This document shows positions 1-64,000 of a stretch of DNA of 64,000 bases, one piece after another. Below the pieces are notes generated by a model that saw only the letters and a program-made list of their open reading frames with translations, had not been told where the DNA came from and did no database searches. Location: NCBI RefSeq assembly GCF_000411295.1, contig NZ_KE150423.1, positions 186,001 to 250,000 of the forward strand. The letters are read 5' to 3'. A program made the position numbers and the translations under genes. This stretch comes from Paenisporosarcina sp. HGH0030 (GTDB taxonomy: Bacteria > Bacillota > Bacilli > Bacillales_A > Planococcaceae). Within the stretch, counting starts at the first letter, position 1. Each line of letters starts with the position of its first letter.

Positions 1-33
1 TAAACGTATAACAAGTTAAAGGGGGATTTGGAA

Positions 34-375
34 ATGAGTGTAAGAGAATTCGATATAAATATCAGTCCCGTTGAGGCAATGAACAAAATTCATAATGGGG
101 TGATTGGAGGAAGTATTTCGGGAAAATTAGTAGATTACTATGAGCGCGTTTCTGGAGATCATCAAGTTGTGGTATTTGTTCTGGAAAAATTCTTTATGCG
201 AACGAGTAATCGCTCTTCTATGACGGTAACCATTGATAATTTCGGTGACGCAACGAAAGTGCATGCCGTGGCATCCGGAAGTTCTGAAAGTCCGTTTTTT
301 AGATTTGATTGGGGAGCGGGCGACAGTTTTGCGAATAGTGTGGAAAATGCATTGGCACAACATATTATAAGTTGA
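34..375 (+). CDS. Small conserved protein, unknown function (DUF6054-like)
   Basis: A 113-aa soluble protein without signal peptide or membrane segment. I place the start at the ATG at 34, 8 nt after AAAGGGGG (18-25); an upstream in-frame TTG at 28 is too close to that site. The alternating hydrophobic/polar pattern and a Ser/Gly-rich turn near residue 80 suggest a small alpha/beta domain. It vaguely recalls the DUF6054 family, but no function can be assigned. The next gene follows after 43 nt with its own ribosome site. Confidence 0.6.
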   Translation: MSVREFDINISPVEAMNKIHNGVIGGSISGKLVDYYERVSGDHQVVVFVLEKFFMRTSNRSSMTVTIDNFGDATKVHAVASGSSESPFFRFDWGAGDSFANSVENALAQHIIS

Positions 376-418
376 TAGAATAAATCTACTAAATATGTGT
401 GGTAAGGGAGAGTCGGAT

Positions 419-787
419 ATGTTCAAAAGAATTGACACCGTTTTTTTACCTGTGCAAGACACAAAACGCTCAATCGAATGGTTTGAAGAGAAGTGTGGAT
501 TTAAATTGCGATGGCATGATGAGGAAAATGGTTATGCAGCAATGGACATCGGGAATGGAGAAACAGCTTTTACGCTCGTGAGAAATTCACAAATGGGTTC
601 GAGTAAACCTGAAGAACATGAATGGTTCAATCTCTATACAACGGATATCCATGCTACCCATCATTTCATGTTAGACGCAGGTGTCGATGCAACACATGTG
701 CAAACTGGAGGAAACGTAGAATTCTATCAATTTAAAGATATTGATGGCAATACGATTGGAGTCTGTTCATTTGAAGACGCAGCTTAA
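419..787 (+). CDS. VOC (glyoxalase/bleomycin-resistance) family protein
   Basis: A 122-aa single-module vicinal-oxygen-chelate protein. The N-terminal strand (KRIDTVFLPVQDTKRSIEWF) and the closing motif around FYQFKDIDGNTIGVCSF are typical of the fold, where the paired beta-alpha-beta-beta-beta units normally hold a metal. The ATG at 419 follows TAAGGGAGA (402-410). Substrate cannot be inferred; members include glyoxalases, dioxygenases and antibiotic-binding proteins. Its 3' end overlaps the start of the downstream kinase-like gene, implying translational coupling. Confidence 0.75.
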   Translation: MFKRIDTVFLPVQDTKRSIEWFEEKCGFKLRWHDEENGYAAMDIGNGETAFTLVRNSQMGSSKPEEHEWFNLYTTDIHATHHFMLDAGVDATHVQTGGNVEFYQFKDIDGNTIGVCSFEDAA

Positions 788-1316
788 GCATAGAAAAATC
801 CTGATTGTGGGATCGGGAGGAGCTGGGAAATCCACGTTATCTCGCCAATTGGGTGAAAGGTTAGGTTTGCCTGTCGTGCATTTGGATGCGATGTTTTGGC
901 AACCAGGATGGAACCCTTCACCACGTCCTGAATTTATGGAAAGAGTAAAGAAGGAATTAGCGAAACCCGAGTGGATCATTGATGGAAATTATGACTCCAC
1001 CATCGAATTACGTGCGCAGTATGCAGACCTTACTATCTATCTTGATTTCTCGAATGTCGTATGTCTCTATCGCGCATTTAAACGTGCGTGGATATATCGA
1101 GGGACAACACGACCGGATATGGGGAAAGATTGTCCGGAAAAAATAGATTGGGAGTTTGCCCGGTGGATTTGGCGTTACCCAAAAGATGCACGGCCTGAGA
1201 TGCTCGCTGTTCTAGCCAAAGTCCAGACAGACGTCATAACACTGAAAACACCAAATGAAGTGGAACAATGGCTACAACAAATGGAGGACATAAAAAAGAG
1301 TGAATCATCCACTTAA
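771..1316 (+). CDS. P-loop kinase, DNA topology modulation (FlaR)-like
   Basis: A 181-aa P-loop NTPase resembling adenylate-kinase-fold proteins annotated as topology modulation protein/FlaR. The Walker A motif GSGGAGKST lies near the N-terminus, followed by HLDAMFWQPGW and WIIDGNYDST, both characteristic of this family. I chose the TTG at 771 because GGAG at 758-761 is 9 nt upstream; in-frame ATG 744 and TTG 741/756 lack such a site. It overlaps the VOC gene by 17 nt. Substrate is unknown in this family. Confidence 0.7.
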   Translation: MKTQLKHRKILIVGSGGAGKSTLSRQLGERLGLPVVHLDAMFWQPGWNPSPRPEFMERVKKELAKPEWIIDGNYDSTIELRAQYADLTIYLDFSNVVCLYRAFKRAWIYRGTTRPDMGKDCPEKIDWEFARWIWRYPKDARPEMLAVLAKVQTDVITLKTPNEVEQWLQQMEDIKKSESST

Positions 1317-1336
1317 GGATGATTCACTTTTTTTTA
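1296..1336 (+). terminator. Intrinsic terminator after the kinase-like gene
   Basis: A 12-bp perfect stem (AGTGAATCATCC pairing with GGATGATTCACT) around ACTTAA is followed by eight T. The stop codon lies in the loop. Confidence 0.85.
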
Positions 1337-1545
1337 TGTTTTTTAACGTCGAGTAAACGACAAGGCGATCTTCGTAATAAGAACCTTTTTTATTGTATTC
1401 AACAGTACACGTGATGAGGTTCAATCTACTGCCAGTGCTGAATCCGAATATCTCTCTAAGGGGGGATTCATCAACCGGGTAGATTTCAACTCGATCCACA
1501 ATGAATACAAGTTTCGCACCATCAAATCTATCCGAACCACAACAG
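1305..1545 (-). pseudogene. C-terminal remnant of a class D/F-type sortase
   Basis: Read on the minus strand, this frame encodes FIVDRVEIYPVDES, then LNLITCT and DRLVVYSTLK. These match the sortase core: the catalytic Cys in the LITCT strand and the catalytic Arg in the DRLVVY strand. The N-terminal half, including the catalytic His, is missing. The frame runs through the terminator of the neighbouring gene, and its only starts (GTG 1499) lack a ribosome site. Upstream the reading shifts into an unrelated membrane-protein frame. A deletion/frameshift remnant is the best reading. Confidence 0.65.
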
Positions 1546-1789
1546 AATTCGCCTCCTTATCGATGTCAACTTGATTGTAAGATTCGACTAAGAAGAAAGC
1601 AAGCAACGTATAAGAGACTCCGCTAATAAGAACCCACATATTATCTTGAAAGAAGTAGAGAAAAATTCCAGGGATGAGAATGAAAATACTTAATAGTAGT
1701 AGAGCTGTTGATCTATAAAAATCCACGAGATGCTGGATGGCTGTTATTTCATCCGTAAACGCCACTTTCCATGAAGGTATATCCACCAC
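1421..1789 (-). pseudogene. Fragment of a two-helix membrane protein
   Basis: A 122-codon frame with two convincing membrane helices (about residues 29-47 and 51-68). The frame is open about 18 codons upstream of the first GTG without a good start or ribosome site, and its 3' part is antisense-frame overlap with the sortase remnant. It looks like a 5'-truncated gene whose end was joined to sortase sequence near 1545. Family not recognised; a short intact gene remains possible. Confidence 0.45.
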
Positions 1790-2078
1790 TTGGAAAAGGT
1801 TTAAATCTTCCTCAATTTGGACATTGTATATTTAAGAGAGTTCATAATCTGCGGTGGTAGTATCGTATGCATACACAACATTCAGACTGTCAACTTTCCA
1901 TCTCAAAAAGAGGGATTCCTTTTAACGTTAAATTTGTGTGTATAAGTAATCCTCCTGTATTACGAATGAATAATTCAGAATATTCGTTATATGAATAATG
2001 GCATATTTATTCAAAACTGCTAATTTAACATACTATCAAAAATTTCGACAGTCTAATTAAAAGAAGGAGAGTGAAGGC
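1790..2078. other. Intergenic region upstream of the GMC/Tat operon
   Basis: A 289-bp AT-rich stretch without a gene. Between 1962 and 2016 it holds clustered GAATA/TATTC words, including ACGAAT (1962-1967) inverted as ATTCGT (1982-1987). This could be an operator for the downstream operon, but no known family is recognised. Confidence 0.35.
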
Positions 2079-2828
2079 ATGGCGAAGAGAGTGAAGAAGT
2101 TTTCTAGACGTGATTTCCTGAAAACTTCAGGGGTGGCAACTGGTGCACTTATTGGAGGGGGAATTCTTGGTGGTTTGATTGGCTACAATTCAAAAAATGC
2201 AACGACTACGCCAACTGAAACCATGCATGGAGGTCACACGGAAACGGGAACGTCGGATAAAGGTCTAATGTTTTTTACAAGCGAGCGAGAGTTTCAAGTA
2301 CTGGCCAACGCAACTGAACGGATTTTTCCGAAAGACGATTTAGGTCCTGGTGCTATTGAGCTTGGGGTACCGTATTTTATCGACAGTCAATTAGCAGGGC
2401 AGTATGGCAGTAACTCTAAGGAATACATGCAAGGACCATTTGCTATTGGTGCGCCTACCCAGGGATATCAAAGTCGTCTGACGCGTGCTGAAATCTTTAG
2501 ACAAGGTATTGCAAAAATGGAAGCCGAGTCGTCGAGCAGATTCGATAAAGGATTTTCGGATCTAGAAGGTGCACAAATGGATGAAATATTGACAGCAATT
2601 CAAAAGGACGAAATAAAAATGGAAGGAACAACATCTGCATTTTTCTTCCGTCTGCTTCGGACTGCAACACTGGAAGGTGCTTATTCAGACCCTATGTATC
2701 GTGGGAATAATAATATGGACGGTTGGAGAATGAAGGAGTTTCCTGGCCACCAAATGGCTTATATCAATGTAATCGACAAAGCGGAATTCCAAAAAATCGA
2801 ACCACAATCTTTAAGTGGGAAGCACTAG
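2079..2828 (+). CDS. Gluconate 2-dehydrogenase subunit 3-like protein, Tat-exported
   Basis: A 249-aa protein with a twin-arginine signal: SRRDFLKTSG at residues 9-18, followed by a Gly-rich hydrophobic segment. The mature part contains FPKDDLGPGAIELGVPYFID, characteristic of the small gamma subunit of membrane-bound gluconate/sorbitol dehydrogenases. It probably escorts the flavoprotein encoded next through the Tat pore and anchors it outside the membrane. ATG 2079 follows AAGAAGGAGAG. It is the first gene of a four-gene unit with the GMC subunit, tatA and tatC. Confidence 0.85.
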   Translation: MAKRVKKFSRRDFLKTSGVATGALIGGGILGGLIGYNSKNATTTPTETMHGGHTETGTSDKGLMFFTSEREFQVLANATERIFPKDDLGPGAIELGVPYFIDSQLAGQYGSNSKEYMQGPFAIGAPTQGYQSRLTRAEIFRQGIAKMEAESSSRFDKGFSDLEGAQMDEILTAIQKDEIKMEGTTSAFFFRLLRTATLEGAYSDPMYRGNNNMDGWRMKEFPGHQMAYINVIDKAEFQKIEPQSLSGKH

Positions 2829-2844
2829 GACAGGGGGGAATTAA

Positions 2845-4557
2845 ATGGTAACAACTTTACCGAAAGTAGACGTCGTGACTGTAGGAGTTGGATGGTTAGG
2901 GGGAATCATAGCAGCCGAATGTGCAAAGGCAGGCTTGAAAGTAGTAGGCTTGGAGCGCGGAAAAGAACGAAGTACTGAAGATTATATGAAAGTGCATGAC
3001 GAATATAGATATGCAATAAGGTACGAACTCATACAGAATCTATCAAAAGAAACGATAACCATTCGGAATAACCGTGGGATGCAAGCACTTCCGATGCGAC
3101 AATTAGGTTCATTTCTTTTAGGGGAGGGACTTGGAGGCGCGGGTACACACTGGAATGGACATACATGGCGTTTTCTTCCTTACGACTTCCAAATAAAGAC
3201 ACTAACAGAAAAAAAATATGGTCCCAAAAAGTTGTCTTCAGACTATTTACTTCAAGATTGGGGTATTACATATGATGAGTTGGAACCCTACTTTTATAAG
3301 TTTGAAGAAACCGCCGGAATCTCAGGTGAAGAAAAAAATCCATTTGCGGGCAAACGGTCAAACCCATTTCCAACGCCACCGATGAAGAAGACACCAATAT
3401 TGCAAAAATTTGAAACGGCAACGTCCAAACTTGGCTATACACCATTTATGCTACCGTCAGCAAATTTGTCAGAAGCTTATACAAATCAGGATGGACAAAC
3501 GATCAATGCCTGTCAATACTGTGGTTTTTGTGAACGTTTTGGTTGTGAATATGGGGCAAAGTCATCTCCTGAAGTTACGGTCGTTCCAACGGCAAAAAAA
3601 ACGGGGAATTTTGAAGCACGCTTTGAAGCCAATGTAGTGGAAGTCATCAAGAGCGGAAATAAAGTTACTGGCGTCAGGTATTTGAACACGTTGTCGGGTG
3701 AAGAGTTTATTCAGCCAGCTGAAGTGGTTGTTCTAACAAGTTATGTCATGAATAATGCAAAATTATTAATGATATCGAAAATTGGTGAGCAATATAATCC
3801 GGATACCGGGCGTGGAACATTAGGTAAAAACTATTGCTATCAAATTTTACCGGGCGCAACGGGTTACTTTGAAGAACAAATGAACACGTTCATGGGGGCA
3901 GGTGCACTGGGGATAAGCATTGATGATTTGAATGGTGACAATTTCGATCATAGTGATTTGGATTTCATTCATGGTGGGAGCCTTTCTCTCCTTCAATCAG
4001 GTGCAAGACCGATTGAAACAAATCCGATTCAGAAAGATGTACCTACGTGGGGCGCGGAATTCAAGAAAGCGTCCATATATAACTATACCCGTACTCTTTC
4101 CATTGGGGCACAAGGAGCATCCATGCCACATAAAGAGAACTACCTATCATTGGATAGTAAATATAAAGATGCATACGGTGTACCTCTTCTTCAAATGACA
4201 TATAATTTTACCGATCAGGACCGTGCGCTTCATAAATATATTACGGAAAAGTCTGCTGTTATCATGAAAGAAATGGGTGCAAAAACAGTCGAAAGCCGAA
4301 CACCGATCACGGATTACGATATTGTCGCCTATCAAACGACGCACAATACGGGTGGGACAATTATGGGTAGCAGTCCCGAAAATAGTGTAGTGAATAATTA
4401 TTTGCAGCATTGGGATGCGGAAAATCTTTTCGTTGTAGGTGCGGGTAACTTCCCACACAACGGAGGATACAATCCTACAGGTACGGTGGCAGCATTTGCG
4501 TATCGTGCTTCGGAAGGCATTATCAAATACAGTAAATCGGGTGGATCACTCGTATAA
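2845..4557 (+). CDS. GMC-family FAD oxidoreductase (gluconate 2-dehydrogenase alpha-like)
   Basis: A 570-aa flavoprotein. The FAD-binding dinucleotide fold begins at residue 7 with [11 protein letters not shown], and the C-terminal GMC block contains [17 protein letters not shown] preceded by the HN-type active-site region ([15 protein letters not shown]). A Cys cluster ([12 protein letters not shown], about residues 222-233) is typical of this dehydrogenase branch. It has no signal peptide, so it is expected to hitch-hike on the Tat signal of the upstream subunit. The substrate is unknown; gluconate is only the family label. No cytochrome c subunit is encoded nearby. Confidence 0.85.
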
Positions 4558-4573
4558 AAAAGGAGGAATACAA

Positions 4574-4774
4574 ATGGGTGGATTAGGAGCAATAGGAGTA
4601 CCAGGATTAATCATTATTCTTGTCATTGTACTCATCGTATTCGGACCGAAAAAATTACCAGAAATCGGATCGGCAGTAGGGAAGACATTCTCGGAATTTA
4701 AAAAGTCGACAAGAGGTCTAATGGATGACGACGAGCCAGTGAAAAAAGATGAAAAGAAATCTGAAATCGTATAG
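4574..4774 (+). CDS. tatA: Sec-independent translocase TatA
   Basis: A 66-aa TatA/E protein: one N-terminal transmembrane helix (residues 5-23), the hinge [10 protein letters not shown], an amphipathic helix, then a charged tail. AAGGAGG stands 8 nt before the ATG at 4574. It lies 16 nt behind the GMC oxidoreductase and just before tatC, so this Tat pair is probably dedicated to exporting the dehydrogenase. Confidence 0.93.
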
Positions 4775-4785
4775 AAGGTGTAGAT

Positions 4786-5616
4786 ATGGACCCATACGAA
4801 CACCACGACAAGAAAATACTAAGTCCATTGGACAAGAAATTGGTGGAAGAAGTAGGCGCAACAACTGAAATGGTTGATGAAGATGCGATTGAAAGCGATG
4901 AAGGCACCCTTGTGGATCATCTAACGGATTTACGGAAACAAACCATTAAAAGTGTGGCCGTGTTTCTATTTTTCTTCATTGTTGTATTATCAACCATCAA
5001 CCTATGGTTTCCATTAGTGACTAGAGGCAATGAACTGATTGTGCTTGGGCCACTTGAAGTGGTGAAATTCTATATGTCGATTTCCAGTGCATTGTCTCTC
5101 GGTTTTTCACTACCCTTTATCTTTCATTTTATCGGGCAATTCGTTAAACCGGGATTGAATCATACAGAGAGTCGATTTATTGGTATTTACTCTCCACTCA
5201 TGCTCGTCCTGTTTGTGGTTGGTATTTCATTTGGATATTTTGTTGTGAATCCCTTGAGTTATCAATTCTTGATTAATATTGGCGAAGTGAATTTTGAAGT
5301 GATGGTTTCAGCAAGTGAATATATTCACTTTTTATTAATGACGACAGTCCCACTTGGCCTGCTTTTTGAACTGCCTATCATCGCAATGTTTTTGTCAGCC
5401 ATAGGCGTTTTGACATCAGTAAATATGAGAAAGGTTCGAAAATGGTCTTATGTGATACTGGCGATTATTTCGACAACGGTGACACCACCAGACTTTATTA
5501 GTGATTTCATGGTGCTGATTCCGATGATATTGTTGTATGAAATCAGTATTTTGTTAGTCGCAAAACTTGAACGCAAACAAATTACAACCAAAGAATTATC
5601 CATCTCCCAAGACTAG
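4786..5616 (+). CDS. tatC: Sec-independent translocase TatC
   Basis: A 276-aa polytopic membrane protein with six hydrophobic segments. The conserved N-terminal LVDHLTDLRKQ appears only at about residue 43, so the protein has a ~40-residue acidic extension beyond the usual TatC start. TatC recognises the twin-arginine signal and forms the translocase with TatA. ATG 4786 follows AGAAGGTG. The gene closes the dehydrogenase-Tat operon before an intrinsic terminator. Confidence 0.92.
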   Translation: MDPYEHHDKKILSPLDKKLVEEVGATTEMVDEDAIESDEGTLVDHLTDLRKQTIKSVAVFLFFFIVVLSTINLWFPLVTRGNELIVLGPLEVVKFYMSISSALSLGFSLPFIFHFIGQFVKPGLNHTESRFIGIYSPLMLVLFVVGISFGYFVVNPLSYQFLINIGEVNFEVMVSASEYIHFLLMTTVPLGLLFELPIIAMFLSAIGVLTSVNMRKVRKWSYVILAIISTTVTPPDFISDFMVLIPMILLYEISILLVAKLERKQITTKELSISQD

Positions 5617-5632
5617 GGGGATGGATTTTTTT
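5598..5632 (+). terminator. Terminator of the GMC-Tat operon
   Basis: ATCCATCTCCC pairs with GGGGGATGGAT across a 7-nt loop and is followed by a T-run. The 5' arm lies in the last codons of tatC. Confidence 0.8.
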
Positions 5633-5633
5633 G

Positions 5634-5790
5634 TTTATCGTACATTTGCGCTAGCGGCATGTTTCGCATGAGCCAACAAGTATGAAAACCACATACTTTT
5701 GGGAATCACGCTTTGGCCCACATGAAGTGGCGTTTTTAACCTTCGTTCCTTAAATATTAATAGTTAAGGAATCAGCGCCACTCTAGCGGA
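5634..5790. repeat. Dispersed intergenic repeat copy A (composite)
   Basis: The 311-bp gap between tatC and the GNAT gene holds no ORF. From 5634 it shares TTTATCGTACATTTGC and then a long near-identical block (CATGAGCCAACAAGTATGAA and beyond) with the copy at 20681, and the first 16 nt with 52880 and, inverted, 13173. Its right end (5760-5785) carries AGCGCCACTCTA, the inverse of TAGAGTGGCGCT at about 30396. A family of short non-coding repeats is the likely explanation. Confidence 0.6.
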
Positions 5791-5927
5791 ATAACGGGCT
5801 GGCGATACCTGATTTCTCGAATTTTAAAGAAAAGTTCACAATCATTATTAAATTTTCTAAAAAGAGTGACATTTCTAGAGAATTTGTGTAATATCTACTA
5901 TTAAAAACGGTAGGGAGATAGAATCGG

Positions 5928-6788
5928 ATGAAATTCAATGTGTTTATTCAACCTCAGGAATTTGAGGATAAAGCTAAACCGTTTCTAATGCAAAATGAAG
6001 ATTTATACAGTTTGTTTTACGGTGTGCTGCAGGGAATCAAAGCAGGTCGTTATGAAAATCCATTCATGGCTACGGTCGAAGAGGATGATCAAGTCGTGGC
6101 TCTCTTTCAAATGACGCCCCCTCATCCACTGAATATTATTGTGATTGATGAAATAAAAATGGCTGACATTTTGTCATTTGCGGCGCAAGAGATTTCTAAT
6201 AGAAAAATTCCAGTTCCGTCGGCTGTCGGAGTGAAGCGTGTCGTAAATGCTTTTTCTGAAAAATGGCAGGAGCTGACGAAAAGTAAAGCCCGATTATTGA
6301 TGGATCAAGGCTTATACCGTCTGGATAAAGCCGAACAATCACTCGAAAAAAGTTCGGGATCTTGGCGCTATGCGAGAAAAGACGAAGCGCCATTACTTGC
6401 AACTTGGTATAAAGCGTTCGAACAGGATACGGGACTTAAAAGCTCCCCACCTGAAGTGATTAATGAGCGCGTCATACAGTTTCTTGAGGATCAGGAAGTA
6501 TTCTTTTGGGAAGATAACGGGAAAGTCGTATCAATGATGAAAAAAGCACGTCCTTCTGATCGAGGGGTAACCGTATCATTTGTTTTTACTCCTTACGAGG
6601 AAAGAAAAAAAGGCTATGCGCGGACGATGGTCGCTGCTGGAAGTGAAGAGTTGCTCAAAACATATGACTTCTGTGTACTATATACAGATATGTTGAACCC
6701 GACGTCCAACAAAATTTATCAGGAAATCGGTTACCGGAAGATTGCGGATTCCATTCACTTAGAATTTTTACCGGAAAAAGGGCAATGA
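5928..6788 (+). CDS. GNAT family N-acetyltransferase
   Basis: A 286-aa protein. The C-terminal half is a GNAT domain: the acetyl-CoA loop appears as YEERKKGYARTMVAA (about residues 224-238) and the closing strand as NPTSNKIYQEIGYRKIADS. The N-terminal ~120 residues form a second, divergent domain of the kind seen in Bacillus two-domain GNATs. Acceptor unknown. The ATG at 5928 follows TAGGGAGATAGA. Confidence 0.8.
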   Translation: MKFNVFIQPQEFEDKAKPFLMQNEDLYSLFYGVLQGIKAGRYENPFMATVEEDDQVVALFQMTPPHPLNIIVIDEIKMADILSFAAQEISNRKIPVPSAVGVKRVVNAFSEKWQELTKSKARLLMDQGLYRLDKAEQSLEKSSGSWRYARKDEAPLLATWYKAFEQDTGLKSSPPEVINERVIQFLEDQEVFFWEDNGKVVSMMKKARPSDRGVTVSFVFTPYEERKKGYARTMVAAGSEELLKTYDFCVLYTDMLNPTSNKIYQEIGYRKIADSIHLEFLPEKGQ

Positions 6789-6799
6789 AATGAGCGTGT

Positions 6800-6937
6800 A
6801 TGGAAGTTCCGCATGTCCATTTTCATATCATACCGAGGTTTTCAGAAGTTGGCTTCAAAGTGGTGGAACCTGTTATTAAAATAAGTAATGGTGAAATGGA
6901 CGAAATTGCGCGTCAATTGAAAAGCAATATGGTATAA
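6800..6937 (+). pseudogene. C-terminal remnant of a HIT (histidine triad) protein
   Basis: A 45-codon frame beginning MEVPHVHFHIIPRF, which is the HIT active-site signature (H-x-H-x-H followed by the conserved PR). HIT hydrolases are about 130-145 aa; only the final third is present. It starts 12 nt after the GNAT stop codon, is preceded in frame by TGA at 6791, and lacks a ribosome binding site. An N-terminal deletion fused to the GNAT gene's end explains it best. Confidence 0.7.
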
Positions 6938-6938
6938 T
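6930..6938 (+). promoter_or_regulatory. Extended -10 promoter for the ABC-F leader
   Basis: TGGTATAAT fits the extended -10 form TGnTATAAT and would start transcription near 6945. That gives the ABC-F gene a leader of about 220 nt. No convincing -35 box is visible. Confidence 0.45.
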
Positions 6939-6944
6939 TTTGTT

Positions 6945-7165
6945 ACTAAGTATGAAGGGACGATGGGTGACTGATGGATATCTAATCTGATTTCTATGCA
7001 AATGAACATTTTTGCAAAACGGAAATTGGATTCGTCTGCCCATTTATCCCATCATCGTAACTCTTTTTGTACATAAAGAGCTTTTTTGTGATGACTATAA
7101 ATGATCAGTGAATCCTTCCGTACAAAAACGGAGGATTTTTTTATTTCTCCGAAATTGGAGGGATC
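6945..7165 (+). promoter_or_regulatory. Structured leader/attenuator upstream of the ABC-F gene
   Basis: The leader contains a 26-codon ORF (6996-7076, MQMNIFAKRK at its start) whose stop codon lies inside a hairpin CTCTTT/AAAGAG followed by CTTTTTTG (7061-7088). A second terminator-like hairpin (ATCCTTCCGT/ACGGAGGAT plus seven T, 7112-7143) stands just before the gene. CTCC (7147-7150) could also mask the Shine-Dalgarno GGAGGG. ABC-F resistance genes such as vmlR are known to be induced by ribosome-dependent attenuation; that role here is inferred. Confidence 0.55.
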
Positions 7166-7168
7166 ATG

Positions 7169-8812
7169 ATGACCTTACTAGGAAAATTACAGAACGTATC
7201 GATTCAATTTGGAAGTAAAACAATCTTGAAAGATGTGACGATGGACATCAGACAAGGGGGATGCATTGGAATTGTCGGCGCAAATGGCGAAGGAAAATCA
7301 ACCTTACTGTCAGTCCTTGCGAACGAAAAGGAACCAAGTGCAGGGTTAATTCAGTGGTTCGGTGGCATACCTTCGATGCATTATTTTAAACAGCAAGTAT
7401 CTGAACTACAAGAATTTGCGCCTGCTCAAAAGAGGGAATTGCATAAATGGCAAGTTCCAAAAGGTCGCTCATATGAATTAATGAGCGGTGGTGAACAAAT
7501 GAAACAGAGGCTAGTGCAAGCTTTTTCAAATCAAGTTCAGTTACTGATTTTAGATGAACCGACAAATCATTTGGATCAGCAGAGCTTACATGAATTAATA
7601 GCACAAGTTAAGCGTTTCAAGGGGACTGTAATGGTCGTTTCACACGACAGGCATTTCCTGGATGAAGTGGCTGATGGGATTTGGGAAGTGGAACATCAAG
7701 GTGTCAAAGCATATGAAGGGAATTATTCGGTTTATTGCACTCTCAAAGAAGAGAGACGAAAAGCGCAAACTCATCTATTTGAGGTGCAACAGAAAAAAAT
7801 TGCCCAGATTGATGAACAGATTTCTTCTCTTCAAAATTGGTCTGCAAAAGCTCATTCACAATCGACCAAGCAAGAAGGATATAAAGAACATTATCGGGTA
7901 AAAGCAAAAAGGATGGATACTCAAATCCGTTCGAAACGTAAGCGGCTTGAAGGAGAAAAAGCAAAAGCCGAGCTCAATCGTCCAACAGAAGAGAAAGCAG
8001 TGTCATTTTCGATTGAAGCAAACCGTAAGCAAGGAAACCGCGTGATTGAATCCAAGTCCGTCACTAAGACTTTCGGAAGTCACACACTTTGGAAAGATGC
8101 TTCATTCACCATTAAGCAAGGTGAAAGAGTAGCACTCGTGGGACCGAATGGATGTGGAAAGTCCACATGGTTGAAAATGCTGATGGAAGAAGAACCGTAT
8201 GAGGGTGAACTGTGGAGAACAAAAGCGATGCGTATAGGCTACTTGCAACAGTCCATAGATGATTTACCGGAAGAGAAAACCCCGGAAGAATGGTTTGTCC
8301 CTCATGATTTTGACTCCCGGGGAATGATTCAAACTTTGATGATCAATTTGGGATTCGGGAAAGAACATTGGCGATTGCCGATCAAGTCCATGAGTATGGG
8401 AGAGAAATTGAAATTAAAATTAATGGCATTCATGCTCGAACAAAAAGATGTATTGCTACTGGACGAACCGACCAATCACTTGGATTTACCTTCGCGTGAA
8501 CAACTGGAGCAAACTTTGGCTACGTATCCAGGGACCATTATCGTTGTGACGCATGATCGATACTTTCTTGAGAAAATCGCCACAAAACTCCTGGTCTTTG
8601 AAGGTGGATGCATGAAAAAAATCGACATGACTTTTAAAGAATGGCAAAATCGCCAAGTTGAAACGGCACAACAGCAACAATTGTTGAAGCTCGAAACAGA
8701 AAGACAGGCAATCCTAGGAGAAATCAGTTTTATATCCAAACATGATTCGAAATATGAGGCACTTGACCAACGTTTCAATGAATTAACTGCTCAAATAAAT
8801 GCTTTAAAGTAG
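7169..8812 (+). CDS. vmlR: ABC-F ribosomal protection protein, VmlR-like
   Basis: A 547-aa soluble protein with two ABC ATPase domains and no membrane helices. Walker A motifs are GANGEGKST and GPNGCGKST; signatures are MSGGEQ and MSMGEK; both Walker B strands end in DEPTNHLD. The linker carries AKAHSQSTKQEG and RVKAKRMD, closely matching Bacillus VmlR, whose length (547 aa) is the same. VmlR-type factors enter the ribosomal E site and displace lincosamide, streptogramin A and pleuromutilin drugs. ATG 7169 is 6 nt from GGAGGG; ATG 7166 is the alternative. Confidence 0.85.
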   Translation: MTLLGKLQNVSIQFGSKTILKDVTMDIRQGGCIGIVGANGEGKSTLLSVLANEKEPSAGLIQWFGGIPSMHYFKQQVSELQEFAPAQKRELHKWQVPKGRSYELMSGGEQMKQRLVQAFSNQVQLLILDEPTNHLDQQSLHELIAQVKRFKGTVMVVSHDRHFLDEVADGIWEVEHQGVKAYEGNYSVYCTLKEERRKAQTHLFEVQQKKIAQIDEQISSLQNWSAKAHSQSTKQEGYKEHYRVKAKRMDTQIRSKRKRLEGEKAKAELNRPTEEKAVSFSIEANRKQGNRVIESKSVTKTFGSHTLWKDASFTIKQGERVALVGPNGCGKSTWLKMLMEEEPYEGELWRTKAMRIGYLQQSIDDLPEEKTPEEWFVPHDFDSRGMIQTLMINLGFGKEHWRLPIKSMSMGEKLKLKLMAFMLEQKDVLLLDEPTNHLDLPSREQLEQTLATYPGTIIVVTHDRYFLEKIATKLLVFEGGCMKKIDMTFKEWQNRQVETAQQQQLLKLETERQAILGEISFISKHDSKYEALDQRFNELTAQINALK

Positions 8813-8818
8813 TAAGCT

Positions 8819-8858
8819 GCATCCACTCGGTTACACTAATCGAGTGGATGTGTTTTTT
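8819..8858 (+). terminator. Terminator of the ABC-F gene
   Basis: GCATCCACTCG pairs with CGAGTGGATGTG and is followed by seven T. Confidence 0.85.
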
Positions 8859-8951
8859 TATGAATAAGTCCAAGAAAATATGCATATTTCATATGATTAA
8901 CGGGTAATAGGAAAAAGATATACATACTGAAGCTTAAAAGGGGCAGAGGCT

Positions 8952-9929
8952 GTGATTCGATTTAATAAAGTAACGAAAAGGTTTGCGGATGGGACGGAAG
9001 CATTAAAAGATGTTTCATTGACCATACCGACAGGCATGTTAACGGTGATTATCGGTCCCAGTGGATGCGGTAAAACCACATTGATGAAGATGATTAACCG
9101 ACTGGAAGTACCTACCTCAGGTGATATATTAATTGATGACCAATCTATTAAAAATCAAGATGAAGTGGGACTTAGAAGATCTATAGGCTACGTCATTCAG
9201 CGTATCGGCTTATTTCCCCACATGACTATCGCTAAAAACGCTGCATTGGTACCTACATTAAAAGGGTGGACTGCAGAAAAGACACAAGCCCGTGTCAACG
9301 AACTGATGGACATTGTTGGACTCGATCCGGAAACGTATTTGAACCGATTTCCACTTGAATTGAGTGGAGGTCAGCAACAACGTGTAGGCGTAGTACGTGC
9401 ACTGGCTGGCGACCCGAACATTGTTTTAATGGACGAACCATTCAGCGCACTCGATCCAATCAGTCGTGAACAACTTCAAGATGAATTGCGAAATCTTCAA
9501 CAAGAAATTCAGAAAACCATCGTTTTTGTCACGCATGATATGGATGAAGCGTTGAAAATAGCTGACCATATTATTGTATTGCGAGATGGAAAAGTGGAAC
9601 AAGTGGGATCTCCAGAAGTGCTTATCCATCAACCTGCCAATGAATTTGTACGGAATTTTATCGGTGAAGAACGCATTAATCGTAAACGGTCATTTGGCAA
9701 ATGGAAGATTGGGGAGTTGTCACCGTTTTACACTCAATCCAATATGAGAGAACAAATTGTTTCCATTAACTCTTCAGATGACGTGGAACAAGCAATTGCC
9801 TTATTGGAAAAGCCCCATACAGATGTATTGGCGGTTTATACGAATGAAGAATTTGTTGGCTACCTTGACCAATCTTCGTTGTTAAAGGCAGTAATAGCAA
9901 AGGAAGAAGGTGCTACTTCTTATGACTGA
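8952..9929 (+). CDS. Osmoprotectant ABC transporter ATP-binding protein (OpuB/OpuC A-type)
   Basis: A 325-aa ATPase of the quaternary-ammonium uptake family. Walker A is GPSGCGKTT, the signature LSGGQQQR, Walker B VLMDEPFSALD, and the H-loop VTHDMDEAL. A C-terminal CBS-like module (about residues 270-320) is shorter than the tandem CBS pair of OpuCA. The start is GTG 8952 behind AAAGGGGCAGAGG. It overlaps the permease gene by 8 nt. Likely substrates are glycine betaine, choline or carnitine, not distinguishable from sequence. Confidence 0.85.
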   Translation: MIRFNKVTKRFADGTEALKDVSLTIPTGMLTVIIGPSGCGKTTLMKMINRLEVPTSGDILIDDQSIKNQDEVGLRRSIGYVIQRIGLFPHMTIAKNAALVPTLKGWTAEKTQARVNELMDIVGLDPETYLNRFPLELSGGQQQRVGVVRALAGDPNIVLMDEPFSALDPISREQLQDELRNLQQEIQKTIVFVTHDMDEALKIADHIIVLRDGKVEQVGSPEVLIHQPANEFVRNFIGEERINRKRSFGKWKIGELSPFYTQSNMREQIVSINSSDDVEQAIALLEKPHTDVLAVYTNEEFVGYLDQSSLLKAVIAKEEGATSYD

Positions 9930-10563
9930 TTTTTTGGATACACTCCAAAGTCGCTCTGATCTTATTCAACAAGCGTTCCTCGAACACATCTATTTATCTT
10001 TCATGGCACTGGCTATAGGCATTGCGATTGCCTTGCCGCTTGGAATATTGATTGCTCGCTATCGAAAATACGCAGAACCTGTAATAGGCATAACTGCAAT
10101 ATTTCAAACGATACCAAGTTTAGCATTATTTGGTTTCTTGGTGCCTCTCATCGGAATAGGGTCAAAAACAGCTCTCATTGCACTTATTATTTATGCTTTG
10201 CTACCAATCCTCCGCAACACCTATACAGGGTTGACCAGTGTTGACTCATCGATTATTGAAGCGGGACGCGGAATGGGAATGACGCGGACCCAGATATTAA
10301 AACAAATTGAGTTTCCACTTGCTTTGCCGTTTATCATGGCAGGTATTCGAACAGCTACCGTCCTGACAGTCGGGATTGCAACACTCGCCACTTTTGTAGG
10401 TGCCGGTGGTTTAGGGGATGTCATCTATCGAGGGTTGCAATCGTATAATAACTCGCTCGTTCTTGCCGGTGCACTTCCGGTAGCATTACTGGCTATCAGT
10501 TTCGATTTATTATTGAAATGGGTTGAAAAGAAAGCAACACCAAAAGGGATGAAAACACATTAG
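9922..10563 (+). CDS. Osmoprotectant ABC transporter permease (OpuBB/OpuCB-type)
   Basis: A 213-aa inner-membrane protein with about five or six helices and the BPD permease loop EAGRGMGMTRTQIL (about residues 111-124), which contacts the ATPase. I use the ATG at 9922 (AGGAAGAAGG upstream), giving an 8-nt overlap with the ATPase gene. The solute-binding protein follows 11 nt after its stop. Canonical Opu systems have a second permease gene; none is present here. Confidence 0.87.
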   Translation: MTDFLDTLQSRSDLIQQAFLEHIYLSFMALAIGIAIALPLGILIARYRKYAEPVIGITAIFQTIPSLALFGFLVPLIGIGSKTALIALIIYALLPILRNTYTGLTSVDSSIIEAGRGMGMTRTQILKQIEFPLALPFIMAGIRTATVLTVGIATLATFVGAGGLGDVIYRGLQSYNNSLVLAGALPVALLAISFDLLLKWVEKKATPKGMKTH

Positions 10564-10574
10564 GAGGAAATGAC

Positions 10575-11489
10575 ATGAAGAAAAGGTTAGCGGGTATAAC
10601 ACTTTTAACATCGTTAGCGTTAGTTGGCTGTGGCTCATCAAACGATGCTGGTGGCGACGTAAGTGAACCGATTGTAATCAGCGGGAAACAATTTACCGAG
10701 CAGTTTATTTTACCCCAAATACTCGGCCAGTACGTGGAATCCAAAACAGATTACAAAGTGGAGTATAAAGAAGGGTTAGGTGAAGTGGCGATATTGACAC
10801 CTGCGCTTGAAAAAGGTGATATCGATGTCTATGTAGAGTATACGGGAACAGGGTTGCAATCGGTTTTGGAGGAAAAGTTAGAACAAGATGAAAGCTCCGA
10901 AAGTATTCTGGAACGTGTTCGTAAGGGATATGAAGAAAAGTTCGGTGTCACATGGTTGGAACCATTGGGCTTTGAAAATACGTACACTTTAGCTTACAGC
11001 AAAGATAAACCTTATAATGCTGAGACCTATTCTGACTTGGTTGAAGCGTCGAAGTCAGAAGACATCGTGTTTGGTGCACCTCATGCTTTTTATGAGCGAC
11101 CTGGGGATGGTTATGATGCCTTGCTGAAAGTGTATCCATTCGAATTCTCTGGTGAGGAAAGTCTGGATCCAAACGTAATGTACGAAGCGGTTAAACAAGG
11201 AGATGTTGATGTCATTACGGCCTTTACGACAGATGGCCGAATTGAACGATTCGATTTAGCCATCACAACAGACGATAAAGGTTTCTTCCCTAAATATGAT
11301 GCAGCCCCACTTGTTCGTGAGGAAACACTCAAAACGTACCCTGAACTTGAAGATGTATTAAACGAATTAGCAGGAAAGATTTCTTTGGAAGATATGCAAA
11401 AGATGAATGCACGTGTCGATATTGATGGTGAAAAAGCAGAGGATGTAGCACATGACTTCTTGATTGAAAAAGGTCTGATCAAGAAATAA
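10575..11489 (+). CDS. Glycine betaine/choline-type substrate-binding lipoprotein
   Basis: A 304-aa extracytoplasmic binding protein. The signal peptide ends in the lipobox LVGC (Cys19), so it should be lipid-anchored. ISGKQFTEQFILPQILGQYVE and DVYVEYTGTGL are hallmarks of the OpuAC/ProX family. AGGAGG precedes the ATG. Last gene of the three-gene transporter operon, followed by a terminator. Confidence 0.87.
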   Translation: MKKRLAGITLLTSLALVGCGSSNDAGGDVSEPIVISGKQFTEQFILPQILGQYVESKTDYKVEYKEGLGEVAILTPALEKGDIDVYVEYTGTGLQSVLEEKLEQDESSESILERVRKGYEEKFGVTWLEPLGFENTYTLAYSKDKPYNAETYSDLVEASKSEDIVFGAPHAFYERPGDGYDALLKVYPFEFSGEESLDPNVMYEAVKQGDVDVITAFTTDGRIERFDLAITTDDKGFFPKYDAAPLVREETLKTYPELEDVLNELAGKISLEDMQKMNARVDIDGEKAEDVAHDFLIEKGLIKK

Positions 11490-11505
11490 CTAATTGATGT
11501 AAAAC

Positions 11506-11540
11506 AAAAAGCGCAACTCTGCAAGAGCTGTGCTTTTTGA
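11506..11540. terminator. Bidirectional terminator between opu-type operon and SGNH gene
   Basis: AAAAAGCGCAACTCT pairs with AGAGCTGTGCTTTTT (two mismatches), with T-runs on both strands. It can serve the converging genes. Confidence 0.8.
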
Positions 11541-11543
11541 TCT

Positions 11544-12359
11544 TTACATAGTGCTTGGAATAGTTTCTTGTTTTTGTTGAACGAAAGGCCATAATACTTC
11601 GGCCCAAACTTTATATCCGCGATCGTTCGGATGAATGCCATCTTTTAACGTAGATGGAAGGGTTATGTTTTTTGAAGACATATGGTAGAGCATAGCACCA
11701 TGTGTATCAAAATAACGCCATCCCTGCTTTTTGATATAGGCAGCCGTTTCATCAACATAATCTGTAAACTTCAGGCCAAACTGATTAAGTGTTGGTCCAA
11801 ATTTATTTTCGGTGCATGGATTTGGCGAGAGAAAAACGATGCGAGTTTCCGGTAATGCTTCAGCGTACAATTTGTATAGAGAATCCAATGATTTAAACGT
11901 ATCATCCAAAGATACATTTTTATTGTGGTTATTAATTACAGATGTCTCAATAAATAAAACATCCGGTTGCTCTTTCAATATGGGAGCAGTCACATGATCT
12001 TCGAGTAACCTTACCGAAGTATAGCCTGAGTAACCATGATTTGAGATGATGAGGTCTTTCAGAGAATGGTTCGTATTTCGAAGATTTGCTTCGATACGTC
12101 CACGCCATGTTTTCGATTGATGGGAAGATCCAGAACCGCGTGTGACACTACTGCCAGTAACGGCCATTTTTGCTTGTCCTGAAATCATAGAACGGAAAAC
12201 CAGATAATCGGCCAATGATTGGTTCGGATTGTATTTTGGATCGTACGTTTTAATGAGTGTTGGATTTGCGCTTACTTGATCTTGCTTTGTATCCGTTCTT
12301 GTATAAAAGAAGAGGAGTGACCCCGCTGCAATCCAAATTAACCACTTCCAGTTGTTCAT
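11544..12359 (-). CDS. SGNH/GDSL-family hydrolase, membrane-anchored or secreted
   Basis: A 271-aa protein with an N-terminal hydrophobic helix (residues 5-20) acting as signal or anchor. Block I is TGSSVTRGSG (catalytic Ser), and block V is DGIHPNDRGY (catalytic Asp and His). Such proteins deacylate or deacetylate cell-surface polymers or lipids; the substrate here is unknown. It is a single gene converging on the transporter operon. Confidence 0.78.
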   Translation of the reverse strand: MNNWKWLIWIAAGSLLFFYTRTDTKQDQVSANPTLIKTYDPKYNPNQSLADYLVFRSMISGQAKMAVTGSSVTRGSGSSHQSKTWRGRIEANLRNTNHSLKDLIISNHGYSGYTSVRLLEDHVTAPILKEQPDVLFIETSVINNHNKNVSLDDTFKSLDSLYKLYAEALPETRIVFLSPNPCTENKFGPTLNQFGLKFTDYVDETAAYIKKQGWRYFDTHGAMLYHMSSKNITLPSTLKDGIHPNDRGYKVWAEVLWPFVQQKQETIPSTM

Positions 12360-12446
12360 GCAGTCAACTCCTTATTAGCTTTTATAAATAATGTAATATT
12401 CAGTTAACTATACTTCAATAGGAAAATAGATGTATGTAAGGACGAT

Positions 12447-12752
12447 TTATACTGATTTAGACGGTATTGGGTACTTTATGGCATTTTTCTTCATTTTTTC
12501 ACGAGCCGCTAACATTAAATCTTCACCGATTACATCGGAGAACTGAAGCAAGTAAATGAACACGTCAGCCATTTCATCCACGATGGCTTGTTTGTCGTGA
12601 GCAATCGCTTCTTCGCCTGAACGCCATTGAAAGCATTCTAAAAGTTCACTTGCTTCCAATGAAATAGAAATGGCCAGGCTACGTGCATCATGATTGCCTC
12701 CCCATCCACGATCGTCTCTAAATTGATTGATTTCATTTATTATCTCTTTCAT
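12447..12752 (-). CDS. MazG-like nucleotide pyrophosphohydrolase
   Basis: A 101-aa all-helical protein. EASELLECFQW and DEMADVFIYLL supply the two acidic pairs (ExxE and ExxD) that bind Mg2+ in the MazG/RS21-C6 superfamily. Such single-domain enzymes hydrolyse non-canonical or excess dNTPs to monophosphates. I chose the second ATG (12752) because GGGG is 9 nt upstream of it and abuts the first ATG. Confidence 0.82.
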   Translation of the reverse strand: MKEIINEINQFRDDRGWGGNHDARSLAISISLEASELLECFQWRSGEEAIAHDKQAIVDEMADVFIYLLQFSDVIGEDLMLAAREKMKKNAIKYPIPSKSV

Positions 12753-12814
12753 TCTTATCATCCCCGTTTCAATAATATTTAATGTATTCGTTTATTATAA
12801 TAAGGCAATTTTAA

Positions 12815-13190
12815 GCATACTGTTGATATTCCGCAAAACAGCTACTTTCCCTTAGGAAAGACGTTGGTCGACCTGTATTCAGCCAATGTCTTTGCTCTTG
12901 CGATTACTCGTCGCAGCGATGCACCATATTACTAAATAGTAAGTGATGCTATATTACTTACTGTAGTGGAAGGCGGCGACTCCAGCGGGATTAGCGTGTC
13001 CTGGTGAGACCCCGCAGCGCAGCGAGGAGGCTCACGGACCGCCCGCCTGTTTCTGTTTCTGCATCGCTACGCTAGCTTCGAAACATGGTAGATCGTTGCA
13101 TCGCTACGCTAGCTTCGAAACATGAAAGTGCGTTGGAACAGAAATCAACAATATAGTTTAACAGCAGCCAGCACAAATGTACGATAAAAA
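12815..13190. repeat. GC-rich Bacillaceae-type intergenic repeat with nested direct repeat
   Basis: The 488-bp gap between the MazG-like and glycosylase genes is repeat sequence. Its core (12968-13046: GGAAGGCGGCGACTCCAGC, later GAGACCCCGCAGCGCAGCGA, then GGCTCACGGACCGCCCGC) matches an element I know as widespread in Bacillaceae/Planococcaceae intergenic regions. TGTTGAT near 12821 is inverted as ATCAACA at 13144, suggesting terminal repeats. A 27-bp unit beginning GCATCGCTACGCTAGCTTCG occurs twice (13061-13087 and 13098-13124, 37-bp period). GCACAAATGTACGATAAA (13171-13188) is the inverted end of repeat copy A. Confidence 0.75.
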
Positions 13191-13240
13191 AGAGGATAGC
13201 TTTACATAGTTAGTCTATAACAATAGAAAGGGGAATGCAC

Positions 13241-13831
13241 ATGAATTTCCAACCTATATCAGCCGACTTTTTTCAGCAATCAACTATTAATCTTGCGAAA
13301 AATCTAATCGGACAATACATCGTCCATCAACATCCATCGGGTTTGATCGTTGCCAAAATAATAGAAACGGAAGCATATATGGGACCTGAAGATCGTGCGG
13401 CTCACAGCTTCGGAAATCGTAGAACGAAAAGAACGGAAGTTATGTTTGGTGAAGCTGGCCTTGTTTATACCTATCAAATGCACACACATACATTGATGAA
13501 TATCGTTAGCGGACCTGTCGGTAAACCCCAGGCTGTGTTATTACGCGCCGGTGAACCTATTGAAGGTCTCGACTTAATGCAAAAATTCAGGGGGACAACC
13601 CCGATGAAAAATTGGACAAATGGGCCAGGTAAGCTTGCAAAAGCACTGGGAGTGGGCATGGGTTACTATGGCCACCATTGGGCAGAAGAACCTCTATTCA
13701 TTGCACCTGGGCCGGGTAGTGAAGAAGTGGAAGTGGGTCCGCGTGTTGGCATTCAGAATTCTGGTGAAGCAGTTCACTATCCATATCGTTTTTCAGAAAA
13801 AGGACATCCAATGGTTTCAAAATACCGATAA
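13241..13831 (+). CDS. DNA-3-methyladenine glycosylase (AAG/MPG family)
   Basis: A 196-aa protein of the alkyladenine-DNA-glycosylase family, which excises 3-methyladenine and other alkylated purines in base-excision repair. IETEAYMGPEDRAAHS contains the catalytic Glu; GNRRTKRTEVMF, VGKPQAVLLRAGEP and NGPGKLAKALG are family blocks. ATG 13241 is 7 nt from GAAAGGGG; the in-frame ATG at 13235 is too close. Length matches Bacillus homologues. Confidence 0.92.
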   Translation: MNFQPISADFFQQSTINLAKNLIGQYIVHQHPSGLIVAKIIETEAYMGPEDRAAHSFGNRRTKRTEVMFGEAGLVYTYQMHTHTLMNIVSGPVGKPQAVLLRAGEPIEGLDLMQKFRGTTPMKNWTNGPGKLAKALGVGMGYYGHHWAEEPLFIAPGPGSEEVEVGPRVGIQNSGEAVHYPYRFSEKGHPMVSKYR

Positions 13832-13895
13832 GATGTTTAACGGTATATTCCAGTGGAATAATTAGTAGGAACAAACTTTAAGGAGTGAGTTGGAA

Positions 13896-14414
13896 ATGGC
13901 GAAAATTGCAACTTTAATCACGAAAATGTTTGAAGACATTGAGTATATGGATCCCGCGAAAGCTTTTAACGAAGCAGGTCATGAGGTATTTACAATTGAA
14001 AAAAAAGCAGGGAAAGAAGTGAAAGGCAAACAAGGGGAAGCGATGGTGATGATCGATCACGGCATCGATGATGTTAAACCAGAAGACTTTGATGCACTCT
14101 TTATCCCGGGTGGATTTTCACCCGATCTATTACGGGAGGATGAACGGTTTGTAGTATTTTCAAAAGCGTTCATGGATGCAAAAAAACCAGTATTTGCAAT
14201 CTGCCACGGACCACAGTTACTGATTACAGCAAAAACTTTGGAAGGGCGAGATGCCACAGGCTATAAATCGATTGCTCAAGATATGTTGTACGCGGGAGCA
14301 AAATATGTGGATAAAGAAGTTGTGGTTTGCCAAAATCAATTGGTCACAAGCCGACAACCAGATGATATTCCTGCCTTTAACCGAGAGTCCTTGAAATTAC
14401 TAGAACAATTATAA
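13896..14414 (+). CDS. DJ-1/PfpI family protein
   Basis: A 172-aa class-I glutamine-amidotransferase-fold protein. The nucleophile elbow is FAICHGPQLL (Cys then His, about residues 104-105), and LFIPGGFSPD carries the conserved oxyanion region. Relatives (YfkM, YraA, PfpI) are stress proteins with protease, glyoxalase or deglycase activity; which applies cannot be told. ATG 13896 follows AAGGAG by 10 nt. A terminator follows at once. Confidence 0.88.
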   Translation: MAKIATLITKMFEDIEYMDPAKAFNEAGHEVFTIEKKAGKEVKGKQGEAMVMIDHGIDDVKPEDFDALFIPGGFSPDLLREDERFVVFSKAFMDAKKPVFAICHGPQLLITAKTLEGRDATGYKSIAQDMLYAGAKYVDKEVVVCQNQLVTSRQPDDIPAFNRESLKLLEQL

Positions 14415-14418
14415 TCGG

Positions 14419-14449
14419 AAAATGTCTCGCATTAGCGAGCCATTTTTTT
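14419..14449 (+). terminator. Terminator of the PfpI-family gene
   Basis: AATGTCTCGC pairs with GCGAGCCATT around ATTA, followed by seven T. Confidence 0.8.
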
Positions 14450-14592
14450 ATATTATACTAGTAAGGAAGTAAATCTCTTGTTAAAGAGCTTAACATCTAC
14501 TGGGGTGAACAGGTTTCATCTGAAAAAAAATTACTAGTTCATTCCAATTAGGATACGGTATTTAGAAACGACATGTTCATGAGGTGAAAGGT

Positions 14593-15726
14593 ATGAAGGA
14601 AAGTAATGAGTCACACAGGGCAAGAATAAATGAAGTGTTTGACTATTTGCATGCACATCCCGAAGTAAGTTGGAAAGAAGTTGGAACAACTGCTTACTTG
14701 AAAAAATTAATCGAACAAGAAGGGTTTACCGTTCAAACATTCGATGAATGCACTGGTCTTGTAGTTGAAGTGGGAGAAGGGGAAACGTGTATAGGGATTC
14801 GAGCAGACATGGATGCCCTTTGGCAAGAAGTGAATAGCGTATTCAAAGCAAATCACTCATGCGGTCATGACGCACATATGACAATGGGTGTTGGAACCTT
14901 GCTTGCGATGAAAGAAATAGGATTTCCCGAAGATATTCGTCTAAAGTGGATTTTTCAGCCGGCTGAGGAAAAAGGGCAAGGTGCATTGAAACTATTAAGT
15001 CTTGGCGTTTTGGATAATGTTGATTATTTATATGGAGTTCATCTTCGGCCCATTCAGGAAATACCGAACGGGACTGCATCAGCTGCCATCTGTCATGGTG
15101 CTGCAGGTCTAATAAAGGGCACTATTCAGGGGGAGGATGCCCATGCGGCAAGACCTCATCTTGGAAAAAATGCCATTGAAGTCGGTGCTGCTATTATTCA
15201 GGGCTTGCAAGCAATAAGAATGGATCCACTTATCCCATGTTCCGTAAAAATGACCAAACTACAAGCCGGAAGTGAGACAGGTAATATCATTCCGGGAAAA
15301 GCATCCTTTACACTTGATTTGCGGGCCCAAACAAATGATGCCATGCGTACACTTCGAACAAAGGTATGTGAAGTGATTCAAAGTGTGGAATCAATATATC
15401 ATGTAAAAATCCAATATATTGTCCATGAAGGGTTGGTAGCGGCAATCGTGAATGAAGAAGCCTATGATTTGATGGCAGAGGCAATCTGCGAAGTAATCGG
15501 TGCCGATAATTTACAACCTCGAATTGAAACTCCTGGTGGTGAAGACTTTCATTTTTATTCCTTATATAAACCAAATATAAAAGCTACGATGTTAGGTCTC
15601 GGCTGTGATTTGTCCCCAGGACTCCATCACCCAAACATGACATTCAATCACAACTGCTTACATACCGGAATCGCAATACTCACCCAAACCATTTTGAATA
15701 CAATTAAATCGATTTCTGCAAAATAA
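14593..15726 (+). CDS. amhX: M20 family amidohydrolase, AmhX-like
   Basis: A 377-aa zinc amidohydrolase. HAHPEVSWKE, RADMDALWQEV, HSCGHDAHM (metal/active-site Cys-Gly-His) and FQPAEEKGQGA are the aminoacylase/IAA-amino-acid-hydrolase signatures; GEDAHAARPHLGKNAIE lies in the dimerisation insert. The wording closely resembles Bacillus AmhX. It probably cleaves N-acyl amino acids or related amides. ATG 14593 is preceded by GAGGTGAAAGG. Confidence 0.85.
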   Translation: MKESNESHRARINEVFDYLHAHPEVSWKEVGTTAYLKKLIEQEGFTVQTFDECTGLVVEVGEGETCIGIRADMDALWQEVNSVFKANHSCGHDAHMTMGVGTLLAMKEIGFPEDIRLKWIFQPAEEKGQGALKLLSLGVLDNVDYLYGVHLRPIQEIPNGTASAAICHGAAGLIKGTIQGEDAHAARPHLGKNAIEVGAAIIQGLQAIRMDPLIPCSVKMTKLQAGSETGNIIPGKASFTLDLRAQTNDAMRTLRTKVCEVIQSVESIYHVKIQYIVHEGLVAAIVNEEAYDLMAEAICEVIGADNLQPRIETPGGEDFHFYSLYKPNIKATMLGLGCDLSPGLHHPNMTFNHNCLHTGIAILTQTILNTIKSISAK

Positions 15727-15753
15727 GATTGCCTTGGCAATCTTATTTTTTTG
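15721..15753 (+). terminator. Terminator overlapping the amhX stop codon
   Basis: AAATAAGATTGCC pairs with GGCAATCTTATTT over a TT loop, then a T-run. The TAA stop is inside the stem. Confidence 0.85.
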
Positions 15754-15790
15754 TATGGATCTAATCAACGTCTGTATTTATAATTCAGTG

Positions 15791-15819
15791 TTGCATACAT
15801 AAGTGAATGCTTATATAAT
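15791..15819 (+). promoter_or_regulatory. arsRBC promoter with ArsR-type operator
   Basis: TTGCAT (15791-15796) and TATAAT (15814-15819) are separated by 17 nt. The spacer and -10 hold the palindrome ATAAGTGAATGCTTAT (15799-15814), of the dyad type bound by ArsR/SmtB repressors. Binding by ArsR here would block the polymerase until arsenite or antimonite releases it. Confidence 0.7.
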
Positions 15820-15850
15820 CGTGTTATTATTCATGGATTAGGAGATGCTT

Positions 15851-16183
15851 ATGGACTATATAGCACTAGAACAGTATTTAAAAGGCATTGGTGACCAAAA
15901 TCGGTTAAGAATCTTAACGTATCTCATGCATGAGTCATTATGTGTCTGTGAGTTAACGGAACTTCTTGATATGACGCAACCGGCAATTAGTCAGCATATG
16001 CGAAAACTAAAGACTGCAGATATTGTGAGCGAAGAAAAGCGTGGTCGTTGGACAATTTGGTCATTAAACGTTCGTCATCCACAATATCCGGTATTAATAC
16101 ATTTGCTCAGTTTACTACCTGCGCCTGCACGTACGGTAGAAGATTTAATTATAGAAGGCAAAAAAGTCATGTGTGAGGAATAA
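15851..16183 (+). CDS. arsR: ArsR-family arsenical-responsive repressor
   Basis: A 110-aa winged-helix repressor. [14 protein letters not shown] contains the CxC metalloid-sensing pair at the start of the recognition-helix region, and [14 protein letters not shown] is the DNA-reading helix. It begins the arsR-arsB-arsC operon. ATG 15851 is 6 nt from AGGAG; the ATG at 15845 abuts the site and is less likely. Confidence 0.92.
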
Positions 16184-16197
16184 GTGGAGGAACTAAA

Positions 16198-17493
16198 ATG
16201 GATTTATGGTTAGCAAGTATAGTTTTTATCGTGACATTAATTTTTGTCATCTGGCAACCGAAAGGGTTATCGATTGGTTGGTCGGCGATGGCTGGAGCGG
16301 CAATCGCACTTCTTGTAGGTGTAGTTAATTTTCAGGACGTCATTGATGTAACAGGATTCGTCTGGAATGCAACACTGACGTTTATAGCGTTGATTATCAT
16401 TTCATTGATTTTGGATGAAATCGGTTTCTTCGAATGGTCGGCACTTCATATGGCCAGCTTTGCAAATGGAAGTGGCATTCGCATGTTTTTGCTCGTGACT
16501 CTACTTGGGGCTACAGTCTCCGCTTTATTTGCGAATGATGGTGCAGCTTTAATCTTGACGCCGATAGTGTTAGCGATGGTACGTGCTCTTGATTTCAAAG
16601 AGAAAATGATTTTACCATTCATCATGGCTTCTGGATTTATTGCGGATACCACTTCCTTGCCATTTGTCATCAGTAACTTGGTGAACATTGTTTCAGCTGA
16701 TTTCTTTGGCATTGGCTTTATCGAATATGCGTCACGGATGTTAGTACCAAACTTATTCAGTGTAGCGGCAAGCATGCTCGTCCTGTATTTGTTCTTTGGT
16801 AAATCAATTCCCAAACACTTTGACGAAAAAATGTTAAAAGAACCAAAGAAAGCATTGAAAGATATCCGGATGTTCCATATTTCGTGGTACGTACTGAGTG
16901 TATTACTAGTTGGATATTTCTTGAGTGAATCATTGAATATTCCCGTTTCCTTTATTGCCGCTGCAGTAGCATTGATTTTCTTATGCATTGCTCGCAAAAG
17001 CAAAGCTGTTCACACACGGAATGTCATCAAAGGGGCTCCGTGGGCTATCGTGTTCTTCTCGATTGGTATGTATGTTGTTGTATATGGTCTTCGCAATGTA
17101 GGATTAACATCAGTGTTGACTGATTTAATCGAATGGACAACCAGTCATGGCCTATATACAGCAACGATTGGTATGGGTTTCATAGCGGCAATTCTATCAG
17201 CAATCATGAACAATATGCCGACGGTCATGATTGATGCAATTGCCATTGCCGATACGAATACATCCGGCGTGATGAGGGAAGCGCTGATGTATGCAAATGT
17301 CATCGGGTCTGATTTAGGGCCGAAAATGACGCCAATCGGTTCTCTGGCAACGTTGTTATGGTTGCATGTCTTAAATCAAAAAGGCGTAAAAATCTCTTGG
17401 AGCTATTATTTTAAAGTAGGGGTATTATTAACCGTTCCTACACTATTCATAACTTTAACAGGACTGTATATATGGTTGACGATAATTCACTAA
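16198..17493 (+). CDS. arsB: Arsenite efflux permease ArsB
   Basis: A 431-aa membrane protein with about 12 helices. [18 protein letters not shown] and [13 protein letters not shown] are hallmark ArsB/ion-transporter-superfamily segments, and [20 protein letters not shown] is near-universal in bacterial ArsB. It expels arsenite or antimonite using the proton motive force. GTGGAGG precedes the ATG; the gene lies 14 nt after arsR. Confidence 0.93.
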
Positions 17494-17507
17494 AAAGGAT
17501 GAGACTG

Positions 17508-17927
17508 ATGGAAAAGAAAATTTTTTACTTTTTATGTACAGGCAATTCATGTCGTTCACAGATGGCAGAAGCTTTTGGTCATATGTACTTAGGTGACAAG
17601 TTTGAAGTTTATTCTGCTGGTATCGAAGCTCACGGTCTTAATCCGAATGCGATTAAAGCAATGGATGAAATCGGGATCGATGTTCGCAACCAAACATCAG
17701 ATGTTATCGACCCAAAACTTTTGAACAAAGCAGATTTCGTGGTTACTCTATGTGGTGACGCTAATGACAAATGTCCCATGACGCCACCTCATGTGACTCG
17801 TTGGCACTGGGGCTTTGATGATCCTGCCCGAGCTAAAGGAACTGAAGATGAGAAATGGGCGGTATTCCAACGCGTGCGTGACGAAATTGGAGCACGTATC
17901 AAACAATTCTCTAACACAGGAAAATAA
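17508..17927 (+). CDS. arsC: Thioredoxin-dependent arsenate reductase ArsC
   Basis: A 139-aa low-molecular-weight-phosphatase-fold arsenate reductase. [12 protein letters not shown] is the phosphate loop (Cys10, Arg16), and the two further catalytic Cys are in [32 protein letters not shown] and [14 protein letters not shown] match Bacillus ArsC, which has the same length. It reduces arsenate to arsenite for export by ArsB. ATG 17508 is 9 nt from AAGGA. Confidence 0.95.
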
Positions 17928-17930
17928 GCC

Positions 17931-17970
17931 AAAAGAGACATCGTGGGATCCTCCACGATGTCTCTTTTAA
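17931..17970. terminator. Bidirectional terminator after arsC
   Basis: A 16-bp stem (AAAAGAGACATCGTGG with its complement) has T/A runs on both sides, serving arsC and the converging GNAT gene. Confidence 0.9.
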
Positions 17971-18767
17971 AAATTTTTACCCATATAAAACTCGTTTACG
18001 TAACTTCCATCAATGAGTAATGAGTTAGGACGGTTGCCTTCAATGCTATAACCCATTTTTTTATATAGTCCCATGGCACGTTCGTTTTTCTCCACGACTG
18101 TCAGTTCCAAGCGGGTTATCCCAACTTCATGTGCCCAAGTCTCTGCTTTTTTCATTAATGATGTCCCCACATTTTGACCATAATACGCTTGTCGTACACC
18201 GATTACTAGCGAAGCGCGATGATGCGCCCGGGGTGCCGGACCAGCAATCAATGCAACGAAACCAGCGAATTCGCCATTAAGAATGCCAACAAACATCCCG
18301 GAGTTTGCGGATTTTTTCCACTCACCGATACGTTTGCGAATGGACTGGACGGTCATTTTCCGTTCATCTTTTCCAAATAACATAAAATCCGATTCTGCAT
18401 CAATATCTTGATACAGACGAATGATTGCACGTGCATCGTCCAAGTCTACGGGACGTATAATCATAATATTTTCGGGTTTATTTGAAGAAGAAGGATCGTA
18501 ATCGAATGCTTCGGTTATTTTAACAAAAGTTACGGCTCTACCTAAGTCAATGCGTTTTACTGTATAATCTGAGTCAATCCACGCCAAGAAATGAGATGCA
18601 GGAGGTTTCGTCTTTTTCCACCAGCTACTATTTAAATAAGCTGCGTTTGGCAATTGTTGACCGACAATATTTTCGATTGCTGTATATGTAAGGGTGACTT
18701 CATTTTGATTAGCTTCTTCAAAAAAAGTTGCTAGTGGAATATACTTCTTCTCCAGTTTCTTTACCAT
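17967..18767 (-). CDS. GNAT acetyltransferase with N-terminal DUF7662-like domain
   Basis: A 266-aa fusion. Residues about 5-75 (KYIPLATFFEE, FTAIENIVGQQLPNAA-like core, SSWWKK) resemble the small domain called DUF7662, usually found alone or beside nucleases. Residues about 100-266 form a RimI-like GNAT with acetyl-CoA loop RQAYYGQNVGTSLM and closing strand NERAMGLYKKMGYSIEG. The acceptor is unknown. The gene is monocistronic and converges on arsC. Confidence 0.72.
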   Translation of the reverse strand: MVKKLEKKYIPLATFFEEANQNEVTLTYTAIENIVGQQLPNAAYLNSSWWKKTKPPASHFLAWIDSDYTVKRIDLGRAVTFVKITEAFDYDPSSSNKPENIMIIRPVDLDDARAIIRLYQDIDAESDFMLFGKDERKMTVQSIRKRIGEWKKSANSGMFVGILNGEFAGFVALIAGPAPRAHHRASLVIGVRQAYYGQNVGTSLMKKAETWAHEVGITRLELTVVEKNERAMGLYKKMGYSIEGNRPNSLLIDGSYVNEFYMGKNF

Positions 18768-18978
18768 TATTGACCTCTTTTCTGTATCAAAAGAAATGTG
18801 TTTAGATTAGTATAATAATATCACTTTTATCTAATGTAATCACTACTAAATTCATACTATATTCATACTATATCACTAAAAAAAGAAATTATCGCCTATA
18901 AAATGTAAAAAAATATTGAAATTTATAATATTCCTTTTTTACAACAGTATCTAAAGTCCTAAGGAGTGAATGATATAA

Positions 18979-19770
18979 ATGATTAGAAAATTGATTGAAG
19001 CCGATCGTCAAATAACGATGGATTTCGTAGGGCAAAAACCTGCAGAGAATGTTTTTATTATTGGGGATATTGAAGGGCATGGATTCCATTCAAACATCCA
19101 GACGCTTTGGGGTGACTTTAATGAAAAAGGGGATCTAAGAGGCGTTTTATTAAAATACGATCAAAACTTTATTGTGTATGCACCAGCTGCTTTCGATGCA
19201 GAAGGATTTGCCAATATTATTAATAAAGATTTATCCTTCAGCTATTTATCGGGAATTGAAGAAATGGTGAATCAATTAGCGCCTTACATAAAAACTCAAC
19301 CTAAAAAACCTCGCGTTCTCTATTATGCAAAATGTGAGACTGTAGAACACCTGCCTGCAATTCCTGCTGACATCAACTTGGAAAAAGCTCAAGCGGATGA
19401 TGCCCGTGCAATCATCGCGCAAATGAAAGCAATTCCAGAGTTTTCAGAAGGCAATTACAGCGTTGAGAATAAACGAGAATCACTGGAAAAAGGTCTGGCC
19501 CGTGCATACTTAATCAAAAATAATGGAGTCATTGTAAGTTCAGCTTCAAGTACAGCTGAAAATAGTCAGTCTGCCATGATAGTAGGGGTAGGGACATTGC
19601 CTCTCTATCAGAAGAAAGGGCTCGCAACTTACTGTATGTCCAAGCTTTGTAGAGAGCTGCTAGAAGAAAATAAAATGTTGTGTCTGTTTTATGACAACCC
19701 TGCTGCAGGTGCAATCTATAAGCGAATTGGCTTCGTTGATATCGGAAAATGGTGCATGTGGACATATTAA
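18979..19770 (+). CDS. Two-domain GNAT acetyltransferase
   Basis: A 263-aa protein. Residues 1-115 form an N-terminal GNAT-like half with DFVGQKPAENVFIIGDIE; residues 125-263 are a canonical GNAT with VGTLPLYQKKGLATYCM as the acetyl-CoA loop and NPAAGAIYKRIGF at the end. Substrate unknown. CTAAGGAGTG is 9 nt before ATG 18979. Confidence 0.82.
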   Translation: MIRKLIEADRQITMDFVGQKPAENVFIIGDIEGHGFHSNIQTLWGDFNEKGDLRGVLLKYDQNFIVYAPAAFDAEGFANIINKDLSFSYLSGIEEMVNQLAPYIKTQPKKPRVLYYAKCETVEHLPAIPADINLEKAQADDARAIIAQMKAIPEFSEGNYSVENKRESLEKGLARAYLIKNNGVIVSSASSTAENSQSAMIVGVGTLPLYQKKGLATYCMSKLCRELLEENKMLCLFYDNPAAGAIYKRIGFVDIGKWCMWTY

Positions 19771-19848
19771 AATACACGAATCTGTTGAATGGGAGAAGTG
19801 TACGATGGTTTAATAGAGGAAAGAGATTGCTAGAGGAGTTTGAATGCA

Positions 19849-20649
19849 GTGCTTCACTATAAAACATACATCGTTTCTTCTGATGCACCGTGGGTGTCAT
19901 TTGTTCACGGCGCAGGAGGAAGTTCTTCCATATGGTATAAACAAATACGGGATTTCAGAAAAGAACACAACGTCTTATTAATTGATCTTAGGGGTCATGG
20001 TAAATCAGATCGCGGCCGTTGGAAAAAAGGCGATTCTTTTGCTCACATTGCCGAAGAAGTGAAAGATGTTCTTGATGAATTGAATATTGAACAAACACAC
20101 GTGATTGGCATGTCACTTGGGACAATCGTTGCCCAAACGATGGCTGAACGTTTCCCTGAGAGAATCTCATCGCTGATTTTGGGAGGGGCCGTTATCCGCC
20201 TGGATATCCGAACTAAGCTTTTACTTTGGACCGGGCGTGTGACGAAGCGCTTCATCCCATATATGCTGTTGTATAAATTGTTCGCATGGATTATCATGCC
20301 AAAGAAAAGACATGAAGAATCCCGACTCGTTTTCGTTAACCAAGCAAAAAAGATGTGTCAAAAAGAGTTTATCAAATGGTTTTCGTTAACCAAGCTGATC
20401 AATCCCTATTTAACAAGGCTTCAAATGAAAACGAATGCCATTCCGACTCTATTTTTAATGGGGGAAGAAGATTACTTGTTTATGCCGCCGGTTGAAGAAT
20501 TGGTGAGACGTAATGAGGAATTTAAACTAATTAAGATTAAAGATTCTGGTCATGTTTGCAATATAGATCAACCGGAAAGATTCAATGAATTGTCGATTGA
20601 TTTCATTTCTGCTATACAAAAAAACAAAGCTATCACCGCAGTTGGGTGA
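19849..20649 (+). CDS. Alpha/beta-fold hydrolase
   Basis: A 266-aa hydrolase. FVHGAGGSSSIW is the oxyanion region, IGMSLGTIVAQ the nucleophile elbow (Ser), FLMGEEDYLF carries the acid residue and DSGHVCNIDQPERF the catalytic His. GTG 19849 is 10 nt from GAGGAG; TTG 19840 almost abuts the site. It may be an esterase or C-C hydrolase; the substrate is open. The 3' end is embedded in its terminator. Confidence 0.82.
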   Translation: MLHYKTYIVSSDAPWVSFVHGAGGSSSIWYKQIRDFRKEHNVLLIDLRGHGKSDRGRWKKGDSFAHIAEEVKDVLDELNIEQTHVIGMSLGTIVAQTMAERFPERISSLILGGAVIRLDIRTKLLLWTGRVTKRFIPYMLLYKLFAWIIMPKKRHEESRLVFVNQAKKMCQKEFIKWFSLTKLINPYLTRLQMKTNAIPTLFLMGEEDYLFMPPVEELVRRNEEFKLIKIKDSGHVCNIDQPERFNELSIDFISAIQKNKAITAVG

Positions 20650-20664
20650 TAGCTTTGTTTTTTT
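20624..20664 (+). terminator. Terminator embedded in the hydrolase 3' end
   Basis: CAAAGCTATCACC pairs with GGTGATAGCTTTG and is followed by seven T. The TGA stop is inside the 3' arm. Confidence 0.88.
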
Positions 20665-20680
20665 GTTAAACGGTATATGA

Positions 20681-20790
20681 GCGTACATTTGCTCTTGCCG
20701 CACGTTCCGCATGAGCCAACAAGTATGAAAACCACATTCTTGTGGGGCGTCCGCGGAAAGGGCACAGATTCCTTCTTTTATTAACATCAA
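20681..20790. repeat. Dispersed intergenic repeat copy B
   Basis: GTACATTTGC followed by CATGAGCCAACAAGTATGAA is shared with copy A at 5640-5693 with few mismatches. Its right part CGTCCGCGGAAAGGG is shared with the copy near 52910. No ORF covers this 170-bp space between the hydrolase and hmp. Confidence 0.6.
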
Positions 20791-20818
20791 CAGTAAAAGT
20801 TAAACATAGCCTTTTGTT

Positions 20819-22003
20819 TTATGCGTGAGCTGGTTCCAGAGTAACTGCCGGCCCGAAAAATTCGAAGTGTACATTTTCTTCAGAGAAGCCTAACTCATAA
20901 AGGCTATTCACGACTGCTTTCATGAATGGTACTGGACCGCAAACGTAAATATCACTTTTTGCAAGTACATTTTCCGCTAAGAACTCTTTTGTGATGAGTT
21001 GATTATTATCGGAATACTGTGTGACATAAGTCGTATCTTCCATAACGGATAGTAATGTATGAACTTCCTTTTTAAATGCATGTAATGACATATTTCTCGC
21101 TCCATGTAGGAAAGAAACAGGACGACTTGGTGAGTTTTGTGAAATTGTCTGCAACATACTCATCATTGGCGTAATGCCTACTCCACCACTGATTAAAGTG
21201 ACCGGTTGTGAGCTATCGACGTTTAAATAGAAATCTCCCGCCGGTGCACTTACTTCAATTTGATCTCCGATTTCAACAGTGTTGTGCAGGTAACAAGATA
21301 CTTTACCATTTGGATCCATTTCACTTTCCTTTTTCACGGAAATACGGAATGTTTCATTCCCTGGTGCTTGTGACAGACTGTATTGACGATTAAACATATA
21401 TGTTTCACCCGGAATGGATAAACGCACCGTAATGTATTGACCAGGTTGGTACGTAGTGACAGCTGAACCGTCAGCCGGTTTTAAATAGAAGGAAGTAATA
21501 ATATCGCTTTCTTTTATTTTATCTACGATGACAAAATCTTTGAACTCATTCCAACCATTGGATTGTGTAGCCGCTTCTACATACATTTCATTTTCGACTT
21601 GAATGAATACATCTGCAATAACGCCGTAAGCTTCTCCCCAAGCATTAATGATGTCGTCAGTCGCTGCATCACCCAACACTTCTTTAATTGCACCTAATAG
21701 ATGTGCTCCTACAATCGGATAGTGTTCCGCTTTTACACCTAGTGAACGGTGTTTATGTGCAATTTGTTTGACTGCCGGAAGAAGGATAGCTAAATTGTCG
21801 ATATGTTGTGCCGCTGCATAAACAGTATTGGCAAGAGCCGTTTGTTGGCGTCCTTGTTTTTGATTGGCATGATTAAATATGTTCAGCAACTCTGGATGTG
21901 CAGAGAATAAATTTTTGTAAAAAACAGTGGTAATATTCTGGCCGTGCTCAGCTAGAACTGGGACAGTTGATTTTACGATAGCGATTGTTTGAGAAGATAA
22001 CAT
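20819..22003 (-). CDS. hmp: Flavohemoprotein, nitric oxide dioxygenase
   Basis: A 394-aa protein: globin domain (residues 1-140, proximal His in AHKHRSLGV), FAD domain ([12 protein letters not shown]) and NAD(P) domain ([15 protein letters not shown]). It oxidises nitric oxide to nitrate with O2 and NADH and is the main NO-detoxifying enzyme of Bacilli. Divergent from nsrR, with an NsrR-type box over its -35 region. Confidence 0.95.
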
Positions 22004-22037
22004 GTTTGTTTCCTACCCTTCATCATTTGATACTTTC

Positions 22038-22083
22038 ACCATACGCCTGCCGGTTTCTTAAAGCAATATATAAAATACATCTT
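22038..22083 (-). promoter_or_regulatory. hmp promoter with NsrR-type operator
   Basis: On the minus strand AAGATGTATTTTATATATTG (22064-22083) is a partial palindrome resembling the NsrR consensus (AAGATGTAT then an AT-rich inverse arm). It overlaps TTGCTT (-35, 22061-22066), which is 17 nt from TATGGT (-10, 22038-22043). NO sensing by the NsrR iron-sulfur cluster would release the repressor. Confidence 0.7.
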
Positions 22084-22103
22084 TAATATTTCAGACACAT
22101 TTC

Positions 22104-22132
22104 TTTCACGGAAAAGACATAATAGCTATAAT
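22104..22132 (+). promoter_or_regulatory. nsrR promoter
   Basis: TTTCAC (22104-22109) and a perfect TATAAT (22127-22132) are 17 nt apart, about 27 nt ahead of the nsrR start. Confidence 0.55.
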
Positions 22133-22159
22133 GATGTAGGAAGAAAGAGCGGTGAAATA

Positions 22160-22597
22160 ATGCGAATGACAATGTATACCGATTTTTCCCTCCGCGTCTT
22201 GATGTATGTGGGGGCGAAAGGAAAATCGGAACTATCGACCATACAGGAAATTTCAACTGCCTATGGAATATCAAAAAATCATTTAATGAAAGTCACATAT
22301 GAGTTAGGAAAACACGGATATATAGAAACAATCCGGGGGCGGGGAGGCGGAATACGTCTGGCTCTCCATCCTGAATCCATAAATATTGGAAAAGTCGTAA
22401 GAAAAACAGAAGACGATTTTTATTTAGTAGAATGTTTCAACTGTGCAACAAACCAATGTATCATCACCCCCGTTTGCAAATTGAGAAGAGTATTGCGTGA
22501 AGCAATGGTGGCGTACCTAGCTGTTTTGGATGGCTACACCTTGCAAGATTTACTAGTCAATAAAGAAGAGATTGGAGCCATTTTGTTTACGAAATAG
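22160..22597 (+). CDS. nsrR: NO-sensitive Rrf2-family repressor NsrR
   Basis: A 145-aa Rrf2 regulator. The winged helix contains ISKNHLMKVTYELGKHGY, and three Cys with NsrR spacing (x7 and x5) lie in ECFNCATNQCIITPVC; these ligate the iron-sulfur cluster that reacts with NO. RGRGGGIRLA and VRKTEDDF match Bacillus NsrR. ATG 22160 aligns with the B. subtilis N-terminus. An extra Cys sits between the first two ligands. Confidence 0.93.
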   Translation: MRMTMYTDFSLRVLMYVGAKGKSELSTIQEISTAYGISKNHLMKVTYELGKHGYIETIRGRGGGIRLALHPESINIGKVVRKTEDDFYLVECFNCATNQCIITPVCKLRRVLREAMVAYLAVLDGYTLQDLLVNKEEIGAILFTK

Positions 22598-22644
22598 GTA
22601 TGATAAAATAAAAAACGTGAAGTTTGAATTATTGGAGGATACAC

Positions 22645-23574
22645 ATGGAAAAGGTATATGTACTAGGACATAAAAACCCAGATACAGATTCAATTTGCTC
22701 GGCGATCGTTTACGCTCATTTGAAGCGTGAATTAGGCATGGACGCAGTAGCGGTCCGTCTTGGCGATGTACAAAATGAAACTGCATTTGCTTTGGACAAA
22801 TTTGGTTTTGAAGCACCACTTTTAATTGAGAAAGCATCACCAGATGTAAAACAAGTCATTTTAGTCGATCATAACGAAAAACAACAAAGTGTAGATGATA
22901 TTGATGACGTTCAAGTAATCGAAGTTATTGATCATCACCGTATTGCGAACTTTGAAACAGCAGACCCATTGTATTTCCGTGCAGAGCCGGTAGGATGTAC
23001 AGCTACGATTTTAAATAAACTGTTTAAAGAAAATGGTGTGGAAATTCCACCAAACATTGCGGGCATGATGCTATCGGCAATCATTTCAGATTCATTGCTA
23101 TTTAAATCACCAACCTGTACCGTTCAAGATATTGCGGCAGCAAAAGAACTTGAAGTACTTGCAGGCGTAAATTCAGAAGAGTACGGTTTGGCGATGTTGA
23201 AGGCTGGAGCAGATTTAAGCGACAAGACACTTGAAGATTTACTTACACTCGATGCAAAAGAATTCGGGATGGGTAAATACAAAGTAGAAATCGCACAAGT
23301 AAATGCAGTTGATGTCAATGATGTAATGAGCCGCCAAGCAGAATTGGAAGATTTAATTTACCGTAAAATTGCTGAAAAAGAACTTAACTTGTTCTTCTTC
23401 GTTGTCACAGATATTTTAAACAACGATTCAGTTGCCTTGGCTTTAGGCGCCCAAGCTGAAAAAGCAGAAAAAGCTTTCGGCGTTCCCTTCATCAATAACG
23501 TTGCTTTATTAAAAGGTGTTGTATCACGTAAAAAACAAGTTGTTCCTGTATTAACAGAAGCATTAAGTGAATAA
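22645..23574 (+). CDS. ppaC: Manganese-dependent inorganic pyrophosphatase (family II)
   Basis: A 309-aa DHH-family enzyme. GHKNPDTDS and VDHNE provide metal ligands, the DHH motif is in [11 protein letters not shown], and the C-terminal substrate site ends in [11 protein letters not shown]. It hydrolyses pyrophosphate to drive biosynthesis. ATG 22645 follows TTGGAGG; an upstream in-frame TTG (22624) precedes that site and is not the start. Confidence 0.95.
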
Positions 23575-23583
23575 GAAAAGTAT

Positions 23584-23615
23584 AAAAGCCGATTCCTTAA
23601 GGGAATCGGCTTTTA
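23584..23615. terminator. Terminator after ppaC
   Basis: AAAAGCCGATTCC pairs perfectly with GGAATCGGCTTTT, with T and A runs on the two sides. Confidence 0.88.
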
Positions 23616-23701
23616 AATTGCGAGAAAGATAAATGGTTGCTCAGTATGACTCTTGGACAAGAACGTCAGAAAACTATCCTTGTGTTGACTCTGTAGTCAT
23701 A

Positions 23702-24490
23702 CTAAAGTTCCAGAAGATGACGTAAATATCGATTCGGTTCTTTCAGGAAATCTGCTGTCAAACGAACATGCTCCACTTCATTAAAAGTTGTGGGTGTCAG
23801 TTCATTTTCGTTAATTTCGAGTATTGTGGCCCCTGGATACGCCATGACAATTGGAGAATGTGTGGAAATAAGGAACTGGGCACCATCTTTCACCATGTCA
23901 TGTAATAAGGCAAGGAATGTAAGTTGTTTATTTGGCGATAAAGGTGCTTCAGGCTCATCCAAAATATACAAGCCATTAGGTTTGAATCTTGCTTGGAACA
24001 AATCAAGAAAACTTTCTCCGTGCGACCTTTTATCCAGACCCTGACCATATAAGTGGCGAAGCTCAGAATATGTACGTGCGTAGGGCAATACTTCAAGGCT
24101 ATGAGGATTCCGTTTTTTAATTTCTTGGATGGCAATTCGCGCTTCTTCCCGCATATTGGCGAGCTCTCTTGTATACGTAATGAAATCGGATGCCCTGAAG
24201 AAAAAACCATTGCGGGTTCTTACGGACCAAATCAATTTGAGCTCATCAGCCAGTTCATAAGCGTGTGAAAACGACTTATCTTGCTCCATATATTCACCGC
24301 TAATCAAGATGCTATCACTTGCTGCAGCAATACCCTCAAGCAACGTTGTTTTCCCGGAGCCGTTATCACCTGCAAGTATGGTAACGGGATGGGTGAACTT
24401 GAGTGATTCAAATTCCTCGATAAGAGGAAGATTGAATGGGTATTGATCTTGTACCGTACGACGTTTTCGAACAATTTCCCGTAAAATCAT
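23702..24490 (-). CDS. Predicted ABC-type ATPase (COG3910-like)
   Basis: A 262-aa soluble ATPase with Walker A GDNGSGKTT near residue 42, a signature-like SHGESFLDLF, Walker B LYILDEPEAPLS and H-loop FLISTHSPIVMAYP. This layout resembles SMC/RecF-type predicted ATPases (COG3910) of unknown role, possibly partnered with a nuclease. ATG 24490 has AAAGGAG 11 nt upstream; TTG 24496 is an alternative. Monocistronic. Confidence 0.75.
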   Translation of the reverse strand: MILREIVRKRRTVQDQYPFNLPLIEEFESLKFTHPVTILAGDNGSGKTTLLEGIAAASDSILISGEYMEQDKSFSHAYELADELKLIWSVRTRNGFFFRASDFITYTRELANMREEARIAIQEIKKRNPHSLEVLPYARTYSELRHLYGQGLDKRSHGESFLDLFQARFKPNGLYILDEPEAPLSPNKQLTFLALLHDMVKDGAQFLISTHSPIVMAYPGATILEINENELTPTTFNEVEHVRLTADFLKEPNRYLRHLLEL

Positions 24491-24616
24491 GGTCAAAAAC
24501 ACTCCTTTAAGAAACACTTTAGCACATTAACAAAAAGAACCGCACCATAAGTTCGGGCGAGCAGAAAAATTGCAGTGCCTATCCAAACGCACTACAATAA
24601 CCATGAGGTGAATGGA

Positions 24617-25324
24617 ATGAAAATTGAAGTATGGTCGGACTATGTATGTCCATTCTGTTATATAGGAAAGCGTCGGATGGAAGAAGCAATCGCTACTACC
24701 GGGTTGGCTCACAATATCGATGTTCAATTCAAAGCGTATGAACTGGATCCAAATTCGCCAGCGATTTCGGACAAGTCGACATATGAAATGCTTGCCGAGA
24801 AGTATCAGACGACTCCTGAAGCGGCGAAACGAATGACAGCTTCGGTTAGTCAACAAGCACAAACGGTAGGCTTGACATATGATTTTGATCGTATTAATGA
24901 AGCCAATACGTTCGATGCTCATCGGTTGGCGAAATGGGCGGAGGCACAAGGCAAACCGGCTGAAGTAAGCGAACGTTTGCTTAAAGCATACTTCATTGAA
25001 GCACAAGAAATCGGCCGACATGAAGTACTGTTAAATTTAGCAGAGGAGATCGGCTTAGATCGTAAGCAAGCTGCTGAAATATTATCCTCGAATGCATACG
25101 AGGCTGAAGTGAATCAAGATATCCAGGAAGGTATGTCCCTTGGTGTGCAAGGCGTGCCGTTTTTCGTCATCAACCGAAAATATGCAATTTCCGGAGCTCA
25201 ACCTACTGAAGCATTTGCCGAAGCGTTAAGAAAAGTAGCAGAAGAAGAAGGTATTTCTACCAAGCTTCAACAATTGGGACAAGACAATGTGGGCATATGC
25301 AAAGATGATAATTGTGAAATCTGA
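24617..25324 (+). CDS. DsbA-family oxidoreductase (FrnE-like)
   Basis: A 235-aa cytoplasmic thioredoxin-fold protein with helical insertion. The CPFC redox motif lies at residues 12-15 and the cis-Pro loop is GVQGVPFFVIN. FrnE-type proteins act as disulfide isomerases in oxidative stress or polyketide pathways. A C-terminal Cys pair (ICKDDNCEI) could be a second redox site. GAGGTGAATGG precedes ATG 24617. Confidence 0.85.
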   Translation: MKIEVWSDYVCPFCYIGKRRMEEAIATTGLAHNIDVQFKAYELDPNSPAISDKSTYEMLAEKYQTTPEAAKRMTASVSQQAQTVGLTYDFDRINEANTFDAHRLAKWAEAQGKPAEVSERLLKAYFIEAQEIGRHEVLLNLAEEIGLDRKQAAEILSSNAYEAEVNQDIQEGMSLGVQGVPFFVINRKYAISGAQPTEAFAEALRKVAEEEGISTKLQQLGQDNVGICKDDNCEI

Positions 25325-25327
25325 AAA

Positions 25328-25370
25328 ATGGAGAGCAGAGTTTTTGACTTCTCTAATGCTCTCCTTTAAA
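25328..25370 (+). terminator. Probable terminator after the DsbA-family gene
   Basis: GGAGAGCA pairs with TGCTCTCC, with an inner GAG/CTC extension; the T-run (TTTAAA) is weak. Confidence 0.55.
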
Positions 25371-25371
25371 A

Positions 25372-25397
25372 TTGCATCATATCTCGAATTAAAGATA
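25372..25397 (+). promoter_or_regulatory. azoR promoter with MhqR-type operator
   Basis: TATCTCGAATTAAAGATA (25380-25397) matches the B. subtilis MhqR consensus tATCTcgaAtTCgAGATa at all but two central-right positions. It lies just downstream of TTGCAT (25372-25377) and so covers the spacer and likely -10. The same 18-mer occurs at 31019, and a perfect palindromic version at 42113. Confidence 0.8.
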
Positions 25398-25444
25398 AAT
25401 AATTTTAAGATATATAACTTTCTAATAAAAAGGAGATCTTCCAT

Positions 25445-26080
25445 ATGAATGTTTTAGTAGTAAAAGCAAATAACCGTCCTTCTACAGAAGGCGTTTCAAG
25501 TAAAATGCACGATATATTTTTAAATGAAGTGACTAATGCAAAAGAATTGAACATCAACACATTTGATGTATTTAAGGAAGATATGCCTTATTTCGGTCAG
25601 GATTTCTTTGATGCGATGGCAAAATCAGCTCAAGCTGAACCGTTGAACGATCTTGAACAACGTATTTTGACTGCAGCAAATAAAGCAATGGATGCTTTCT
25701 TGGAGGCGGATGTTGTGGTATTCGCATTCCCACTATGGAATAAAACGATTCCAGCTCCTTTACAAACGTTCATTGATTACATTTACCGTGCGGGTGTAAC
25801 ATTCAGCTATAATGAAAATGGACCAGTTGGTTTAGTACCGGATAAAAAAGTCATTATTTTAAATGCACGTGGTGGTGTTTACTCGACACCGGAAATGGCA
25901 CCATCTGAAATGAGCGTCAACTATGTGCGTATGATCATGAATTTCTTCGGTATTACTAATATTGAAGAAGTCATTATTGAAGGGCACAATCAATATCCAG
26001 ACCGTGCAGAACAAATTATTGCAGATGGAATGTCTGAAGTGAAAGCTGTGGCATCACGTTTGGCGAAAGTAACAGTTTAA
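25445..26080 (+). CDS. azoR: FMN-dependent NADH azoreductase (quinone reductase)
   Basis: A 211-aa flavodoxin-like protein. AFPLWNKTIPAPLQTFIDYI and NARGGVYST are FMN-binding blocks of AzoR/AcpD enzymes. These reduce quinones by two electrons and split azo dyes; in B. subtilis AzoR2 belongs to the MhqR regulon, matching the operator found upstream. AAGGAG is 9 nt before ATG 25445. Confidence 0.93.
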   Translation: MNVLVVKANNRPSTEGVSSKMHDIFLNEVTNAKELNINTFDVFKEDMPYFGQDFFDAMAKSAQAEPLNDLEQRILTAANKAMDAFLEADVVVFAFPLWNKTIPAPLQTFIDYIYRAGVTFSYNENGPVGLVPDKKVIILNARGGVYSTPEMAPSEMSVNYVRMIMNFFGITNIEEVIIEGHNQYPDRAEQIIADGMSEVKAVASRLAKVTV

Positions 26081-26486
26081 AATGCAAAAAGGATTGGGCA
26101 CATTGTGTCCAATCCTCTTCTTTTTTCTTTCGCTCAAACCCTTTAAACCGCGATCCTTGAAAAGTGAGCATCCCCAAGTCTTCTTCGGCTAGTAACCCAA
26201 ACTGGGAGCCATCGACGCCCAGTTCCATTCGATCTCCACTTTGTACTTGGAACGTCACGTAATACCACGTGCTTGCAGACGAATCTCCATGACCGCCGGA
26301 AGTTTTAGTGCGTTTCGTTACGACTTCAGCCGGTACGGTCAATACCGGTGATTGATTGTTTTTCGACCATTGAGATATTCCTTTGATTATGACAAAAATA
26401 AAAGTCCCGATTACTAAAGTGAAAATGAGAATGAAAAACGTAAAGAAAATGCCTGTTCCGAGTCCAGAAAACATAAATAAATCCAT
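26016..26486 (-). CDS. DUF2500 family membrane protein, 3' end read through
   Basis: A 156-codon frame. Residues 8-36 form one membrane helix; the following beta-rich part (VPAEVVTKRTKTSG, TWYYVTFQVQSGDRMELGVDGSQFGLL, LTFQGSRFKGFERK) matches the DUF2500 family. Homologues end near FERK, but here the frame continues through the intergenic terminator and 65 nt into the 3' end of convergent azoR. Loss of the native stop is likely. Function unknown. Confidence 0.75.
   Translation of the reverse strand: MDLFMFSGLGTGIFFTFFILIFTLVIGTFIFVIIKGISQWSKNNQSPVLTVPAEVVTKRTKTSGGHGDSSASTWYYVTFQVQSGDRMELGVDGSQFGLLAEEDLGMLTFQGSRFKGFERKKKEEDWTQCAQSFLHFKLLLSPNVMPQLSLQTFHLQ
26085..26128. terminator. Terminator between azoR and the DUF2500 gene
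   Basis: GGATTGGGCAC pairs with GTGTCCAATCC around ATT, with T-rich tails on both strands. The DUF2500 frame passes through it. Confidence 0.8.
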
Positions 26487-26562
26487 AATTTACAAACCCC
26501 CTGTAGTAAATGATACGAATTACGAGTAAAATAGTTTCAATATTAAAAAGAAGGTGACAACA

Positions 26563-27585
26563 ATGATTTGCTATCCAAATGCTCTTCAACCAAGACAGAC
26601 TATAGGATTCACTGCTCCTTCCTCCGGTGTAGAAGAAGAACTTCACCACTTGATTCATCAGAGCCAGAAACAGTTTGAAAATCGAGGATTTAACATAGAA
26701 ATTGGGGAAACGGTGTGGACACAGCATAAAGCCGCTTCAGCCACGAAAGAAAAGCGAGCAAAAGAACTGAATGCGATGCTTCAAAACAAAGATATCCACG
26801 CAATTATCCCTCCATGGGGAGGGGAAATCCTACAGGAGATTTTGCCGCTTATTGAGTGGGAGCAAGCACAATCAAAATGGATTCTTGGCTATTCGGATAC
26901 AAGTACTCTGTTGTTCGCATTGACATTGAAAACGGGTATTGCAACCGCACACGGAACGAACTTCGTAGACGTGAGAAGTGACGAATGGGATCCAACTACG
27001 AGTAGATTTTTGGATGTCCTGTCTGCTGAAGAAGGAGCAATCATCCATCAAGCTTCTTCTCTCAACTATCAATCTGAATGGTCTCATGATAGACAACCAA
27101 AACCGTACGTTTTTAATCTTGATACTGAGACGAAGTGGGAAACAGTTTACAATCGGCCGGTAGAAATGAAAGGCCGCCTTCTCGGTGGTTGCATGGATAC
27201 CATTCGCCATTTAATCGGTACACCTTACGGAGACGTGAAAACGTTCCAGCAAACATACTTGGCAAATGAACCAATCGTGTGGTTCCTTGAGAACTGTGAT
27301 ATGTCCGCAACAGATTTCCACCGTACGCTAGTGCAAATGCAGCAAACGGGTTGGTTTGATTATGCATCCGGAATCGTTTTTGGACGCACACCAGCAGGTC
27401 AAGAGGTTGGGGGATTCACCACGCTTGATGCAATGGAAAGGTTGGCAGAATCGACAAACTTACCTATTATCTATAATGCTGATATCGGTCATGTGCCGCC
27501 GCAGATGACTTTCGTCAATGGAGCGTATGCAGTGATTAAAGCTTCAGACGGTAAAGGTGAAGTGACCATGACATTGAAAAAATAA
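26563..27585 (+). CDS. S66 family LD-carboxypeptidase
   Basis: A 340-aa serine peptidase of the LdcA/MccF family. GYSDTSTLLFAL bears the nucleophile Ser, FLENCDM the Glu, and NADIGHVPPQMTFVNG the His. Members remove terminal D-Ala from muropeptides during wall recycling; the MccF branch cleaves microcin-like conjugates. ATG 26563 is about 8 nt from AAGAAGG; the GTG at 26554 overlaps that site. Confidence 0.88.
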   Translation: MICYPNALQPRQTIGFTAPSSGVEEELHHLIHQSQKQFENRGFNIEIGETVWTQHKAASATKEKRAKELNAMLQNKDIHAIIPPWGGEILQEILPLIEWEQAQSKWILGYSDTSTLLFALTLKTGIATAHGTNFVDVRSDEWDPTTSRFLDVLSAEEGAIIHQASSLNYQSEWSHDRQPKPYVFNLDTETKWETVYNRPVEMKGRLLGGCMDTIRHLIGTPYGDVKTFQQTYLANEPIVWFLENCDMSATDFHRTLVQMQQTGWFDYASGIVFGRTPAGQEVGGFTTLDAMERLAESTNLPIIYNADIGHVPPQMTFVNGAYAVIKASDGKGEVTMTLKK

Positions 27586-27586
27586 C

Positions 27587-27628
27587 AAAAAGCTGTTCTT
27601 CCCTGAAATAGAGAAGAACAGCTTTTCT
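27587..27628. terminator. Terminator after the LD-carboxypeptidase gene
   Basis: AAAAGCTGTTCTTC pairs with GAAGAACAGCTTTT and is followed by a short T-run. Confidence 0.85.
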
Positions 27629-27644
27629 TATGATAATCCTTGGC

Positions 27645-27890
27645 CTAGTATGAAACTCCACCGGCAATAGCTTGCAGAATAAAGACAACAAATAACAAGG
27701 TAATTAAACGCCAATCGAAAATAGCTGTAGTAAGAGAGTCGACTAAGTTTTTTGTAACTAAGGGAATGACTAATCCGGTTATCGTTTCAGCCAAGGCCAA
27801 AATAACCGCGAAAATAGTTATGCCTATAGGCCATTTGAGTGAACGAATCAATTGGAAAAATTGTGTGGATGATGAACTTTCAATCTTCAA
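27645..27890 (-). pseudogene. N-terminal remnant of a BmrA-like ABC exporter
   Basis: An 81-codon frame that encodes only the start of a type-I ABC exporter: a cytoplasmic lead-in (FFQLIRSLKWP), helix 1, the loop GLVIPLVTKNLVDSL and helix 2. This wording is typical of BmrA/MsbA-like half-transporters of about 580 aa. A TAG stop ends it 19 nt before the neighbouring terminator; the other helices and the ATPase domain are gone. A plausible ribosome site (AAGGGA) survives, so a short peptide might still be made. Confidence 0.7.
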
Positions 27891-28083
27891 AGTGTATGTC
27901 GTCCCTTCGTATCATTAAAATTAGTTAGTAATACCCAATTTTAATACTAATCTATCAGAGAAACATTGACTATCTTCCGACATTAATCGACAATAATATA
28001 GGAGATGAATATTGCATACATTTGGAATTTATATACAACATTTGGAAAACTAATGGATTGGGATAGATATGGGAGGTGACAAT

Positions 28084-30246
28084 GTGTCAAATAGACAAGT
28101 ACAAGCTTATTTTTTGTTGGTTATCATTTTATTGACAGTTGTTACCTTAACTATTTTTAATTATAAATCTTCAAAAGAATTTGTCCAAGAAACTGTAAAA
28201 AAAGAAAATCGTTTATTACTTGATAACTTTACAGATGAAACAAATAAGTTCTCAAATGAACGTGTAGCCGAGCTTGAGTTGATAGCTGATTACATAGCGT
28301 TACTTAAAACAGAAGAAGACATCGTTCAGTTTCTGAAGAATCAGCGTGAAAAAATGCCGTTTTTTTCTTCACTAGGTTTCATAACTCCTGAAGGGGAAGT
28401 GTTGGCGGGAGATGGTTCTCGTTTTAAAGTGAATCAACAAGAATCTTTTGATCGTGCTTTGCAGGGGGAGCTGGTCTTTAGTGAATTATTTCCTTACTAT
28501 CAAGATTCCACACAGTTGGTAAGTGCAGTCCGAATTCCTGTATTCCAAGACGGCAATATCATTGGCGTACTCTCTGGAGTATTCAATATGGGCAATCTAG
28601 TTGGTGCGATCGCATCAGATTCAAACTTACCGGGGACATTATATTTATTTAGAGAGAATCAAGTGATTTTCTCTAATTCCAATCATGATTTTGAAACAGC
28701 TGTACCTAATGGATCTCAAGTCCTGTCCCAAATCAACGCAATGGGTCAAGGGACCATCATAATAGACGAGAATAAAGCACATTATGTTATGTATCAGCAT
28801 ACTAGTGGCGGTTGGACATTTGTAGTTGACTCCTATAAAGAGAAGACTGTTCAGCAAATTTCCTCCATTTTTTGGCGTAATACGATGATTGTAGTATTAG
28901 CAATTATCTTTCTTTGTAGCATTCTCTATTATTTGAAACGTAATGAACAACGTGAAGAAAACATGTTGAAACGTGATTTATTAACGAATTTGCCAAATCG
29001 GGTAGTGTTAGAAGAACGTTTAAAAAAAGGATTGAACCCACAGAATTTTAAAAGGTTCACCTTGTACTTTATCAATTTAGATCGATTTAAAGATATAAAT
29101 GAACGAAATGGCTATCAGTTGGGTGATAGAGTGCTATTTGAGACAAGTCGAAAAATCCAGGCATTTGCCGGCAAGAATGAGTTGTACAGAGTTGGCGGAG
29201 ACGAATTTGTTCTGCTTGTACCCGCTCATTCGGAAGAAGAATTACGAACCAGGGGACTTGAACTAGTAAAATTAATGGAAGTGCCCATCGAATTATCTTC
29301 AACGGAAAGTATGTGGGTAACATTCAGTGTCGGGATTCGTAAGTCTCAATTAGGTGACTGGCCAGATCTAATGATGCAAGATGCAACATTTGCCGTACAA
29401 GAAGCAAAAAAACAAGGCGGAAACCGTTTTGTCTTCTTCTCTCAGGAACTTGCCAATCAAAATGAGCGTGTTCGTTTGATTGCTAACAATGTGGTTCATG
29501 CGTTAGCCAACAATGAATTTTTCATGGTCTATCAGCCGGTTTATGATTTATCTACGAAAAACATAACGAGCTATGAAGCTTTGTTGAGGTGGAAGTCTCC
29601 AACTATTGGACAAGTGTCCCCTGTGGAATTCATTCCTTTATTGGAAGAAAGCGATTTGATTATTCCTGTTGGAAAATGGATTTTGCGCCAAGTGACGGCA
29701 CAACTGAATCGTTGGGAAGCGGAAGGACACGAAGATTTTCAAGTGGCTGTCAATATCTCCGTCAGGCAAATGATGCATCCCGATTTTTTACATGATGTAA
29801 AATCCATTATTCACGAAGCTAACATATCTGCACAGCGATTAATTTTTGAAATTACGGAAACCGTGGCAGTACAAAATAGTGAACTAGCCAATCAAATTTT
29901 GACCGAGTTAAACAATTTAGGTGTCAAAACAGCACTGGATGATTTTGGAACCGGCTATTCTTCTTTATCAATATTAAAAATCTTACCTATCCAACAACTA
30001 AAAGTAGACCGATCCTTTATCGTGAAAATGGAACTAGAAGAAGACAAATCACTGGTGATTTTACAAGGGATTTTGGACATCGCTCGAAATCTTGGGATGA
30101 CTACCGTTATGGAGGGTGTAGAAACACTCGAACAGCTCGATTTATTGAAAAATATGGGTGCTCAAAAAATCCAAGGTTTTCTAATCAGCCAAGCCGTAGT
30201 GGCGGAGCTTGCAATTGAACTGCGAAAACAAACATGGCTGCATTAA
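28084..30246 (+). CDS. Membrane GGDEF-EAL protein with extracytoplasmic sensor (c-di-GMP)
   Basis: A 720-aa protein: membrane helix 1 (about residues 5-24), a periplasmic-side Cache-like sensor, helix 2 (about 263-285), GGDEF domain (DLLTNLPNR; intact GGDEF at about 371) and EAL domain (YEALLRW at about 497, DDFGTGYSSL, KVDRSFI, EGVET). Both active sites look complete, so synthesis or breakdown of cyclic di-GMP are both possible. The RxxD product-inhibition site ahead of GGDEF is missing. GTG 28084 is 7 nt from GGAGG; ATG 28069 precedes that site. Confidence 0.87.
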   Translation: MSNRQVQAYFLLVIILLTVVTLTIFNYKSSKEFVQETVKKENRLLLDNFTDETNKFSNERVAELELIADYIALLKTEEDIVQFLKNQREKMPFFSSLGFITPEGEVLAGDGSRFKVNQQESFDRALQGELVFSELFPYYQDSTQLVSAVRIPVFQDGNIIGVLSGVFNMGNLVGAIASDSNLPGTLYLFRENQVIFSNSNHDFETAVPNGSQVLSQINAMGQGTIIIDENKAHYVMYQHTSGGWTFVVDSYKEKTVQQISSIFWRNTMIVVLAIIFLCSILYYLKRNEQREENMLKRDLLTNLPNRVVLEERLKKGLNPQNFKRFTLYFINLDRFKDINERNGYQLGDRVLFETSRKIQAFAGKNELYRVGGDEFVLLVPAHSEEELRTRGLELVKLMEVPIELSSTESMWVTFSVGIRKSQLGDWPDLMMQDATFAVQEAKKQGGNRFVFFSQELANQNERVRLIANNVVHALANNEFFMVYQPVYDLSTKNITSYEALLRWKSPTIGQVSPVEFIPLLEESDLIIPVGKWILRQVTAQLNRWEAEGHEDFQVAVNISVRQMMHPDFLHDVKSIIHEANISAQRLIFEITETVAVQNSELANQILTELNNLGVKTALDDFGTGYSSLSILKILPIQQLKVDRSFIVKMELEEDKSLVILQGILDIARNLGMTTVMEGVETLEQLDLLKNMGAQKIQGFLISQAVVAELAIELRKQTWLH

Positions 30247-30284
30247 AAAAGGAACTTCTCTCGAATGAAGAGAAGTTCCTTTTG
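30246..30284 (+). terminator. Terminator after the GGDEF-EAL gene
   Basis: AAAAGGAACTTCTCT pairs with AGAGAAGTTCCTTTT. Confidence 0.88.
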
Positions 30285-30317
30285 CATTCTTTTGAATTAG
30301 AATTTTTCTACGTTATC

Positions 30318-30412
30318 TCATGTCTAGTTCCAAGCGCAAACTCGCACAAAGAAGGCTTTCAAATCAACCTTCCAGAGCCGGCGTCGAGTTAGAGTGGCGC
30401 TTTTCATCTTCA
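30318..30412. repeat. Second-family dispersed repeat, copy E
   Basis: GTCTAGTTCCAAGCGC at the left and TTAGAGTGGCGCTTTTC at the right frame an 85-90 bp element. The copy at 41968-42054 has the same frame (GTCTAGCTCCAGTGC ... CTAGAGCGGAACTTTTC) with CTTCCA and GCCGGYGTC inside. The ends form an imperfect inverted repeat (CTAG-TCC / GG-CTAG type). Confidence 0.55.
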
Positions 30413-30413
30413 A

Positions 30414-30935
30414 TTAAGCAGGATTTGCTTCAAGTTCTACAGTGATTTTAATGTCTTTTCCTACTAATACACCGCCAGTTTCAAGCGCTTGGTTCCATGT
30501 CAAACCAAAATCTTCACGGTTGATTTTCGTTTCAGCTGTGAATCCAACTACTTCTTGGCCCCATGGGTTTGTGCCTTTACCCTCGTATTCAGCTTCAAAG
30601 ACAACCGGTTTCGTGATGTCTTTAATCGTTAAATCTCCAGCAATTTCATATTCGTCGCCATTTTTCGAGATGTTGTTAGCCACAAATTTGATTTCCGGAA
30701 ACTCTTCAGCATTGAAAAAATCACCTGAACGAAGGTGATTGTCACGATCTTCGTTACCTGTATTAATACTTGCCACATTGATATTGAAGGCAATATTTGC
30801 ATTAGTTAAATCTGCTTCATTCGCTACTACAGTTGCACCGAAATCACCGAAATTTCCACGTACTTTTGATACCATCATATGTTTTACAGAAAATCCAATA
30901 CTTGAGTGAGTTGCGTCGACATTCCAATTTTTCAT
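30414..30935 (-). CDS. YceI family lipocalin-like protein
   Basis: A 173-aa cytoplasmic YceI protein: WNVDATHSSIGFSVKHMMVSKVRGNF opening, INTGNEDRDNHLRSGDFF in the middle, and NREDFGLTWNQALETGGVLVGKDI at the end. The fold binds polyisoprenoids or amphiphilic molecules; cytoplasmic Gram-positive members are stress-associated. It is preceded by a strong promoter with MhqR-type sites, implying induction by quinone-like electrophiles. GGAGG precedes the ATG. Confidence 0.9.
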   Translation of the reverse strand: MKNWNVDATHSSIGFSVKHMMVSKVRGNFGDFGATVVANEADLTNANIAFNINVASINTGNEDRDNHLRSGDFFNAEEFPEIKFVANNISKNGDEYEIAGDLTIKDITKPVVFEAEYEGKGTNPWGQEVVGFTAETKINREDFGLTWNQALETGGVLVGKDIKITVELEANPA

Positions 30936-30973
30936 TTTTATTCCTCCATGTTGTTTTTTATTTTCTATAAACT

Positions 30974-31036
30974 ACTATATGCAGGTGATATCTCGATGTC
31001 AATAGTTCTTAATTAAAATATCTCGAATTAAAGATA
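30974..31036 (-). promoter_or_regulatory. yceI promoter with MhqR-type operator and extra half-site
   Basis: On the minus strand TTGACA (30997-31002) and TATAGT (30974-30979) are 17 nt apart. The spacer begins TCGAGATA, an operator half-site, and the full 18-mer TATCTTTAATTCGAGATA lies upstream of -35 (31019-31036). The plus-strand form is identical to the site before azoR. Confidence 0.78.
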
Positions 31037-31110
31037 ATTATTTTTTATTAATAAACAACAATATATATATATCTAAAAGTAAGTTGTTAAAAGTAACCTG
31101 CTATTAAAAG

Positions 31111-31159
31111 GTAATTAAATTACTGAATGGTTTACGTGGGTTTTTATTTACGTTATAAT
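31111..31159 (+). promoter_or_regulatory. hxlR-type gene promoter and candidate operator
   Basis: TTTACG (31131-31136) and TATAAT (31154-31159) are 17 nt apart. The perfect palindrome GTAATTAAATTAC (31111-31123) lies just upstream and is a candidate autoregulatory site. Confidence 0.45.
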
Positions 31160-31182
31160 GACTAACTATAGAGGTGATTTCA

Positions 31183-31491
31183 ATGAAAGAAACTACATTA
31201 TGCCCACGTTTATCAAAAGCGATGGAACTTATCGGGAAAAGATGGACTGGCTTGATTTTATATCAATTATTAGAAGGTCCTCAGCGATTCAACGAAATTG
31301 AATCAGCTTTGCCGGTTAGCGGACGTCTTCTTTCCGAACGCTTGAAAGAACTTGAAAAAGAAGGATTAGTTAAAAGACATGTTTTTGCCGAAGTACCTGT
31401 GAAAGTTGAATATTCTTTGACAGATAAAGGAAAAGGGCTGAAAGATGCAATTGCCAACATCGAACAGTGGTCAAAAGTATGGTTATCTTAA
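31183..31491 (+). CDS. HxlR-family redox-sensing regulator, YodB/HypR-like
   Basis: A 102-aa winged-helix regulator. TTLCPRLSKAMELIGKRW places a conserved Cys at position 7, the redox/electrophile-sensing residue of YodB, CatR and HypR. PQRFNEIESALP and LLSERLKELEKEGLVKR are the DNA-reading and wing regions. It is divergent from yceI across the MhqR-type operator, so it may control quinone or disulfide stress genes. GAGGTG precedes ATG 31183. Confidence 0.85.
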   Translation: MKETTLCPRLSKAMELIGKRWTGLILYQLLEGPQRFNEIESALPVSGRLLSERLKELEKEGLVKRHVFAEVPVKVEYSLTDKGKGLKDAIANIEQWSKVWLS

Positions 31492-31565
31492 AATTACTTG
31501 TCAAATAGATCGCCAATACGCATACTATGTAATGGAAAGAGTTAAGGGAAAGGATTTGGCTTTTC

Positions 31566-32480
31566 ATGACTAAACAGCGTTGGTTTGACGATTTAACAGA
31601 AAAAATTTCACACGAATGTGTAAAAATAGATGAACCACTTTACTTGCACACGATGACAAAAATGGGTGGCCGGGCCGATTTATTTGTATCTCCGACTACC
31701 GAAGAAGAAGCAATTTTTGTTGTGTCATATTCCCATCAACAACAGATACCCATGCTTTTGCTAGGGAATGGATCCAATATGGTGGTCCGAGATGGTGGAG
31801 TACGTGGAATTGTCTTGAATTTGTCTAAGTTAAATGAAATAAAAATTGATGGTACGCGTGTATATGCTCAAAGCGGTGCTGATATCATTGATGTATCTAA
31901 AGCTGCAGCAAAAGAAACCTTATCAGGTCTCGAATTTGCGTGTGGTATCCCAGGTTCAGTCGGTGGTGCAATGGCCATGAATGCGGGCGCATACGGTGGA
32001 GAGATAAAAGATGTTATTTTCCAGTGTACTGTATTGACTCATGAAGGGGAAAAGCTGGTCTTATCGAAAGATGAGCTTGAGTTGGATTATCGCATGAGTG
32101 TGATTACGAAAAAAGGCTATTATGTATTATCTGCAGAATTTGACTTAGTTAGTGGAGATCAACTGACCATTGATGCGAAAATAGCGGATTTGACACATTT
32201 ACGTGAATCTAAACAACCTTTGGAATATCCTTCAGCAGGAAGTGTGTTTAAACGTCCTCCAGGTTATTTCGCTGGGAAACTTATTCAGGATTGCGAGTTG
32301 CAAGGCAAAGGATTTGGTGGAGCTGAAGTGTCGACGAAACATGCAGGCTTTATTGTAAATAAAAACAATGCCACTGCTACTGACTATATCCAAACAATTG
32401 AAATGGTCAAAGAGAAAGTAAAAGAACAATTCGGTATTGAATTAGATCTTGAAGTGAAAATTGTAGGCGAAAATGAATAA
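31566..32480 (+). CDS. murB: UDP-N-acetylenolpyruvoylglucosamine reductase
   Basis: A 304-aa FAD enzyme of the short (type II) MurB class that reduces UDP-GlcNAc-enolpyruvate to UDP-MurNAc. LLGNGSNMVVRDGGVRG and GLEFACGIPGSVGGAMAMNAGAYGGE are FAD-binding blocks, and YPSAGSVFKRP holds the catalytic Ser. The gene stands alone rather than in a mur cluster, between a redox regulator and a terminator. Confidence 0.94.
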   Translation: MTKQRWFDDLTEKISHECVKIDEPLYLHTMTKMGGRADLFVSPTTEEEAIFVVSYSHQQQIPMLLLGNGSNMVVRDGGVRGIVLNLSKLNEIKIDGTRVYAQSGADIIDVSKAAAKETLSGLEFACGIPGSVGGAMAMNAGAYGGEIKDVIFQCTVLTHEGEKLVLSKDELELDYRMSVITKKGYYVLSAEFDLVSGDQLTIDAKIADLTHLRESKQPLEYPSAGSVFKRPPGYFAGKLIQDCELQGKGFGGAEVSTKHAGFIVNKNNATATDYIQTIEMVKEKVKEQFGIELDLEVKIVGENE

Positions 32481-32482
32481 AT

Positions 32483-32523
32483 GAAGAAGCCTCTAATTCC
32501 ATTGGGATTAGAGGCTTCTTTCA
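32483..32523 (+). terminator. murB terminator
   Basis: AAGAAGCCTCTAATTCC pairs with GGGATTAGAGGCTTCTT, followed by a short T-run. Confidence 0.88.
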
Positions 32524-32572
32524 TTCCGTTAAACTAAAGAGACAACCTGTGCGAAGAATTATTGAAATAATA

Positions 32573-32616
32573 CAAGTGGAATGGACTGTGACAGGTCATG
32601 TCCACTTGTTTTTTAT
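32573..32616 (+). terminator. Second hairpin with T-run before the acylase gene
   Basis: CAAGTGGA pairs with TCCACTTG around a 20-nt partly paired loop, followed by TTTTTTATTT. It sits 65 nt ahead of the penicillin acylase start, so it may be a backup terminator or an attenuator. Confidence 0.6.
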
Positions 32617-32680
32617 TTGGAAGGACTTTTTTGGTATTAATCTAAATAATATAGTAAGAAAGTATCAGGGGGAGAAAGAA

Positions 32681-35044
32681 GTGAAGAGGAAGAGAAAAAT
32701 AGGAAAATGGATTGCTTGGATTGTCGGCAGCATAGCACTGATTCTTTTAGCCGTAGTCATTTTTTTGAATGCCTACATCAGTAAATCCAAACCGCAAATT
32801 GAAGGGAACATGGCAGTGGATGTACTGGACGAGGAAGTAACGGTTACCCGTGATGAACAAGGGGTACCTCATATCAGCGCGAAAAGTGATGCGGATTTAT
32901 ATCGGGCTCAAGGATTCGTGCAAGCACAGGATCGCATGTTTCAAATGGATTTAGCGCGACGGCAAGCTAGCGGTCGTTTATCCGAAGTGGTGGGTGCAAC
33001 AGCGGTAACAACAGACCAGTTCTTCCGTACGTTCAGTTTGAGAGAAGCTGCAAAAGATTCTTGGGCTGGATATGACGAAGACGCAAAGCAAGTGCTCTCT
33101 TGGTATGCAGAGGGCGTGAATGCGTACATGGAACAGGCGAGCGAGCAAGGCAAACTGTCATTTGAGTTTAAATTACTGGGATATGAGCCTGAGCCTTGGA
33201 CAGAAGTAGATTCTTTAACAATCGGAAAATTCATGGCGTATGATCTTGGCGGGAATTGGTCGAGTTTAGCTGTTCGCCATTGGGCACTGGGGAACTATCC
33301 TGAAGATAAAGCTCGTGAGTTATTCATTACATATCCAGAAGATAAACCAGCGATTATTGCAGCAAATTTAGAGAACCAAGTAACAGTTGCAGGTCAATTT
33401 GACCCTACTGTTATTCCTAACGAATTCAATGGTAGCAATAACTGGGTGGTTTCCGGAGATAAAACAAAGTCGGGCTTTCCATTGCTTGCGGACGATCCGC
33501 ATTTAGGATTAAGCACGCCGTCCATTTGGTATCAAATGCATCTACAGTCACCAGAGCAAAATGTAAGCGGTGTCATCTTTGCAGGAATACCAGGTATTAT
33601 TTTGGGTCATAACGACGAAATCGCTTGGGGTGTAACGAACGTTGGCCCTGACGTTCAAGATCTTTATATCGAAACACCAAATCCTGAGAACCCAACACAA
33701 TTCAAATATGAAGGAAAATGGGAACAGGCTGAAGTTCGTAACGAACCGATTAAAGTGAAAGATGGTGAAACGGTTGACTTCGAAGTTGTCGTTACCCGCC
33801 ATGGCCCAATTGTTTCAAATGTCATGTTTGATGTAGAAGAACCAACGGCGCAGTTCTCCATGCAATGGACAGCACTGGAGCCCACGCGGGAACTACAAGC
33901 CGTGCTGAATATGAACAAGGCTTCTAATTGGGATGAGTTCGAAACGGCATTGGAGGATTTTCATGCTCCCGCACAAAACTTTGTTTTTGCAGGAAAAGAT
34001 GGAACCATTGCGTACAAAGCGAATGGTCGTATTCCGATTAGAAAATCGGGGGATGCCCAGTTGCCAGTACCAGGTGATTCCGAGGAATACGGCTGGCAAG
34101 GGTACGTTCCGTATGATGAACTACCGACTGTTGTGAATCCTGATGAAGGGTATATCGCAACTGCAAATAATCAAGTGGTAGACAATTCCTATCCTTATCA
34201 CATTACCGACTTTTGGGCTCAATCCTACCGCTATGAACGGATTGCGGAAGTATTGGAAGAAGGCGATGATTTCACGAAGGAAGATATGATGGCTCTTCAA
34301 ATGGATCAACATAATCTACAGGCACGAGAGTTCTTAAAAGAGATGGTTACATCCGTTGAAAAAATGGATAAAGAAAATAAATATGATGATATAACGGATA
34401 TGTTAAAAAAATGGGATCAAGTGGACTCAGTTGATGCTGCTGCACCTCTCGTTTTCCATAAATGGATCAAACAGTTGCCTGCCACTCTATTCAAGGATCA
34501 AATGCCAAAAGATATTTACGATTTATTGGCAGGGAAAGGCAATATTACGGATGCCATGATGCGTGAAAGTTTCCAAAATCAAGAAGGGGCATGGGTGAAG
34601 GAGCATGGAGGGGTGGATAAGTGGATGATGGATTCATTTGAAACTGCCGTCACTTCTATTACGGAGGAGTTTGGCAAAAACTCGGATGACTGGAAGTGGG
34701 GAGATTACCACCAACTCACATTTGACCATCCATTAGCAGGTGCGTCACCAATTTTTGCTTATTTCTTAAATCCATCACATGTGCCGATTGGTGGTTCCAA
34801 TATTACGGTTCAAGCTGCAGGGTTTGCTGCAGATGGCTCGGTTGATCACGGGGCTTCTTGGCGTTTTGTAGCAGATATGAAGGACCTATCAAGTGCCCAT
34901 CACATCGTAGGGCCTGGTCAAAGCGGTCATATGAAATCAAAATGGTTCCATAATCAAGTGAATGACTGGGCTGAAGGAGACTATCATGAAACGATGGTAA
35001 ATGGTGACATACAAGATTCCCATACGTTAACATTAAAACCATAA
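32681..35044 (+). CDS. Penicillin acylase family (Ntn hydrolase) precursor
   Basis: A 787-aa precursor. Residues 10-32 are a membrane anchor/signal, then the alpha chain with QAQDRMFQMDLARRQASGRLSE. The autoprocessing junction and N-terminal nucleophile is Ser252 in NGSNNWVVSGD; GHNDEIAWGVTNVGPDVQDLY and NQVVD belong to the beta chain. The family includes penicillin G acylases, cephalosporin acylases and acyl-homoserine-lactone acylases; natural substrate unknown. GTG 32681 follows GGGGGAGAAAG. Two fluoride-channel genes follow in the same direction. Confidence 0.87.
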   Translation: MKRKRKIGKWIAWIVGSIALILLAVVIFLNAYISKSKPQIEGNMAVDVLDEEVTVTRDEQGVPHISAKSDADLYRAQGFVQAQDRMFQMDLARRQASGRLSEVVGATAVTTDQFFRTFSLREAAKDSWAGYDEDAKQVLSWYAEGVNAYMEQASEQGKLSFEFKLLGYEPEPWTEVDSLTIGKFMAYDLGGNWSSLAVRHWALGNYPEDKARELFITYPEDKPAIIAANLENQVTVAGQFDPTVIPNEFNGSNNWVVSGDKTKSGFPLLADDPHLGLSTPSIWYQMHLQSPEQNVSGVIFAGIPGIILGHNDEIAWGVTNVGPDVQDLYIETPNPENPTQFKYEGKWEQAEVRNEPIKVKDGETVDFEVVVTRHGPIVSNVMFDVEEPTAQFSMQWTALEPTRELQAVLNMNKASNWDEFETALEDFHAPAQNFVFAGKDGTIAYKANGRIPIRKSGDAQLPVPGDSEEYGWQGYVPYDELPTVVNPDEGYIATANNQVVDNSYPYHITDFWAQSYRYERIAEVLEEGDDFTKEDMMALQMDQHNLQAREFLKEMVTSVEKMDKENKYDDITDMLKKWDQVDSVDAAAPLVFHKWIKQLPATLFKDQMPKDIYDLLAGKGNITDAMMRESFQNQEGAWVKEHGGVDKWMMDSFETAVTSITEEFGKNSDDWKWGDYHQLTFDHPLAGASPIFAYFLNPSHVPIGGSNITVQAAGFAADGSVDHGASWRFVADMKDLSSAHHIVGPGQSGHMKSKWFHNQVNDWAEGDYHETMVNGDIQDSHTLTLKP

Positions 35045-35071
35045 GAGGGTATGTTAGGGCGTGTTAATCGT

Positions 35072-35419
35072 ATGAAGGAATTTTTATTAGTGGGCATCGG
35101 TGGAATGATTGGTGCATTATTGCGCTATAGCGTGATGTTGACTACGCCAGATACGCTTGTTTTATGGATAGTAAATCCAATCGGTAGTTTCGTTTTGGGA
35201 TGGTTGGCAGGACGTGCTGCCATTACCGGAAAACCCGCTTCCGTTTTATGGACAACGGGAGTTCTCGGTTCATTTACTACCTTTTCAACTTTTTCTGCGG
35301 AATGGCTAGATCTAATGCAAAATCATTTTGTGTTGGCAATGGCTTATGGTCTTGGCATGACATTGACTTGTTTTGTTACAGCCGCGTTAGGCTATAAGTT
35401 TGGAGGTGCACGTAAATGA
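35072..35419 (+). CDS. crcB: Fluoride channel subunit FluC/CrcB (first of pair)
   Basis: A 115-aa four-helix protein. GGMIGALLRYSVM, NPIGSFVLGWLAG and GVLGSFTTFSTFSAEWLDL are the Fluc signatures (pore Asn and Phe-box). It overlaps the second copy by 4 nt (ATGA), so the two probably form a heterodimeric channel. ATG 35072 is preferred by homology; the ATG at 35051 would add seven residues. No fluoride riboswitch is visible upstream. Confidence 0.9.
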   Translation: MKEFLLVGIGGMIGALLRYSVMLTTPDTLVLWIVNPIGSFVLGWLAGRAAITGKPASVLWTTGVLGSFTTFSTFSAEWLDLMQNHFVLAMAYGLGMTLTCFVTAALGYKFGGARK

Positions 35420-35757
35420 CACTTTTCTCAATAGTACTTGGTGGTTGTTTTGGCGCTATGTTGAGATATGCCATTTCCCTAAAAATCCAAGGTATGAAAG
35501 GAATTCTGTTGATTAACTGCGCAGGTTCCTTCTTGATGGGCTTATCCCTGTATATAGCCGTGGAAACGAGCTGGTTGCTCATATTTTGGACGGTTGGTTT
35601 TTTAGGTGCATTCACAACTTTTTCGACTTTTGCCGTTCAATTCATTGAAAGCTGGTCGAAAGGACAGCAACGAAAAGCAGTAGGTTATGCATTTTTCACC
35701 CTCGTCGGTGGTTTTTTGTCCGTCACCCTCGGATGGTGGATTGGAACTGTTATATAG
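35416..35757 (+). CDS. crcB: Fluoride channel subunit FluC/CrcB (second of pair)
   Basis: A 113-aa partner: LGGCFGAMLRYAIS, INCAGSFLMG and GFLGAFTTFSTFAVQFIES carry the conserved pore residues. Its start codon overlaps the stop of the first copy, as in other Gram-positive crcB1-crcB2 pairs. Together they export toxic fluoride. Confidence 0.9.
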   Translation: MTLFSIVLGGCFGAMLRYAISLKIQGMKGILLINCAGSFLMGLSLYIAVETSWLLIFWTVGFLGAFTTFSTFAVQFIESWSKGQQRKAVGYAFFTLVGGFLSVTLGWWIGTVI

Positions 35758-35810
35758 CGAATTGCGAATAGATTGTCTCAAACCGTGAATAGAGGGAAAT
35801 ATGAAAGTAG

Positions 35811-35846
35811 TAAAGGGTCTTCCGTGAGAACGGAAGTCCCTTTTTA
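35811..35846. terminator. Bidirectional terminator between crcB pair and P1 peptidase
   Basis: AAAGGGTCTTCCGT pairs with ACGGAAGTCCCTTT, with A- and T-runs on both sides. Confidence 0.85.
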
Positions 35847-36827
35847 TTAGAAATCCCCTTTTTCAATGACTCTGCCTAAACGACCCGTTGTAGTTTCAGC
35901 GAAGCGAATAGACTGATAAACAGATTCTTCCGTAGCTTCAATCACCGCTTGGAATAGTTCATTCATAAGAGGGTGATCATCCCTTAATAACGTTTGTGTT
36001 TCAAACGGATGATTTGATTCATGTGAAATGATATTGGCATTAGAGAATGCGATAACAATGTCACCACTGCCGTTATGTATGTGTGTACCCGTTCGGCCGA
36101 GTCCGATTGCTGCACGTTTCGCCATTCGCTTCAATTGACGTGCGTCTAGAGGAGCGTCTGTTGCAACGATGATAATGACGGACCCATCTGGTTTGTCCAA
36201 ATTGTCTTGTGCCCAATTTGCCATACGACACTCATGAGCACGACCGAAATTCGTTAGTGTAAGAACTCCCACGGTAAATGCGTATTCTTCATGTTTAGCA
36301 ATTCGCGATGAACTCCCGATGCCTCCTTTCACCCCGTAACAAATCATCCCGGTACCAGCACCAACTGCACCTTGTTCAAAACTTCCAGGTGTAGCGTTCT
36401 CCAGAGCTTCAATCGCATGTTCGGGACGAACCGCCATAAGGCGCATCGAATTTAAATGACTATCGTTGCATTCTCCCACTACCAAATTAAGCGAACTCGT
36501 GGAATCTCCGATTGCTGGATTTTGTTCCAACATGAAGGAGAGTGTGCCCTCTAATACCGCTCCGACACTGAATGTATTTGTCAGCATTATGGGCGATTCC
36601 ATTAATCCCAGTTCTTCAAGTTGAATGAGACCGACCGTCTTGCCGAAGCCATTCAGGACAAAACTTGCAGCAGGTACTTTATGTAGGAATGGATTTTGCT
36701 CATGTGGCAATATCGCAGTGACCCCTGTACAAATCGAATCTTTTTCATCCAAATATTGTTTCAACGTGACATGTCCCACTTTTACACCGGGTACATCTGT
36801 AAGTAAATTTAATGGACCTTTTTCCAC
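35847..36827 (-). CDS. P1 family (DmpA-like) aminopeptidase
   Basis: A 326-aa self-processing Ntn-like hydrolase. NLLTDVPGVKVGHVTL opens the family domain; HNGSGDIVIAFSNAN carries the nucleophile Ser at the processing site; GAVGAGTGMICYGVKGGIG is also typical. DmpA enzymes act on N-terminal D- or L-amino acids or beta-peptides. I start at GTG 36827 because AGGAG is 8 nt upstream and homologous sequence begins there, although the frame is open to 36920. Confidence 0.8.
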   Translation of the reverse strand: MEKGPLNLLTDVPGVKVGHVTLKQYLDEKDSICTGVTAILPHEQNPFLHKVPAASFVLNGFGKTVGLIQLEELGLMESPIMLTNTFSVGAVLEGTLSFMLEQNPAIGDSTSSLNLVVGECNDSHLNSMRLMAVRPEHAIEALENATPGSFEQGAVGAGTGMICYGVKGGIGSSSRIAKHEEYAFTVGVLTLTNFGRAHECRMANWAQDNLDKPDGSVIIIVATDAPLDARQLKRMAKRAAIGLGRTGTHIHNGSGDIVIAFSNANIISHESNHPFETQTLLRDDHPLMNELFQAVIEATEESVYQSIRFAETTTGRLGRVIEKGDF

Positions 36828-36925
36828 TGGATCATCTCCTGAACGAACATAAAGACTGACCAATGAATTGGTCAGTCTGAGTTCGAATTTATTAGTAAGT
36901 ACTGAATTCATTTGCTTCAAGGTGT

Positions 36926-37345
36926 TTATTTGATTAGTAGGACAGGTGAATGTACACGTTTTGCCACTTTATGACTTACACTACCAAGCACCATTTCCTG
37001 TAGGGTATTTAGCCCCCGGCTGCCGATTACCACGATATCGTAATTTTCCTGGTTCGCATGCTCCACAATGACAGGACCGGCTTCACCATGCAGCAATTTA
37101 ATTTCAGTTGAAATCCCTTTGGACGTAAATAATTCTTTTATAGGCATAATCTTGTTTTTGCGATCTATATGCAGCTCTTCACTACTCATGCTATGAATGA
37201 CATCAGTCCTTGTTTTATCGTAATCCAAAACATATAACAAGGTAACATGCGCATCCGGACTTGAGCTCGCCAGAAAAACAGCGTGAGTTGCTGCTCTCTT
37301 CGAATGTACAGAACCATCTACGGCCACCAAAATTTGTTTATACAT
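36926..37345 (-). CDS. Universal stress protein UspA family
   Basis: A 139-aa single Usp domain: QILVAVDGSVHSKRAATHAV at the start and the ATP-binding motif VVIGSRGLNTLQEMVLGSVSHKVAKRVHSPVLLIK at the end (G-2x-G-9x-GS). Such ATP-binding stress proteins respond to starvation or envelope stress. The ATG at 37345 follows a GGGGGG site. The P1 peptidase is 98 nt downstream on the same strand. Confidence 0.88.
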   Translation of the reverse strand: MYKQILVAVDGSVHSKRAATHAVFLASSSPDAHVTLLYVLDYDKTRTDVIHSMSSEELHIDRKNKIMPIKELFTSKGISTEIKLLHGEAGPVIVEHANQENYDIVVIGSRGLNTLQEMVLGSVSHKVAKRVHSPVLLIK

Positions 37346-37529
37346 CCTCAACCCCCCTTAGTGAAGTGATTCTTCTCTGCCCTTTCTTTGCTTGAATTAA
37401 TAAATTTAAACCTTATATACATGATATATATTCTCTAGAGTGAAAGCTAAATCCTTTATTTGCGCAGATACATTTTTATTTTTTGGAGTAATCGAAGCAA
37501 TCTTTAAGTACTTCCTAAGAATCAAAACG

Positions 37530-37613
37530 AAGGTGAAAGAAATTTGTGCAACCTGGAATGCCATTCTGTCTACCTGGAACCTAAAAGTGTCAACCTGGAC
37601 CGCGATTCCAAAT
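37530..37613 (+). repeat. 21-bp periodic repeat (heptad-coding)
   Basis: ACCTGG recurs at 37551, 37572 and 37593, exactly 21 nt apart. In the open frame this reads [21 protein letters not shown], three imperfect heptads. The block ends where P-type ATPase sequence begins. Confidence 0.55.
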
Positions 37614-37619
37614 CATAAC

Positions 37620-37850
37620 GCTTTAGAAATGGCTGATGACCTGGAAAAACTTCCATATACCATTCAATTGAGCCGAAAAGCATTGCGTATTATTAAAGAA
37701 AACATTATGTTTGCATTAGGATTAAAAATAGTGGCGTTACTGCTGATCATTCCAGGGTGGCTGACTCTTTGGATTGCGATCTTTGCAGATATGGGGGCAA
37801 CGTTACTCGTTGTATTGAATTCAATGAGATTACTGCGCATTCAAAAGTAA
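37620..37850 (+). pseudogene. C-terminal remnant of a heavy-metal P1B-type ATPase
   Basis: From 37620 the frame reads [20 protein letters not shown], then [20 protein letters not shown] and [13 protein letters not shown]. This is the end of CadA/ZntA/ZosA-type metal ATPases: the MADDL-KLP hinge and the last two helices. The phosphorylation (DKTGT) and metal-binding parts are absent. The frame is open upstream to 37440 but that sequence is unrelated and repetitive, and I see no ribosome site. Confidence 0.75.
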
Positions 37851-37869
37851 CGCAGTTCGGGGGAAGAGC

Positions 37870-38988
37870 ATGCGATTAACAGAATGGACAATGGAAGAGC
37901 AAGAACAACTGATACATTTTATGACCACAAATACCTGGCCTTTTCACGGAAATTCAAATCCTGCGAGAGAAATTATTGAAAAGACTATTGAAGAGGGCGG
38001 GTACGAATCTGACGAAGTCAAAACGTTTTGGGTCGAAAATGATGATCAGCAAAAAGTTGGTATTGTAAAAGTATTCGATTTGCAAGATGAAATACCCGTA
38101 TTTGATTTGCGGATTGCTGATAGTTATCGGGGTCATGGATACGGTCCCGCTGCTTTAATCAAAGTGGCGGAATATGTATTCAATCTGCCTGAAAAGAAAA
38201 TTCGTGTGGAAGGGCATACTCGACAAGATAACTTTGCCATGCGAAAAACGTTTGAACGTGCAGGGTTTGTAAAAGAAGGTCATCTTCGAAAAGCTTGGTT
38301 TTCACCAAAAGAAAATTCCTATTATGATGCTATTACGTATGGAATAACAAGGGAAGATTTTATTGAAGGTACGACTACCCCGGTCTTGTGGGATGATCAG
38401 CAAGTACCTGAGAAATCGGAAGCGAAAGTACATGTTGCGATGCGTAATTTCCCGGATTCATTTGAATCGGAGAGACTCTTTATCCGTGCACCAAAAGTTG
38501 AAGATGCACCACTGGTGTGGGAAAGTGTCAAAGTATCCCACAAAGCCCTCCAACCATGGATGCCGTGGGCACAAAGTAGTCAAAAAATCGAAGACACAAC
38601 TGAAAATACAAGACAGGCTGTTGCCGATTTTGTCACAAGGAAAGATTTGCGACTTCATTTGTTTTTAAAAGAAACAGGTGAGTTTATTGGAGCAAGCGGC
38701 TTTCATCGTATAAATTGGGACATACCTAAGGTTGAAATTGGGTACTGGTTGGACAGTCGATTTGAAGGGAAAGGCTATATGACGGAAGCGGCTGAGCGCT
38801 TGACTGAATTTGCTTTCGAAGAGTTGGGAGCCAGAAGAGTGGAAATTCGGTGCGATACAGATAATGTGAGAAGTCGTGCTGTCGCTGAACGATTAAAATT
38901 TACGTTAGAAGGAATTCTGAAGCAGGAGTCGCTATCTGCGGATGGTAAATATATACGTGATACTTGTATCTACGCCAAAATCAAATAA
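37870..38988 (+). CDS. Tandem GNAT-GNAT acetyltransferase fusion
   Basis: A 372-aa protein with two complete GNAT domains. Domain 1 (about 1-165) has DSYRGHGYGPAALIKVAEY and NFAMRKTFERAGFVKEG. Domain 2 (about 195-372) is RimJ/RimL-like, with ESERLFIRAPKVEDA, WLDSRFEGKGYMTEAA and NVRSRAVAERLKFTLEG. RimJ/L enzymes acetylate protein N-termini or small amines; the acceptors here are unknown. GGGGGAAGAG precedes ATG 37870. Confidence 0.85.
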   Translation: MRLTEWTMEEQEQLIHFMTTNTWPFHGNSNPAREIIEKTIEEGGYESDEVKTFWVENDDQQKVGIVKVFDLQDEIPVFDLRIADSYRGHGYGPAALIKVAEYVFNLPEKKIRVEGHTRQDNFAMRKTFERAGFVKEGHLRKAWFSPKENSYYDAITYGITREDFIEGTTTPVLWDDQQVPEKSEAKVHVAMRNFPDSFESERLFIRAPKVEDAPLVWESVKVSHKALQPWMPWAQSSQKIEDTTENTRQAVADFVTRKDLRLHLFLKETGEFIGASGFHRINWDIPKVEIGYWLDSRFEGKGYMTEAAERLTEFAFEELGARRVEIRCDTDNVRSRAVAERLKFTLEGILKQESLSADGKYIRDTCIYAKIK

Positions 38989-38992
38989 CGTG

Positions 38993-39028
38993 AAAAGGGA
39001 TGTCCGTAATATACGGACATCCCTTTTG
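38993..39028. terminator. Bidirectional terminator after the GNAT fusion
   Basis: AAAAGGGATGTCCGT pairs with ACGGACATCCCTTTT around a short loop; it also serves the small minus-strand gene. Confidence 0.88.
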
Positions 39029-39184
39029 TTACACTTTTCGTTTACCCGTTACTAATTGTACGACTAAAATGATGCCTGCAATTAATAAAATCAAGTGAAT
39101 CAGACCGCCGCCAATTTTAAATACAAGTCCTAATAACCAAAAAACTAATAATACGACGATGATCATCCATAATATTCTACCCAT
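39029..39184 (-). CDS. lmo0937-family small membrane protein (51 aa)
   Basis: A 51-aa protein starting MGRILWMIIVVLLVFWLLGL, then FKIGGGLIHLILLIAGIILV and a basic tail: two short helices around a Gly-rich turn. This is the pattern of the lmo0937 family, found widely in Bacilli and linked to the SigB general stress response in Listeria. AGAGAGGATGAG precedes the ATG. A SigB-like promoter lies upstream at 39230-39255. Confidence 0.8.
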   Translation of the reverse strand: MGRILWMIIVVLLVFWLLGLVFKIGGGLIHLILLIAGIILVVQLVTGKRKV

Positions 39185-39489
39185 TCAAGCTCATCCTCTC
39201 TGCATTTAGGCCGCTTTTATATTAGTAAAGTACCCCTGATATTTTCGCCATAAACCACTCAAACTAAAATTAAGTTGTTTTTTGTACGTTTCGGCATATA
39301 TAGCTTGCACATCCTACATAATTAGGAGATGCAACTTTGTAATTAACACTTTTGGGAAAGTATCTGCTTTTAATGACCATTTAGAGTATGTGTTGATTTT
39401 AACATCCTGTTGCGCTTTGCTTTATTCATTGAGAACGATAAGCGACTATAGTACACTTGTATAAGCTATGGAAAGAGAGGAACAGAGTG
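39185..39489. other. Intergenic region between the small stress gene and mntR
   Basis: A 305-bp AT-rich region. Beyond the SigB-like promoter it holds no convincing gene; a 60-codon plus-strand frame (39282-39464) lacks a ribosome site and looks random. TATAGT at 39448 is a possible -10 for mntR. Confidence 0.4.
39230..39255 (-). promoter_or_regulatory. SigB-like promoter of the lmo0937-family gene
   Basis: On the minus strand GTTTAT and GGGTAC are 14 nt apart, close to the SigB consensus GTTTAA-N12-15-GGGTAT, 46 nt ahead of the start codon. Confidence 0.6.
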
Positions 39490-39912
39490 ATGCCGACACC
39501 TAGTATGGAAGACCATATTGAACAAATCTATATGCTGATTGAGCAAAAAGGATATGCGCGTGTATCGGATATCGCTGAATCCCTTTCAGTTCTTCCTTCT
39601 TCTGTAACGAAAATGGTTCAAAAACTCGACAAAGATGGATACTTGATATATGAACGCTACCGAGGTCTGATGTTAACACCGAAAGGGTTGAAATTAGGAA
39701 AGCGGTTGGTTAAGCGTCATGATTTGTTGGAACAATTTTTGCGTTTAATTGGCGTACAGGAAGACAAAATATATGAAGATGTTGAGGGAATAGAACATCA
39801 CTTAAGCTGGAATTCGATCGATCGTATTGCAGACTTGATTCAAGCGATGGAAGAAAACCCTGACTTTCTTCAAAAACTAGAAGAACTTAAAGAACAGCAA
39901 CAATCAGAATAG
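39490..39912 (+). CDS. mntR: Manganese-responsive repressor MntR
   Basis: A 140-aa DtxR-family regulator almost word-for-word like Bacillus MntR. Metal ligands Asp8, Glu11, His77, Glu99, Glu102 and His103 are all present ([29 protein letters not shown]). It represses Mn2+ uptake genes (mntH, mntABCD), none of which is in this window. ATG 39490 follows AGAGAGGAACAGAG. Confidence 0.95.
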
Positions 39913-39936
39913 GAAAAAGCGAAAGGAGTGTCCGCT

Positions 39937-40803
39937 ATGAGCGAAATGATATCTGGAGAAATTGTTGACTTACAGATAAAGTCACAGGAATCTTCTAAAT
40001 GGATATTATCCAATGGTGAAATTGAAGTACCAATCAATGGATCTGAAGCACCTGAAGGAGTTCAGGAAGGCGATACAATTAAAGTATTTTTATTTAAAGA
40101 CCGTCGTGGCAATTTAAGTGCAACTTCCACATTGCCACATATCACAAAAGGTACTTACGGATGGGCAAGAGTCATTAAAATGGACGAGCGTGAAGGTGCA
40201 GTCGTAGATATCGGCAGTTCACGTGAAGTCATTGTGAAACCATCTGACTTGCCATTATTAAAAGAGCTATGGCCAAAAACTGGTGATCATTTATACATGA
40301 CATTGAGAACCGATTTTAAAGGAGACTTATTCGGTCGACTGGCAACCGAAGATCGCGTAGCTGAAACATTCGTGGAAGCACCTACATCTGTAATGAATGA
40401 AAATTTGAAGGCTAGAGCATACCGCTTATTGCCAATCGGTTCGTTTTTCATCAGCGTTCCTCAAGGATACAGAGTATTTGTTCACCACACGGAACAAATG
40501 GCTGAACCACGTATAGGTGAAGAAGTTGATATTCGGGTGATTGGTGTGAAAGAGGATGGGTCATTGAATGGCTCGATGCTGCCACGAAAACAGGAGCGCT
40601 TGATGGATGATGCAGAAACACTGTATCGTTACTTGCAGGATGTTGGCGGTAAAATGCCATTTACTGATAAATCGACTCCAGATGAAATTTACGACATGTT
40701 CAATTTGAGCAAAGCTTCTTTTAAACGTGCATTAGGGAAGTTAATGAAAGAAAAGAAAATTGAACAAAAAGATGGTTGGACTTTGGTCAAATCTGACATT
40801 TAA
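39937..40803 (+). CDS. cvfB: S1-domain RNA-binding protein CvfB/YitL
   Basis: A 288-aa protein with three S1-like OB folds and a C-terminal winged helix (STPDEIYDMFNLSKASFKRALGKLMKEKKI). ARVIKMDEREGAVVDIGSSREVIV and PIGSFFISVPQGYRVFVHH are typical of CvfB, an RNA-binding factor affecting virulence-gene expression in staphylococci. It follows mntR by 24 nt; AAAGGAG is 10 nt before ATG 39937. Confidence 0.9.
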   Translation: MSEMISGEIVDLQIKSQESSKWILSNGEIEVPINGSEAPEGVQEGDTIKVFLFKDRRGNLSATSTLPHITKGTYGWARVIKMDEREGAVVDIGSSREVIVKPSDLPLLKELWPKTGDHLYMTLRTDFKGDLFGRLATEDRVAETFVEAPTSVMNENLKARAYRLLPIGSFFISVPQGYRVFVHHTEQMAEPRIGEEVDIRVIGVKEDGSLNGSMLPRKQERLMDDAETLYRYLQDVGGKMPFTDKSTPDEIYDMFNLSKASFKRALGKLMKEKKIEQKDGWTLVKSDI

Positions 40804-40824
40804 GTTTAAAATACACCTTCAATG

Positions 40825-40871
40825 GGCACAAAAAGAATGGGGAGAAAAATCTCGCCGAAACTTTTTGTGCC
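40825..40871. terminator. Long hairpin after cvfB, probable terminator
   Basis: GGCACAAAAAG pairs perfectly with CTTTTTGTGCC, and the 25-nt loop contains a nested stem (GGGGAGA/TCTCGCC). The T-run is inside the stem rather than after it, so terminator function is uncertain. Confidence 0.5.
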
Positions 40872-40965
40872 TATTCGTCGTATTATCAAAAGGGAAGCAT
40901 ATTCATAGACAGAATGGCTTGACCCATCACAATAAGAATTGTTCGTTCTGAGAGGAGAAATATCA

Positions 40966-41880
40966 ATGAAAAAGAATATTGTCCGCTTTGCTTCATTTCT
41001 ATTAGCTGCCTCGTTGCTAATGCCTTCTGGTGCTTTGGCAAGCACAGGTTCCTCATCTTCTGGAAATGTAATTAATGAAAAATTTGGCATGCCAATCGTC
41101 GTGTACGGAGCTGATTTAACAGAAGCTGAAAAACAAAGTGTCAAAGACAGTCTGAATGTGACGAGTGAAAGCGAAGTCGAAGAAATCTCAGTAAATGGCG
41201 ATGATTTAGTTAAGTATATTAAAGATGGAGATTCATCAGCCCGTATGTTTTCATCCGCAAAAATTACACGCGAGGATGCAGGCAAAGGCTTAGTGATTAA
41301 AATCGTGACAGAAGAGAATATCACGCAAGTAACCGCTGAAATGTACGAAAATGCAATGTTAACTGCCGGAATCGAAGATGCAACGGTTGAAGTGGCAGCA
41401 CCAAAGAAAGTAACGGGTCATTCCGCTTTAGTAGGGATTTACAAAGCATATGAAGTCAGTGGAGAAACATTGGACAAAGAGCGTACGGATGTAGCGAATG
41501 AAGAACTTTCCGTGGCAACCATTTTAGCTGATAAACCGGGTATTGATGAAGCAAAAGTAAGTGAACTGTTAACGGAGATTAAAAAAGATATCGCAGAACA
41601 AAATCCTGCAACTAAAGAAGAAGTTGAAAAGATTGTTCAAGATCAATTGGCGAAACTCCAAATTGAGTTAAGTCCAGAAGACCGTCAATTATTGGTCGAC
41701 TTAATGGATCGTATTCGACAACTGGACATCGATTTCAGTAAATGGTCTGATCAATTGAATGACTTAAGCAAAACAATTGAAGATAAAATCGGCAACATTG
41801 TTGAAAATGAAGGCTTTTGGCAAAGTGTTAAAGACTTCTTCAATAGTTTAATCGATTCCATTCGGTCATTATTTAATTAA
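40966..41880 (+). CDS. Secreted DUF1002 protein (YpuA-like)
   Basis: A 304-aa protein with a Sec signal peptide (cleavage likely after ALA at about residue 25). VVYGADLTEAEKQSVKDSLNV and AGKGLVIKIVTEENITQVTAEMYENAMLTAGI are the DUF1002 core. The C-terminal half is helical and charged, ending in an amphipathic segment. Function unknown; homologues occur across Bacilli and Clostridia. GAGAGGAG precedes ATG 40966. Confidence 0.88.
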   Translation: MKKNIVRFASFLLAASLLMPSGALASTGSSSSGNVINEKFGMPIVVYGADLTEAEKQSVKDSLNVTSESEVEEISVNGDDLVKYIKDGDSSARMFSSAKITREDAGKGLVIKIVTEENITQVTAEMYENAMLTAGIEDATVEVAAPKKVTGHSALVGIYKAYEVSGETLDKERTDVANEELSVATILADKPGIDEAKVSELLTEIKKDIAEQNPATKEEVEKIVQDQLAKLQIELSPEDRQLLVDLMDRIRQLDIDFSKWSDQLNDLSKTIEDKIGNIVENEGFWQSVKDFFNSLIDSIRSLFN

Positions 41881-41883
41881 GTG

Positions 41884-41910
41884 AAAAACCTCCCAAGTGG
41901 AGGTTTTTTT
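41884..41910 (+). terminator. Terminator of the DUF1002 gene
   Basis: AAAAACCTCC pairs with GGAGGTTTTT and is followed by T residues. Confidence 0.88.
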
Positions 41911-41967
41911 CATGAGGTGAAATGTTTAAATCTTGTACATGCAGCTACTTTCTTTCAAGGCTCAATT

Positions 41968-42054
41968 GGTCTAGCTCCAGTGCAAGAAAGGCGAAATATA
42001 CGTTTTCTTCCTTCCATCGCCGGTGTCAAACTAGAGCGGAACTTTTCACTTTTC
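41968..42054. repeat. Second-family dispersed repeat, copy F
   Basis: Framed by GGTCTAGCTCCAGTGC and CTAGAGCGGAACTTTTC, it shares the frame and the internal CTTCCA / GCCGGTGTC blocks with the copy at 30318-30412. No gene covers it. Confidence 0.55.
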
Positions 42055-42112
42055 TACATTGAAACAGAACAATTGCGCATCCTTTAATTGCGTGATAAAC
42101 TAAAAGAAAAAA

Positions 42113-42130
42113 TATCTCGAATTCGAGATA
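42113..42130 (+). promoter_or_regulatory. Perfect palindromic MhqR-type operator
   Basis: TATCTCGAATTCGAGATA is a perfect 18-bp palindrome and equals the MhqR consensus known from the B. subtilis mhqNOP and mhqED promoters. It lies 22 nt ahead of the dioxygenase start; TTGCGT at 42088-42093 is a possible -35. Confidence 0.85.
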
Positions 42131-42152
42131 TTTTTATATAGGAGGAATTATT

Positions 42153-43121
42153 ATGGAATTGGCCGGTATTCATCATGTATCAGCAATTACAGCGAACGCT
42201 GAAAAAAACTTTGATTTCTTTACTCGTATAATGGGTATGCGACTCGTGAAAAAAAGTGTGAATCAAGATAACACATCGTCATATCATCTGTTTTATGCGG
42301 ATGCGGTAGGTACACCTGGGACGGATATGACCTATTTTGATATTCCGCACGCAGCAAAAACAGTACCTGGTGTTTCAAGCATCAGTAACACGGCTTTTCG
42401 CGTAAAAAGTGAAGATGCCCTGGCATTTTGGAAAGAACGCTTTACGGAACACAATGTTTATTTCGAAGAAGTGATTGAACGTTTCGGAAGAAGAACGATG
42501 TATTTTGAAGACTTTGAAGGATCACGTCTCATGTTGGTAGTTGATGATGGAAAAGGAGTACCTTATGGAATCCCTTGGACAAAATCAGCGGTTCCTGAAG
42601 AATTTGCAGTTGTTGGATTAGGGCATGTCACTTTGACTGTTCGCAAAGCTGAACAAACACAACTTGTCTTGACTGAAGTATTAGGTTTTACAAAAGTAGG
42701 CACGTATCCATCACCTATTCAAGGAATGCCTGAGATTACGGTTTTCTCCACTGGGGAAGGTGGGCCTGCATCAGAAGTGCATATTGAAGAACGTCCCGAT
42801 TTGCCAATGGAGCGACCAGGTCGTGGGAGTGTCCATCATGTGGCATTCCGGGTAAAAACGTTTGAAGACTATGATAAATGGGAAGAGTTACTCCGTTCAA
42901 AAGGATTTATGACTTCTGGCAAAGTTGATCGCTACTACTTTAAATCAATTTATTTCCGTGAACCAAATGGAATATTATATGAACTGGCGACTGATGAGCC
43001 AGGGTTTGCCACTGATGAGTCAATGGATACATTAGGTGAAACCCTTGCATTGCCACCGTTTTTGGAATCACGTCGTGAACAAATCGAAGCCTCACTTCGC
43101 CCGCTTTCATTGAAAGAGTAG
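42153..43121 (+). CDS. Ring-cleaving dioxygenase, MhqO/MhqE/MhqA-like
   Basis: A 322-aa protein with two tandem VOC modules (AGIHHVSAITANAEKNFDFF and GLGHVTLTVRKAEQTQ), and the metal-ligand strand SVHHVAFRVKT plus FREPNGILYELATDEPGF. This is the Bacillus MhqA/E/O family, which protects against methylhydroquinone and catechol. The MhqR-type operator directly upstream supports that role. AGGAGGAATT precedes the ATG. Confidence 0.9.
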   Translation: MELAGIHHVSAITANAEKNFDFFTRIMGMRLVKKSVNQDNTSSYHLFYADAVGTPGTDMTYFDIPHAAKTVPGVSSISNTAFRVKSEDALAFWKERFTEHNVYFEEVIERFGRRTMYFEDFEGSRLMLVVDDGKGVPYGIPWTKSAVPEEFAVVGLGHVTLTVRKAEQTQLVLTEVLGFTKVGTYPSPIQGMPEITVFSTGEGGPASEVHIEERPDLPMERPGRGSVHHVAFRVKTFEDYDKWEELLRSKGFMTSGKVDRYYFKSIYFREPNGILYELATDEPGFATDESMDTLGETLALPPFLESRREQIEASLRPLSLKE

Positions 43122-43154
43122 ATTATGCTACACTGAAAAAAAGGAGTGATGGGA

Positions 43155-43436
43155 ATGGAGTTCCAGTTTAAAGAATTAGGTCATGATGCATACGCAATTG
43201 TGCATGAAAAAGATGGTCAGGCCTTAGGGGAAATTACATGGACGTTGCTTGGGGATGTAATGGTGATGGATCATACATTTGTTTCTCCGGCACTTCGGGG
43301 GCAAGGGGTAGCTAAACAATTACTCGATCATTCAGCAGCATATGCTCGGGAAAACGAATATAAAATGGAAGCCGTTTGTTCATATGTCGTGTCTGCTTTC
43401 AATCAATCAGATGAATATGAAGATCTTAAAGCATAA
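43155..43436 (+). CDS. Small GNAT acetyltransferase (YjdJ/GtlG-like)
   Basis: A 93-aa minimal GNAT of the type (COG2388) with GEITWTLLGDVMVMDHTFVSPALRGQGVAKQLLDHSAAYA as the acetyl-CoA site. The substrate is unknown. AAAGGAGTG is 8 nt before ATG 43155. It lies 33 nt after the dioxygenase gene and may share its MhqR-type control. Confidence 0.85.
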   Translation: MEFQFKELGHDAYAIVHEKDGQALGEITWTLLGDVMVMDHTFVSPALRGQGVAKQLLDHSAAYARENEYKMEAVCSYVVSAFNQSDEYEDLKA

Positions 43437-43477
43437 AAAAGGCAATCCGCTAATTCATTTAGTGGGTTGCCTTTTAT
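43436..43477. terminator. Terminator after the small GNAT gene
   Basis: AAAAAAGGCAATCCGCTAA pairs with TTAGTGGGTTGCCTTTT, including G-U pairs. Confidence 0.8.
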
Positions 43478-43503
43478 GTCGACTTCGTCATATTGTTTAT
43501 CCC

Positions 43504-43602
43504 TCACATTTGAGTAAAAATAAATAAAAATCCAGTTAATACGGAAGACCCTACCATTGTGTACATGAAATCTGATTGACTGAAAATTAATTTCTTTTCC
43601 AT
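43504..43602 (-). CDS. Putative 32-aa membrane microprotein
   Basis: A 32-codon frame starting MEKKLIFSQSDFMYTMVGSS and continuing as a hydrophobic helix ending in FIFTQM. AAGGAG stands 10 nt before the ATG, and basic lead-in plus single helix fits small membrane proteins. A longer overlapping frame (43403-43612) uses an ATG closer to the site but codes for an unlikely peptide running into the neighbour. Unrecognised. Confidence 0.45.
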   Translation of the reverse strand: MEKKLIFSQSDFMYTMVGSSVLTGFLFIFTQM

Positions 43603-43765
43603 CTTGCATCAACTCCTTCCATTATGGTATTACTGATTGTGTACCCGTGCATTCCACTTTTAAAACAGGTTTATTCATAATTTCTTAAGGGAATAAAGAA
43701 TAATGAAACCATATTACCTGTGGTTCGTACATAATATAGTAAATAAAATTTAAGAGGTGAATGCT

Positions 43766-44251
43766 TTGAGCAGAGCGGGAGAAGTAACATTAGGTGTAAT
43801 TGGTACTATATTAAACGTCATTTTATTAATTTTTGCGACACTTACAGTTGTGGGGGCATCCAACGCAAACCCCGATGAATTGAAACAAATGTTAGAAAAA
43901 GAAATAATGTTATCCGATCCGTCCATAACAGCTGAAGACATTGCTATATTTAATGATGCTGTTGATGTCGGTCTGAATGTAGTCGGCGTGGTAGGATGGG
44001 TAATTGTTGTAACTTTACTTATCAGCGTCATTTTAAGTATATTGGGCGTAGTGAAAGTGTCCAAAAACAAGAGTCCGAAAGCTGCAGGAATCTTATTCAT
44101 CTTTGCAGGGTTATTGTCAGGTATTTTGTTATTAGCGCCAATTTTGTTCTACATTGCAGCAATTATGTGTTTCGTGCGTAAAACACCAGTAGAAGATTCT
44201 TACTACAACAATGAAGTGCAACATCAAAATCAATCACAACAACCATTATAA
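43766..44251 (+). CDS. DUF4064 membrane protein
   Basis: A 161-aa protein with four hydrophobic segments. The start SRAGEVTLGVIGTILNVI and VSKNKSPKAAGILFIFAGLL fit the DUF4064 family of unknown function. TTG 43766 is preferred: GAGGTG is 9 nt upstream and homologues begin M-S-R-x-G-E. A Gln/Asn-rich tail closes the protein. Confidence 0.75.
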   Translation: MSRAGEVTLGVIGTILNVILLIFATLTVVGASNANPDELKQMLEKEIMLSDPSITAEDIAIFNDAVDVGLNVVGVVGWVIVVTLLISVILSILGVVKVSKNKSPKAAGILFIFAGLLSGILLLAPILFYIAAIMCFVRKTPVEDSYYNNEVQHQNQSQQPL

Positions 44252-44343
44252 AAAAGTGGAAAGCGCTAATCTAGTCTAAATCTGGCGCTAACCATATACG
44301 GCTTTTACAGGTAGGTTTTAAGTTAATAGCCTAACTAGATAAG

Positions 44344-44382
44344 AAAACGCCTGTTAACATTTAATTGTTAACAGGCGTTTTT
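44344..44382. terminator. Bidirectional terminator between DUF4064 and GNAT genes
   Basis: AAAACGCCTGTTAACA pairs perfectly with TGTTAACAGGCGTTTT. The stop codon of the minus-strand GNAT lies in the loop. The preceding 44255-44340 may be a worn repeat copy (AGCGCTAATCTAGTC). Confidence 0.88.
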
Positions 44383-44855
44383 AAATAATAAACATATTTA
44401 GCTGTCGATAAAGGGTGTCCTTCAAAAAACTCATCGAACTCTTCGACACATGTAAAATTACTACGTTCATAGAATGTACGACCTTTTTGATTTTCGCTTT
44501 CAACGTAAACAAATAATTGTTGAGCATCTTGAATGTGTTGCAGTCCTTCATTTAATAACTGCTTCCCATATCCTAAATGCTGATGCGAAGGCAATAAATA
44601 AATGGCTGTCAGCTCGGCATCTCCATCTTCATCTACGCGCGTGAAATTGGCAAACCCAATAATTTCGTCATCATGAATAGCGACATACACAGATGTTTTT
44701 TCTAAACGTTTCATCATCATGGCATTTGAATAAGCCCGTTCAATAAATAAATCTTGAATTTCAGCAGGAATAATACCTTCATAAGTATCATGCCAACTAA
44801 TCTTAGCGATTTGCTGTACCGCAGCAATATCGTCTTGTTTCATCGCTCGTATCAA
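44361..44855 (-). CDS. GNAT family N-acetyltransferase
   Basis: A 164-aa GNAT. ISWHDTYEGIIPAEIQDLFIE at the N-terminus and LTAIYLLPSHQHLGYGKQLL as acetyl-CoA site resemble the YjcF/YkkB-type spermidine or small-amine acetyltransferases. NQKGRTFYERSNFTCVEEF closes the domain. Acceptor unknown; monocistronic. Confidence 0.85.
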   Translation of the reverse strand: MIRAMKQDDIAAVQQIAKISWHDTYEGIIPAEIQDLFIERAYSNAMMMKRLEKTSVYVAIHDDEIIGFANFTRVDEDGDAELTAIYLLPSHQHLGYGKQLLNEGLQHIQDAQQLFVYVESENQKGRTFYERSNFTCVEEFDEFFEGHPLSTAKYVYYLKTPVNN

Positions 44856-44949
44856 ATCGTCTCACCTCAAAATTCTTTCAACTATCATACCAAAGATTTC
44901 ACTTGTATGCCATAGCTGTGAAATAATATCCTCAAGGGGAGTGGGAAAT

Positions 44950-45393
44950 ATGTGGACAATCAAATCATTTCAAGAGTTATCAACATACGAACTTTATACA
45001 TACTTACAATTGCGAGTGGATGTCTTTGTAGTAGAACAATCATGTCCCTATCCCGAGATAGATGGATACGATATGGATTCATACCATCTCGCTTATATTG
45101 AAAATGGTGAATTGCTTTCATATGCACGCATTTTACCTGCCGGGATAAAATATAACCGTATTTCAATTGGAAGAGTGATTGTGAACAAAAAAGCACGGGG
45201 GAGAGGGCTGGCAAAGCAATTAATGGAACAGGCAATATCTTTTAGCAGTGAAAAATGGCCAAACGGTGATATTCAATTGCAAGCTCAAACGCAGCTGAAA
45301 CATTTTTATGGAACTTTTGGCTTTGAGGAAATTTCGGAAGAGTATAACGAAGATGGAATTCCACATGTCGATATGCTATTGCACAAGTTTTGA
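44950..45393 (+). CDS. ElaA-family GNAT protein
   Basis: A 147-aa GNAT of the ElaA family: LYTYLQLRVDVFVVEQSCPYPEIDGYDMDSYHL and SIGRVIVNKKARGRGLAKQLMEQAI are its two hallmark blocks. Biological substrate unknown. ATG 44950 follows GGGGAGTGG; the GTG at 44941 is inside that site. Confidence 0.88.
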   Translation: MWTIKSFQELSTYELYTYLQLRVDVFVVEQSCPYPEIDGYDMDSYHLAYIENGELLSYARILPAGIKYNRISIGRVIVNKKARGRGLAKQLMEQAISFSSEKWPNGDIQLQAQTQLKHFYGTFGFEEISEEYNEDGIPHVDMLLHKF

Positions 45394-45424
45394 TAATGTC
45401 ATCATTTTGCCATCATTATGAAGT

Positions 45425-45448
45425 GTTGAACATGAAAATAAGGGGTAT
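45425..45448 (+). promoter_or_regulatory. SigB-like promoter of the YtxH-like gene
   Basis: GTTGAA (45425-45430) and GGGTAT (45443-45448) are 12 nt apart; the -10 is a perfect SigB match and the -35 differs at one base. Confidence 0.65.
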
Positions 45449-45494
45449 CTAATAGTTATAAAAATAAATTAGATTTTTTGGAGGATTGGTGACA

Positions 45495-45833
45495 ATGGGA
45501 AAAGGAAATAATCGTTCATTACTGTTAGCCGGACTGGCAGCAGGAGCATATGCTTACTTTAGTAAACCTGAAAATCGTGAAAAAGCACTAGTAGCTTTCA
45601 ATAATACGAAAACAAAATTCAATGCCTATATGGATTCACAAAAAGTGAATAAAACAGAATTGACGAAGGCAGGTCATTCAGAACCTCATGATATTGACGA
45701 CAATAAAATGGTAGGCGAAGGTGCCATGACAAGTGTTCATTATTACAACGAGTCAGTCCAGGATAAAAACAAACAATCGGATTCAAATGATACAGATCCA
45801 ATTGAAAAGAAATTGGATACGGAAAATGAATAA
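45495..45833 (+). CDS. YtxH-like small stress protein
   Basis: A 112-aa protein. RSLLLAGLAAGAYAYFSKPENREK resembles the Gly/Ala-rich opening helix of YtxH-type general stress proteins; the rest is polar and probably disordered. A SigB-like promoter upstream fits a general-stress role. ATG 45495 follows TTGGAGG. Function unknown. Confidence 0.65.
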   Translation: MGKGNNRSLLLAGLAAGAYAYFSKPENREKALVAFNNTKTKFNAYMDSQKVNKTELTKAGHSEPHDIDDNKMVGEGAMTSVHYYNESVQDKNKQSDSNDTDPIEKKLDTENE

Positions 45834-45879
45834 AAAAGAAGGCTACGCTACGAGCGAGCGTACCCTTCTTTTTTTTTTG
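45832..45879. terminator. Terminator after the YtxH-like gene
   Basis: AAAAAGAAGG and TACGCT pair with AGCGTA and CCTTCTTTTT, followed by ten T. Confidence 0.88.
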
Positions 45880-45940
45880 AAAGTGATTAAGGTCAAAAGT
45901 ATCACCGTTACATGCTAAAGAACTATTCGCGTGATTACAT

Positions 45941-46591
45941 TTAGAATCCGAGGGATCTTCGGAAATAACTAGCATATCGCTGACTGACAGGAATTCTGGT
46001 TCCATCAGTCATCTCAAGTAAAAAAGTCGAATGGGAATCAGGTTGAATTTCTTTAATGAATGCGATATTGACTATGTATGAACGGTGACATCTGATAAAG
46101 GTTTCCGAAGAAAGAAACAATTCCAATTCACTTAAATTAAAACGGTGATAACCTTCCTTACTTTCGGTTTTCACAAACGTTTTTCTTAGCTGGGTTTCCA
46201 GGAAAAGGACATGTTCATGTTTAACAGGATACCAATTTTCATCCGTTTTTATCGTCATATATTGACTTAAAAATGGAGAAGGTTGATGGGGAAGTATTGC
46301 AGTTACTGCACCTTTGGTTTTACCCTCTTCGATAATGGGGATACTCATTCCATAATAAGATACACCAAAAAGATCAGGATCTATAAACTCGTTCACTTTT
46401 TGACCATATAAAAGAGCTTTATGTGTTGCCGTTCCTTCTTTTATCGGATCACCAGGAAGTATTTTTAAATCAATTCTTTTACTCGGTTGATAATACACAT
46501 ACTCGTTGGTATTTGATATCGCAATGGATGCTTGCTCAGGAAAAAATTCCTGTATGACTTTCATGATTTCATTTATTGATTTTGTGTCCAA
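45941..46591 (-). CDS. LytTR-domain transcriptional regulator with N-terminal sensor
   Basis: A 216-aa regulator. The C-terminal ~100 residues are a LytTR DNA-binding domain (ETFIRCHRSYIVNIAFIKEI, GTRIPVSQRYASYFRRSLG). The N-terminal ~105 residues form an unassigned sensor (SIAISNTNEYVYYQPSKRID, GVSYYGMSIPIIEEGKTKGAV) with a PAS/GAF feel rather than a response-regulator receiver. TTG 46591 follows GAGGTG. TAAAAT (46634-46639) and CTGACC, 17 nt apart on the minus strand, are a likely promoter. Confidence 0.8.
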   Translation of the reverse strand: MDTKSINEIMKVIQEFFPEQASIAISNTNEYVYYQPSKRIDLKILPGDPIKEGTATHKALLYGQKVNEFIDPDLFGVSYYGMSIPIIEEGKTKGAVTAILPHQPSPFLSQYMTIKTDENWYPVKHEHVLFLETQLRKTFVKTESKEGYHRFNLSELELFLSSETFIRCHRSYIVNIAFIKEIQPDSHSTFLLEMTDGTRIPVSQRYASYFRRSLGF

Positions 46592-46927
46592 TTACTGCAC
46601 CTCATTTTTAAACGAAATTCTCTTTTTCACACTATTTTACCATATAAAACACTTAGGGTCAGAGGAGGTATTTTCCTTGAAAAAAGCCTTGTTCCTTCAT
46701 CAGGTAAAGAATTAGCAGAAACCTATTAATATTTGTATAATATCTGCAAAAATCCTAATATATTAAATGTCTCTTGTTTCATTTGATGGAGCATGTCGTA
46801 CAGTTGTGATAAAATACCCAATATTACAGAAAATTTACAAAAAATAAAAAAGTAATAAAACTATATTCATAGATGACAATTAATTATATAGTTAACTAAT
46901 ATGGTGAAATACGGGTGGTGAGTTTTT
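46592..46927. other. AT-rich region between divergent LytTR and AraC regulators
   Basis: A 336-bp region without a gene. It holds the minus-strand promoter of the LytTR gene, TATAAT at 46736-46741, and the palindrome TAGTTAACTA about 40 nt before the AraC gene, a possible operator. Confidence 0.4.
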
Positions 46928-47710
46928 ATGCAGTTAAATCAATCAACAGGCAGTGAAACAATAGCTAAAAAATATATGAGTGAAATTGAAATATCCTCTC
47001 AGTTTGAAGGAATAGATGATTTCTTTGAATTGGAAGCTAAGCTTTTGTATGAAATTCACCATTTGGAAACGGAACAAGCAAAGAAAACCTTGCATCTAAT
47101 TATCGATCTAATATCTCTGAGAGCAGGTAAGCAGACGATCCGTGGAGTTAAAAATTACTTCAATGTGCTGTCATCCATTATGGCGAGGAAATTATATGAA
47201 AACCAAGTGCCTTCAAAAAAGGCTTTTGCTTTTAATGCAGCCTGTATTGAAATGATTGATTTTCATATGAGTGACGCGGCATTCCTTCAATTTGCAGATG
47301 ATTTAATCGATTTTTTTGTGTCCGTAATTTCCGAAAGAAAACAACCTACCTTCAGTCATCAAACCGTAAATAAAGTAATTTTGTTTATTAACGAGGAAGT
47401 AGAATCCGAATTGACAGTAGAAGATATTGCAAAGCATTTCCAAGTCAGCACGAGCCACCTATCACGAATTTTCCGGGAACATGTTGGGATTACGCTGGTA
47501 GAATATTTAAATGTCAGACGTGTGGAAGAATCACAATACTATTTGCGCCATACAAACAAAAGTATTTCAGCGATTTCAAGACAATATCATTTCTGCAATC
47601 AGAGCTATTTCACCCGAATATTTAAGAAATATACAGAGGTTACTCCTAAACAATTTCGTGACCAAAAAGAACATGAATATTTTAGGTTTACATTACCAAC
47701 AACAGTTTAA
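46928..47710 (+). CDS. AraC-family transcriptional regulator
   Basis: A 260-aa protein. The C-terminal ~100 residues carry the two AraC helix-turn-helix motifs (LTVEDIAKHFQVSTSHLSRIF and SISAISRQYHFCNQSYFTRIFKKYTEVTPKQFR). The helical N-terminal ~150 residues, without cupin, recall the AraC class found with sugar ABC transporters (YesS-like), but no such genes adjoin. Target unknown. GGGTGGTG precedes the ATG. Confidence 0.85.
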   Translation: MQLNQSTGSETIAKKYMSEIEISSQFEGIDDFFELEAKLLYEIHHLETEQAKKTLHLIIDLISLRAGKQTIRGVKNYFNVLSSIMARKLYENQVPSKKAFAFNAACIEMIDFHMSDAAFLQFADDLIDFFVSVISERKQPTFSHQTVNKVILFINEEVESELTVEDIAKHFQVSTSHLSRIFREHVGITLVEYLNVRRVEESQYYLRHTNKSISAISRQYHFCNQSYFTRIFKKYTEVTPKQFRDQKEHEYFRFTLPTTV

Positions 47711-47736
47711 AGAGTCGTCCATACGACTCTTTTTTC
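47711..47736 (+). terminator. Terminator of the AraC-family gene
   Basis: AGAGTCGT pairs with ACGACTCT around CCAT, followed by T residues. Confidence 0.88.
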
Positions 47737-47805
47737 TCTGGATTTGAAATTTGGTAGTCATATAAGGTATACTTTTCTATAGTTTAAAAGATGAAGGTGA
47801 ACCTA

Positions 47806-48570
47806 GTGAAGAAAAAAATCGGATTACTGTCAATGCTTGTGATGGCTGCCGTAGTTTTAAGTGGTTGTTCGGGTGTTGAAAATAAGGAAGGGTTTTTCTA
47901 TGACTTTTTAGTATACCCTTTTGAATATTCGCTTAACTTTTTTGGTGATTTGTTTAACGGAAGTTTCGGCTTAGCTATTATTGCGATTACTGTATTGATT
48001 CGACTTATTTTAATGCCTTTAATGTTGCGTAACTATAAAAATCAACAAGGCATGAAAGTCAAAATGGATGCAATGAAGCCAGAAATGGATGAAATCCAAA
48101 AGAAAATTAAAGCATCGAAAGACAAAGAAGAGCAAATGAAGTTACAGCAAGAGATGATGGGACTTTACCGTAAACATAATGTAAATCCATTAAATATGGG
48201 TTGCTTGCCTATGTTGATACAAATGCCAATCATTATGGGACTTTATTTTGCGATTTTGCATTCTCCAGAAGTAAAGGATCATCAATTCTTATGGTATAGT
48301 TTGGGATCACCTGATATTATCATGACGTTGATTGCAGGTGCTGTTTACTTCTTACAAGCAAAAGTGTCATTATGGACCGTTCCTGAACAACAAAAGCAGC
48401 AAATGAAGATGTTTGTGTATATCTCACCAATCATGATTATGTTCGTGTCATTTACATCGATGGCAGCTCTACCACTTTACTGGACAGTTGGTGGTTTACT
48501 GTTAATATTCCAAACCTATTTAGGACGCAAGTTTTACTCGAATCATCCTGAAAAAGCATTAGAAGAATAA
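47806..48570 (+). CDS. yidC: Membrane protein insertase YidC/OxaA
   Basis: A 254-aa lipoprotein insertase with lipobox VLSGC and five membrane segments. TVLIRLILMPLMLRNYKNQ holds the essential hydrophilic-groove Arg, and NPLNMGCLPMLIQMPIIMGLY is the conserved core. GTG 47806 follows GAAGGTG. It stands apart from rnpA-rpmH, like the second YidC of Bacilli (YqjG), but no MifM-type leader ORF fits in the short upstream gap. Confidence 0.93.
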   Translation: MKKKIGLLSMLVMAAVVLSGCSGVENKEGFFYDFLVYPFEYSLNFFGDLFNGSFGLAIIAITVLIRLILMPLMLRNYKNQQGMKVKMDAMKPEMDEIQKKIKASKDKEEQMKLQQEMMGLYRKHNVNPLNMGCLPMLIQMPIIMGLYFAILHSPEVKDHQFLWYSLGSPDIIMTLIAGAVYFLQAKVSLWTVPEQQKQQMKMFVYISPIMIMFVSFTSMAALPLYWTVGGLLLIFQTYLGRKFYSNHPEKALEE

Positions 48571-48575
48571 CATGA

Positions 48576-48609
48576 AAAAGTCGGTGGCACATTGCCCCGA
48601 CTTTTTTTC
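48576..48609 (+). terminator. yidC terminator
   Basis: AAAAGTCGG plus GGCA pair with TGCC plus CGACTTTT, then more T. Confidence 0.82.
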
Positions 48610-48623
48610 TAGGAGAGAGCATG

Positions 48624-48869
48624 ATGAAGACTAATTGGTTGATCGGTTTACTCATGACCGTTTTAAGTATATTGGCCATTGTATTTATTATTAAAGGGAA
48701 CATTAACATGGCTGTTTTGTTCATGACCGCGATATTCGCCATAACGAATGGTTACCGTGCGATGAAGTTAAAAGAAAGTGGATTTGGCAAAGAGGCTAAG
48801 TGGATGAAATCGGTAGCCATGTTGTTTGTACTTGCATTTTTCGTAACACTTTTAATGATGTTTCTTTAA
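48624..48869 (+). CDS. Small two- or three-helix membrane protein
   Basis: An 81-aa protein with hydrophobic segments at about 4-22, 28-43 and 60-80 and a charged loop (YRAMKLKESGFGKEAKWMK). Not recognised. AGGAGAG is upstream; the ATG at 48621 is an alternative. Confidence 0.55.
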   Translation: MKTNWLIGLLMTVLSILAIVFIIKGNINMAVLFMTAIFAITNGYRAMKLKESGFGKEAKWMKSVAMLFVLAFFVTLLMMFL

Positions 48870-48939
48870 AAGTGTATAAACTATAAATTTTAAGCCATCA
48901 TGCTAATGAGAGATTATATTCATGCATGGAGGTTTTTAG

Positions 48940-49476
48940 ATGAAAAAATGGATGGTAGTATGTGTTGCTATACTCATATCAGGATGCATTCCCCAAAAAG
49001 ATTCAATTCCAGTAAGTGGTGTGATTGAACATTCTCTTGCAACCACTATTGTAGATGCCACTGGTAAAGGAATAGGTTCAGCAGAGTTAACCGAAACAGA
49101 ATCGGGGGTTAGAATTCATCTAATGCTGAAAGGACTGACACCAGGAGTCAAAGCGGTTCATTTCCATGAAGTAGGAAAGTGTGAAAATCCGAAGTTTACA
49201 ACTTCAGGAAGTCATGTGAATCCTGCAAAAAAACAACATGGTTTTGAAAATCCCAAAGGGTTTCATGCCGGAGACCTTCCTAATTTGACCGTGAACGAAA
49301 ATGGCGAAGTAGATTTAGAAATTACTTCTCCTCATGTGACACTAGAAAAAGGAAAATCAAATTCATTACTTGATGATGATGGAAGTGCATTAGTGATTCA
49401 TGAAAAAGCGGATGATTATGTGACGGATCCTTCAGGGAACTCGGGAGATCGAATTGCTTGTGGAGTACTCAAATAA
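48940..49476 (+). CDS. Cu/Zn superoxide dismutase-like lipoprotein (SodC/YojM)
   Basis: A 178-aa protein with lipobox LISGC. Copper ligands appear as HFHEVGKC, GSHVNP and VIHEKADDY; zinc ligands as QHGF and FHAGD; the active-site Arg is in GDRIACGVL. The B. subtilis homologue YojM lacks two copper ligands, whereas all seem present here, so true dismutase activity is plausible. Acts on the outer face of the membrane. Confidence 0.87.
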   Translation: MKKWMVVCVAILISGCIPQKDSIPVSGVIEHSLATTIVDATGKGIGSAELTETESGVRIHLMLKGLTPGVKAVHFHEVGKCENPKFTTSGSHVNPAKKQHGFENPKGFHAGDLPNLTVNENGEVDLEITSPHVTLEKGKSNSLLDDDGSALVIHEKADDYVTDPSGNSGDRIACGVLK

Positions 49477-49514
49477 AAAACGTTCGTAACCTTTAACGGT
49501 TGCGAACGTTTTTC
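49475..49514. terminator. Bidirectional terminator after the SodC-like gene
   Basis: AAAACGTTCGTAACC pairs with GGTTGCGAACGTTTT (one mismatch). The stop of the small minus-strand ORF is in its loop. Confidence 0.85.
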
Positions 49515-49624
49515 TGTTTATTGTCTCTGTTTTTGTCTCGGGTTCTATCTTCTTTACGGTTTTCTAAGAGTTCATCTAATTGATGCATTAATAGTAGCAC
49601 GTCGAACTTTGAGATTCGTGACAT
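49493..49624 (-). CDS. Putative 43-aa charged small protein
   Basis: A 43-codon frame opening MSRISKFDVLLLMHQLDELL, then an extremely charged Arg/Lys/Asp/Asn tail. AGGAG lies 9 nt before the ATG and the frame ends within the shared terminator, as a real gene would. Not recognised. Confidence 0.5.
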   Translation of the reverse strand: MSRISKFDVLLLMHQLDELLENRKEDRTRDKNRDNKQKNVRNR

Positions 49625-49706
49625 ATAGACACACTCCTGTCTCGATTTTGTTACTATATGATTCGTATTGCAAGATAGTTTTCTGTCCGTCTAATGAAAA
49701 AAGTTT

Positions 49707-50864
49707 TTAATATGAGAACTTTTTTCTTGTAAGCAGTACGATAACGATGGATGGAATGGAACATAACGTCATGCCCAAGAAAGCGGCCCCTGGATGAATT
49801 TCATATAAATATCCGCCTGCCAACGTCAATATAGCAGTACTTAAACTAAAGGCAAATGCGGCATACATTCCTTGAGCCGCAGGGATGTCACTGGGAGATA
49901 GACTCCTTGAAATATACTGGATAAAGGCATAATGCGCCACACCAAAAGAAGCAGCGTGAAGTAACTGAGAGATGTTAAATACCCAAACGTTGGGGAAAAG
50001 AAAGATCAAGACCCAACGAATAGTGGATCCGATGCCAGCAATCAAAAACATGGTAGACACTTTGGTGTTGGCGAAGAGTTTGTCTGCTCTAGTGAAAAAT
50101 AAAATTTCCAAAAGAACCGCGACATTTAAAACTAACCCAATATATAAACTGTTCACGCCAAGATCTTGTAGGTAGATATAACCAAAGTTGTAATAGGAAG
50201 CATGGGCTCCTTGGAGTAATATAGCAAGAATCAACACGGTTACAAAAGGTTTGGAAGAAAGTAAACGTTTGAAATTGGATTTTCTGTTTTCTCCATCAAT
50301 AGACTTGTGTTTCACGGTAAGAGAAACAGGAGCTGGACGCGTATGCAAAATCCACATAAAAGCAAGTCCAGCCAACATAACCCATAGAATAGCCTGTTCC
50401 GACCATATAGCTACAACCGCTCCGATGAGTAAGAGACCTACCGTATAGCCAATTGAACCAAAGGAACGACTTTTTCCGTAATGTATTTGTTCATTTTGAA
50501 TTAAAACCGACGCGCTACTTTCCATCGCAGGAAGCAAATTTGGATAAACGAAATTAAAAGCAATAGTGATAAGTAGTAATGACACGAATGTGTTGGCGGG
50601 AATATACAATGCCATGACCAACAATGACAAAAATGCCGTCCACATCATCACTACACGAAGAGAGAAGATTTTCGTAGCTGAAGGAAATAACACAAATGTA
50701 GATATGGCACGCGCCAGCATTCCTGCCCCCATAATAAGACTTGCATGAGAAACGGAAAGTCCTTTTTCAGTTGTTAACCAGCCTGTCCAAAAGGGGAGGA
50801 ATACGCCCCATGTAAAGAAGAAGGCGAAGAAATTAGTAGATAACCATTTTTGCGAATTTATCAT
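49707..50864 (-). CDS. MFS transporter, PPP (3-phenylpropionate)-like family
   Basis: A 385-aa permease with about 12 helices. FFFTWGVFLPFWTGWLTTEKGLS, GKSRSFGSIGYTVGLLLIG and ISRSLSPSDIPAAQGMYAA fit the MFS_1_like/HcaT family. The transported compound is unknown. Single gene. Confidence 0.82.
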   Translation of the reverse strand: MINSQKWLSTNFFAFFFTWGVFLPFWTGWLTTEKGLSVSHASLIMGAGMLARAISTFVLFPSATKIFSLRVVMMWTAFLSLLVMALYIPANTFVSLLLITIAFNFVYPNLLPAMESSASVLIQNEQIHYGKSRSFGSIGYTVGLLLIGAVVAIWSEQAILWVMLAGLAFMWILHTRPAPVSLTVKHKSIDGENRKSNFKRLLSSKPFVTVLILAILLQGAHASYYNFGYIYLQDLGVNSLYIGLVLNVAVLLEILFFTRADKLFANTKVSTMFLIAGIGSTIRWVLIFLFPNVWVFNISQLLHAASFGVAHYAFIQYISRSLSPSDIPAAQGMYAAFAFSLSTAILTLAGGYLYEIHPGAAFLGMTLCSIPSIVIVLLTRKKFSY

Positions 50865-50985
50865 AAATGAAACCTCTTATCTATTTCAATAGTCTAATGT
50901 ATTATAGCGAAAAAATATTGATGGGTGTCATCTATAAACAATTTAATGGTAAAATAAATATAAGTAAAATGAAAGAAGGCTTCTC

Positions 50986-51882
50986 ATGCAATCTCCAAAA
51001 TACCGTTTTAATAAAAAAGATAAAAAGAATTGGCCAATTGTCCTCGCTGTTATTCTAGGTAGCCTTGTATTACTTGCACCTGTGGTTTGGATGGGATTAC
51101 ACAACTGGAGTCTGGATGAAAGTTTAACTGCTATGAATTTTCAAAAAACAGATGAACCTGAACCATCACATAGTACGGACAAACCGGTGGATGAAGTAAA
51201 TGAAGATCCAAATCAAACTCAAAAGCCGAAACTGCCTAAAGAAACTGTCCCTCCAAAGAAACCGGAAAAGACTGAAACACCAGTCGAGCCGAAAGAAAGT
51301 CCATCACCACCAGTTGAAAAACCAGCAAGCGATGAATATATACCAAATCAAAAATATCCATCAACCCCGACACTCGTAGAAGGGTTTGTTATTGCAAATA
51401 AACACTATCCATTACCGACAGACTACAATAAAGGCGAAGATTCAAAGGCCCGTGAAGCTTTCGATCAAATGGCAGCTGCCGCTAAACTTGATGGCTTTGA
51501 ACTGGTAGCATTCAGTACGTTCCGTTCTTTTGAGCGACAAGAGACATTATATAATCAATATGTTTCAAAAGACGGTCAACAAGCTGCAGATCAGTATAGT
51601 GCACGCCCTGGATACTCTGAGCATCAGACAGGTTTGGCTTTCGATATAGGAGAGAGAAACTTTGAACAGCACTGGGCTTCTGCTTCTTTTGGAAAAACAC
51701 CAGCAGGCCAATGGATTGCAAATAATGCCCATAAGTATGGGTTTATCATGCGATATCCACTTGGGAAAGAAGAAGTAACGGGCTATATGCACGAGTCATG
51801 GCATTTCCGTTATGTAGGAGTAGAGCCTGCTACGGATATGTTTACACATAAACAGACGCTGGAAGAATATTTAGATCTATAA
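50986..51882 (+). CDS. VanY-type D-alanyl-D-alanine carboxypeptidase (M15B)
   Basis: A 298-aa membrane-anchored peptidase: helix at about 16-38, a Pro/Lys/Glu-rich spacer (about 60-120), then the catalytic domain. SEHQTGLAFDIG supplies His and Asp zinc ligands (SxHxxGxAxD) and ESWHFRYVG the third ligand. It trims the terminal D-Ala of peptidoglycan stem peptides. AAGAAGG precedes ATG 50986. Confidence 0.9.
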   Translation: MQSPKYRFNKKDKKNWPIVLAVILGSLVLLAPVVWMGLHNWSLDESLTAMNFQKTDEPEPSHSTDKPVDEVNEDPNQTQKPKLPKETVPPKKPEKTETPVEPKESPSPPVEKPASDEYIPNQKYPSTPTLVEGFVIANKHYPLPTDYNKGEDSKAREAFDQMAAAAKLDGFELVAFSTFRSFERQETLYNQYVSKDGQQAADQYSARPGYSEHQTGLAFDIGERNFEQHWASASFGKTPAGQWIANNAHKYGFIMRYPLGKEEVTGYMHESWHFRYVGVEPATDMFTHKQTLEEYLDL

Positions 51883-51919
51883 AAAGAAGAGGATTCGTTT
51901 CGTTCCTCTTCTTTTTATT
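51880..51919 (+). terminator. Terminator of the VanY-type gene
   Basis: AAAAAGAAGAGGA pairs with TCCTCTTCTTTTT. Confidence 0.88.
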
Positions 51920-52040
51920 TTGTATCGATATGTTAATGTAGTTATCCTTAATCTGGAGGCTGTGTAAAGTGTCTAACCTTACGCTTTCCGGGAACCACTT
52001 TGCGTACCAATGTATAAGATGGGGTAAAAGGAGTCCATAC

Positions 52041-52853
52041 ATGACGGTTAGTGAAAATACCCAATATGTCTATACGGTTCAGCCTAGTGATACCCTGTAC
52101 AGCATTGCCAGGCGTTTTGGCAGTACAGTCGCTGCTATTGAACAAGCAAACTCCCTATATCCGCCCTTCACCGATCCTGGCTCGATCTTTCCCGGTCAAT
52201 TACTTATAATTCCGGGGGGAAGATTCGGTTTTCAAAATGAAGTGTATTACGTAGCCTCCCCAAGTGACACTTTGTTTTCCATAGCACAACGTTTTTCTGT
52301 GTCTACAGACCTTTTATTTGGCATTAACTCACAGATAGCGGATCCCAATTTTATTTATTCAAACCAAGTCATTCGTGTCCCGGCATTCATATATGAAGTA
52401 TCTAGTGGAGACTCATTATCACGAATTTCCAGTCAAACAGGAGTGTCTCTGGAAAAAATAATTAGAGCGAATGAACGTCGGGCAGGATTTTCGCCTGAAT
52501 TGCTGTATCTTGGCTATCGCTTACTTATGCCGTTACCTGCTTCCCGCAACATACTGGTCCTACATCCATTGCCAGGGGATGTACTTCAATCAGGTGGCTT
52601 AATTCAAGGAATGGCAAGGGCTTTTGAAGCAAATGTTCTTTATAGCATCTTGGACACACAAGGAAATGTGGTATCCAAAGAGAAAAGCATAACGGCCCGT
52701 GCAGCCGGACCTGAATATGCTGAATTCTCCACCAATGCTCAATTCGAGCTTAAACCCTCCACGCCTACAGGTGAATTAAGAGTCTATACACGAAGTGCCA
52801 ATGATGGAAGCATTCAAGATTTGGTAAGAGTAAAGGTTCGGTTTGAAGAATAA
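52041..52853 (+). CDS. LysM-repeat protein with C-terminal Gmad2 domain
   Basis: A 270-aa protein with three LysM modules (TVQPSDTLYSIARRFGST, ASPSDTLFSIAQRF, EVSSGDSLSRISSQTG) that bind peptidoglycan or chitin-like glycans. The last ~90 residues (NILVLHPLPGDVLQSGGLIQGMARAFEANV to the end) match the Gmad2 immunoglobulin-like domain of spore-germination proteins. There is no signal peptide, as in some spore-coat or cortex proteins. ATG 52041 follows AAAAGGAG; GTG 51969 also has GGAGG, adding 24 residues. Confidence 0.8.
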   Translation: MTVSENTQYVYTVQPSDTLYSIARRFGSTVAAIEQANSLYPPFTDPGSIFPGQLLIIPGGRFGFQNEVYYVASPSDTLFSIAQRFSVSTDLLFGINSQIADPNFIYSNQVIRVPAFIYEVSSGDSLSRISSQTGVSLEKIIRANERRAGFSPELLYLGYRLLMPLPASRNILVLHPLPGDVLQSGGLIQGMARAFEANVLYSILDTQGNVVSKEKSITARAAGPEYAEFSTNAQFELKPSTPTGELRVYTRSANDGSIQDLVRVKVRFEE

Positions 52854-52877
52854 TAAATAGTCTATGTTAAACTATCC

Positions 52878-52975
52878 TGTTGTTTATCGTACATTTGCTC
52901 TTGCCGGTTCATCCGCGGAAAGGGAGCCGACTCCCTCTCTATTTTTATATCTATATTAGCTAACCGTATAGTTTA
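52878..52975. repeat. Dispersed intergenic repeat copy C
   Basis: TTGTTTATCGTACATTTGC is shared with copy A at 5632 and TCCGCGGAAAGGG with copy B at about 20748. The block ends in an AT-rich tail. Confidence 0.55.
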
Positions 52976-52989
52976 AAAGAGCATGAATC

Positions 52990-53024
52990 AAAAAAGACAC
53001 TCAAATTTCTGAGTGTCTTTTTCT
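52990..53024. terminator. Bidirectional terminator between LysM gene and queF
   Basis: AAAAAGACACTCA pairs perfectly with TGAGTGTCTTTTT. Confidence 0.88.
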
Positions 53025-53034
53025 TGGTTATATA

Positions 53035-53532
53035 TTATCGATTATCAATCGTTTCTGGATACATGTCGTGATTCATCATTCGATGTGCAGCCATTTCTTC
53101 ATATTTGGTACCAGGTTTTCCATAGTTCGTATAAGGGTCAATACTGATGCCGCCACGCGGAGTAAATTTGCCCCAAACTTCGATGTAGCGTGGGTCCATC
53201 AATTCAACCAAGTCGTTCAAGATGATATTCATGCAATCTTCATGAAAGTCTCCATGATTTCTAAAGCTGAACAAATATAATTTTAGGGACTTACTTTCGA
53301 CCATTTTAATATCAGGAATATAACTGATATAAATCGTAGCGAAATCGGGCTGGCTAGTGATTGGACATAATGAAGTGAACTCCGGGCAATTGAACTTCAC
53401 GAAATAGTCTCTATATGGATGTTTGTTATCGAATGATTCCAACACACCGGGATTATATGAAAAATCATATTGTACATTTTGATTGCCTAATAAACTGATT
53501 CCTTCTAAATCTTCTTTTTGACGGCCACTCAT
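53035..53532 (-). CDS. queF: NADPH-dependent preQ0 reductase QueF
   Basis: A 165-aa type-I (unimodular) QueF, which reduces preQ0 to preQ1 in queuosine synthesis. [18 protein letters not shown] has the catalytic Cys, [13 protein letters not shown] the QueF signature, and FHEDCMN the substrate loop. It is the last gene of queC-queD-queE-queF, 15 nt after queE. Confidence 0.94.
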
Positions 53533-53547
53533 CTTATTTCCTCCTAG

Positions 53548-54255
53548 TTAGACACCGCGTTTATTTCCCCAAACTAATGCGTGCAATTGGGGCAATACTT
53601 TAGCATCGTTCATAATAGTAGATTTCATGGCACGGTCAATCAGCCATTCAAATCGGGTCAATAGAGTCGAAACCAATGCTTGGTCATCGACGGTTAGTAC
53701 ATCTTCATTTCCGACCTGCAAGTAGAAAGGAACGGCCGGATAACGCATGTGTACCATTTCTGCAAAATCAAAGTCTTCTTCATTGAAAACGACAACCTTC
53801 AGACTGATATGGGAGTCTTTTAAATTCCTCATGAAAGTATCAAGTTTGTTAAAATCAGTCACCATTAGCGAGCTCGGTGGTTTTGGGGAAATCGTGATAT
53901 CATCGATTTCTGTTAGCCAGTCTTGCCAAAATGATCCTTGTGTTTCAATGGCCACTTTCCATCCTTGCTCGTGACATTGGTTGATGAATTCACCCAACCC
54001 TTTATGAAGAGCAGGATTCCCCCCTGAAATCGTTATATGTGAAAAAGCGTCTCCGCCGATTTCTTTGAGTGAAGAAATGATTTCCTCGGGTTTCATCGCA
54101 GTACTTTTACCGGTTCCATCCCAAGTGAATTTGGAGTCACACCATGAACATGAATAATCACATCCGCCCGTACGGACAAACATAGTCTTTTGTCCAATGA
54201 CCATTCCTTCACCTTGTATGGTGGGTCCGAATATTTCCATCACAGGTATTTTCAT
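53548..54255 (-). CDS. queE: 7-carboxy-7-deazaguanine synthase QueE
   Basis: A 235-aa radical-SAM enzyme. RTGGCDYSCSWCD holds the CxxxCxxC iron-sulfur motif; EIFGPTIQGEGMVIG and ISGGNPALH are the QueE signatures. It converts carboxy-tetrahydropterin to CDG. Its start overlaps the queD stop by 4 nt. Confidence 0.94.
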   Translation of the reverse strand: MKIPVMEIFGPTIQGEGMVIGQKTMFVRTGGCDYSCSWCDSKFTWDGTGKSTAMKPEEIISSLKEIGGDAFSHITISGGNPALHKGLGEFINQCHEQGWKVAIETQGSFWQDWLTEIDDITISPKPPSSLMVTDFNKLDTFMRNLKDSHISLKVVVFNEEDFDFAEMVHMRYPAVPFYLQVGNEDVLTVDDQALVSTLLTRFEWLIDRAMKSTIMNDAKVLPQLHALVWGNKRGV

Positions 54256-54677
54256 AGCAGATCCTCCGCTTTCGGACGATACACAACATAGCTGGTAGGG
54301 GTTTCACGAACCACAACTTGAATACATTTTGGTTGGTTGGACAAAGTCATCAATTTCTGTTGGATGGTCGTCCAAATCACTTGAGCTACTTGTTCGGTCG
54401 TAGGGTTATTCTGTTTGAATTCTGGATGATCATTCAGCACTGTATGATCATATTTTTTGTGAATGAGATGTTTAATCACTTTGAAATCAATAAGAAAACC
54501 CATTTCATCCAGTTCGTCTCCAGCAATCGTAATGTTGATGAAGTACGTATGGCCGTGCATATATTGGCAGTTGCCCGCGTCGGCATGTGGAATGAAATGC
54601 GCCGCAGACAAATGCATATCTTTGTTTAATTCAAATCGGTAAGTATGAGGTGTTTGTGGGTAAAATTGCTGAATCAC
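54252..54677 (-). CDS. queD: 6-carboxy-5,6,7,8-tetrahydropterin synthase QueD
   Basis: A 141-aa PTPS-family enzyme. [23 protein letters not shown] carries the zinc His residues and catalytic Cys, [20 protein letters not shown] the Asp/His relay, and [11 protein letters not shown] the substrate Glu. Starts with GTG 54677 overlapping queC's TGA by 4 nt, with GGGAG upstream. Confidence 0.92.
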
Positions 54678-55342
54678 TGGGCTGCACTCCCTTGTTTTTC
54701 TTCAAGGTAAGTTGTTAACCCATTTTTGCGCAAAACGCATGACGGACACTCGCCACAGCCATCCCCGCGAACTCCTTCATAACAAGTGAGTGTTTTGGTG
54801 CGGACAAAATCCAACGCGCCTAATTCATCAGCGAGTTTCCATGTTTCCGCTTTATTCAACCACATTAATGGTGTTTGGAATTCAAGTGAAGTATCCATAG
54901 CCAGGTTAATGGAAACATTAAGTGCTTTTACAAATACATCACGACAATCTGGGTATCCACTGAAATCAGTTTCACAAACGCCTGTAATGATATGGCGTGC
55001 CCCAATTGACTGAGCATAAACGGCCGCAAATGATAGGAATAAATGATTTCTTCCTGGGACGAATGTTGATGGCAATTCACCATCGACTGCATCGGTTACT
55101 GCAATGTCATCTCTGGTAAGTGCATTGGCAGATAGCTGGTTGATTAGTGTCATATCCAACACTTTAAATGGCACGTTTAATTCCTTGGCAATTTCTTCTG
55201 CACATGTAATTTCTTCGATATGTCGTTGACCGTAGTCAAACGTAACTGTATACACTTCTTCGTACTGTGTTAAAGCCCACAGTAGACAAGTGGTACTGTC
55301 CTGGCCACCACTAAAGACGACCACTGCTTTTCCTTGTTTCAT
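54674..55342 (-). CDS. queC: 7-cyano-7-deazaguanine (preQ0) synthase QueC
   Basis: A 222-aa ATP-dependent amidoligase/nitrile synthase. [13 protein letters not shown] is the PP-loop, and [16 protein letters not shown] contains the zinc-binding Cys set. It makes preQ0 from CDG and ammonia. First gene of the operon, behind the preQ1 riboswitch. Confidence 0.94.
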
Positions 55343-55484
55343 TGCTCATTTCTCCTTTTGAAGAATGAGTATTCGACATCTCTATTTAGGTGATTCAGTT
55401 TTCGAACATCACATATAAACATGAAAATGGCAGTCACCGAGCGAATCGGCGGATGCATGAACTGAATTGGGGCTGATTAAGCAC

Positions 55485-55514
55485 AAAAAACTGTAATGCT
55501 AAGCAACAGTTTTC
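55485..55514 (-). terminator. Riboswitch-controlled terminator before queC
   Basis: On the minus strand AAAACTGT pairs with ACAGTTTT around an 11-13 nt loop and runs into T residues, directly after the preQ1 aptamer. Confidence 0.75.
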
Positions 55515-55515
55515 A

Positions 55516-55550
55516 CCTTAGTTTTTTATAGAGGGAGTTTGCGAACCTCT
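55516..55550 (-). ncRNA. PreQ1-I riboswitch aptamer
   Basis: The minus strand reads AGAGGTTCGCAAACTCCCTC followed by TATAAAAAACTAAGG. The AGAGG/CCTCT stem, C-containing loop and A-rich tail ending in CTAAGG match the class I preQ1 aptamer. Ligand binding forms an H-type pseudoknot and favours the terminator just downstream, shutting off queCDEF when preQ1 is plentiful. TATTAT at 55572-55577 is a likely -10. Confidence 0.92.
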
Positions 55551-55640
55551 TCCTATTTTGTTACATCGTACATAATAGCACAGAACGGATAGAGTGCATA
55601 TAAAATAGGGGCTTTTAATCGTGTTGAGTCCGTTGCACCA

Positions 55641-55677
55641 AATAAAAAGGCATGAAGATTAAATTATCTTCATGCCG
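55641..55677 (-). terminator. Terminator of the cardiolipin synthase gene
   Basis: On the minus strand GGCATGAAGAT pairs perfectly with ATCTTCATGCC and is followed by TTTTTATTT. Confidence 0.88.
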
Positions 55678-55695
55678 GTTTTAAAGTAGTCATTA

Positions 55696-57153
55696 TTAAA
55701 GAATAGGAGATAGAAGTCTGGAGAAAGACTCCTTCAATTTAATTATTCTTGTCCGGGATTCATAGAGTTCCCATGTTAACTCCCTGGATAACAACATATC
55801 CTGCTCAAATAACTCAGCCAATTGATGGGAAGTTTCCCGATCATAAATAAAGGCATTCACTTCGAAGTTTAATTTGAAACTGCGTACATCAATATTTGCT
55901 GTCCCAACAGTAGAGGCTTCATCGTCGACTACAATCATTTTCGTATGCAGGAAACCATTGTCGTAAATATATACTTTTGCCCCTGCTTTTATTAGATTGC
56001 CGACGTACGAGTAAGTCGCCCAGTAAACAAACATATGGTCAGGTTTATTTGGAATCATAATCCGTACATCAATACCGGATAGACAAGCAATGCGAAGTGT
56101 ATCCATAAAACTCGCATCGGGAATGAAATAAGGTGATTGAATATAAATATATTTCTTAGCCATTGTAATTAACTTCAAATAACCATTTTTGATTTGTTCC
56201 CACTCTGAATCAGGTCCACTTGAAACAATTTGCAAGCCGACTGATCCTTTCAAAGGAATAGCAGGGAAATAACGATCGGAGTATTCGATATCCTGTTCCT
56301 TCGATGCCGCCTGGTTCCAGTCCAAAATAAATCTTGTTTGCAAAGGGTGAAGGGCACTGCCTTCAATGCGTAAATGTGTATCGCGCCAATAGCCGAATTT
56401 GCGGTCTAATCCTAAATACTCGTCTCCAACGTTAAATCCACCAATATAGCCGACGCGTCCATCAATTACAACGATTTTGCGATGATTACGGTAATTCAAT
56501 CGAGGATTAACGAGCGGCATGATCGAAGGGAAAAATGCTTCCACTTCGCCACCTAAATCCATAAGTTCCTTGAAATGTTTTTTACGAACTCCCCGTGAGC
56601 CCATATCATCAAAAAGTAAACGGACCTTCACGCCTTGCTTTGCTTTTTTAATGAGTACATCATAGATACGACGACCGAGACCATCTAAACGGAAAATATA
56701 ATATTGAATATGAATGTGGTCTTTCGCATGTTCTAGGTCTTCTAATAAAGCGGAAAACTTTTCATTTCCATCATTGTAAATCGTCAATGCATTATCCTGT
56801 GTCAGTACAGCATGATTGTTACGCAAGTGCATGTAAATCATATCTTGGTAGTCTTGGGAATCGTCAAGACGATACTCAAAAGTTCCATCTTCGATGGCAT
56901 CAATTTGATAATCTATCAAGTTATCAATCCCGATTTTACTGCGACCTTCCCATCGGAATAAATGCCTTTTGCGTAATTGTCTACCCAACATCAAATAAAG
57001 AATGAATCCTAGGATAGGAATAAAAAATAAGACCATCAACCATGCCCATGTTGAAGAGGCATCTCGCCGCTCAAGGAAGATTAACACAATGGCTAGAAAA
57101 ATATTAAGTATGATAATGGCGGAAAAGCCGATGCCGAGTAAATTGGCAGCCAT
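55696..57153 (-). CDS. cls: Cardiolipin synthase
   Basis: A 485-aa phospholipase-D-superfamily enzyme with two N-terminal helices. The HKD motifs are NHRKIVVIDGRVGYIGGFN (about residue 219) and LHTKMIVVDDEASTVGTAN (about residue 399). It condenses two phosphatidylglycerols to cardiolipin at the membrane. Length matches Bacillus ClsA. Confidence 0.93.
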   Translation of the reverse strand: MAANLLGIGFSAIIILNIFLAIVLIFLERRDASSTWAWLMVLFFIPILGFILYLMLGRQLRKRHLFRWEGRSKIGIDNLIDYQIDAIEDGTFEYRLDDSQDYQDMIYMHLRNNHAVLTQDNALTIYNDGNEKFSALLEDLEHAKDHIHIQYYIFRLDGLGRRIYDVLIKKAKQGVKVRLLFDDMGSRGVRKKHFKELMDLGGEVEAFFPSIMPLVNPRLNYRNHRKIVVIDGRVGYIGGFNVGDEYLGLDRKFGYWRDTHLRIEGSALHPLQTRFILDWNQAASKEQDIEYSDRYFPAIPLKGSVGLQIVSSGPDSEWEQIKNGYLKLITMAKKYIYIQSPYFIPDASFMDTLRIACLSGIDVRIMIPNKPDHMFVYWATYSYVGNLIKAGAKVYIYDNGFLHTKMIVVDDEASTVGTANIDVRSFKLNFEVNAFIYDRETSHQLAELFEQDMLLSRELTWELYESRTRIIKLKESFSRLLSPIL

Positions 57154-57312
57154 ATAGTCCCTCCTAAATAATCTGATTTGGTCATATTTAAGTATAGCTT
57201 AAAGTAACATAAGAAAGAAGGGGGTGAAAAATCGAACAGTTAAATGAATGTTTCTCGACTCCTTAAGATTTTGGCACACGTGGTGACTTTATTATGAGCA
57301 GGGGGGATTATT

Positions 57313-58698
57313 TTGGATTATTTATTTATCATTATCAATGCCGCCATATTGCTACTCTTAATTGGACTTCTTATATATATGGGACGGAAGCATATTTCAT
57401 TTTCAAAAAGGGTGTTCACAGGACTTGGCTTAGGGATTGCATATGGTCTAGTTTTACACTATGTATATGGGACAGATTCTGAAATACTGAGTGAATCAGT
57501 CCAATGGTTCAATCTAGTTGGAAATGGTTACATCAAATTGCTTCAAATGATTGTTATGCCATTAGTATTCATTTCTATCCTTTCAGCCTTTACCAAGATT
57601 ACAATCGGGAAAAATTTCGGCAAAAAGACGGGCCTTATTTTAAGCTTATTGATTGGTACTACAGCAGTTGCTGCTGCAGTCGGAATCCTTTCAGCGGTTG
57701 TATTCGATTTGGATGCTTCACAAATTGTGAGCGGAGACGCTGAAACGGAGCGCGGCGCTTACATTGAAATGCGTACGGCAGAAGTGGCTGATCTAACATT
57801 GCCACAACAGATTGTTGATTTGTTACCAGGAAACCCATTCCTTGATTTCACTGGTGCACGACCGACTTCCACTATTGCAGTTGTCATTTTTGCTGCATTT
57901 TTAGGCTTCGCTTATTTAGGAATAGCTAGAAAAGAAGAAGAACATGCGGCTGTACTAAAAAGCACCGTGGATGCAGTTTATGCATGGATCATGCGTGTTG
58001 TGAAAATCATCTTACGTTTGACGCCTTATGGAATTTTGGCCATTATGGCACGCACCGTTGCCATGTCTGATTTTGATGCCATTTATGATTTAGGTAAGTT
58101 TGTCATTGCATCATACGTCGCATTGATTATTATGTTTGCTATTCACTTATTGATCGTTTCACTTTCTGGATTAAACCCATTCACTTATGTGAAAAAAGCA
58201 GCTGAACCATTATTGTTTGCTTTCACTTCACGATCAAGTGCAGGTACTTTACCACTGACAATCAATGCTCAAACTACTCGTTTAGGTGTACCAGAAGGTA
58301 TTGCTAATTTTGCAGGTTCATTCGGATTATCCATTGGCCAAAATGGTTGTGCAGGTATTTATCCTGCGATGCTTGCGGTCATGATTGCGCCAACAGTAGG
58401 ACAAAATCCATTAGAGCCGATGTTCCTGTTAACGTTGATTGCTGTTGTAGCCATTAGTTCGTTCGGCGTGGCTGGGGTTGGCGGAGGCGCAACTTTTGCT
58501 GCTATTCTCGTATTGTCCGCAATGGATTTACCTGTTGCATTAGCCGGGTTACTAATTTCAGTCGAGCCTTTAATTGATATGGGACGTACAGCGCTAAATG
58601 TAAGTGGCGCTATGGTGTCAGGTGTTACGACTTCTAAAATAACAGGCGAGCTGGATACTGATATGTACAATGAAGCAATCGATAACCAAACGGTGTAA
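57313..58698 (+). CDS. tcyP: L-cystine/dicarboxylate symporter TcyP
   Basis: A 461-aa sodium/proton symporter of the glutamate-transporter (DAACS) family. MGRKHISFSKRVFTGLGLGI and GYIKLLQMIVMPLVFISIL match TcyP; SRSSAGTLPLTI is the re-entrant loop and GRTALNVSGAMVSGV the binding helix. Imports cystine for sulfur supply. TTG 57313 follows GGGGGGA. No clear CymR box seen. Confidence 0.9.
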   Translation: MDYLFIIINAAILLLLIGLLIYMGRKHISFSKRVFTGLGLGIAYGLVLHYVYGTDSEILSESVQWFNLVGNGYIKLLQMIVMPLVFISILSAFTKITIGKNFGKKTGLILSLLIGTTAVAAAVGILSAVVFDLDASQIVSGDAETERGAYIEMRTAEVADLTLPQQIVDLLPGNPFLDFTGARPTSTIAVVIFAAFLGFAYLGIARKEEEHAAVLKSTVDAVYAWIMRVVKIILRLTPYGILAIMARTVAMSDFDAIYDLGKFVIASYVALIIMFAIHLLIVSLSGLNPFTYVKKAAEPLLFAFTSRSSAGTLPLTINAQTTRLGVPEGIANFAGSFGLSIGQNGCAGIYPAMLAVMIAPTVGQNPLEPMFLLTLIAVVAISSFGVAGVGGGATFAAILVLSAMDLPVALAGLLISVEPLIDMGRTALNVSGAMVSGVTTSKITGELDTDMYNEAIDNQTV

Positions 58699-58720
58699 GG
58701 ATATAACGTTTTATTGAATG

Positions 58721-58770
58721 ACGGGGGTACTCCATTAGTGTATAACACTTTTGGGGTACGCCCGTTTTTT
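58721..58770 (+). terminator. tcyP terminator
   Basis: An interrupted long hairpin (ACGGG..GTAC..CCA..AGTG with the reverse arm CACT..TGG..GTAC..CCCGT) is followed by six T. Confidence 0.8.
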
Positions 58771-58921
58771 ACTTGTTTCAAAATTGTAATTTTGCATGAA
58801 GCTTAGATAAAACACTCCTGACGTCCGTCTCTTGCTACGTCTGCAGACGGATTAATTACATACGCCTCCTTGATATCCTTAAGTACATAACATTACGGGT
58901 AAGTGAGCGGGAGGAATTCAT

Positions 58922-59077
58922 ATGTTTGCTATCGTCAAACCACAAGGGTTTTTTGGTTGCAGAAGAGACATGAACTTAGAAACGACCGTATCGTCTGAAA
59001 AAACGGGCAGGGTGGAAGTTGCCCCGTTACCGATGAACGTGAAAGAAAAGGATTCAAACAACCATAAGAATTTGTGA
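58922..59077 (+). CDS. Putative 51-aa peptide, unknown
   Basis: A 51-codon frame starting MFAIVKPQGFFGCRRDMNLE, then ETTVSSEKTGRVEVAPLPMN and a hydrophilic tail. A strong GGGAGG stands 8 nt before the ATG. It is closed by its own terminator 3 nt after the stop, so it would be a separate short transcript. The reverse strand has a longer open frame (58918-59265) without a ribosome site. Not recognised; it might be a regulatory or precursor peptide. A stem CCGTCT/AGACGG (58825-58850) lies upstream. Confidence 0.5.
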   Translation: MFAIVKPQGFFGCRRDMNLETTVSSEKTGRVEVAPLPMNVKEKDSNNHKNL

Positions 59078-59078
59078 A

Positions 59079-59117
59079 TATGGGCCGTACAAAGGATATG
59101 CACAGCCCATCTTTTTA
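59079..59117 (+). terminator. Terminator after the 51-aa ORF
   Basis: ATGGGC pairs with GCCCAT (interrupted further GT/AC pairs inside) and is followed by CTTTTTATG. Confidence 0.65.
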
Positions 59118-59219
59118 TGAGCATGGGGGTTTTAAAGGGAACTGTATAAAATTTCTTTAAAATGACAGAACTTCCAGTCCCCTGAAACGTCCAATTTAAT
59201 AAAGTGGAAGGTGCATGCA

Positions 59220-60785
59220 ATGTATTGGTGTAAAATCGCTCGAACAGCGAAAGAATTTGAGGCAATAGCTAAACTGAATTATGAAACATTCGTAGAGGAG
59301 ATACCTCAGCATGAACACCATCCGAGTGGCAAACGTACAGACGAATTCCATGCTGAGAATACATATTTAATCGTACTGAAAAACCAAGAACTAGTGGGAA
59401 TGATTGCCCTTCGTGATGAACGCCCATTTTCCCTGGACCGCAAAATGGGACCGGTAGAACGTGGGCTTCCTGAAGAAGCGTTGGACGGCAAATTATGTGA
59501 AATACGATTGCTTTCGGTCCGCAAAGATCATCGGAACGGTCGTGTATTTTTCATGCTGGCACGTGCATTGGCTGACCATGCCTATGAAAAAGGCTATGGG
59601 GCAGCGGTCATTTCAGGAACCGTCCGGGAATTAAAACTTTACGGCCAACTCGGTTTCAAAGCGTTTGGAAAACCTGTAGGAAGTGGGGAAGCCATTTTTG
59701 TCCCCATGTATTTGACTAAACAGCATTATGAACAATCGGTTGCTGCTCGCTTTCAAAGCAAGCGCTATACTTTCTATCCGGGTCCGAATGAATTAAGTGT
59801 GGAAATGAAAAAAGTTTTTCAGCGCTCACCGATCTCCCATCGGTCATATCAATTTGAAGCGTCTCTGAAACGGGTACGGACCATGCTCTTGGAAATGGCA
59901 GGGGCATCACATATTCATTTGCTGGCAGGAAGCGGGACACTTGCCAATGAAGCCATGATCGCCCAAATTACACAGCTCAAATCCAAAGGGGTAATTTTGG
60001 TTAATGGTGCATTTGGGGAACGTTTGAAACAACAGGCTCAAAGATGGGGTCTGGCGTACGACACTATAGAAATGGAGTGGGGAGAGCCATTCGATTATTC
60101 AGATGTGGAACATCATTTGAAGTCTGGTATGTACGGATGGATTTTACTGACACATGGGGAAACCTCCACAGGGATGCTGAATGATGTGGCTCCGATTAAG
60201 AAACTTTGTAATGAACTTGGAATCAAGGTGTGTATGGATTGCGTCAGTTCGTTCGGCGCAGTTCGCTTTCAGCTTAAAAATATCTACTTGGCAACGGGTG
60301 TAAGTGGGAAAGCAATCGGTTCGATGTCTGGAATGGCAATGGTTTTTTCAAATCACACAATCGAAGAATCACAGACCATTCCAACATATTTGGATCTGGG
60401 GTGTTATTCGAATGGTCAAATCCCTTTCACTTATTCTTCTCAAATGCTTGCAAGCCTTGAGATTGCGTTGGGTGCATACAAGCAAAATGAACGGTATGAC
60501 TTGTTAAATACCCGCTATCAAACGCTTTTAATGGCGGAAACCAACAAAGAGCTTGAATTTTTGACTGGGCAGGGCTATCCAATGATTGTGACCCTCAAAG
60601 TTCCGTCGAAAACGGAGTACCTTGTCAAGGATGCGAGACTTTCTGGATTTGATCTTCATGCTCAAAGTGAATATTTGAAGCAAAGAAAGTGGGCCCAACT
60701 GTCACTCATTCAGCCAGATTTTGAAGAAGCTTTCGAGAAATTCCTATTGTGGCTTCATCATTACAAAGCATATGAAAAGCAGTGA
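59220..60785 (+). CDS. GNAT / class V aminotransferase fusion enzyme
   Basis: A 521-aa two-domain protein. Residues about 1-165 form a GNAT fold reminiscent of acyl-amino-acid or homoserine-lactone synthase-like GNATs (AKLNYETFVEEIPQHE, CEIRLLSVRKDHRNGRVFF, GTVRELKLYGQLGFKAFG). Residues about 185-515 are a fold-type I PLP enzyme of class V (YPGPNELSV, AGSGTLANEAMIAQ, THGETSTGMLNDV, MDCVSSFGAVRF), with the Schiff-base Lys about residue 364 in GVSGKAIGSMSG. Resembles alanine-glyoxylate or aminoethylphosphonate transaminases; the coupled reaction is unknown. ATG 59220 is 8 nt from GGAAGG. Confidence 0.82.
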   Translation: MYWCKIARTAKEFEAIAKLNYETFVEEIPQHEHHPSGKRTDEFHAENTYLIVLKNQELVGMIALRDERPFSLDRKMGPVERGLPEEALDGKLCEIRLLSVRKDHRNGRVFFMLARALADHAYEKGYGAAVISGTVRELKLYGQLGFKAFGKPVGSGEAIFVPMYLTKQHYEQSVAARFQSKRYTFYPGPNELSVEMKKVFQRSPISHRSYQFEASLKRVRTMLLEMAGASHIHLLAGSGTLANEAMIAQITQLKSKGVILVNGAFGERLKQQAQRWGLAYDTIEMEWGEPFDYSDVEHHLKSGMYGWILLTHGETSTGMLNDVAPIKKLCNELGIKVCMDCVSSFGAVRFQLKNIYLATGVSGKAIGSMSGMAMVFSNHTIEESQTIPTYLDLGCYSNGQIPFTYSSQMLASLEIALGAYKQNERYDLLNTRYQTLLMAETNKELEFLTGQGYPMIVTLKVPSKTEYLVKDARLSGFDLHAQSEYLKQRKWAQLSLIQPDFEEAFEKFLLWLHHYKAYEKQ

Positions 60786-60810
60786 ACTCAGAAGGAGTCA
60801 CTGCTTTTTA
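60774..60810. terminator. Bidirectional terminator between fusion enzyme and XRE-TPR gene
   Basis: AAAAGCAGTGAACTC pairs with GAGTCACTGCTTTT (one bulge), with T-runs on both strands. Confidence 0.85.
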
Positions 60811-62035
60811 GCAAGTCGTTATACGTATGGAGAATAAACGTTTTATATGGTGTTTCGGGTAACGGTAGAATCAAGTCATGACCAATCTTGGCTTCATTCA
60901 CCGCTTTTTCTTTATCACCAAGTTTAGCGTAGCATTTCGCACGATAGGCATGAACCTCATAACTCATTGATAAATCAAGTGGGTGATGGGAATAGTCGGG
61001 CACTTTATATTGGTTTAGTAGCGTCAGCGCTTTATTGATTTGACCCAGCCCGAATAATGATTTTCCTTTTTCGAGCAGGTAGTGGTTGGTATCCTCTGTA
61101 TTCTTATACAGTTCTTTTCCGAGTTCTAGAAAACGTTCGATATGGGTCAGCCCTTTATCGTACTCATGTGCATAGGAATTGTAATAATGTGCTTCCAGTA
61201 ATTCTGCCATGGCTGTGGAATAAAGATTTTCTGCGAATTCCCCGTATTGTCTGACCTTGCGGAGATAGTATTCACGGTCCGCATCGTTTCCGTTGATAAT
61301 GGCCTGGGCTCCAGCCAATCGATATAAATCGTCGATGCGGTAAAAAATTCGTTCTTCTTTTGAGTAAATTAAGGCTTCATTCATTTTCAACTGGGATTCT
61401 TCATATTTGCCAACTGCGGAATATAAAATGGATTCAATGTACATGTAGTCAAGGGTGGTCACGGCATCCAGTTTGATAGCGGGTGAATCAAAACGGGCAT
61501 GCTCTTCCAAAATAATCGACAAGGCTTCTTCGTAAGCGTGTTGGTTGAACTTGATTAATCCTTTAAACATCGCTAGCGATGCCCACTGATTGTATAGATG
61601 CAATTGCTCGTAAAGTTTCATTGCCTGATTATAATAGGTTTCCCAATCATCCCGTTTTAAATAGTAGCCGCATTTACTGTAAATCTCGAGTAAACGTGCT
61701 GATTCGTAACTGATTGACAATTTATCGACAACCGGCTGCACGAGTTCAATGATTTGTTGGTGTTCGTCCTTTAAATCCGAGAAATCCACTTTATATAATT
61801 TTTCCACTTGGGCCAACAAACTTCTTTTTTCCGTTTGACTGACGTCTTCCATCAATTCGGACGATTCAATCCCAAGTCTTTTTGCAATATAAGATAAGCT
61901 CTCCATAGAAGGTTGGGCTTTGCCGTTTTCAATTAAACTCAACATCCCTTTTGTTAGCTGATCTCCAGCTAATGCTTCTAATGTGAGTTTCTGTTGCTTG
62001 CGTAATTTTCTGATACGTAATCCAAGTGAATCCAT
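60788..62035 (-). CDS. XRE-family regulator with TPR domain (RNPP-like architecture)
   Basis: A 415-aa protein: XRE helix-turn-helix (residues 7-62, LRIRKLRKQQKLTLEALAGD, LSLIENGKAQPSMESL) followed by about seven tetratricopeptide-like helix pairs. This is the architecture of NprR, PlcR and Rgg, which bind signalling peptides, but TPR regulators without peptide ligands are common. It faces an MFS gene across twin palindromes and probably represses both. GGAGAGA precedes ATG 62035. Confidence 0.83.
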   Translation of the reverse strand: MDSLGLRIRKLRKQQKLTLEALAGDQLTKGMLSLIENGKAQPSMESLSYIAKRLGIESSELMEDVSQTEKRSLLAQVEKLYKVDFSDLKDEHQQIIELVQPVVDKLSISYESARLLEIYSKCGYYLKRDDWETYYNQAMKLYEQLHLYNQWASLAMFKGLIKFNQHAYEEALSIILEEHARFDSPAIKLDAVTTLDYMYIESILYSAVGKYEESQLKMNEALIYSKEERIFYRIDDLYRLAGAQAIINGNDADREYYLRKVRQYGEFAENLYSTAMAELLEAHYYNSYAHEYDKGLTHIERFLELGKELYKNTEDTNHYLLEKGKSLFGLGQINKALTLLNQYKVPDYSHHPLDLSMSYEVHAYRAKCYAKLGDKEKAVNEAKIGHDLILPLPETPYKTFILHTYNDLLKSSDSF

Positions 62036-62058
62036 AACAATCTCTCCATTTCTAATTA

Positions 62059-62134
62059 GTTTAATTATATTAAACTTTTGGTTGCAAGGGAAGTTTTTTC
62101 ATGTTATTATTTGTTTAATTAAATTAAACTTTTG
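62059..62134. promoter_or_regulatory. Twin palindromic operators and promoter between XRE-TPR and MFS genes
   Basis: GTTTAATTATATTAAAC (62059-62075) and GTTTAATTAAATTAAAC (62113-62129), each followed by TTTTG, differ at one base and start 54 nt apart. Between them lies TTGCAA (62082-62087), 17 nt from TATTAT (62105-62110), a good promoter for the MFS gene. On the minus strand the first palindrome contains TATAAT, a likely -10 of the regulator. Confidence 0.75.
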
Positions 62135-62150
62135 AAAAGGGGAATGAGTC

Positions 62151-63455
62151 ATGGAAGAATCCATGAAGTTAAAAAAAGCGACCTATCACTTGTGGACGTT
62201 CACCATTAGTAAATTAATTTCGACGTTCGGTGTCAGTGTCTTTTCGTTTGGAATCAGCTTTTATATTTTATCTGTAACAGGTTCTGCAACGAGCTTCGCT
62301 ATAGTGCTGATCTGCAGCATACTGCCAAGAGTTCTCGTTGCGCCGTTTGCAGGGTATGCAGCGGATAAATATCCGAAAAAAATGATTGTTATCGTTGCAC
62401 AGATATGTAGTGTGTTGGCGGTAGGCGGGTTATTGGTTGTTAGTCTAACTTTTGGTCTTTCACTGATCGCCATTTATATTACGCAAATCATTTTATCAAT
62501 TACCTCGTTGTTTTCTGGGGTTACATTCAGTTCTTCCATTGCAAATTTGGTGGATGATGCACGAATTCAAAAAGCGATGTCTTTCAATCAAATGTCAATG
62601 TCAATTGCATCAATAGGAGGACCTGCGGTAGGAGGTCTATTATTCGGTCTGGTATCCATGAAAATGTTCCTCATCATTCACATGGTCAGTTACATCATTG
62701 CTGTCATTCTTGAATCCACTATGGATTTCAATTTGTACTCGAAGAAAGCGGCTGAATTTATAGAAGAGAAAAAAGAAACGATGCTTGAAAACATGAAAGC
62801 TGGCATCACTTACTTGAAACAGCACAGGGTACTTTCGGTAATCGTATGGGTAGCGTTAGTAATCAATTTCTTTTTCGGTGCGTTTACGGTTGGTTATTCT
62901 TACATCCTCGTAGAAGAACTGAAGGTTCAATCCGCCCATTTCGGTATAACGGAAGGATCAATGTCTATCGGAATGCTGTTGGCTTCCATTTATTTAGCCG
63001 CACGCAAGGATATTAAGTTTCCGCTTATTGTCTCGAAAAGAGGGATTATTATAATGGGGCTTCTGATGGCCACTGCCACGCTGCCCTTACTTGTGACTCT
63101 TTCTTATATGGGGATTGTCAGTTTCTATTTCGTTCTCATGTTCTCATTCGGTGTGGCCATGATTTTTGTTAATACACCGATTGGCGTCATGATGCAAAAA
63201 CAAATAGCGGAGGAGTACAGAGGTCGAGTTTTCGGACTCCTTGAAACTATGGCTATGTCATTGATGCCACTTGCGATGGTGTTGTTCGGTTTCTTGTTCG
63301 ATATCGTACCTGCACAATATGTATTGCTAGCTTCAAGTTCCATTATGTTGGCAGCCGTCATTTACATGCTTCGACCATCCGTCATGAAACAAGCACATCC
63401 GGATTTGAAAGTAGAAATGGTTCCTGAACCAATTAAAGCTGTATCAACCCAATAA
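62151..63455 (+). CDS. MFS efflux transporter (MefA/MFS_3-like)
   Basis: A 434-aa permease with 12 helices. SKLISTFGVSVFSFGISFYI and LPRVLVAPFAGYAADKYPKK are typical of the macrolide-efflux/enterobactin-exporter group; EYRGRVFGLLETMAMSLMPLAM follows helix 10. It is divergent from the XRE-TPR regulator, suggesting inducible export of an unknown compound. AAGGGG is 8 nt before ATG 62151. Confidence 0.85.
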   Translation: MEESMKLKKATYHLWTFTISKLISTFGVSVFSFGISFYILSVTGSATSFAIVLICSILPRVLVAPFAGYAADKYPKKMIVIVAQICSVLAVGGLLVVSLTFGLSLIAIYITQIILSITSLFSGVTFSSSIANLVDDARIQKAMSFNQMSMSIASIGGPAVGGLLFGLVSMKMFLIIHMVSYIIAVILESTMDFNLYSKKAAEFIEEKKETMLENMKAGITYLKQHRVLSVIVWVALVINFFFGAFTVGYSYILVEELKVQSAHFGITEGSMSIGMLLASIYLAARKDIKFPLIVSKRGIIIMGLLMATATLPLLVTLSYMGIVSFYFVLMFSFGVAMIFVNTPIGVMMQKQIAEEYRGRVFGLLETMAMSLMPLAMVLFGFLFDIVPAQYVLLASSSIMLAAVIYMLRPSVMKQAHPDLKVEMVPEPIKAVSTQ

Positions 63456-63497
63456 AAAAATCCAGCCCCTCAAATCATGAGGAGGCTGGATTTTCGT
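63455..63497. terminator. Bidirectional terminator between the two MFS genes
   Basis: AAATCCAGCC and CCTC pair with GAGG and GGCTGGATTT, with T-runs on both sides. Confidence 0.85.
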
Positions 63498-64000
63498 TTT
63501 TCAATGACTTACTGGAGTTGCGGAACAAGATAATTAAGACAATAGAAATCAGCGCAAGAACAGCTGATAAAACATATACGTTATCTGGCTGTACGGTGAA
63601 AATCCATGTGAACAGAAGGGGACCGATAATACGACCCATATTGTCCATCGAATACGTCATACCTGCCGCTGTTCCATACCTGCCACCAGACTCTTTTGTC
63701 GTCAATGAAACCAATACTGTTCGTGCAAGTGCATTTCCGGCTGTAAAGACGCTGAGTGCAAAGCCGGCCCACAGAAGGCTGCCTGTAAATAGTAATAATA
63801 TCAGTCCAATGGCTGTTACTACCTGTGCCGCCATAATCCATTTCGTTTCCTGACCATTTTTCACACGTCGAACGACACCGCCTTGAATAGCGGCATCTAC
63901 TAAACCACTTGCCATAAATAAATAGCCGAGTTGCAGAGGAGTAATCGATATTTTATCAATTTGGAACAACTGGAATGTAGCTTCCAGGCCTGCAAGCAGA
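63475..64000 (-). CDS. MFS transporter, C-terminal part (cut by window end)
   Basis: The frame continues open to base 64000, so the start lies outside. The visible ~174 residues hold about five helices; LEATFQLFQIDKISITPLQLG and GGVVRRVKNGQETKW are loop motifs of TetA-like drug/proton antiporters. It converges on the other MFS gene through a shared terminator. Substrate unknown. Confidence 0.8.
   Translation of the reverse strand, partial: LLAGLEATFQLFQIDKISITPLQLGYLFMASGLVDAAIQGGVVRRVKNGQETKWIMAAQVVTAIGLILLLFTGSLLWAGFALSVFTAGNALARTVLVSLTTKESGGRYGTAAGMTYSMDNMGRIIGPLLFTWIFTVQPDNVYVLSAVLALISIVLIILFRNSSKSLKNENPASS

Follow-up and report, generated by a model that had tools for sequence, protein, structure and literature searches.

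MhqR-type operators before azoR, mhqO and yceI suggest a quinone-responsive regulon in Paenisporosarcina sp. HGH0030 that includes a YceI-family lipocalin

The stretch of DNA analysed here (the window; 64,000 nucleotides) from Paenisporosarcina sp. HGH0030 carries three genes that are each preceded by an MhqR-type operator. One of these, azoR (25445..26080, + strand), encodes an FMN-dependent NADH-azoreductase of 211 aa (NF010075, E = 5.9e-73, above cut-off; Flavodoxin_2) and has a predicted promoter, TTGACT-17-TAAAAT, at 25344..25372 (+ strand; 10/12 in a consensus scan, with one site found against a shuffle mean of 1.0). Its operator, TATCTCGAATTAAAGATA, lies at 25380..25397 (+ strand), about +1 to +18 of the azoR start, which is itself predicted. 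The mhqO-like gene (42153..43121, + strand) codes for a glyoxalase/extradiol dioxygenase of 322 aa (PF00903, E = 2.3e-23, two stretches); the consensus scan gave no good predicted promoter for it, and its operator TATCTCGAATTCGAGATA, a perfect palindrome, is found 22 nt before the gene at 42113..42130 (+ strand). Between them lies yceI (30414..30935, - strand), which encodes a YceI-family lipocalin of 173 aa (PF04264, E = 2.5e-53). The structural model of this protein (pLDDT 88) has 1WUB as its best Foldseek match (E = 4e-19, TM 0.87), and since the PF04264 match begins at residue 4 there is no room for a signal peptide. All three 18-mers stand where the earlier note had read them, TATCTCGAATTAAAGATA occurring at both 25380-25397 and 31019-31036.

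Two operator-like elements were identified upstream of yceI. The predicted promoter, TTGACA-17-TATAGT, is located at 30974..31002 (- strand; 11/12, with three sites found against 2.8 in shuffles), and its elements recur in Paenisporosarcina (TTGACA in 7/8, TTGAC in 8/8 and TATAGT in 7/8). The site at 31019..31036 (- strand; TATCTTTAATTCGAGATA on the yceI strand) is found 83 nt ahead of the start codon, further from the gene than the predicted -35 box. It had been proposed as the yceI operator, and its position stands, but it is the distal member of a pair and not a lone site. The proximal member, centred 30 bp away, is a half-operator, ACTATTGACATCGAGATA, with an intact right arm TCGAGATA (30989..31006, - strand), which overlaps the -35 box. 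This half-operator is present at -71/-72 in all eight Paenisporosarcina with 5-6 mismatches to the full palindrome, while the distal site degrades to 4-6 mismatches in four of the eight; the block at -101/-102 and -71/-72 is retained in 8/8, even where the upstream gene is different. The window yceI site is placed unlike the SaMhqR operator (-6 to +12 of the start). Such a position, about -6 to +12, fits the predicted promoters of azoR and of yceI in five of eight loci examined (L104, L111, L116, L125 and L128).

When up to three mismatches were allowed, TATCTCGAATTAAAGATA gave five matches (at four places) in the window against 0.17 (sd 0.40) in shuffles, and TATCTCGAATTCGAGATA gave three against 0.06 (sd 0.24); none of the shuffles attained the observed counts. 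One of the matches, at 29078-29095 (three mismatches), was taken as a chance occurrence because it falls inside the coding frame 28069-30246. In the whole genome (3.52 Mb), exactly five sites lie within two mismatches of TATCTCGAATTCGAGATA, compared with none for the reversed control, and they precede azoR, yceI, two mhqO-like genes and a gene for an mhqD-like hydrolase, with no matches at unrelated genes. The classic targets (azoreductase, dioxygenase and hydrolase) of this genome have an operator in common, a TATCTCGAA-type 9-9 inverted repeat as in the MhqR regulon. A regulon with a shared operator and including yceI, as first suggested, is supported, but it is not only local, as the set spans the genome on two contigs. 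Among the matches listed, 80 relative loci contain 91 sites, of which 79 also precede classic targets or yceI; these 80 loci represent a part of all sites, and 15 of them come from named genomes picked for carrying yceI. A further site with three mismatches (C1:379950) is found 26 nt upstream of a dnaG-like gene, and a similar one at the same distance in G004 (L239) and G006 (L245), making three Paenisporosarcina altogether; it was not counted as a target.

The repressor had been noted as missing from the window, and an intact MhqR-like MarR gene, MhqR-B, was indeed found elsewhere, on contig C1 (C1:1338977-1339417). It matches model A1 with E = 3.2e-72, the first row of this model being MhqR-B itself, and a single-sequence search gives SaMhqR (9QDR) as the best solved match (E = 2.2e-29; the next at 1.8e-11). 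According to our own reading of the 9QDR alignment, MhqR-B retains the quinone-pocket residues F11, F39, E43 and H111 (chain numbers are 3 ahead) as well as a DNA-contact loop of the S-G-S form. A second paralogue, MhqR-A (C1:553800-554060), lies beside the second mhqO and is a pseudogene that ends after 86 codons, the remainder of the MarR fold, wing included, being absent. Across genomes, 47 of the 48 that have an MhqR-like gene also hold the operator, and none of the 13 lacking such a gene does; in the subset from other families (24 genomes, 24 families) the corresponding numbers are 10/11 and 0/13. Genome G038 has MhqR-like matches but no operator. The interpretation of the sites as MhqR-type operators of a regulon including yceI is thus supported at the sequence level, because an intact MhqR-like gene exists and matches at unrelated genes are absent at up to two mismatches.

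The association with yceI extends to relatives. In Bacillales, 30 of 34 yceI loci have an operator (at most three mismatches) within 350 nt upstream; the 34 are the 36 Bacillales yceI loci after removal of L105, nearly identical to L104, and of L148, which comes from the same genome as L122, with 44 loci of other phyla kept out of the count. For these Bacillales loci, 45 sites occur in ~11,300 yceI-upstream positions against 8 in 339,825 other positions. Among relatives chosen by kinship, a site at three mismatches or fewer is seen at 19/33 close yceI genes (at least 60% identity) and at 4/17 distant ones. One regional set consists of 40 of 72 matches, hand-picked from the list. In four genera (L106, L112, L113 and L116), yceI lies next to mhqR, mhqO or mhqD.

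Could the yceI site be a chance match or belong to another gene, leaving yceI unregulated? Its distance of 83 nt from the start codon, upstream of the predicted -35 box and unlike the azoR and mhqO sites, might suggest so, yet the chance expectation is far under one, the block is kept at fixed positions in all eight Paenisporosarcina, including those with a different upstream gene, and sites are found near the yceI start in many other genera, which makes this highly improbable. It is also improbable, if slightly less so, that control has been lost, with the operators as relics and their genes constitutively expressed following the breakage of MhqR-A, which stops after 86 codons. We rejected such a decayed regulon because MhqR-B is intact; moreover, the operator sites of HGH0030 are not decayed, and G001 and G005 possess perfect operators with a single MhqR-like match (49% identity, like MhqR-B).

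Another candidate is hxlR (31183..31491, + strand), which was missing from the earlier note and encodes an HxlR/DUF24-type regulator with an N-terminal Cys (PF01638, E = 2e-30). The 31019 site is located in the divergent intergenic region between yceI (-) and hxlR (+), the latter having its own predicted promoter (31131-31159). This YodB/QsrR relative might bind the sites or be the main regulator of yceI, as it is the regulator gene closest to yceI and lies beside it or within ~1.2 kb in 7/8 Paenisporosarcina; DUF24 regulators such as QsrR can sense quinones via an N-terminal Cys (PMC6798810), and a QsrR-type box precedes yceI in presumed Staphylococcus genomes. However, tblastn among the 80 loci detected the regulator in just two of them, both from Paenisporosarcina (L097 and L098), whereas 28 other Bacillales loci have the operator before yceI. 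The QsrR box, which we take to be GTATAN5TATAC, is absent from the three window sites, and these match the MhqR operator. In Paenisporosarcina L268 the operator block is kept but HxlR was not found in the stretch examined, and the two HxlR genes of HGH0030 adjoin none of the other four operator sites. Being rare beside yceI in relatives (2/80 loci) and absent from the L268 stretch, the local HxlR was rejected as the main regulator; it is probably not the regulator of the MhqR-type sites, and we regard such a role as unlikely in the extreme, though marginally less so than lost control.

We thus consider it very probable, judging from sequence, that a MarR repressor of the MhqR type, most likely MhqR-B, uses the three sites as operators and co-regulates azoR, mhqO, mhqD and yceI. 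In the mechanism that we infer for repressor binding, induction, cooperativity and the role of YceI, an MhqR dimer would sit over the promoter or start region of these four genes when quinone is absent and block RNA polymerase; quinone in the MhqR pocket would release the dimer, and all target genes would be expressed jointly. For yceI the block would involve the site pair, with the half-operator on the -35 box and the full operator 30 bp upstream. As this spacing is about three helical turns, two dimers could bind one face of the DNA. YceI would then work alongside the detoxifying enzymes; most likely it would be a soluble lipocalin with isoprenoid quinones or other lipophilic electrophiles as its ligands, where binding of isoprenoid or quinone is suggested by homology.

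The proposed regulon resembles that of B. subtilis MhqR (YkvE), for which PMC6798810 describes a MarR-type quinone repressor, a 9-9 inverted-repeat operator and targets of azoreductase, dioxygenase and MhqD-type hydrolase kind. HGH0030 differs by the addition of yceI and by carrying a broken MhqR paralogue in addition to the intact one. In B. subtilis, mhqR presumably lies near kinD and ogt. S. aureus MhqR of mhqRED is the nearest solved repressor (9QDR/9SMZ); its operator (same source) is identical to the window palindrome at 16/18 positions and differs at 2/18, but the regulon is reported there as mhqRED only, with yceI outside. The same paper describes QsrR (DUF24) of S. aureus as a quinone sensor over catE, catE2, SACOL0409-azoR1, frp and yodC. 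QsrR has another box and Cys-based sensing, and on present evidence it is not the regulator of the window sites. Among YceI lipocalins, TT1927b (1WUB), BcnA and GNA1030 share the fold, and most structures hold isoprenoid or ubiquinone-8 inside the tunnel; BcnA is a secreted protein and GNA1030 came from a periplasmic preparation (PMC9113575), whereas HGH0030 YceI has no signal peptide.

The MhqR operator is mostly missing at yceI of presumed Staphylococcus genomes, where the gene has a QsrR-type box instead; this box is also present before CatE-like glyoxalase/dioxygenase, luciferase-like and nitroreductase genes. Genome-wide, GTATAN5TATAC is unspecific (14 versus 13 and 9 versus 7 in the reversed control), and weight is given only to how enriched it is upstream of yceI and to its position ahead of similar genes. 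In S. aureus treated with kendomycin, a quinone methide, a YceI-like protein is up 5.93-fold and azoreductase 5.38-fold (Table 2 of PMC4721675); in S. epidermidis exposed to alpha-mangostin, a xanthone, a gene annotated yceI is down (-1.26).

Proteins of the YceI family occur widely and bind isoprenoids. Our literature search, whose coverage misses most subscription journals, found no paper linking YceI to MhqR or QsrR and, judged mainly by title, none on this regulon among those on YceI and quinones; an earlier account may exist in the QsrR paper, Towe 2007 or regulon databases. Given MhqR operators at Bacillales yceI and the QsrR-type box in presumed Staphylococcus, YceI looks like an effector wired to two quinone sensors. 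Tentatively, and with slightly less than even confidence, we suggest that YceI serves Bacillales generally as a quinone-stress effector, controlled by MhqR in Caryophanaceae, Bacillaceae and the Jeotgalicoccus group but by a QsrR-type DUF24 regulator in Staphylococcus. On this reading, cytosolic isoprenoid quinones or lipophilic electrophiles would be bound in its lipocalin tunnel, and passed on to azoreductase and ring-cleaving dioxygenases or kept away from these enzymes. The operator sites also yield DoxX, nitroreductase, luciferase-like, short-chain dehydrogenase and DsbA-like genes as further candidate members. The MhqR regulon would then comprise a binding protein in addition to enzymes, and the conserved tie of YceI to quinone-sensing repressors, which apparently survived a repressor swap, offers a cheap and direct test of YceI function.

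The three MhqR-type operators proposed in the earlier note lie where it placed them, at 25380-25397 before azoR (25445..26080, +), at 31019-31036 before yceI (30414..30935, -) and at 42113-42130 before an mhqO-like gene (42153..43121, +), and their number is above chance expectation. The window corresponds to C3:186001-250000 in a genome that totals 3.52 Mb in five contigs. When this whole genome was scanned with up to two mismatches to the palindrome, five sites were found, versus none for the reversed control. In addition to azoR, yceI and the window mhqO, the genes behind them are an MhqD-like hydrolase (Abhydrolase_2; operator at C1:775619 on contig C1, 25 nt before the gene) and a second MhqO-like dioxygenase (operator at C1:554133). 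A similar 18-mer, TATCTCGAATTCAATATw, precedes a dnaG-like gene by 26 nt in three Paenisporosarcina genomes (C1:379950, equal to position 1501 of locus L005; L239; L245), a distance that matches that of genuine operators. Near azoR, a DsbA-family gene lies just upstream (about 24617-25324), and a DsbA-like gene in the congener G001 has an operator of its own (L243, around 3001). A flavohaemoglobin-like gene (20819-22597; Globin, FAD- and NAD-binding domains) is divergent from an Rrf2-family regulator that is nearest to NsrR/RirA and below the cut-offs of both families.

The probable repressor, sought outside the window, is encoded by one intact gene, MhqR-B (C1:1338977-1339417, E 3.2e-72), recovered with a model (A1) built from MhqR-like proteins, this genome's two among them. 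MhqR-B has 151 aa, finds its best solved match in S. aureus MhqR (9QDR), and comes after an ogt-like gene (PF01035) and what we take to be a kinase-like gene. The second match of the model is a broken paralogue, MhqR-A (C1:553818-554075, E 2.5e-40), after which the values drop to 3.4e-17. MhqR-A stands directly before the second mhqO. Its reading frame ends at 86 codons, and the part coding for the remaining fold, including the DNA-binding wing, is missing; its sole solved match is again S. aureus MhqR. The pseudogene, which besides the missing part has a stop in frame, spans C1:553800-554119 (L006 1168-1487). Close counterparts are open in G003, G004, G007 and G021 (62-70% identity), and the copy in G036 bears stops too. 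This paralogue may have been lost repeatedly while MhqR-B stays.

Among 61 genomes, the window genome included (G001-G007, given as the same genus, were taken as Paenisporosarcina congeners), an MhqR-like gene was called in 48 at E of at most 1e-6. The operator occurs in 47, every one among those 48; G038 alone has the gene and no operator, and the 13 genomes with no MhqR-like gene have no operator sites. Shared ancestry weighs less in the 24 genomes from 24 other families of the class, where the operator is found in 10 of 11 with the gene and 0 of 13 without it (Fisher p 5.6e-6). An MhqR-like gene is present in each of the 25 named yceI genomes tested (25 of the 80 yceI loci), and all of them except Jeotgalicoccus, 24 in number, also carry the operator at up to two mismatches.

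The 80 operator loci fetched from relatives, part of a longer site list and including 15 from named genomes picked for yceI, hold 91 operators, 79 of them no more than 260 nt from the start of a gene of one of eight kinds: MhqO-like (39), MhqD (10), YceI (10), AzoR (9), MhqR (5), DoxX (3), nitroreductase (2) and DsbA-like (1). Six of the ten YceI sites (four genes) come from genomes chosen by kinship, and four from genomes chosen for having yceI. Seven of the other 12 sites precede short-chain dehydrogenases (3), acetamidases (2), a luciferase-like monooxygenase and an FMN reductase; five have no such gene behind them, two of these lying before the dnaG-like gene. The acetamidase/formamidase (L196, L199) and DoxX (L259, L260) genes with operators ahead of them are possible further regulon members.

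An operator upstream of yceI is widespread in Bacillales, whose families NCBI now places in Caryophanales. Within 350 nt upstream, 24 of 34 loci have a site at up to two mismatches, 30 at up to three and 32 at up to four. At up to three, 45 sites fall in these stretches versus 8 in the remaining 339,825 positions, and seven of those eight precede azoR-, mhqO-, mhqR- or nitroreductase-like genes, while one is just downstream of mhqR (L113). The same stretch at 44 yceI loci of other phyla holds nothing within five mismatches. In a set independent of operator choice (50 yceI genes, 43 genomes), a site at up to three mismatches is found at 19 of 33 close genes (at least 60% identity) and 4 of 17 distant ones; yceI of G041 (59.6% identity), a genome with no MhqR-like hit, has none. 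The closest named relative of the window YceI is that of Paenisporosarcina quisquiliarum (94% identity). Two mhqO-like genes and mhqD come after yceI in Lysinibacillus (L106) and Ureibacillus (L112), and an mhqR-like gene does so in Mesobacillus (L113). In Calidifontibacillus (L116) mhqR precedes yceI; in Caryophanon tenue (L121) the operator is ahead of a nitroreductase-yceI pair.

The best predicted promoter on the yceI strand, TTGACA-17-TATAGT (31002-30974), has its -35 box covered by a half-operator (30989-31006, same strand) with an intact right arm, TCGAGATA; the operator at 31019-31036 is 30 bp farther upstream, centre to centre. Distances to the start codon are equal in all eight Paenisporosarcina (-71/-72 and -101/-102, respectively), and the proximal half-operator is the more constant in sequence. 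In five of eight loci examined from other genera the operator starts 1-2 nt past the predicted -10 box, resembling, on these predicted promoters, the S. aureus MhqR operator reported at -6 to +12 of the start (PMC6798810). The predicted promoter of hxlR (31183..31491, +) is about 95 bp past the distal operator, and the operator block is kept in Paenisporosarcina even where yceI lacks hxlR as its immediate neighbour. A 13-bp palindrome before hxlR, GTAATTAAATTAC (31111-31123), recurs in four of the eight Paenisporosarcina yceI upstream regions and is a candidate operator of HxlR itself.

In the GTDB family of Jeotgalicoccus, yceI is found in 29 of 33 genomes, and 30 loci of 31 matches were scanned. 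All 11 in L331-L341 have a site at -39 to -50 that differs from one of three operator forms at 1-4 positions. The best matches of the remaining 19 show 2-8 mismatches (3-6 in L317-L330). Loci L317-L330 share a box, TTACTTGC-TTTTT-GTAAC with small variants, near the yceI -35 region. Elsewhere in the same GTDB order there are 72 yceI matches in 71 genomes, presumed mostly Staphylococcus. Among 40 upstream regions hand-picked from these 72, just three come within four mismatches of an MhqR operator, and 32 have GTATAN5TATAC (up to one mismatch) within 170 nt, where shuffles predict 1.1. In the adjoining 170 nt farther upstream none of the 40 has it. We take this motif to be the box of QsrR, the DUF24/HxlR-type quinone sensor of S. 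aureus. In two genomes its exact form occurs at 23 sites, and 16 of these loci were read. At 7 of the 16 it precedes yceI or a glyoxalase/dioxygenase (CatE-like), luciferase-like or nitroreductase gene, and on its own it is not enriched genome-wide in these two. A QsrR-type box is consistent with the increase reported for a YceI-like protein in kendomycin-treated S. aureus, together with SACOL2020, SACOL0409 and an azoreductase (PMC4721675), and with an MhqR reported to control only mhqRED (PMC6798810).

The predicted model of the window YceI (pLDDT 88) matches the polyisoprenoid-binding protein TT1927b (1WUB; TM 0.87). An isoprenoid is reported in most YceI structures, and ubiquinone-8 bound by meningococcal GNA1030 (PMC9113575); a Ralstonia yceI mutant is described as growing more poorly under methyl gallate (PMC8472277). 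By homology, a role of the window YceI in binding an isoprenoid or quinone is putative. B. subtilis ispA and mhqR mutants are both reported to yield L-forms growing in liquid (PMC4510147), which hints that MhqR and isoprenoid metabolism may be connected. At 21 of the 44 other-phyla loci (within L130-L172; all Actinomycetes by record title) a MarR-like gene, 28-35% identical to MhqR-B, is divergent from yceI, and therefore the tie between YceI and MarR-type regulators may be older than Bacillales.
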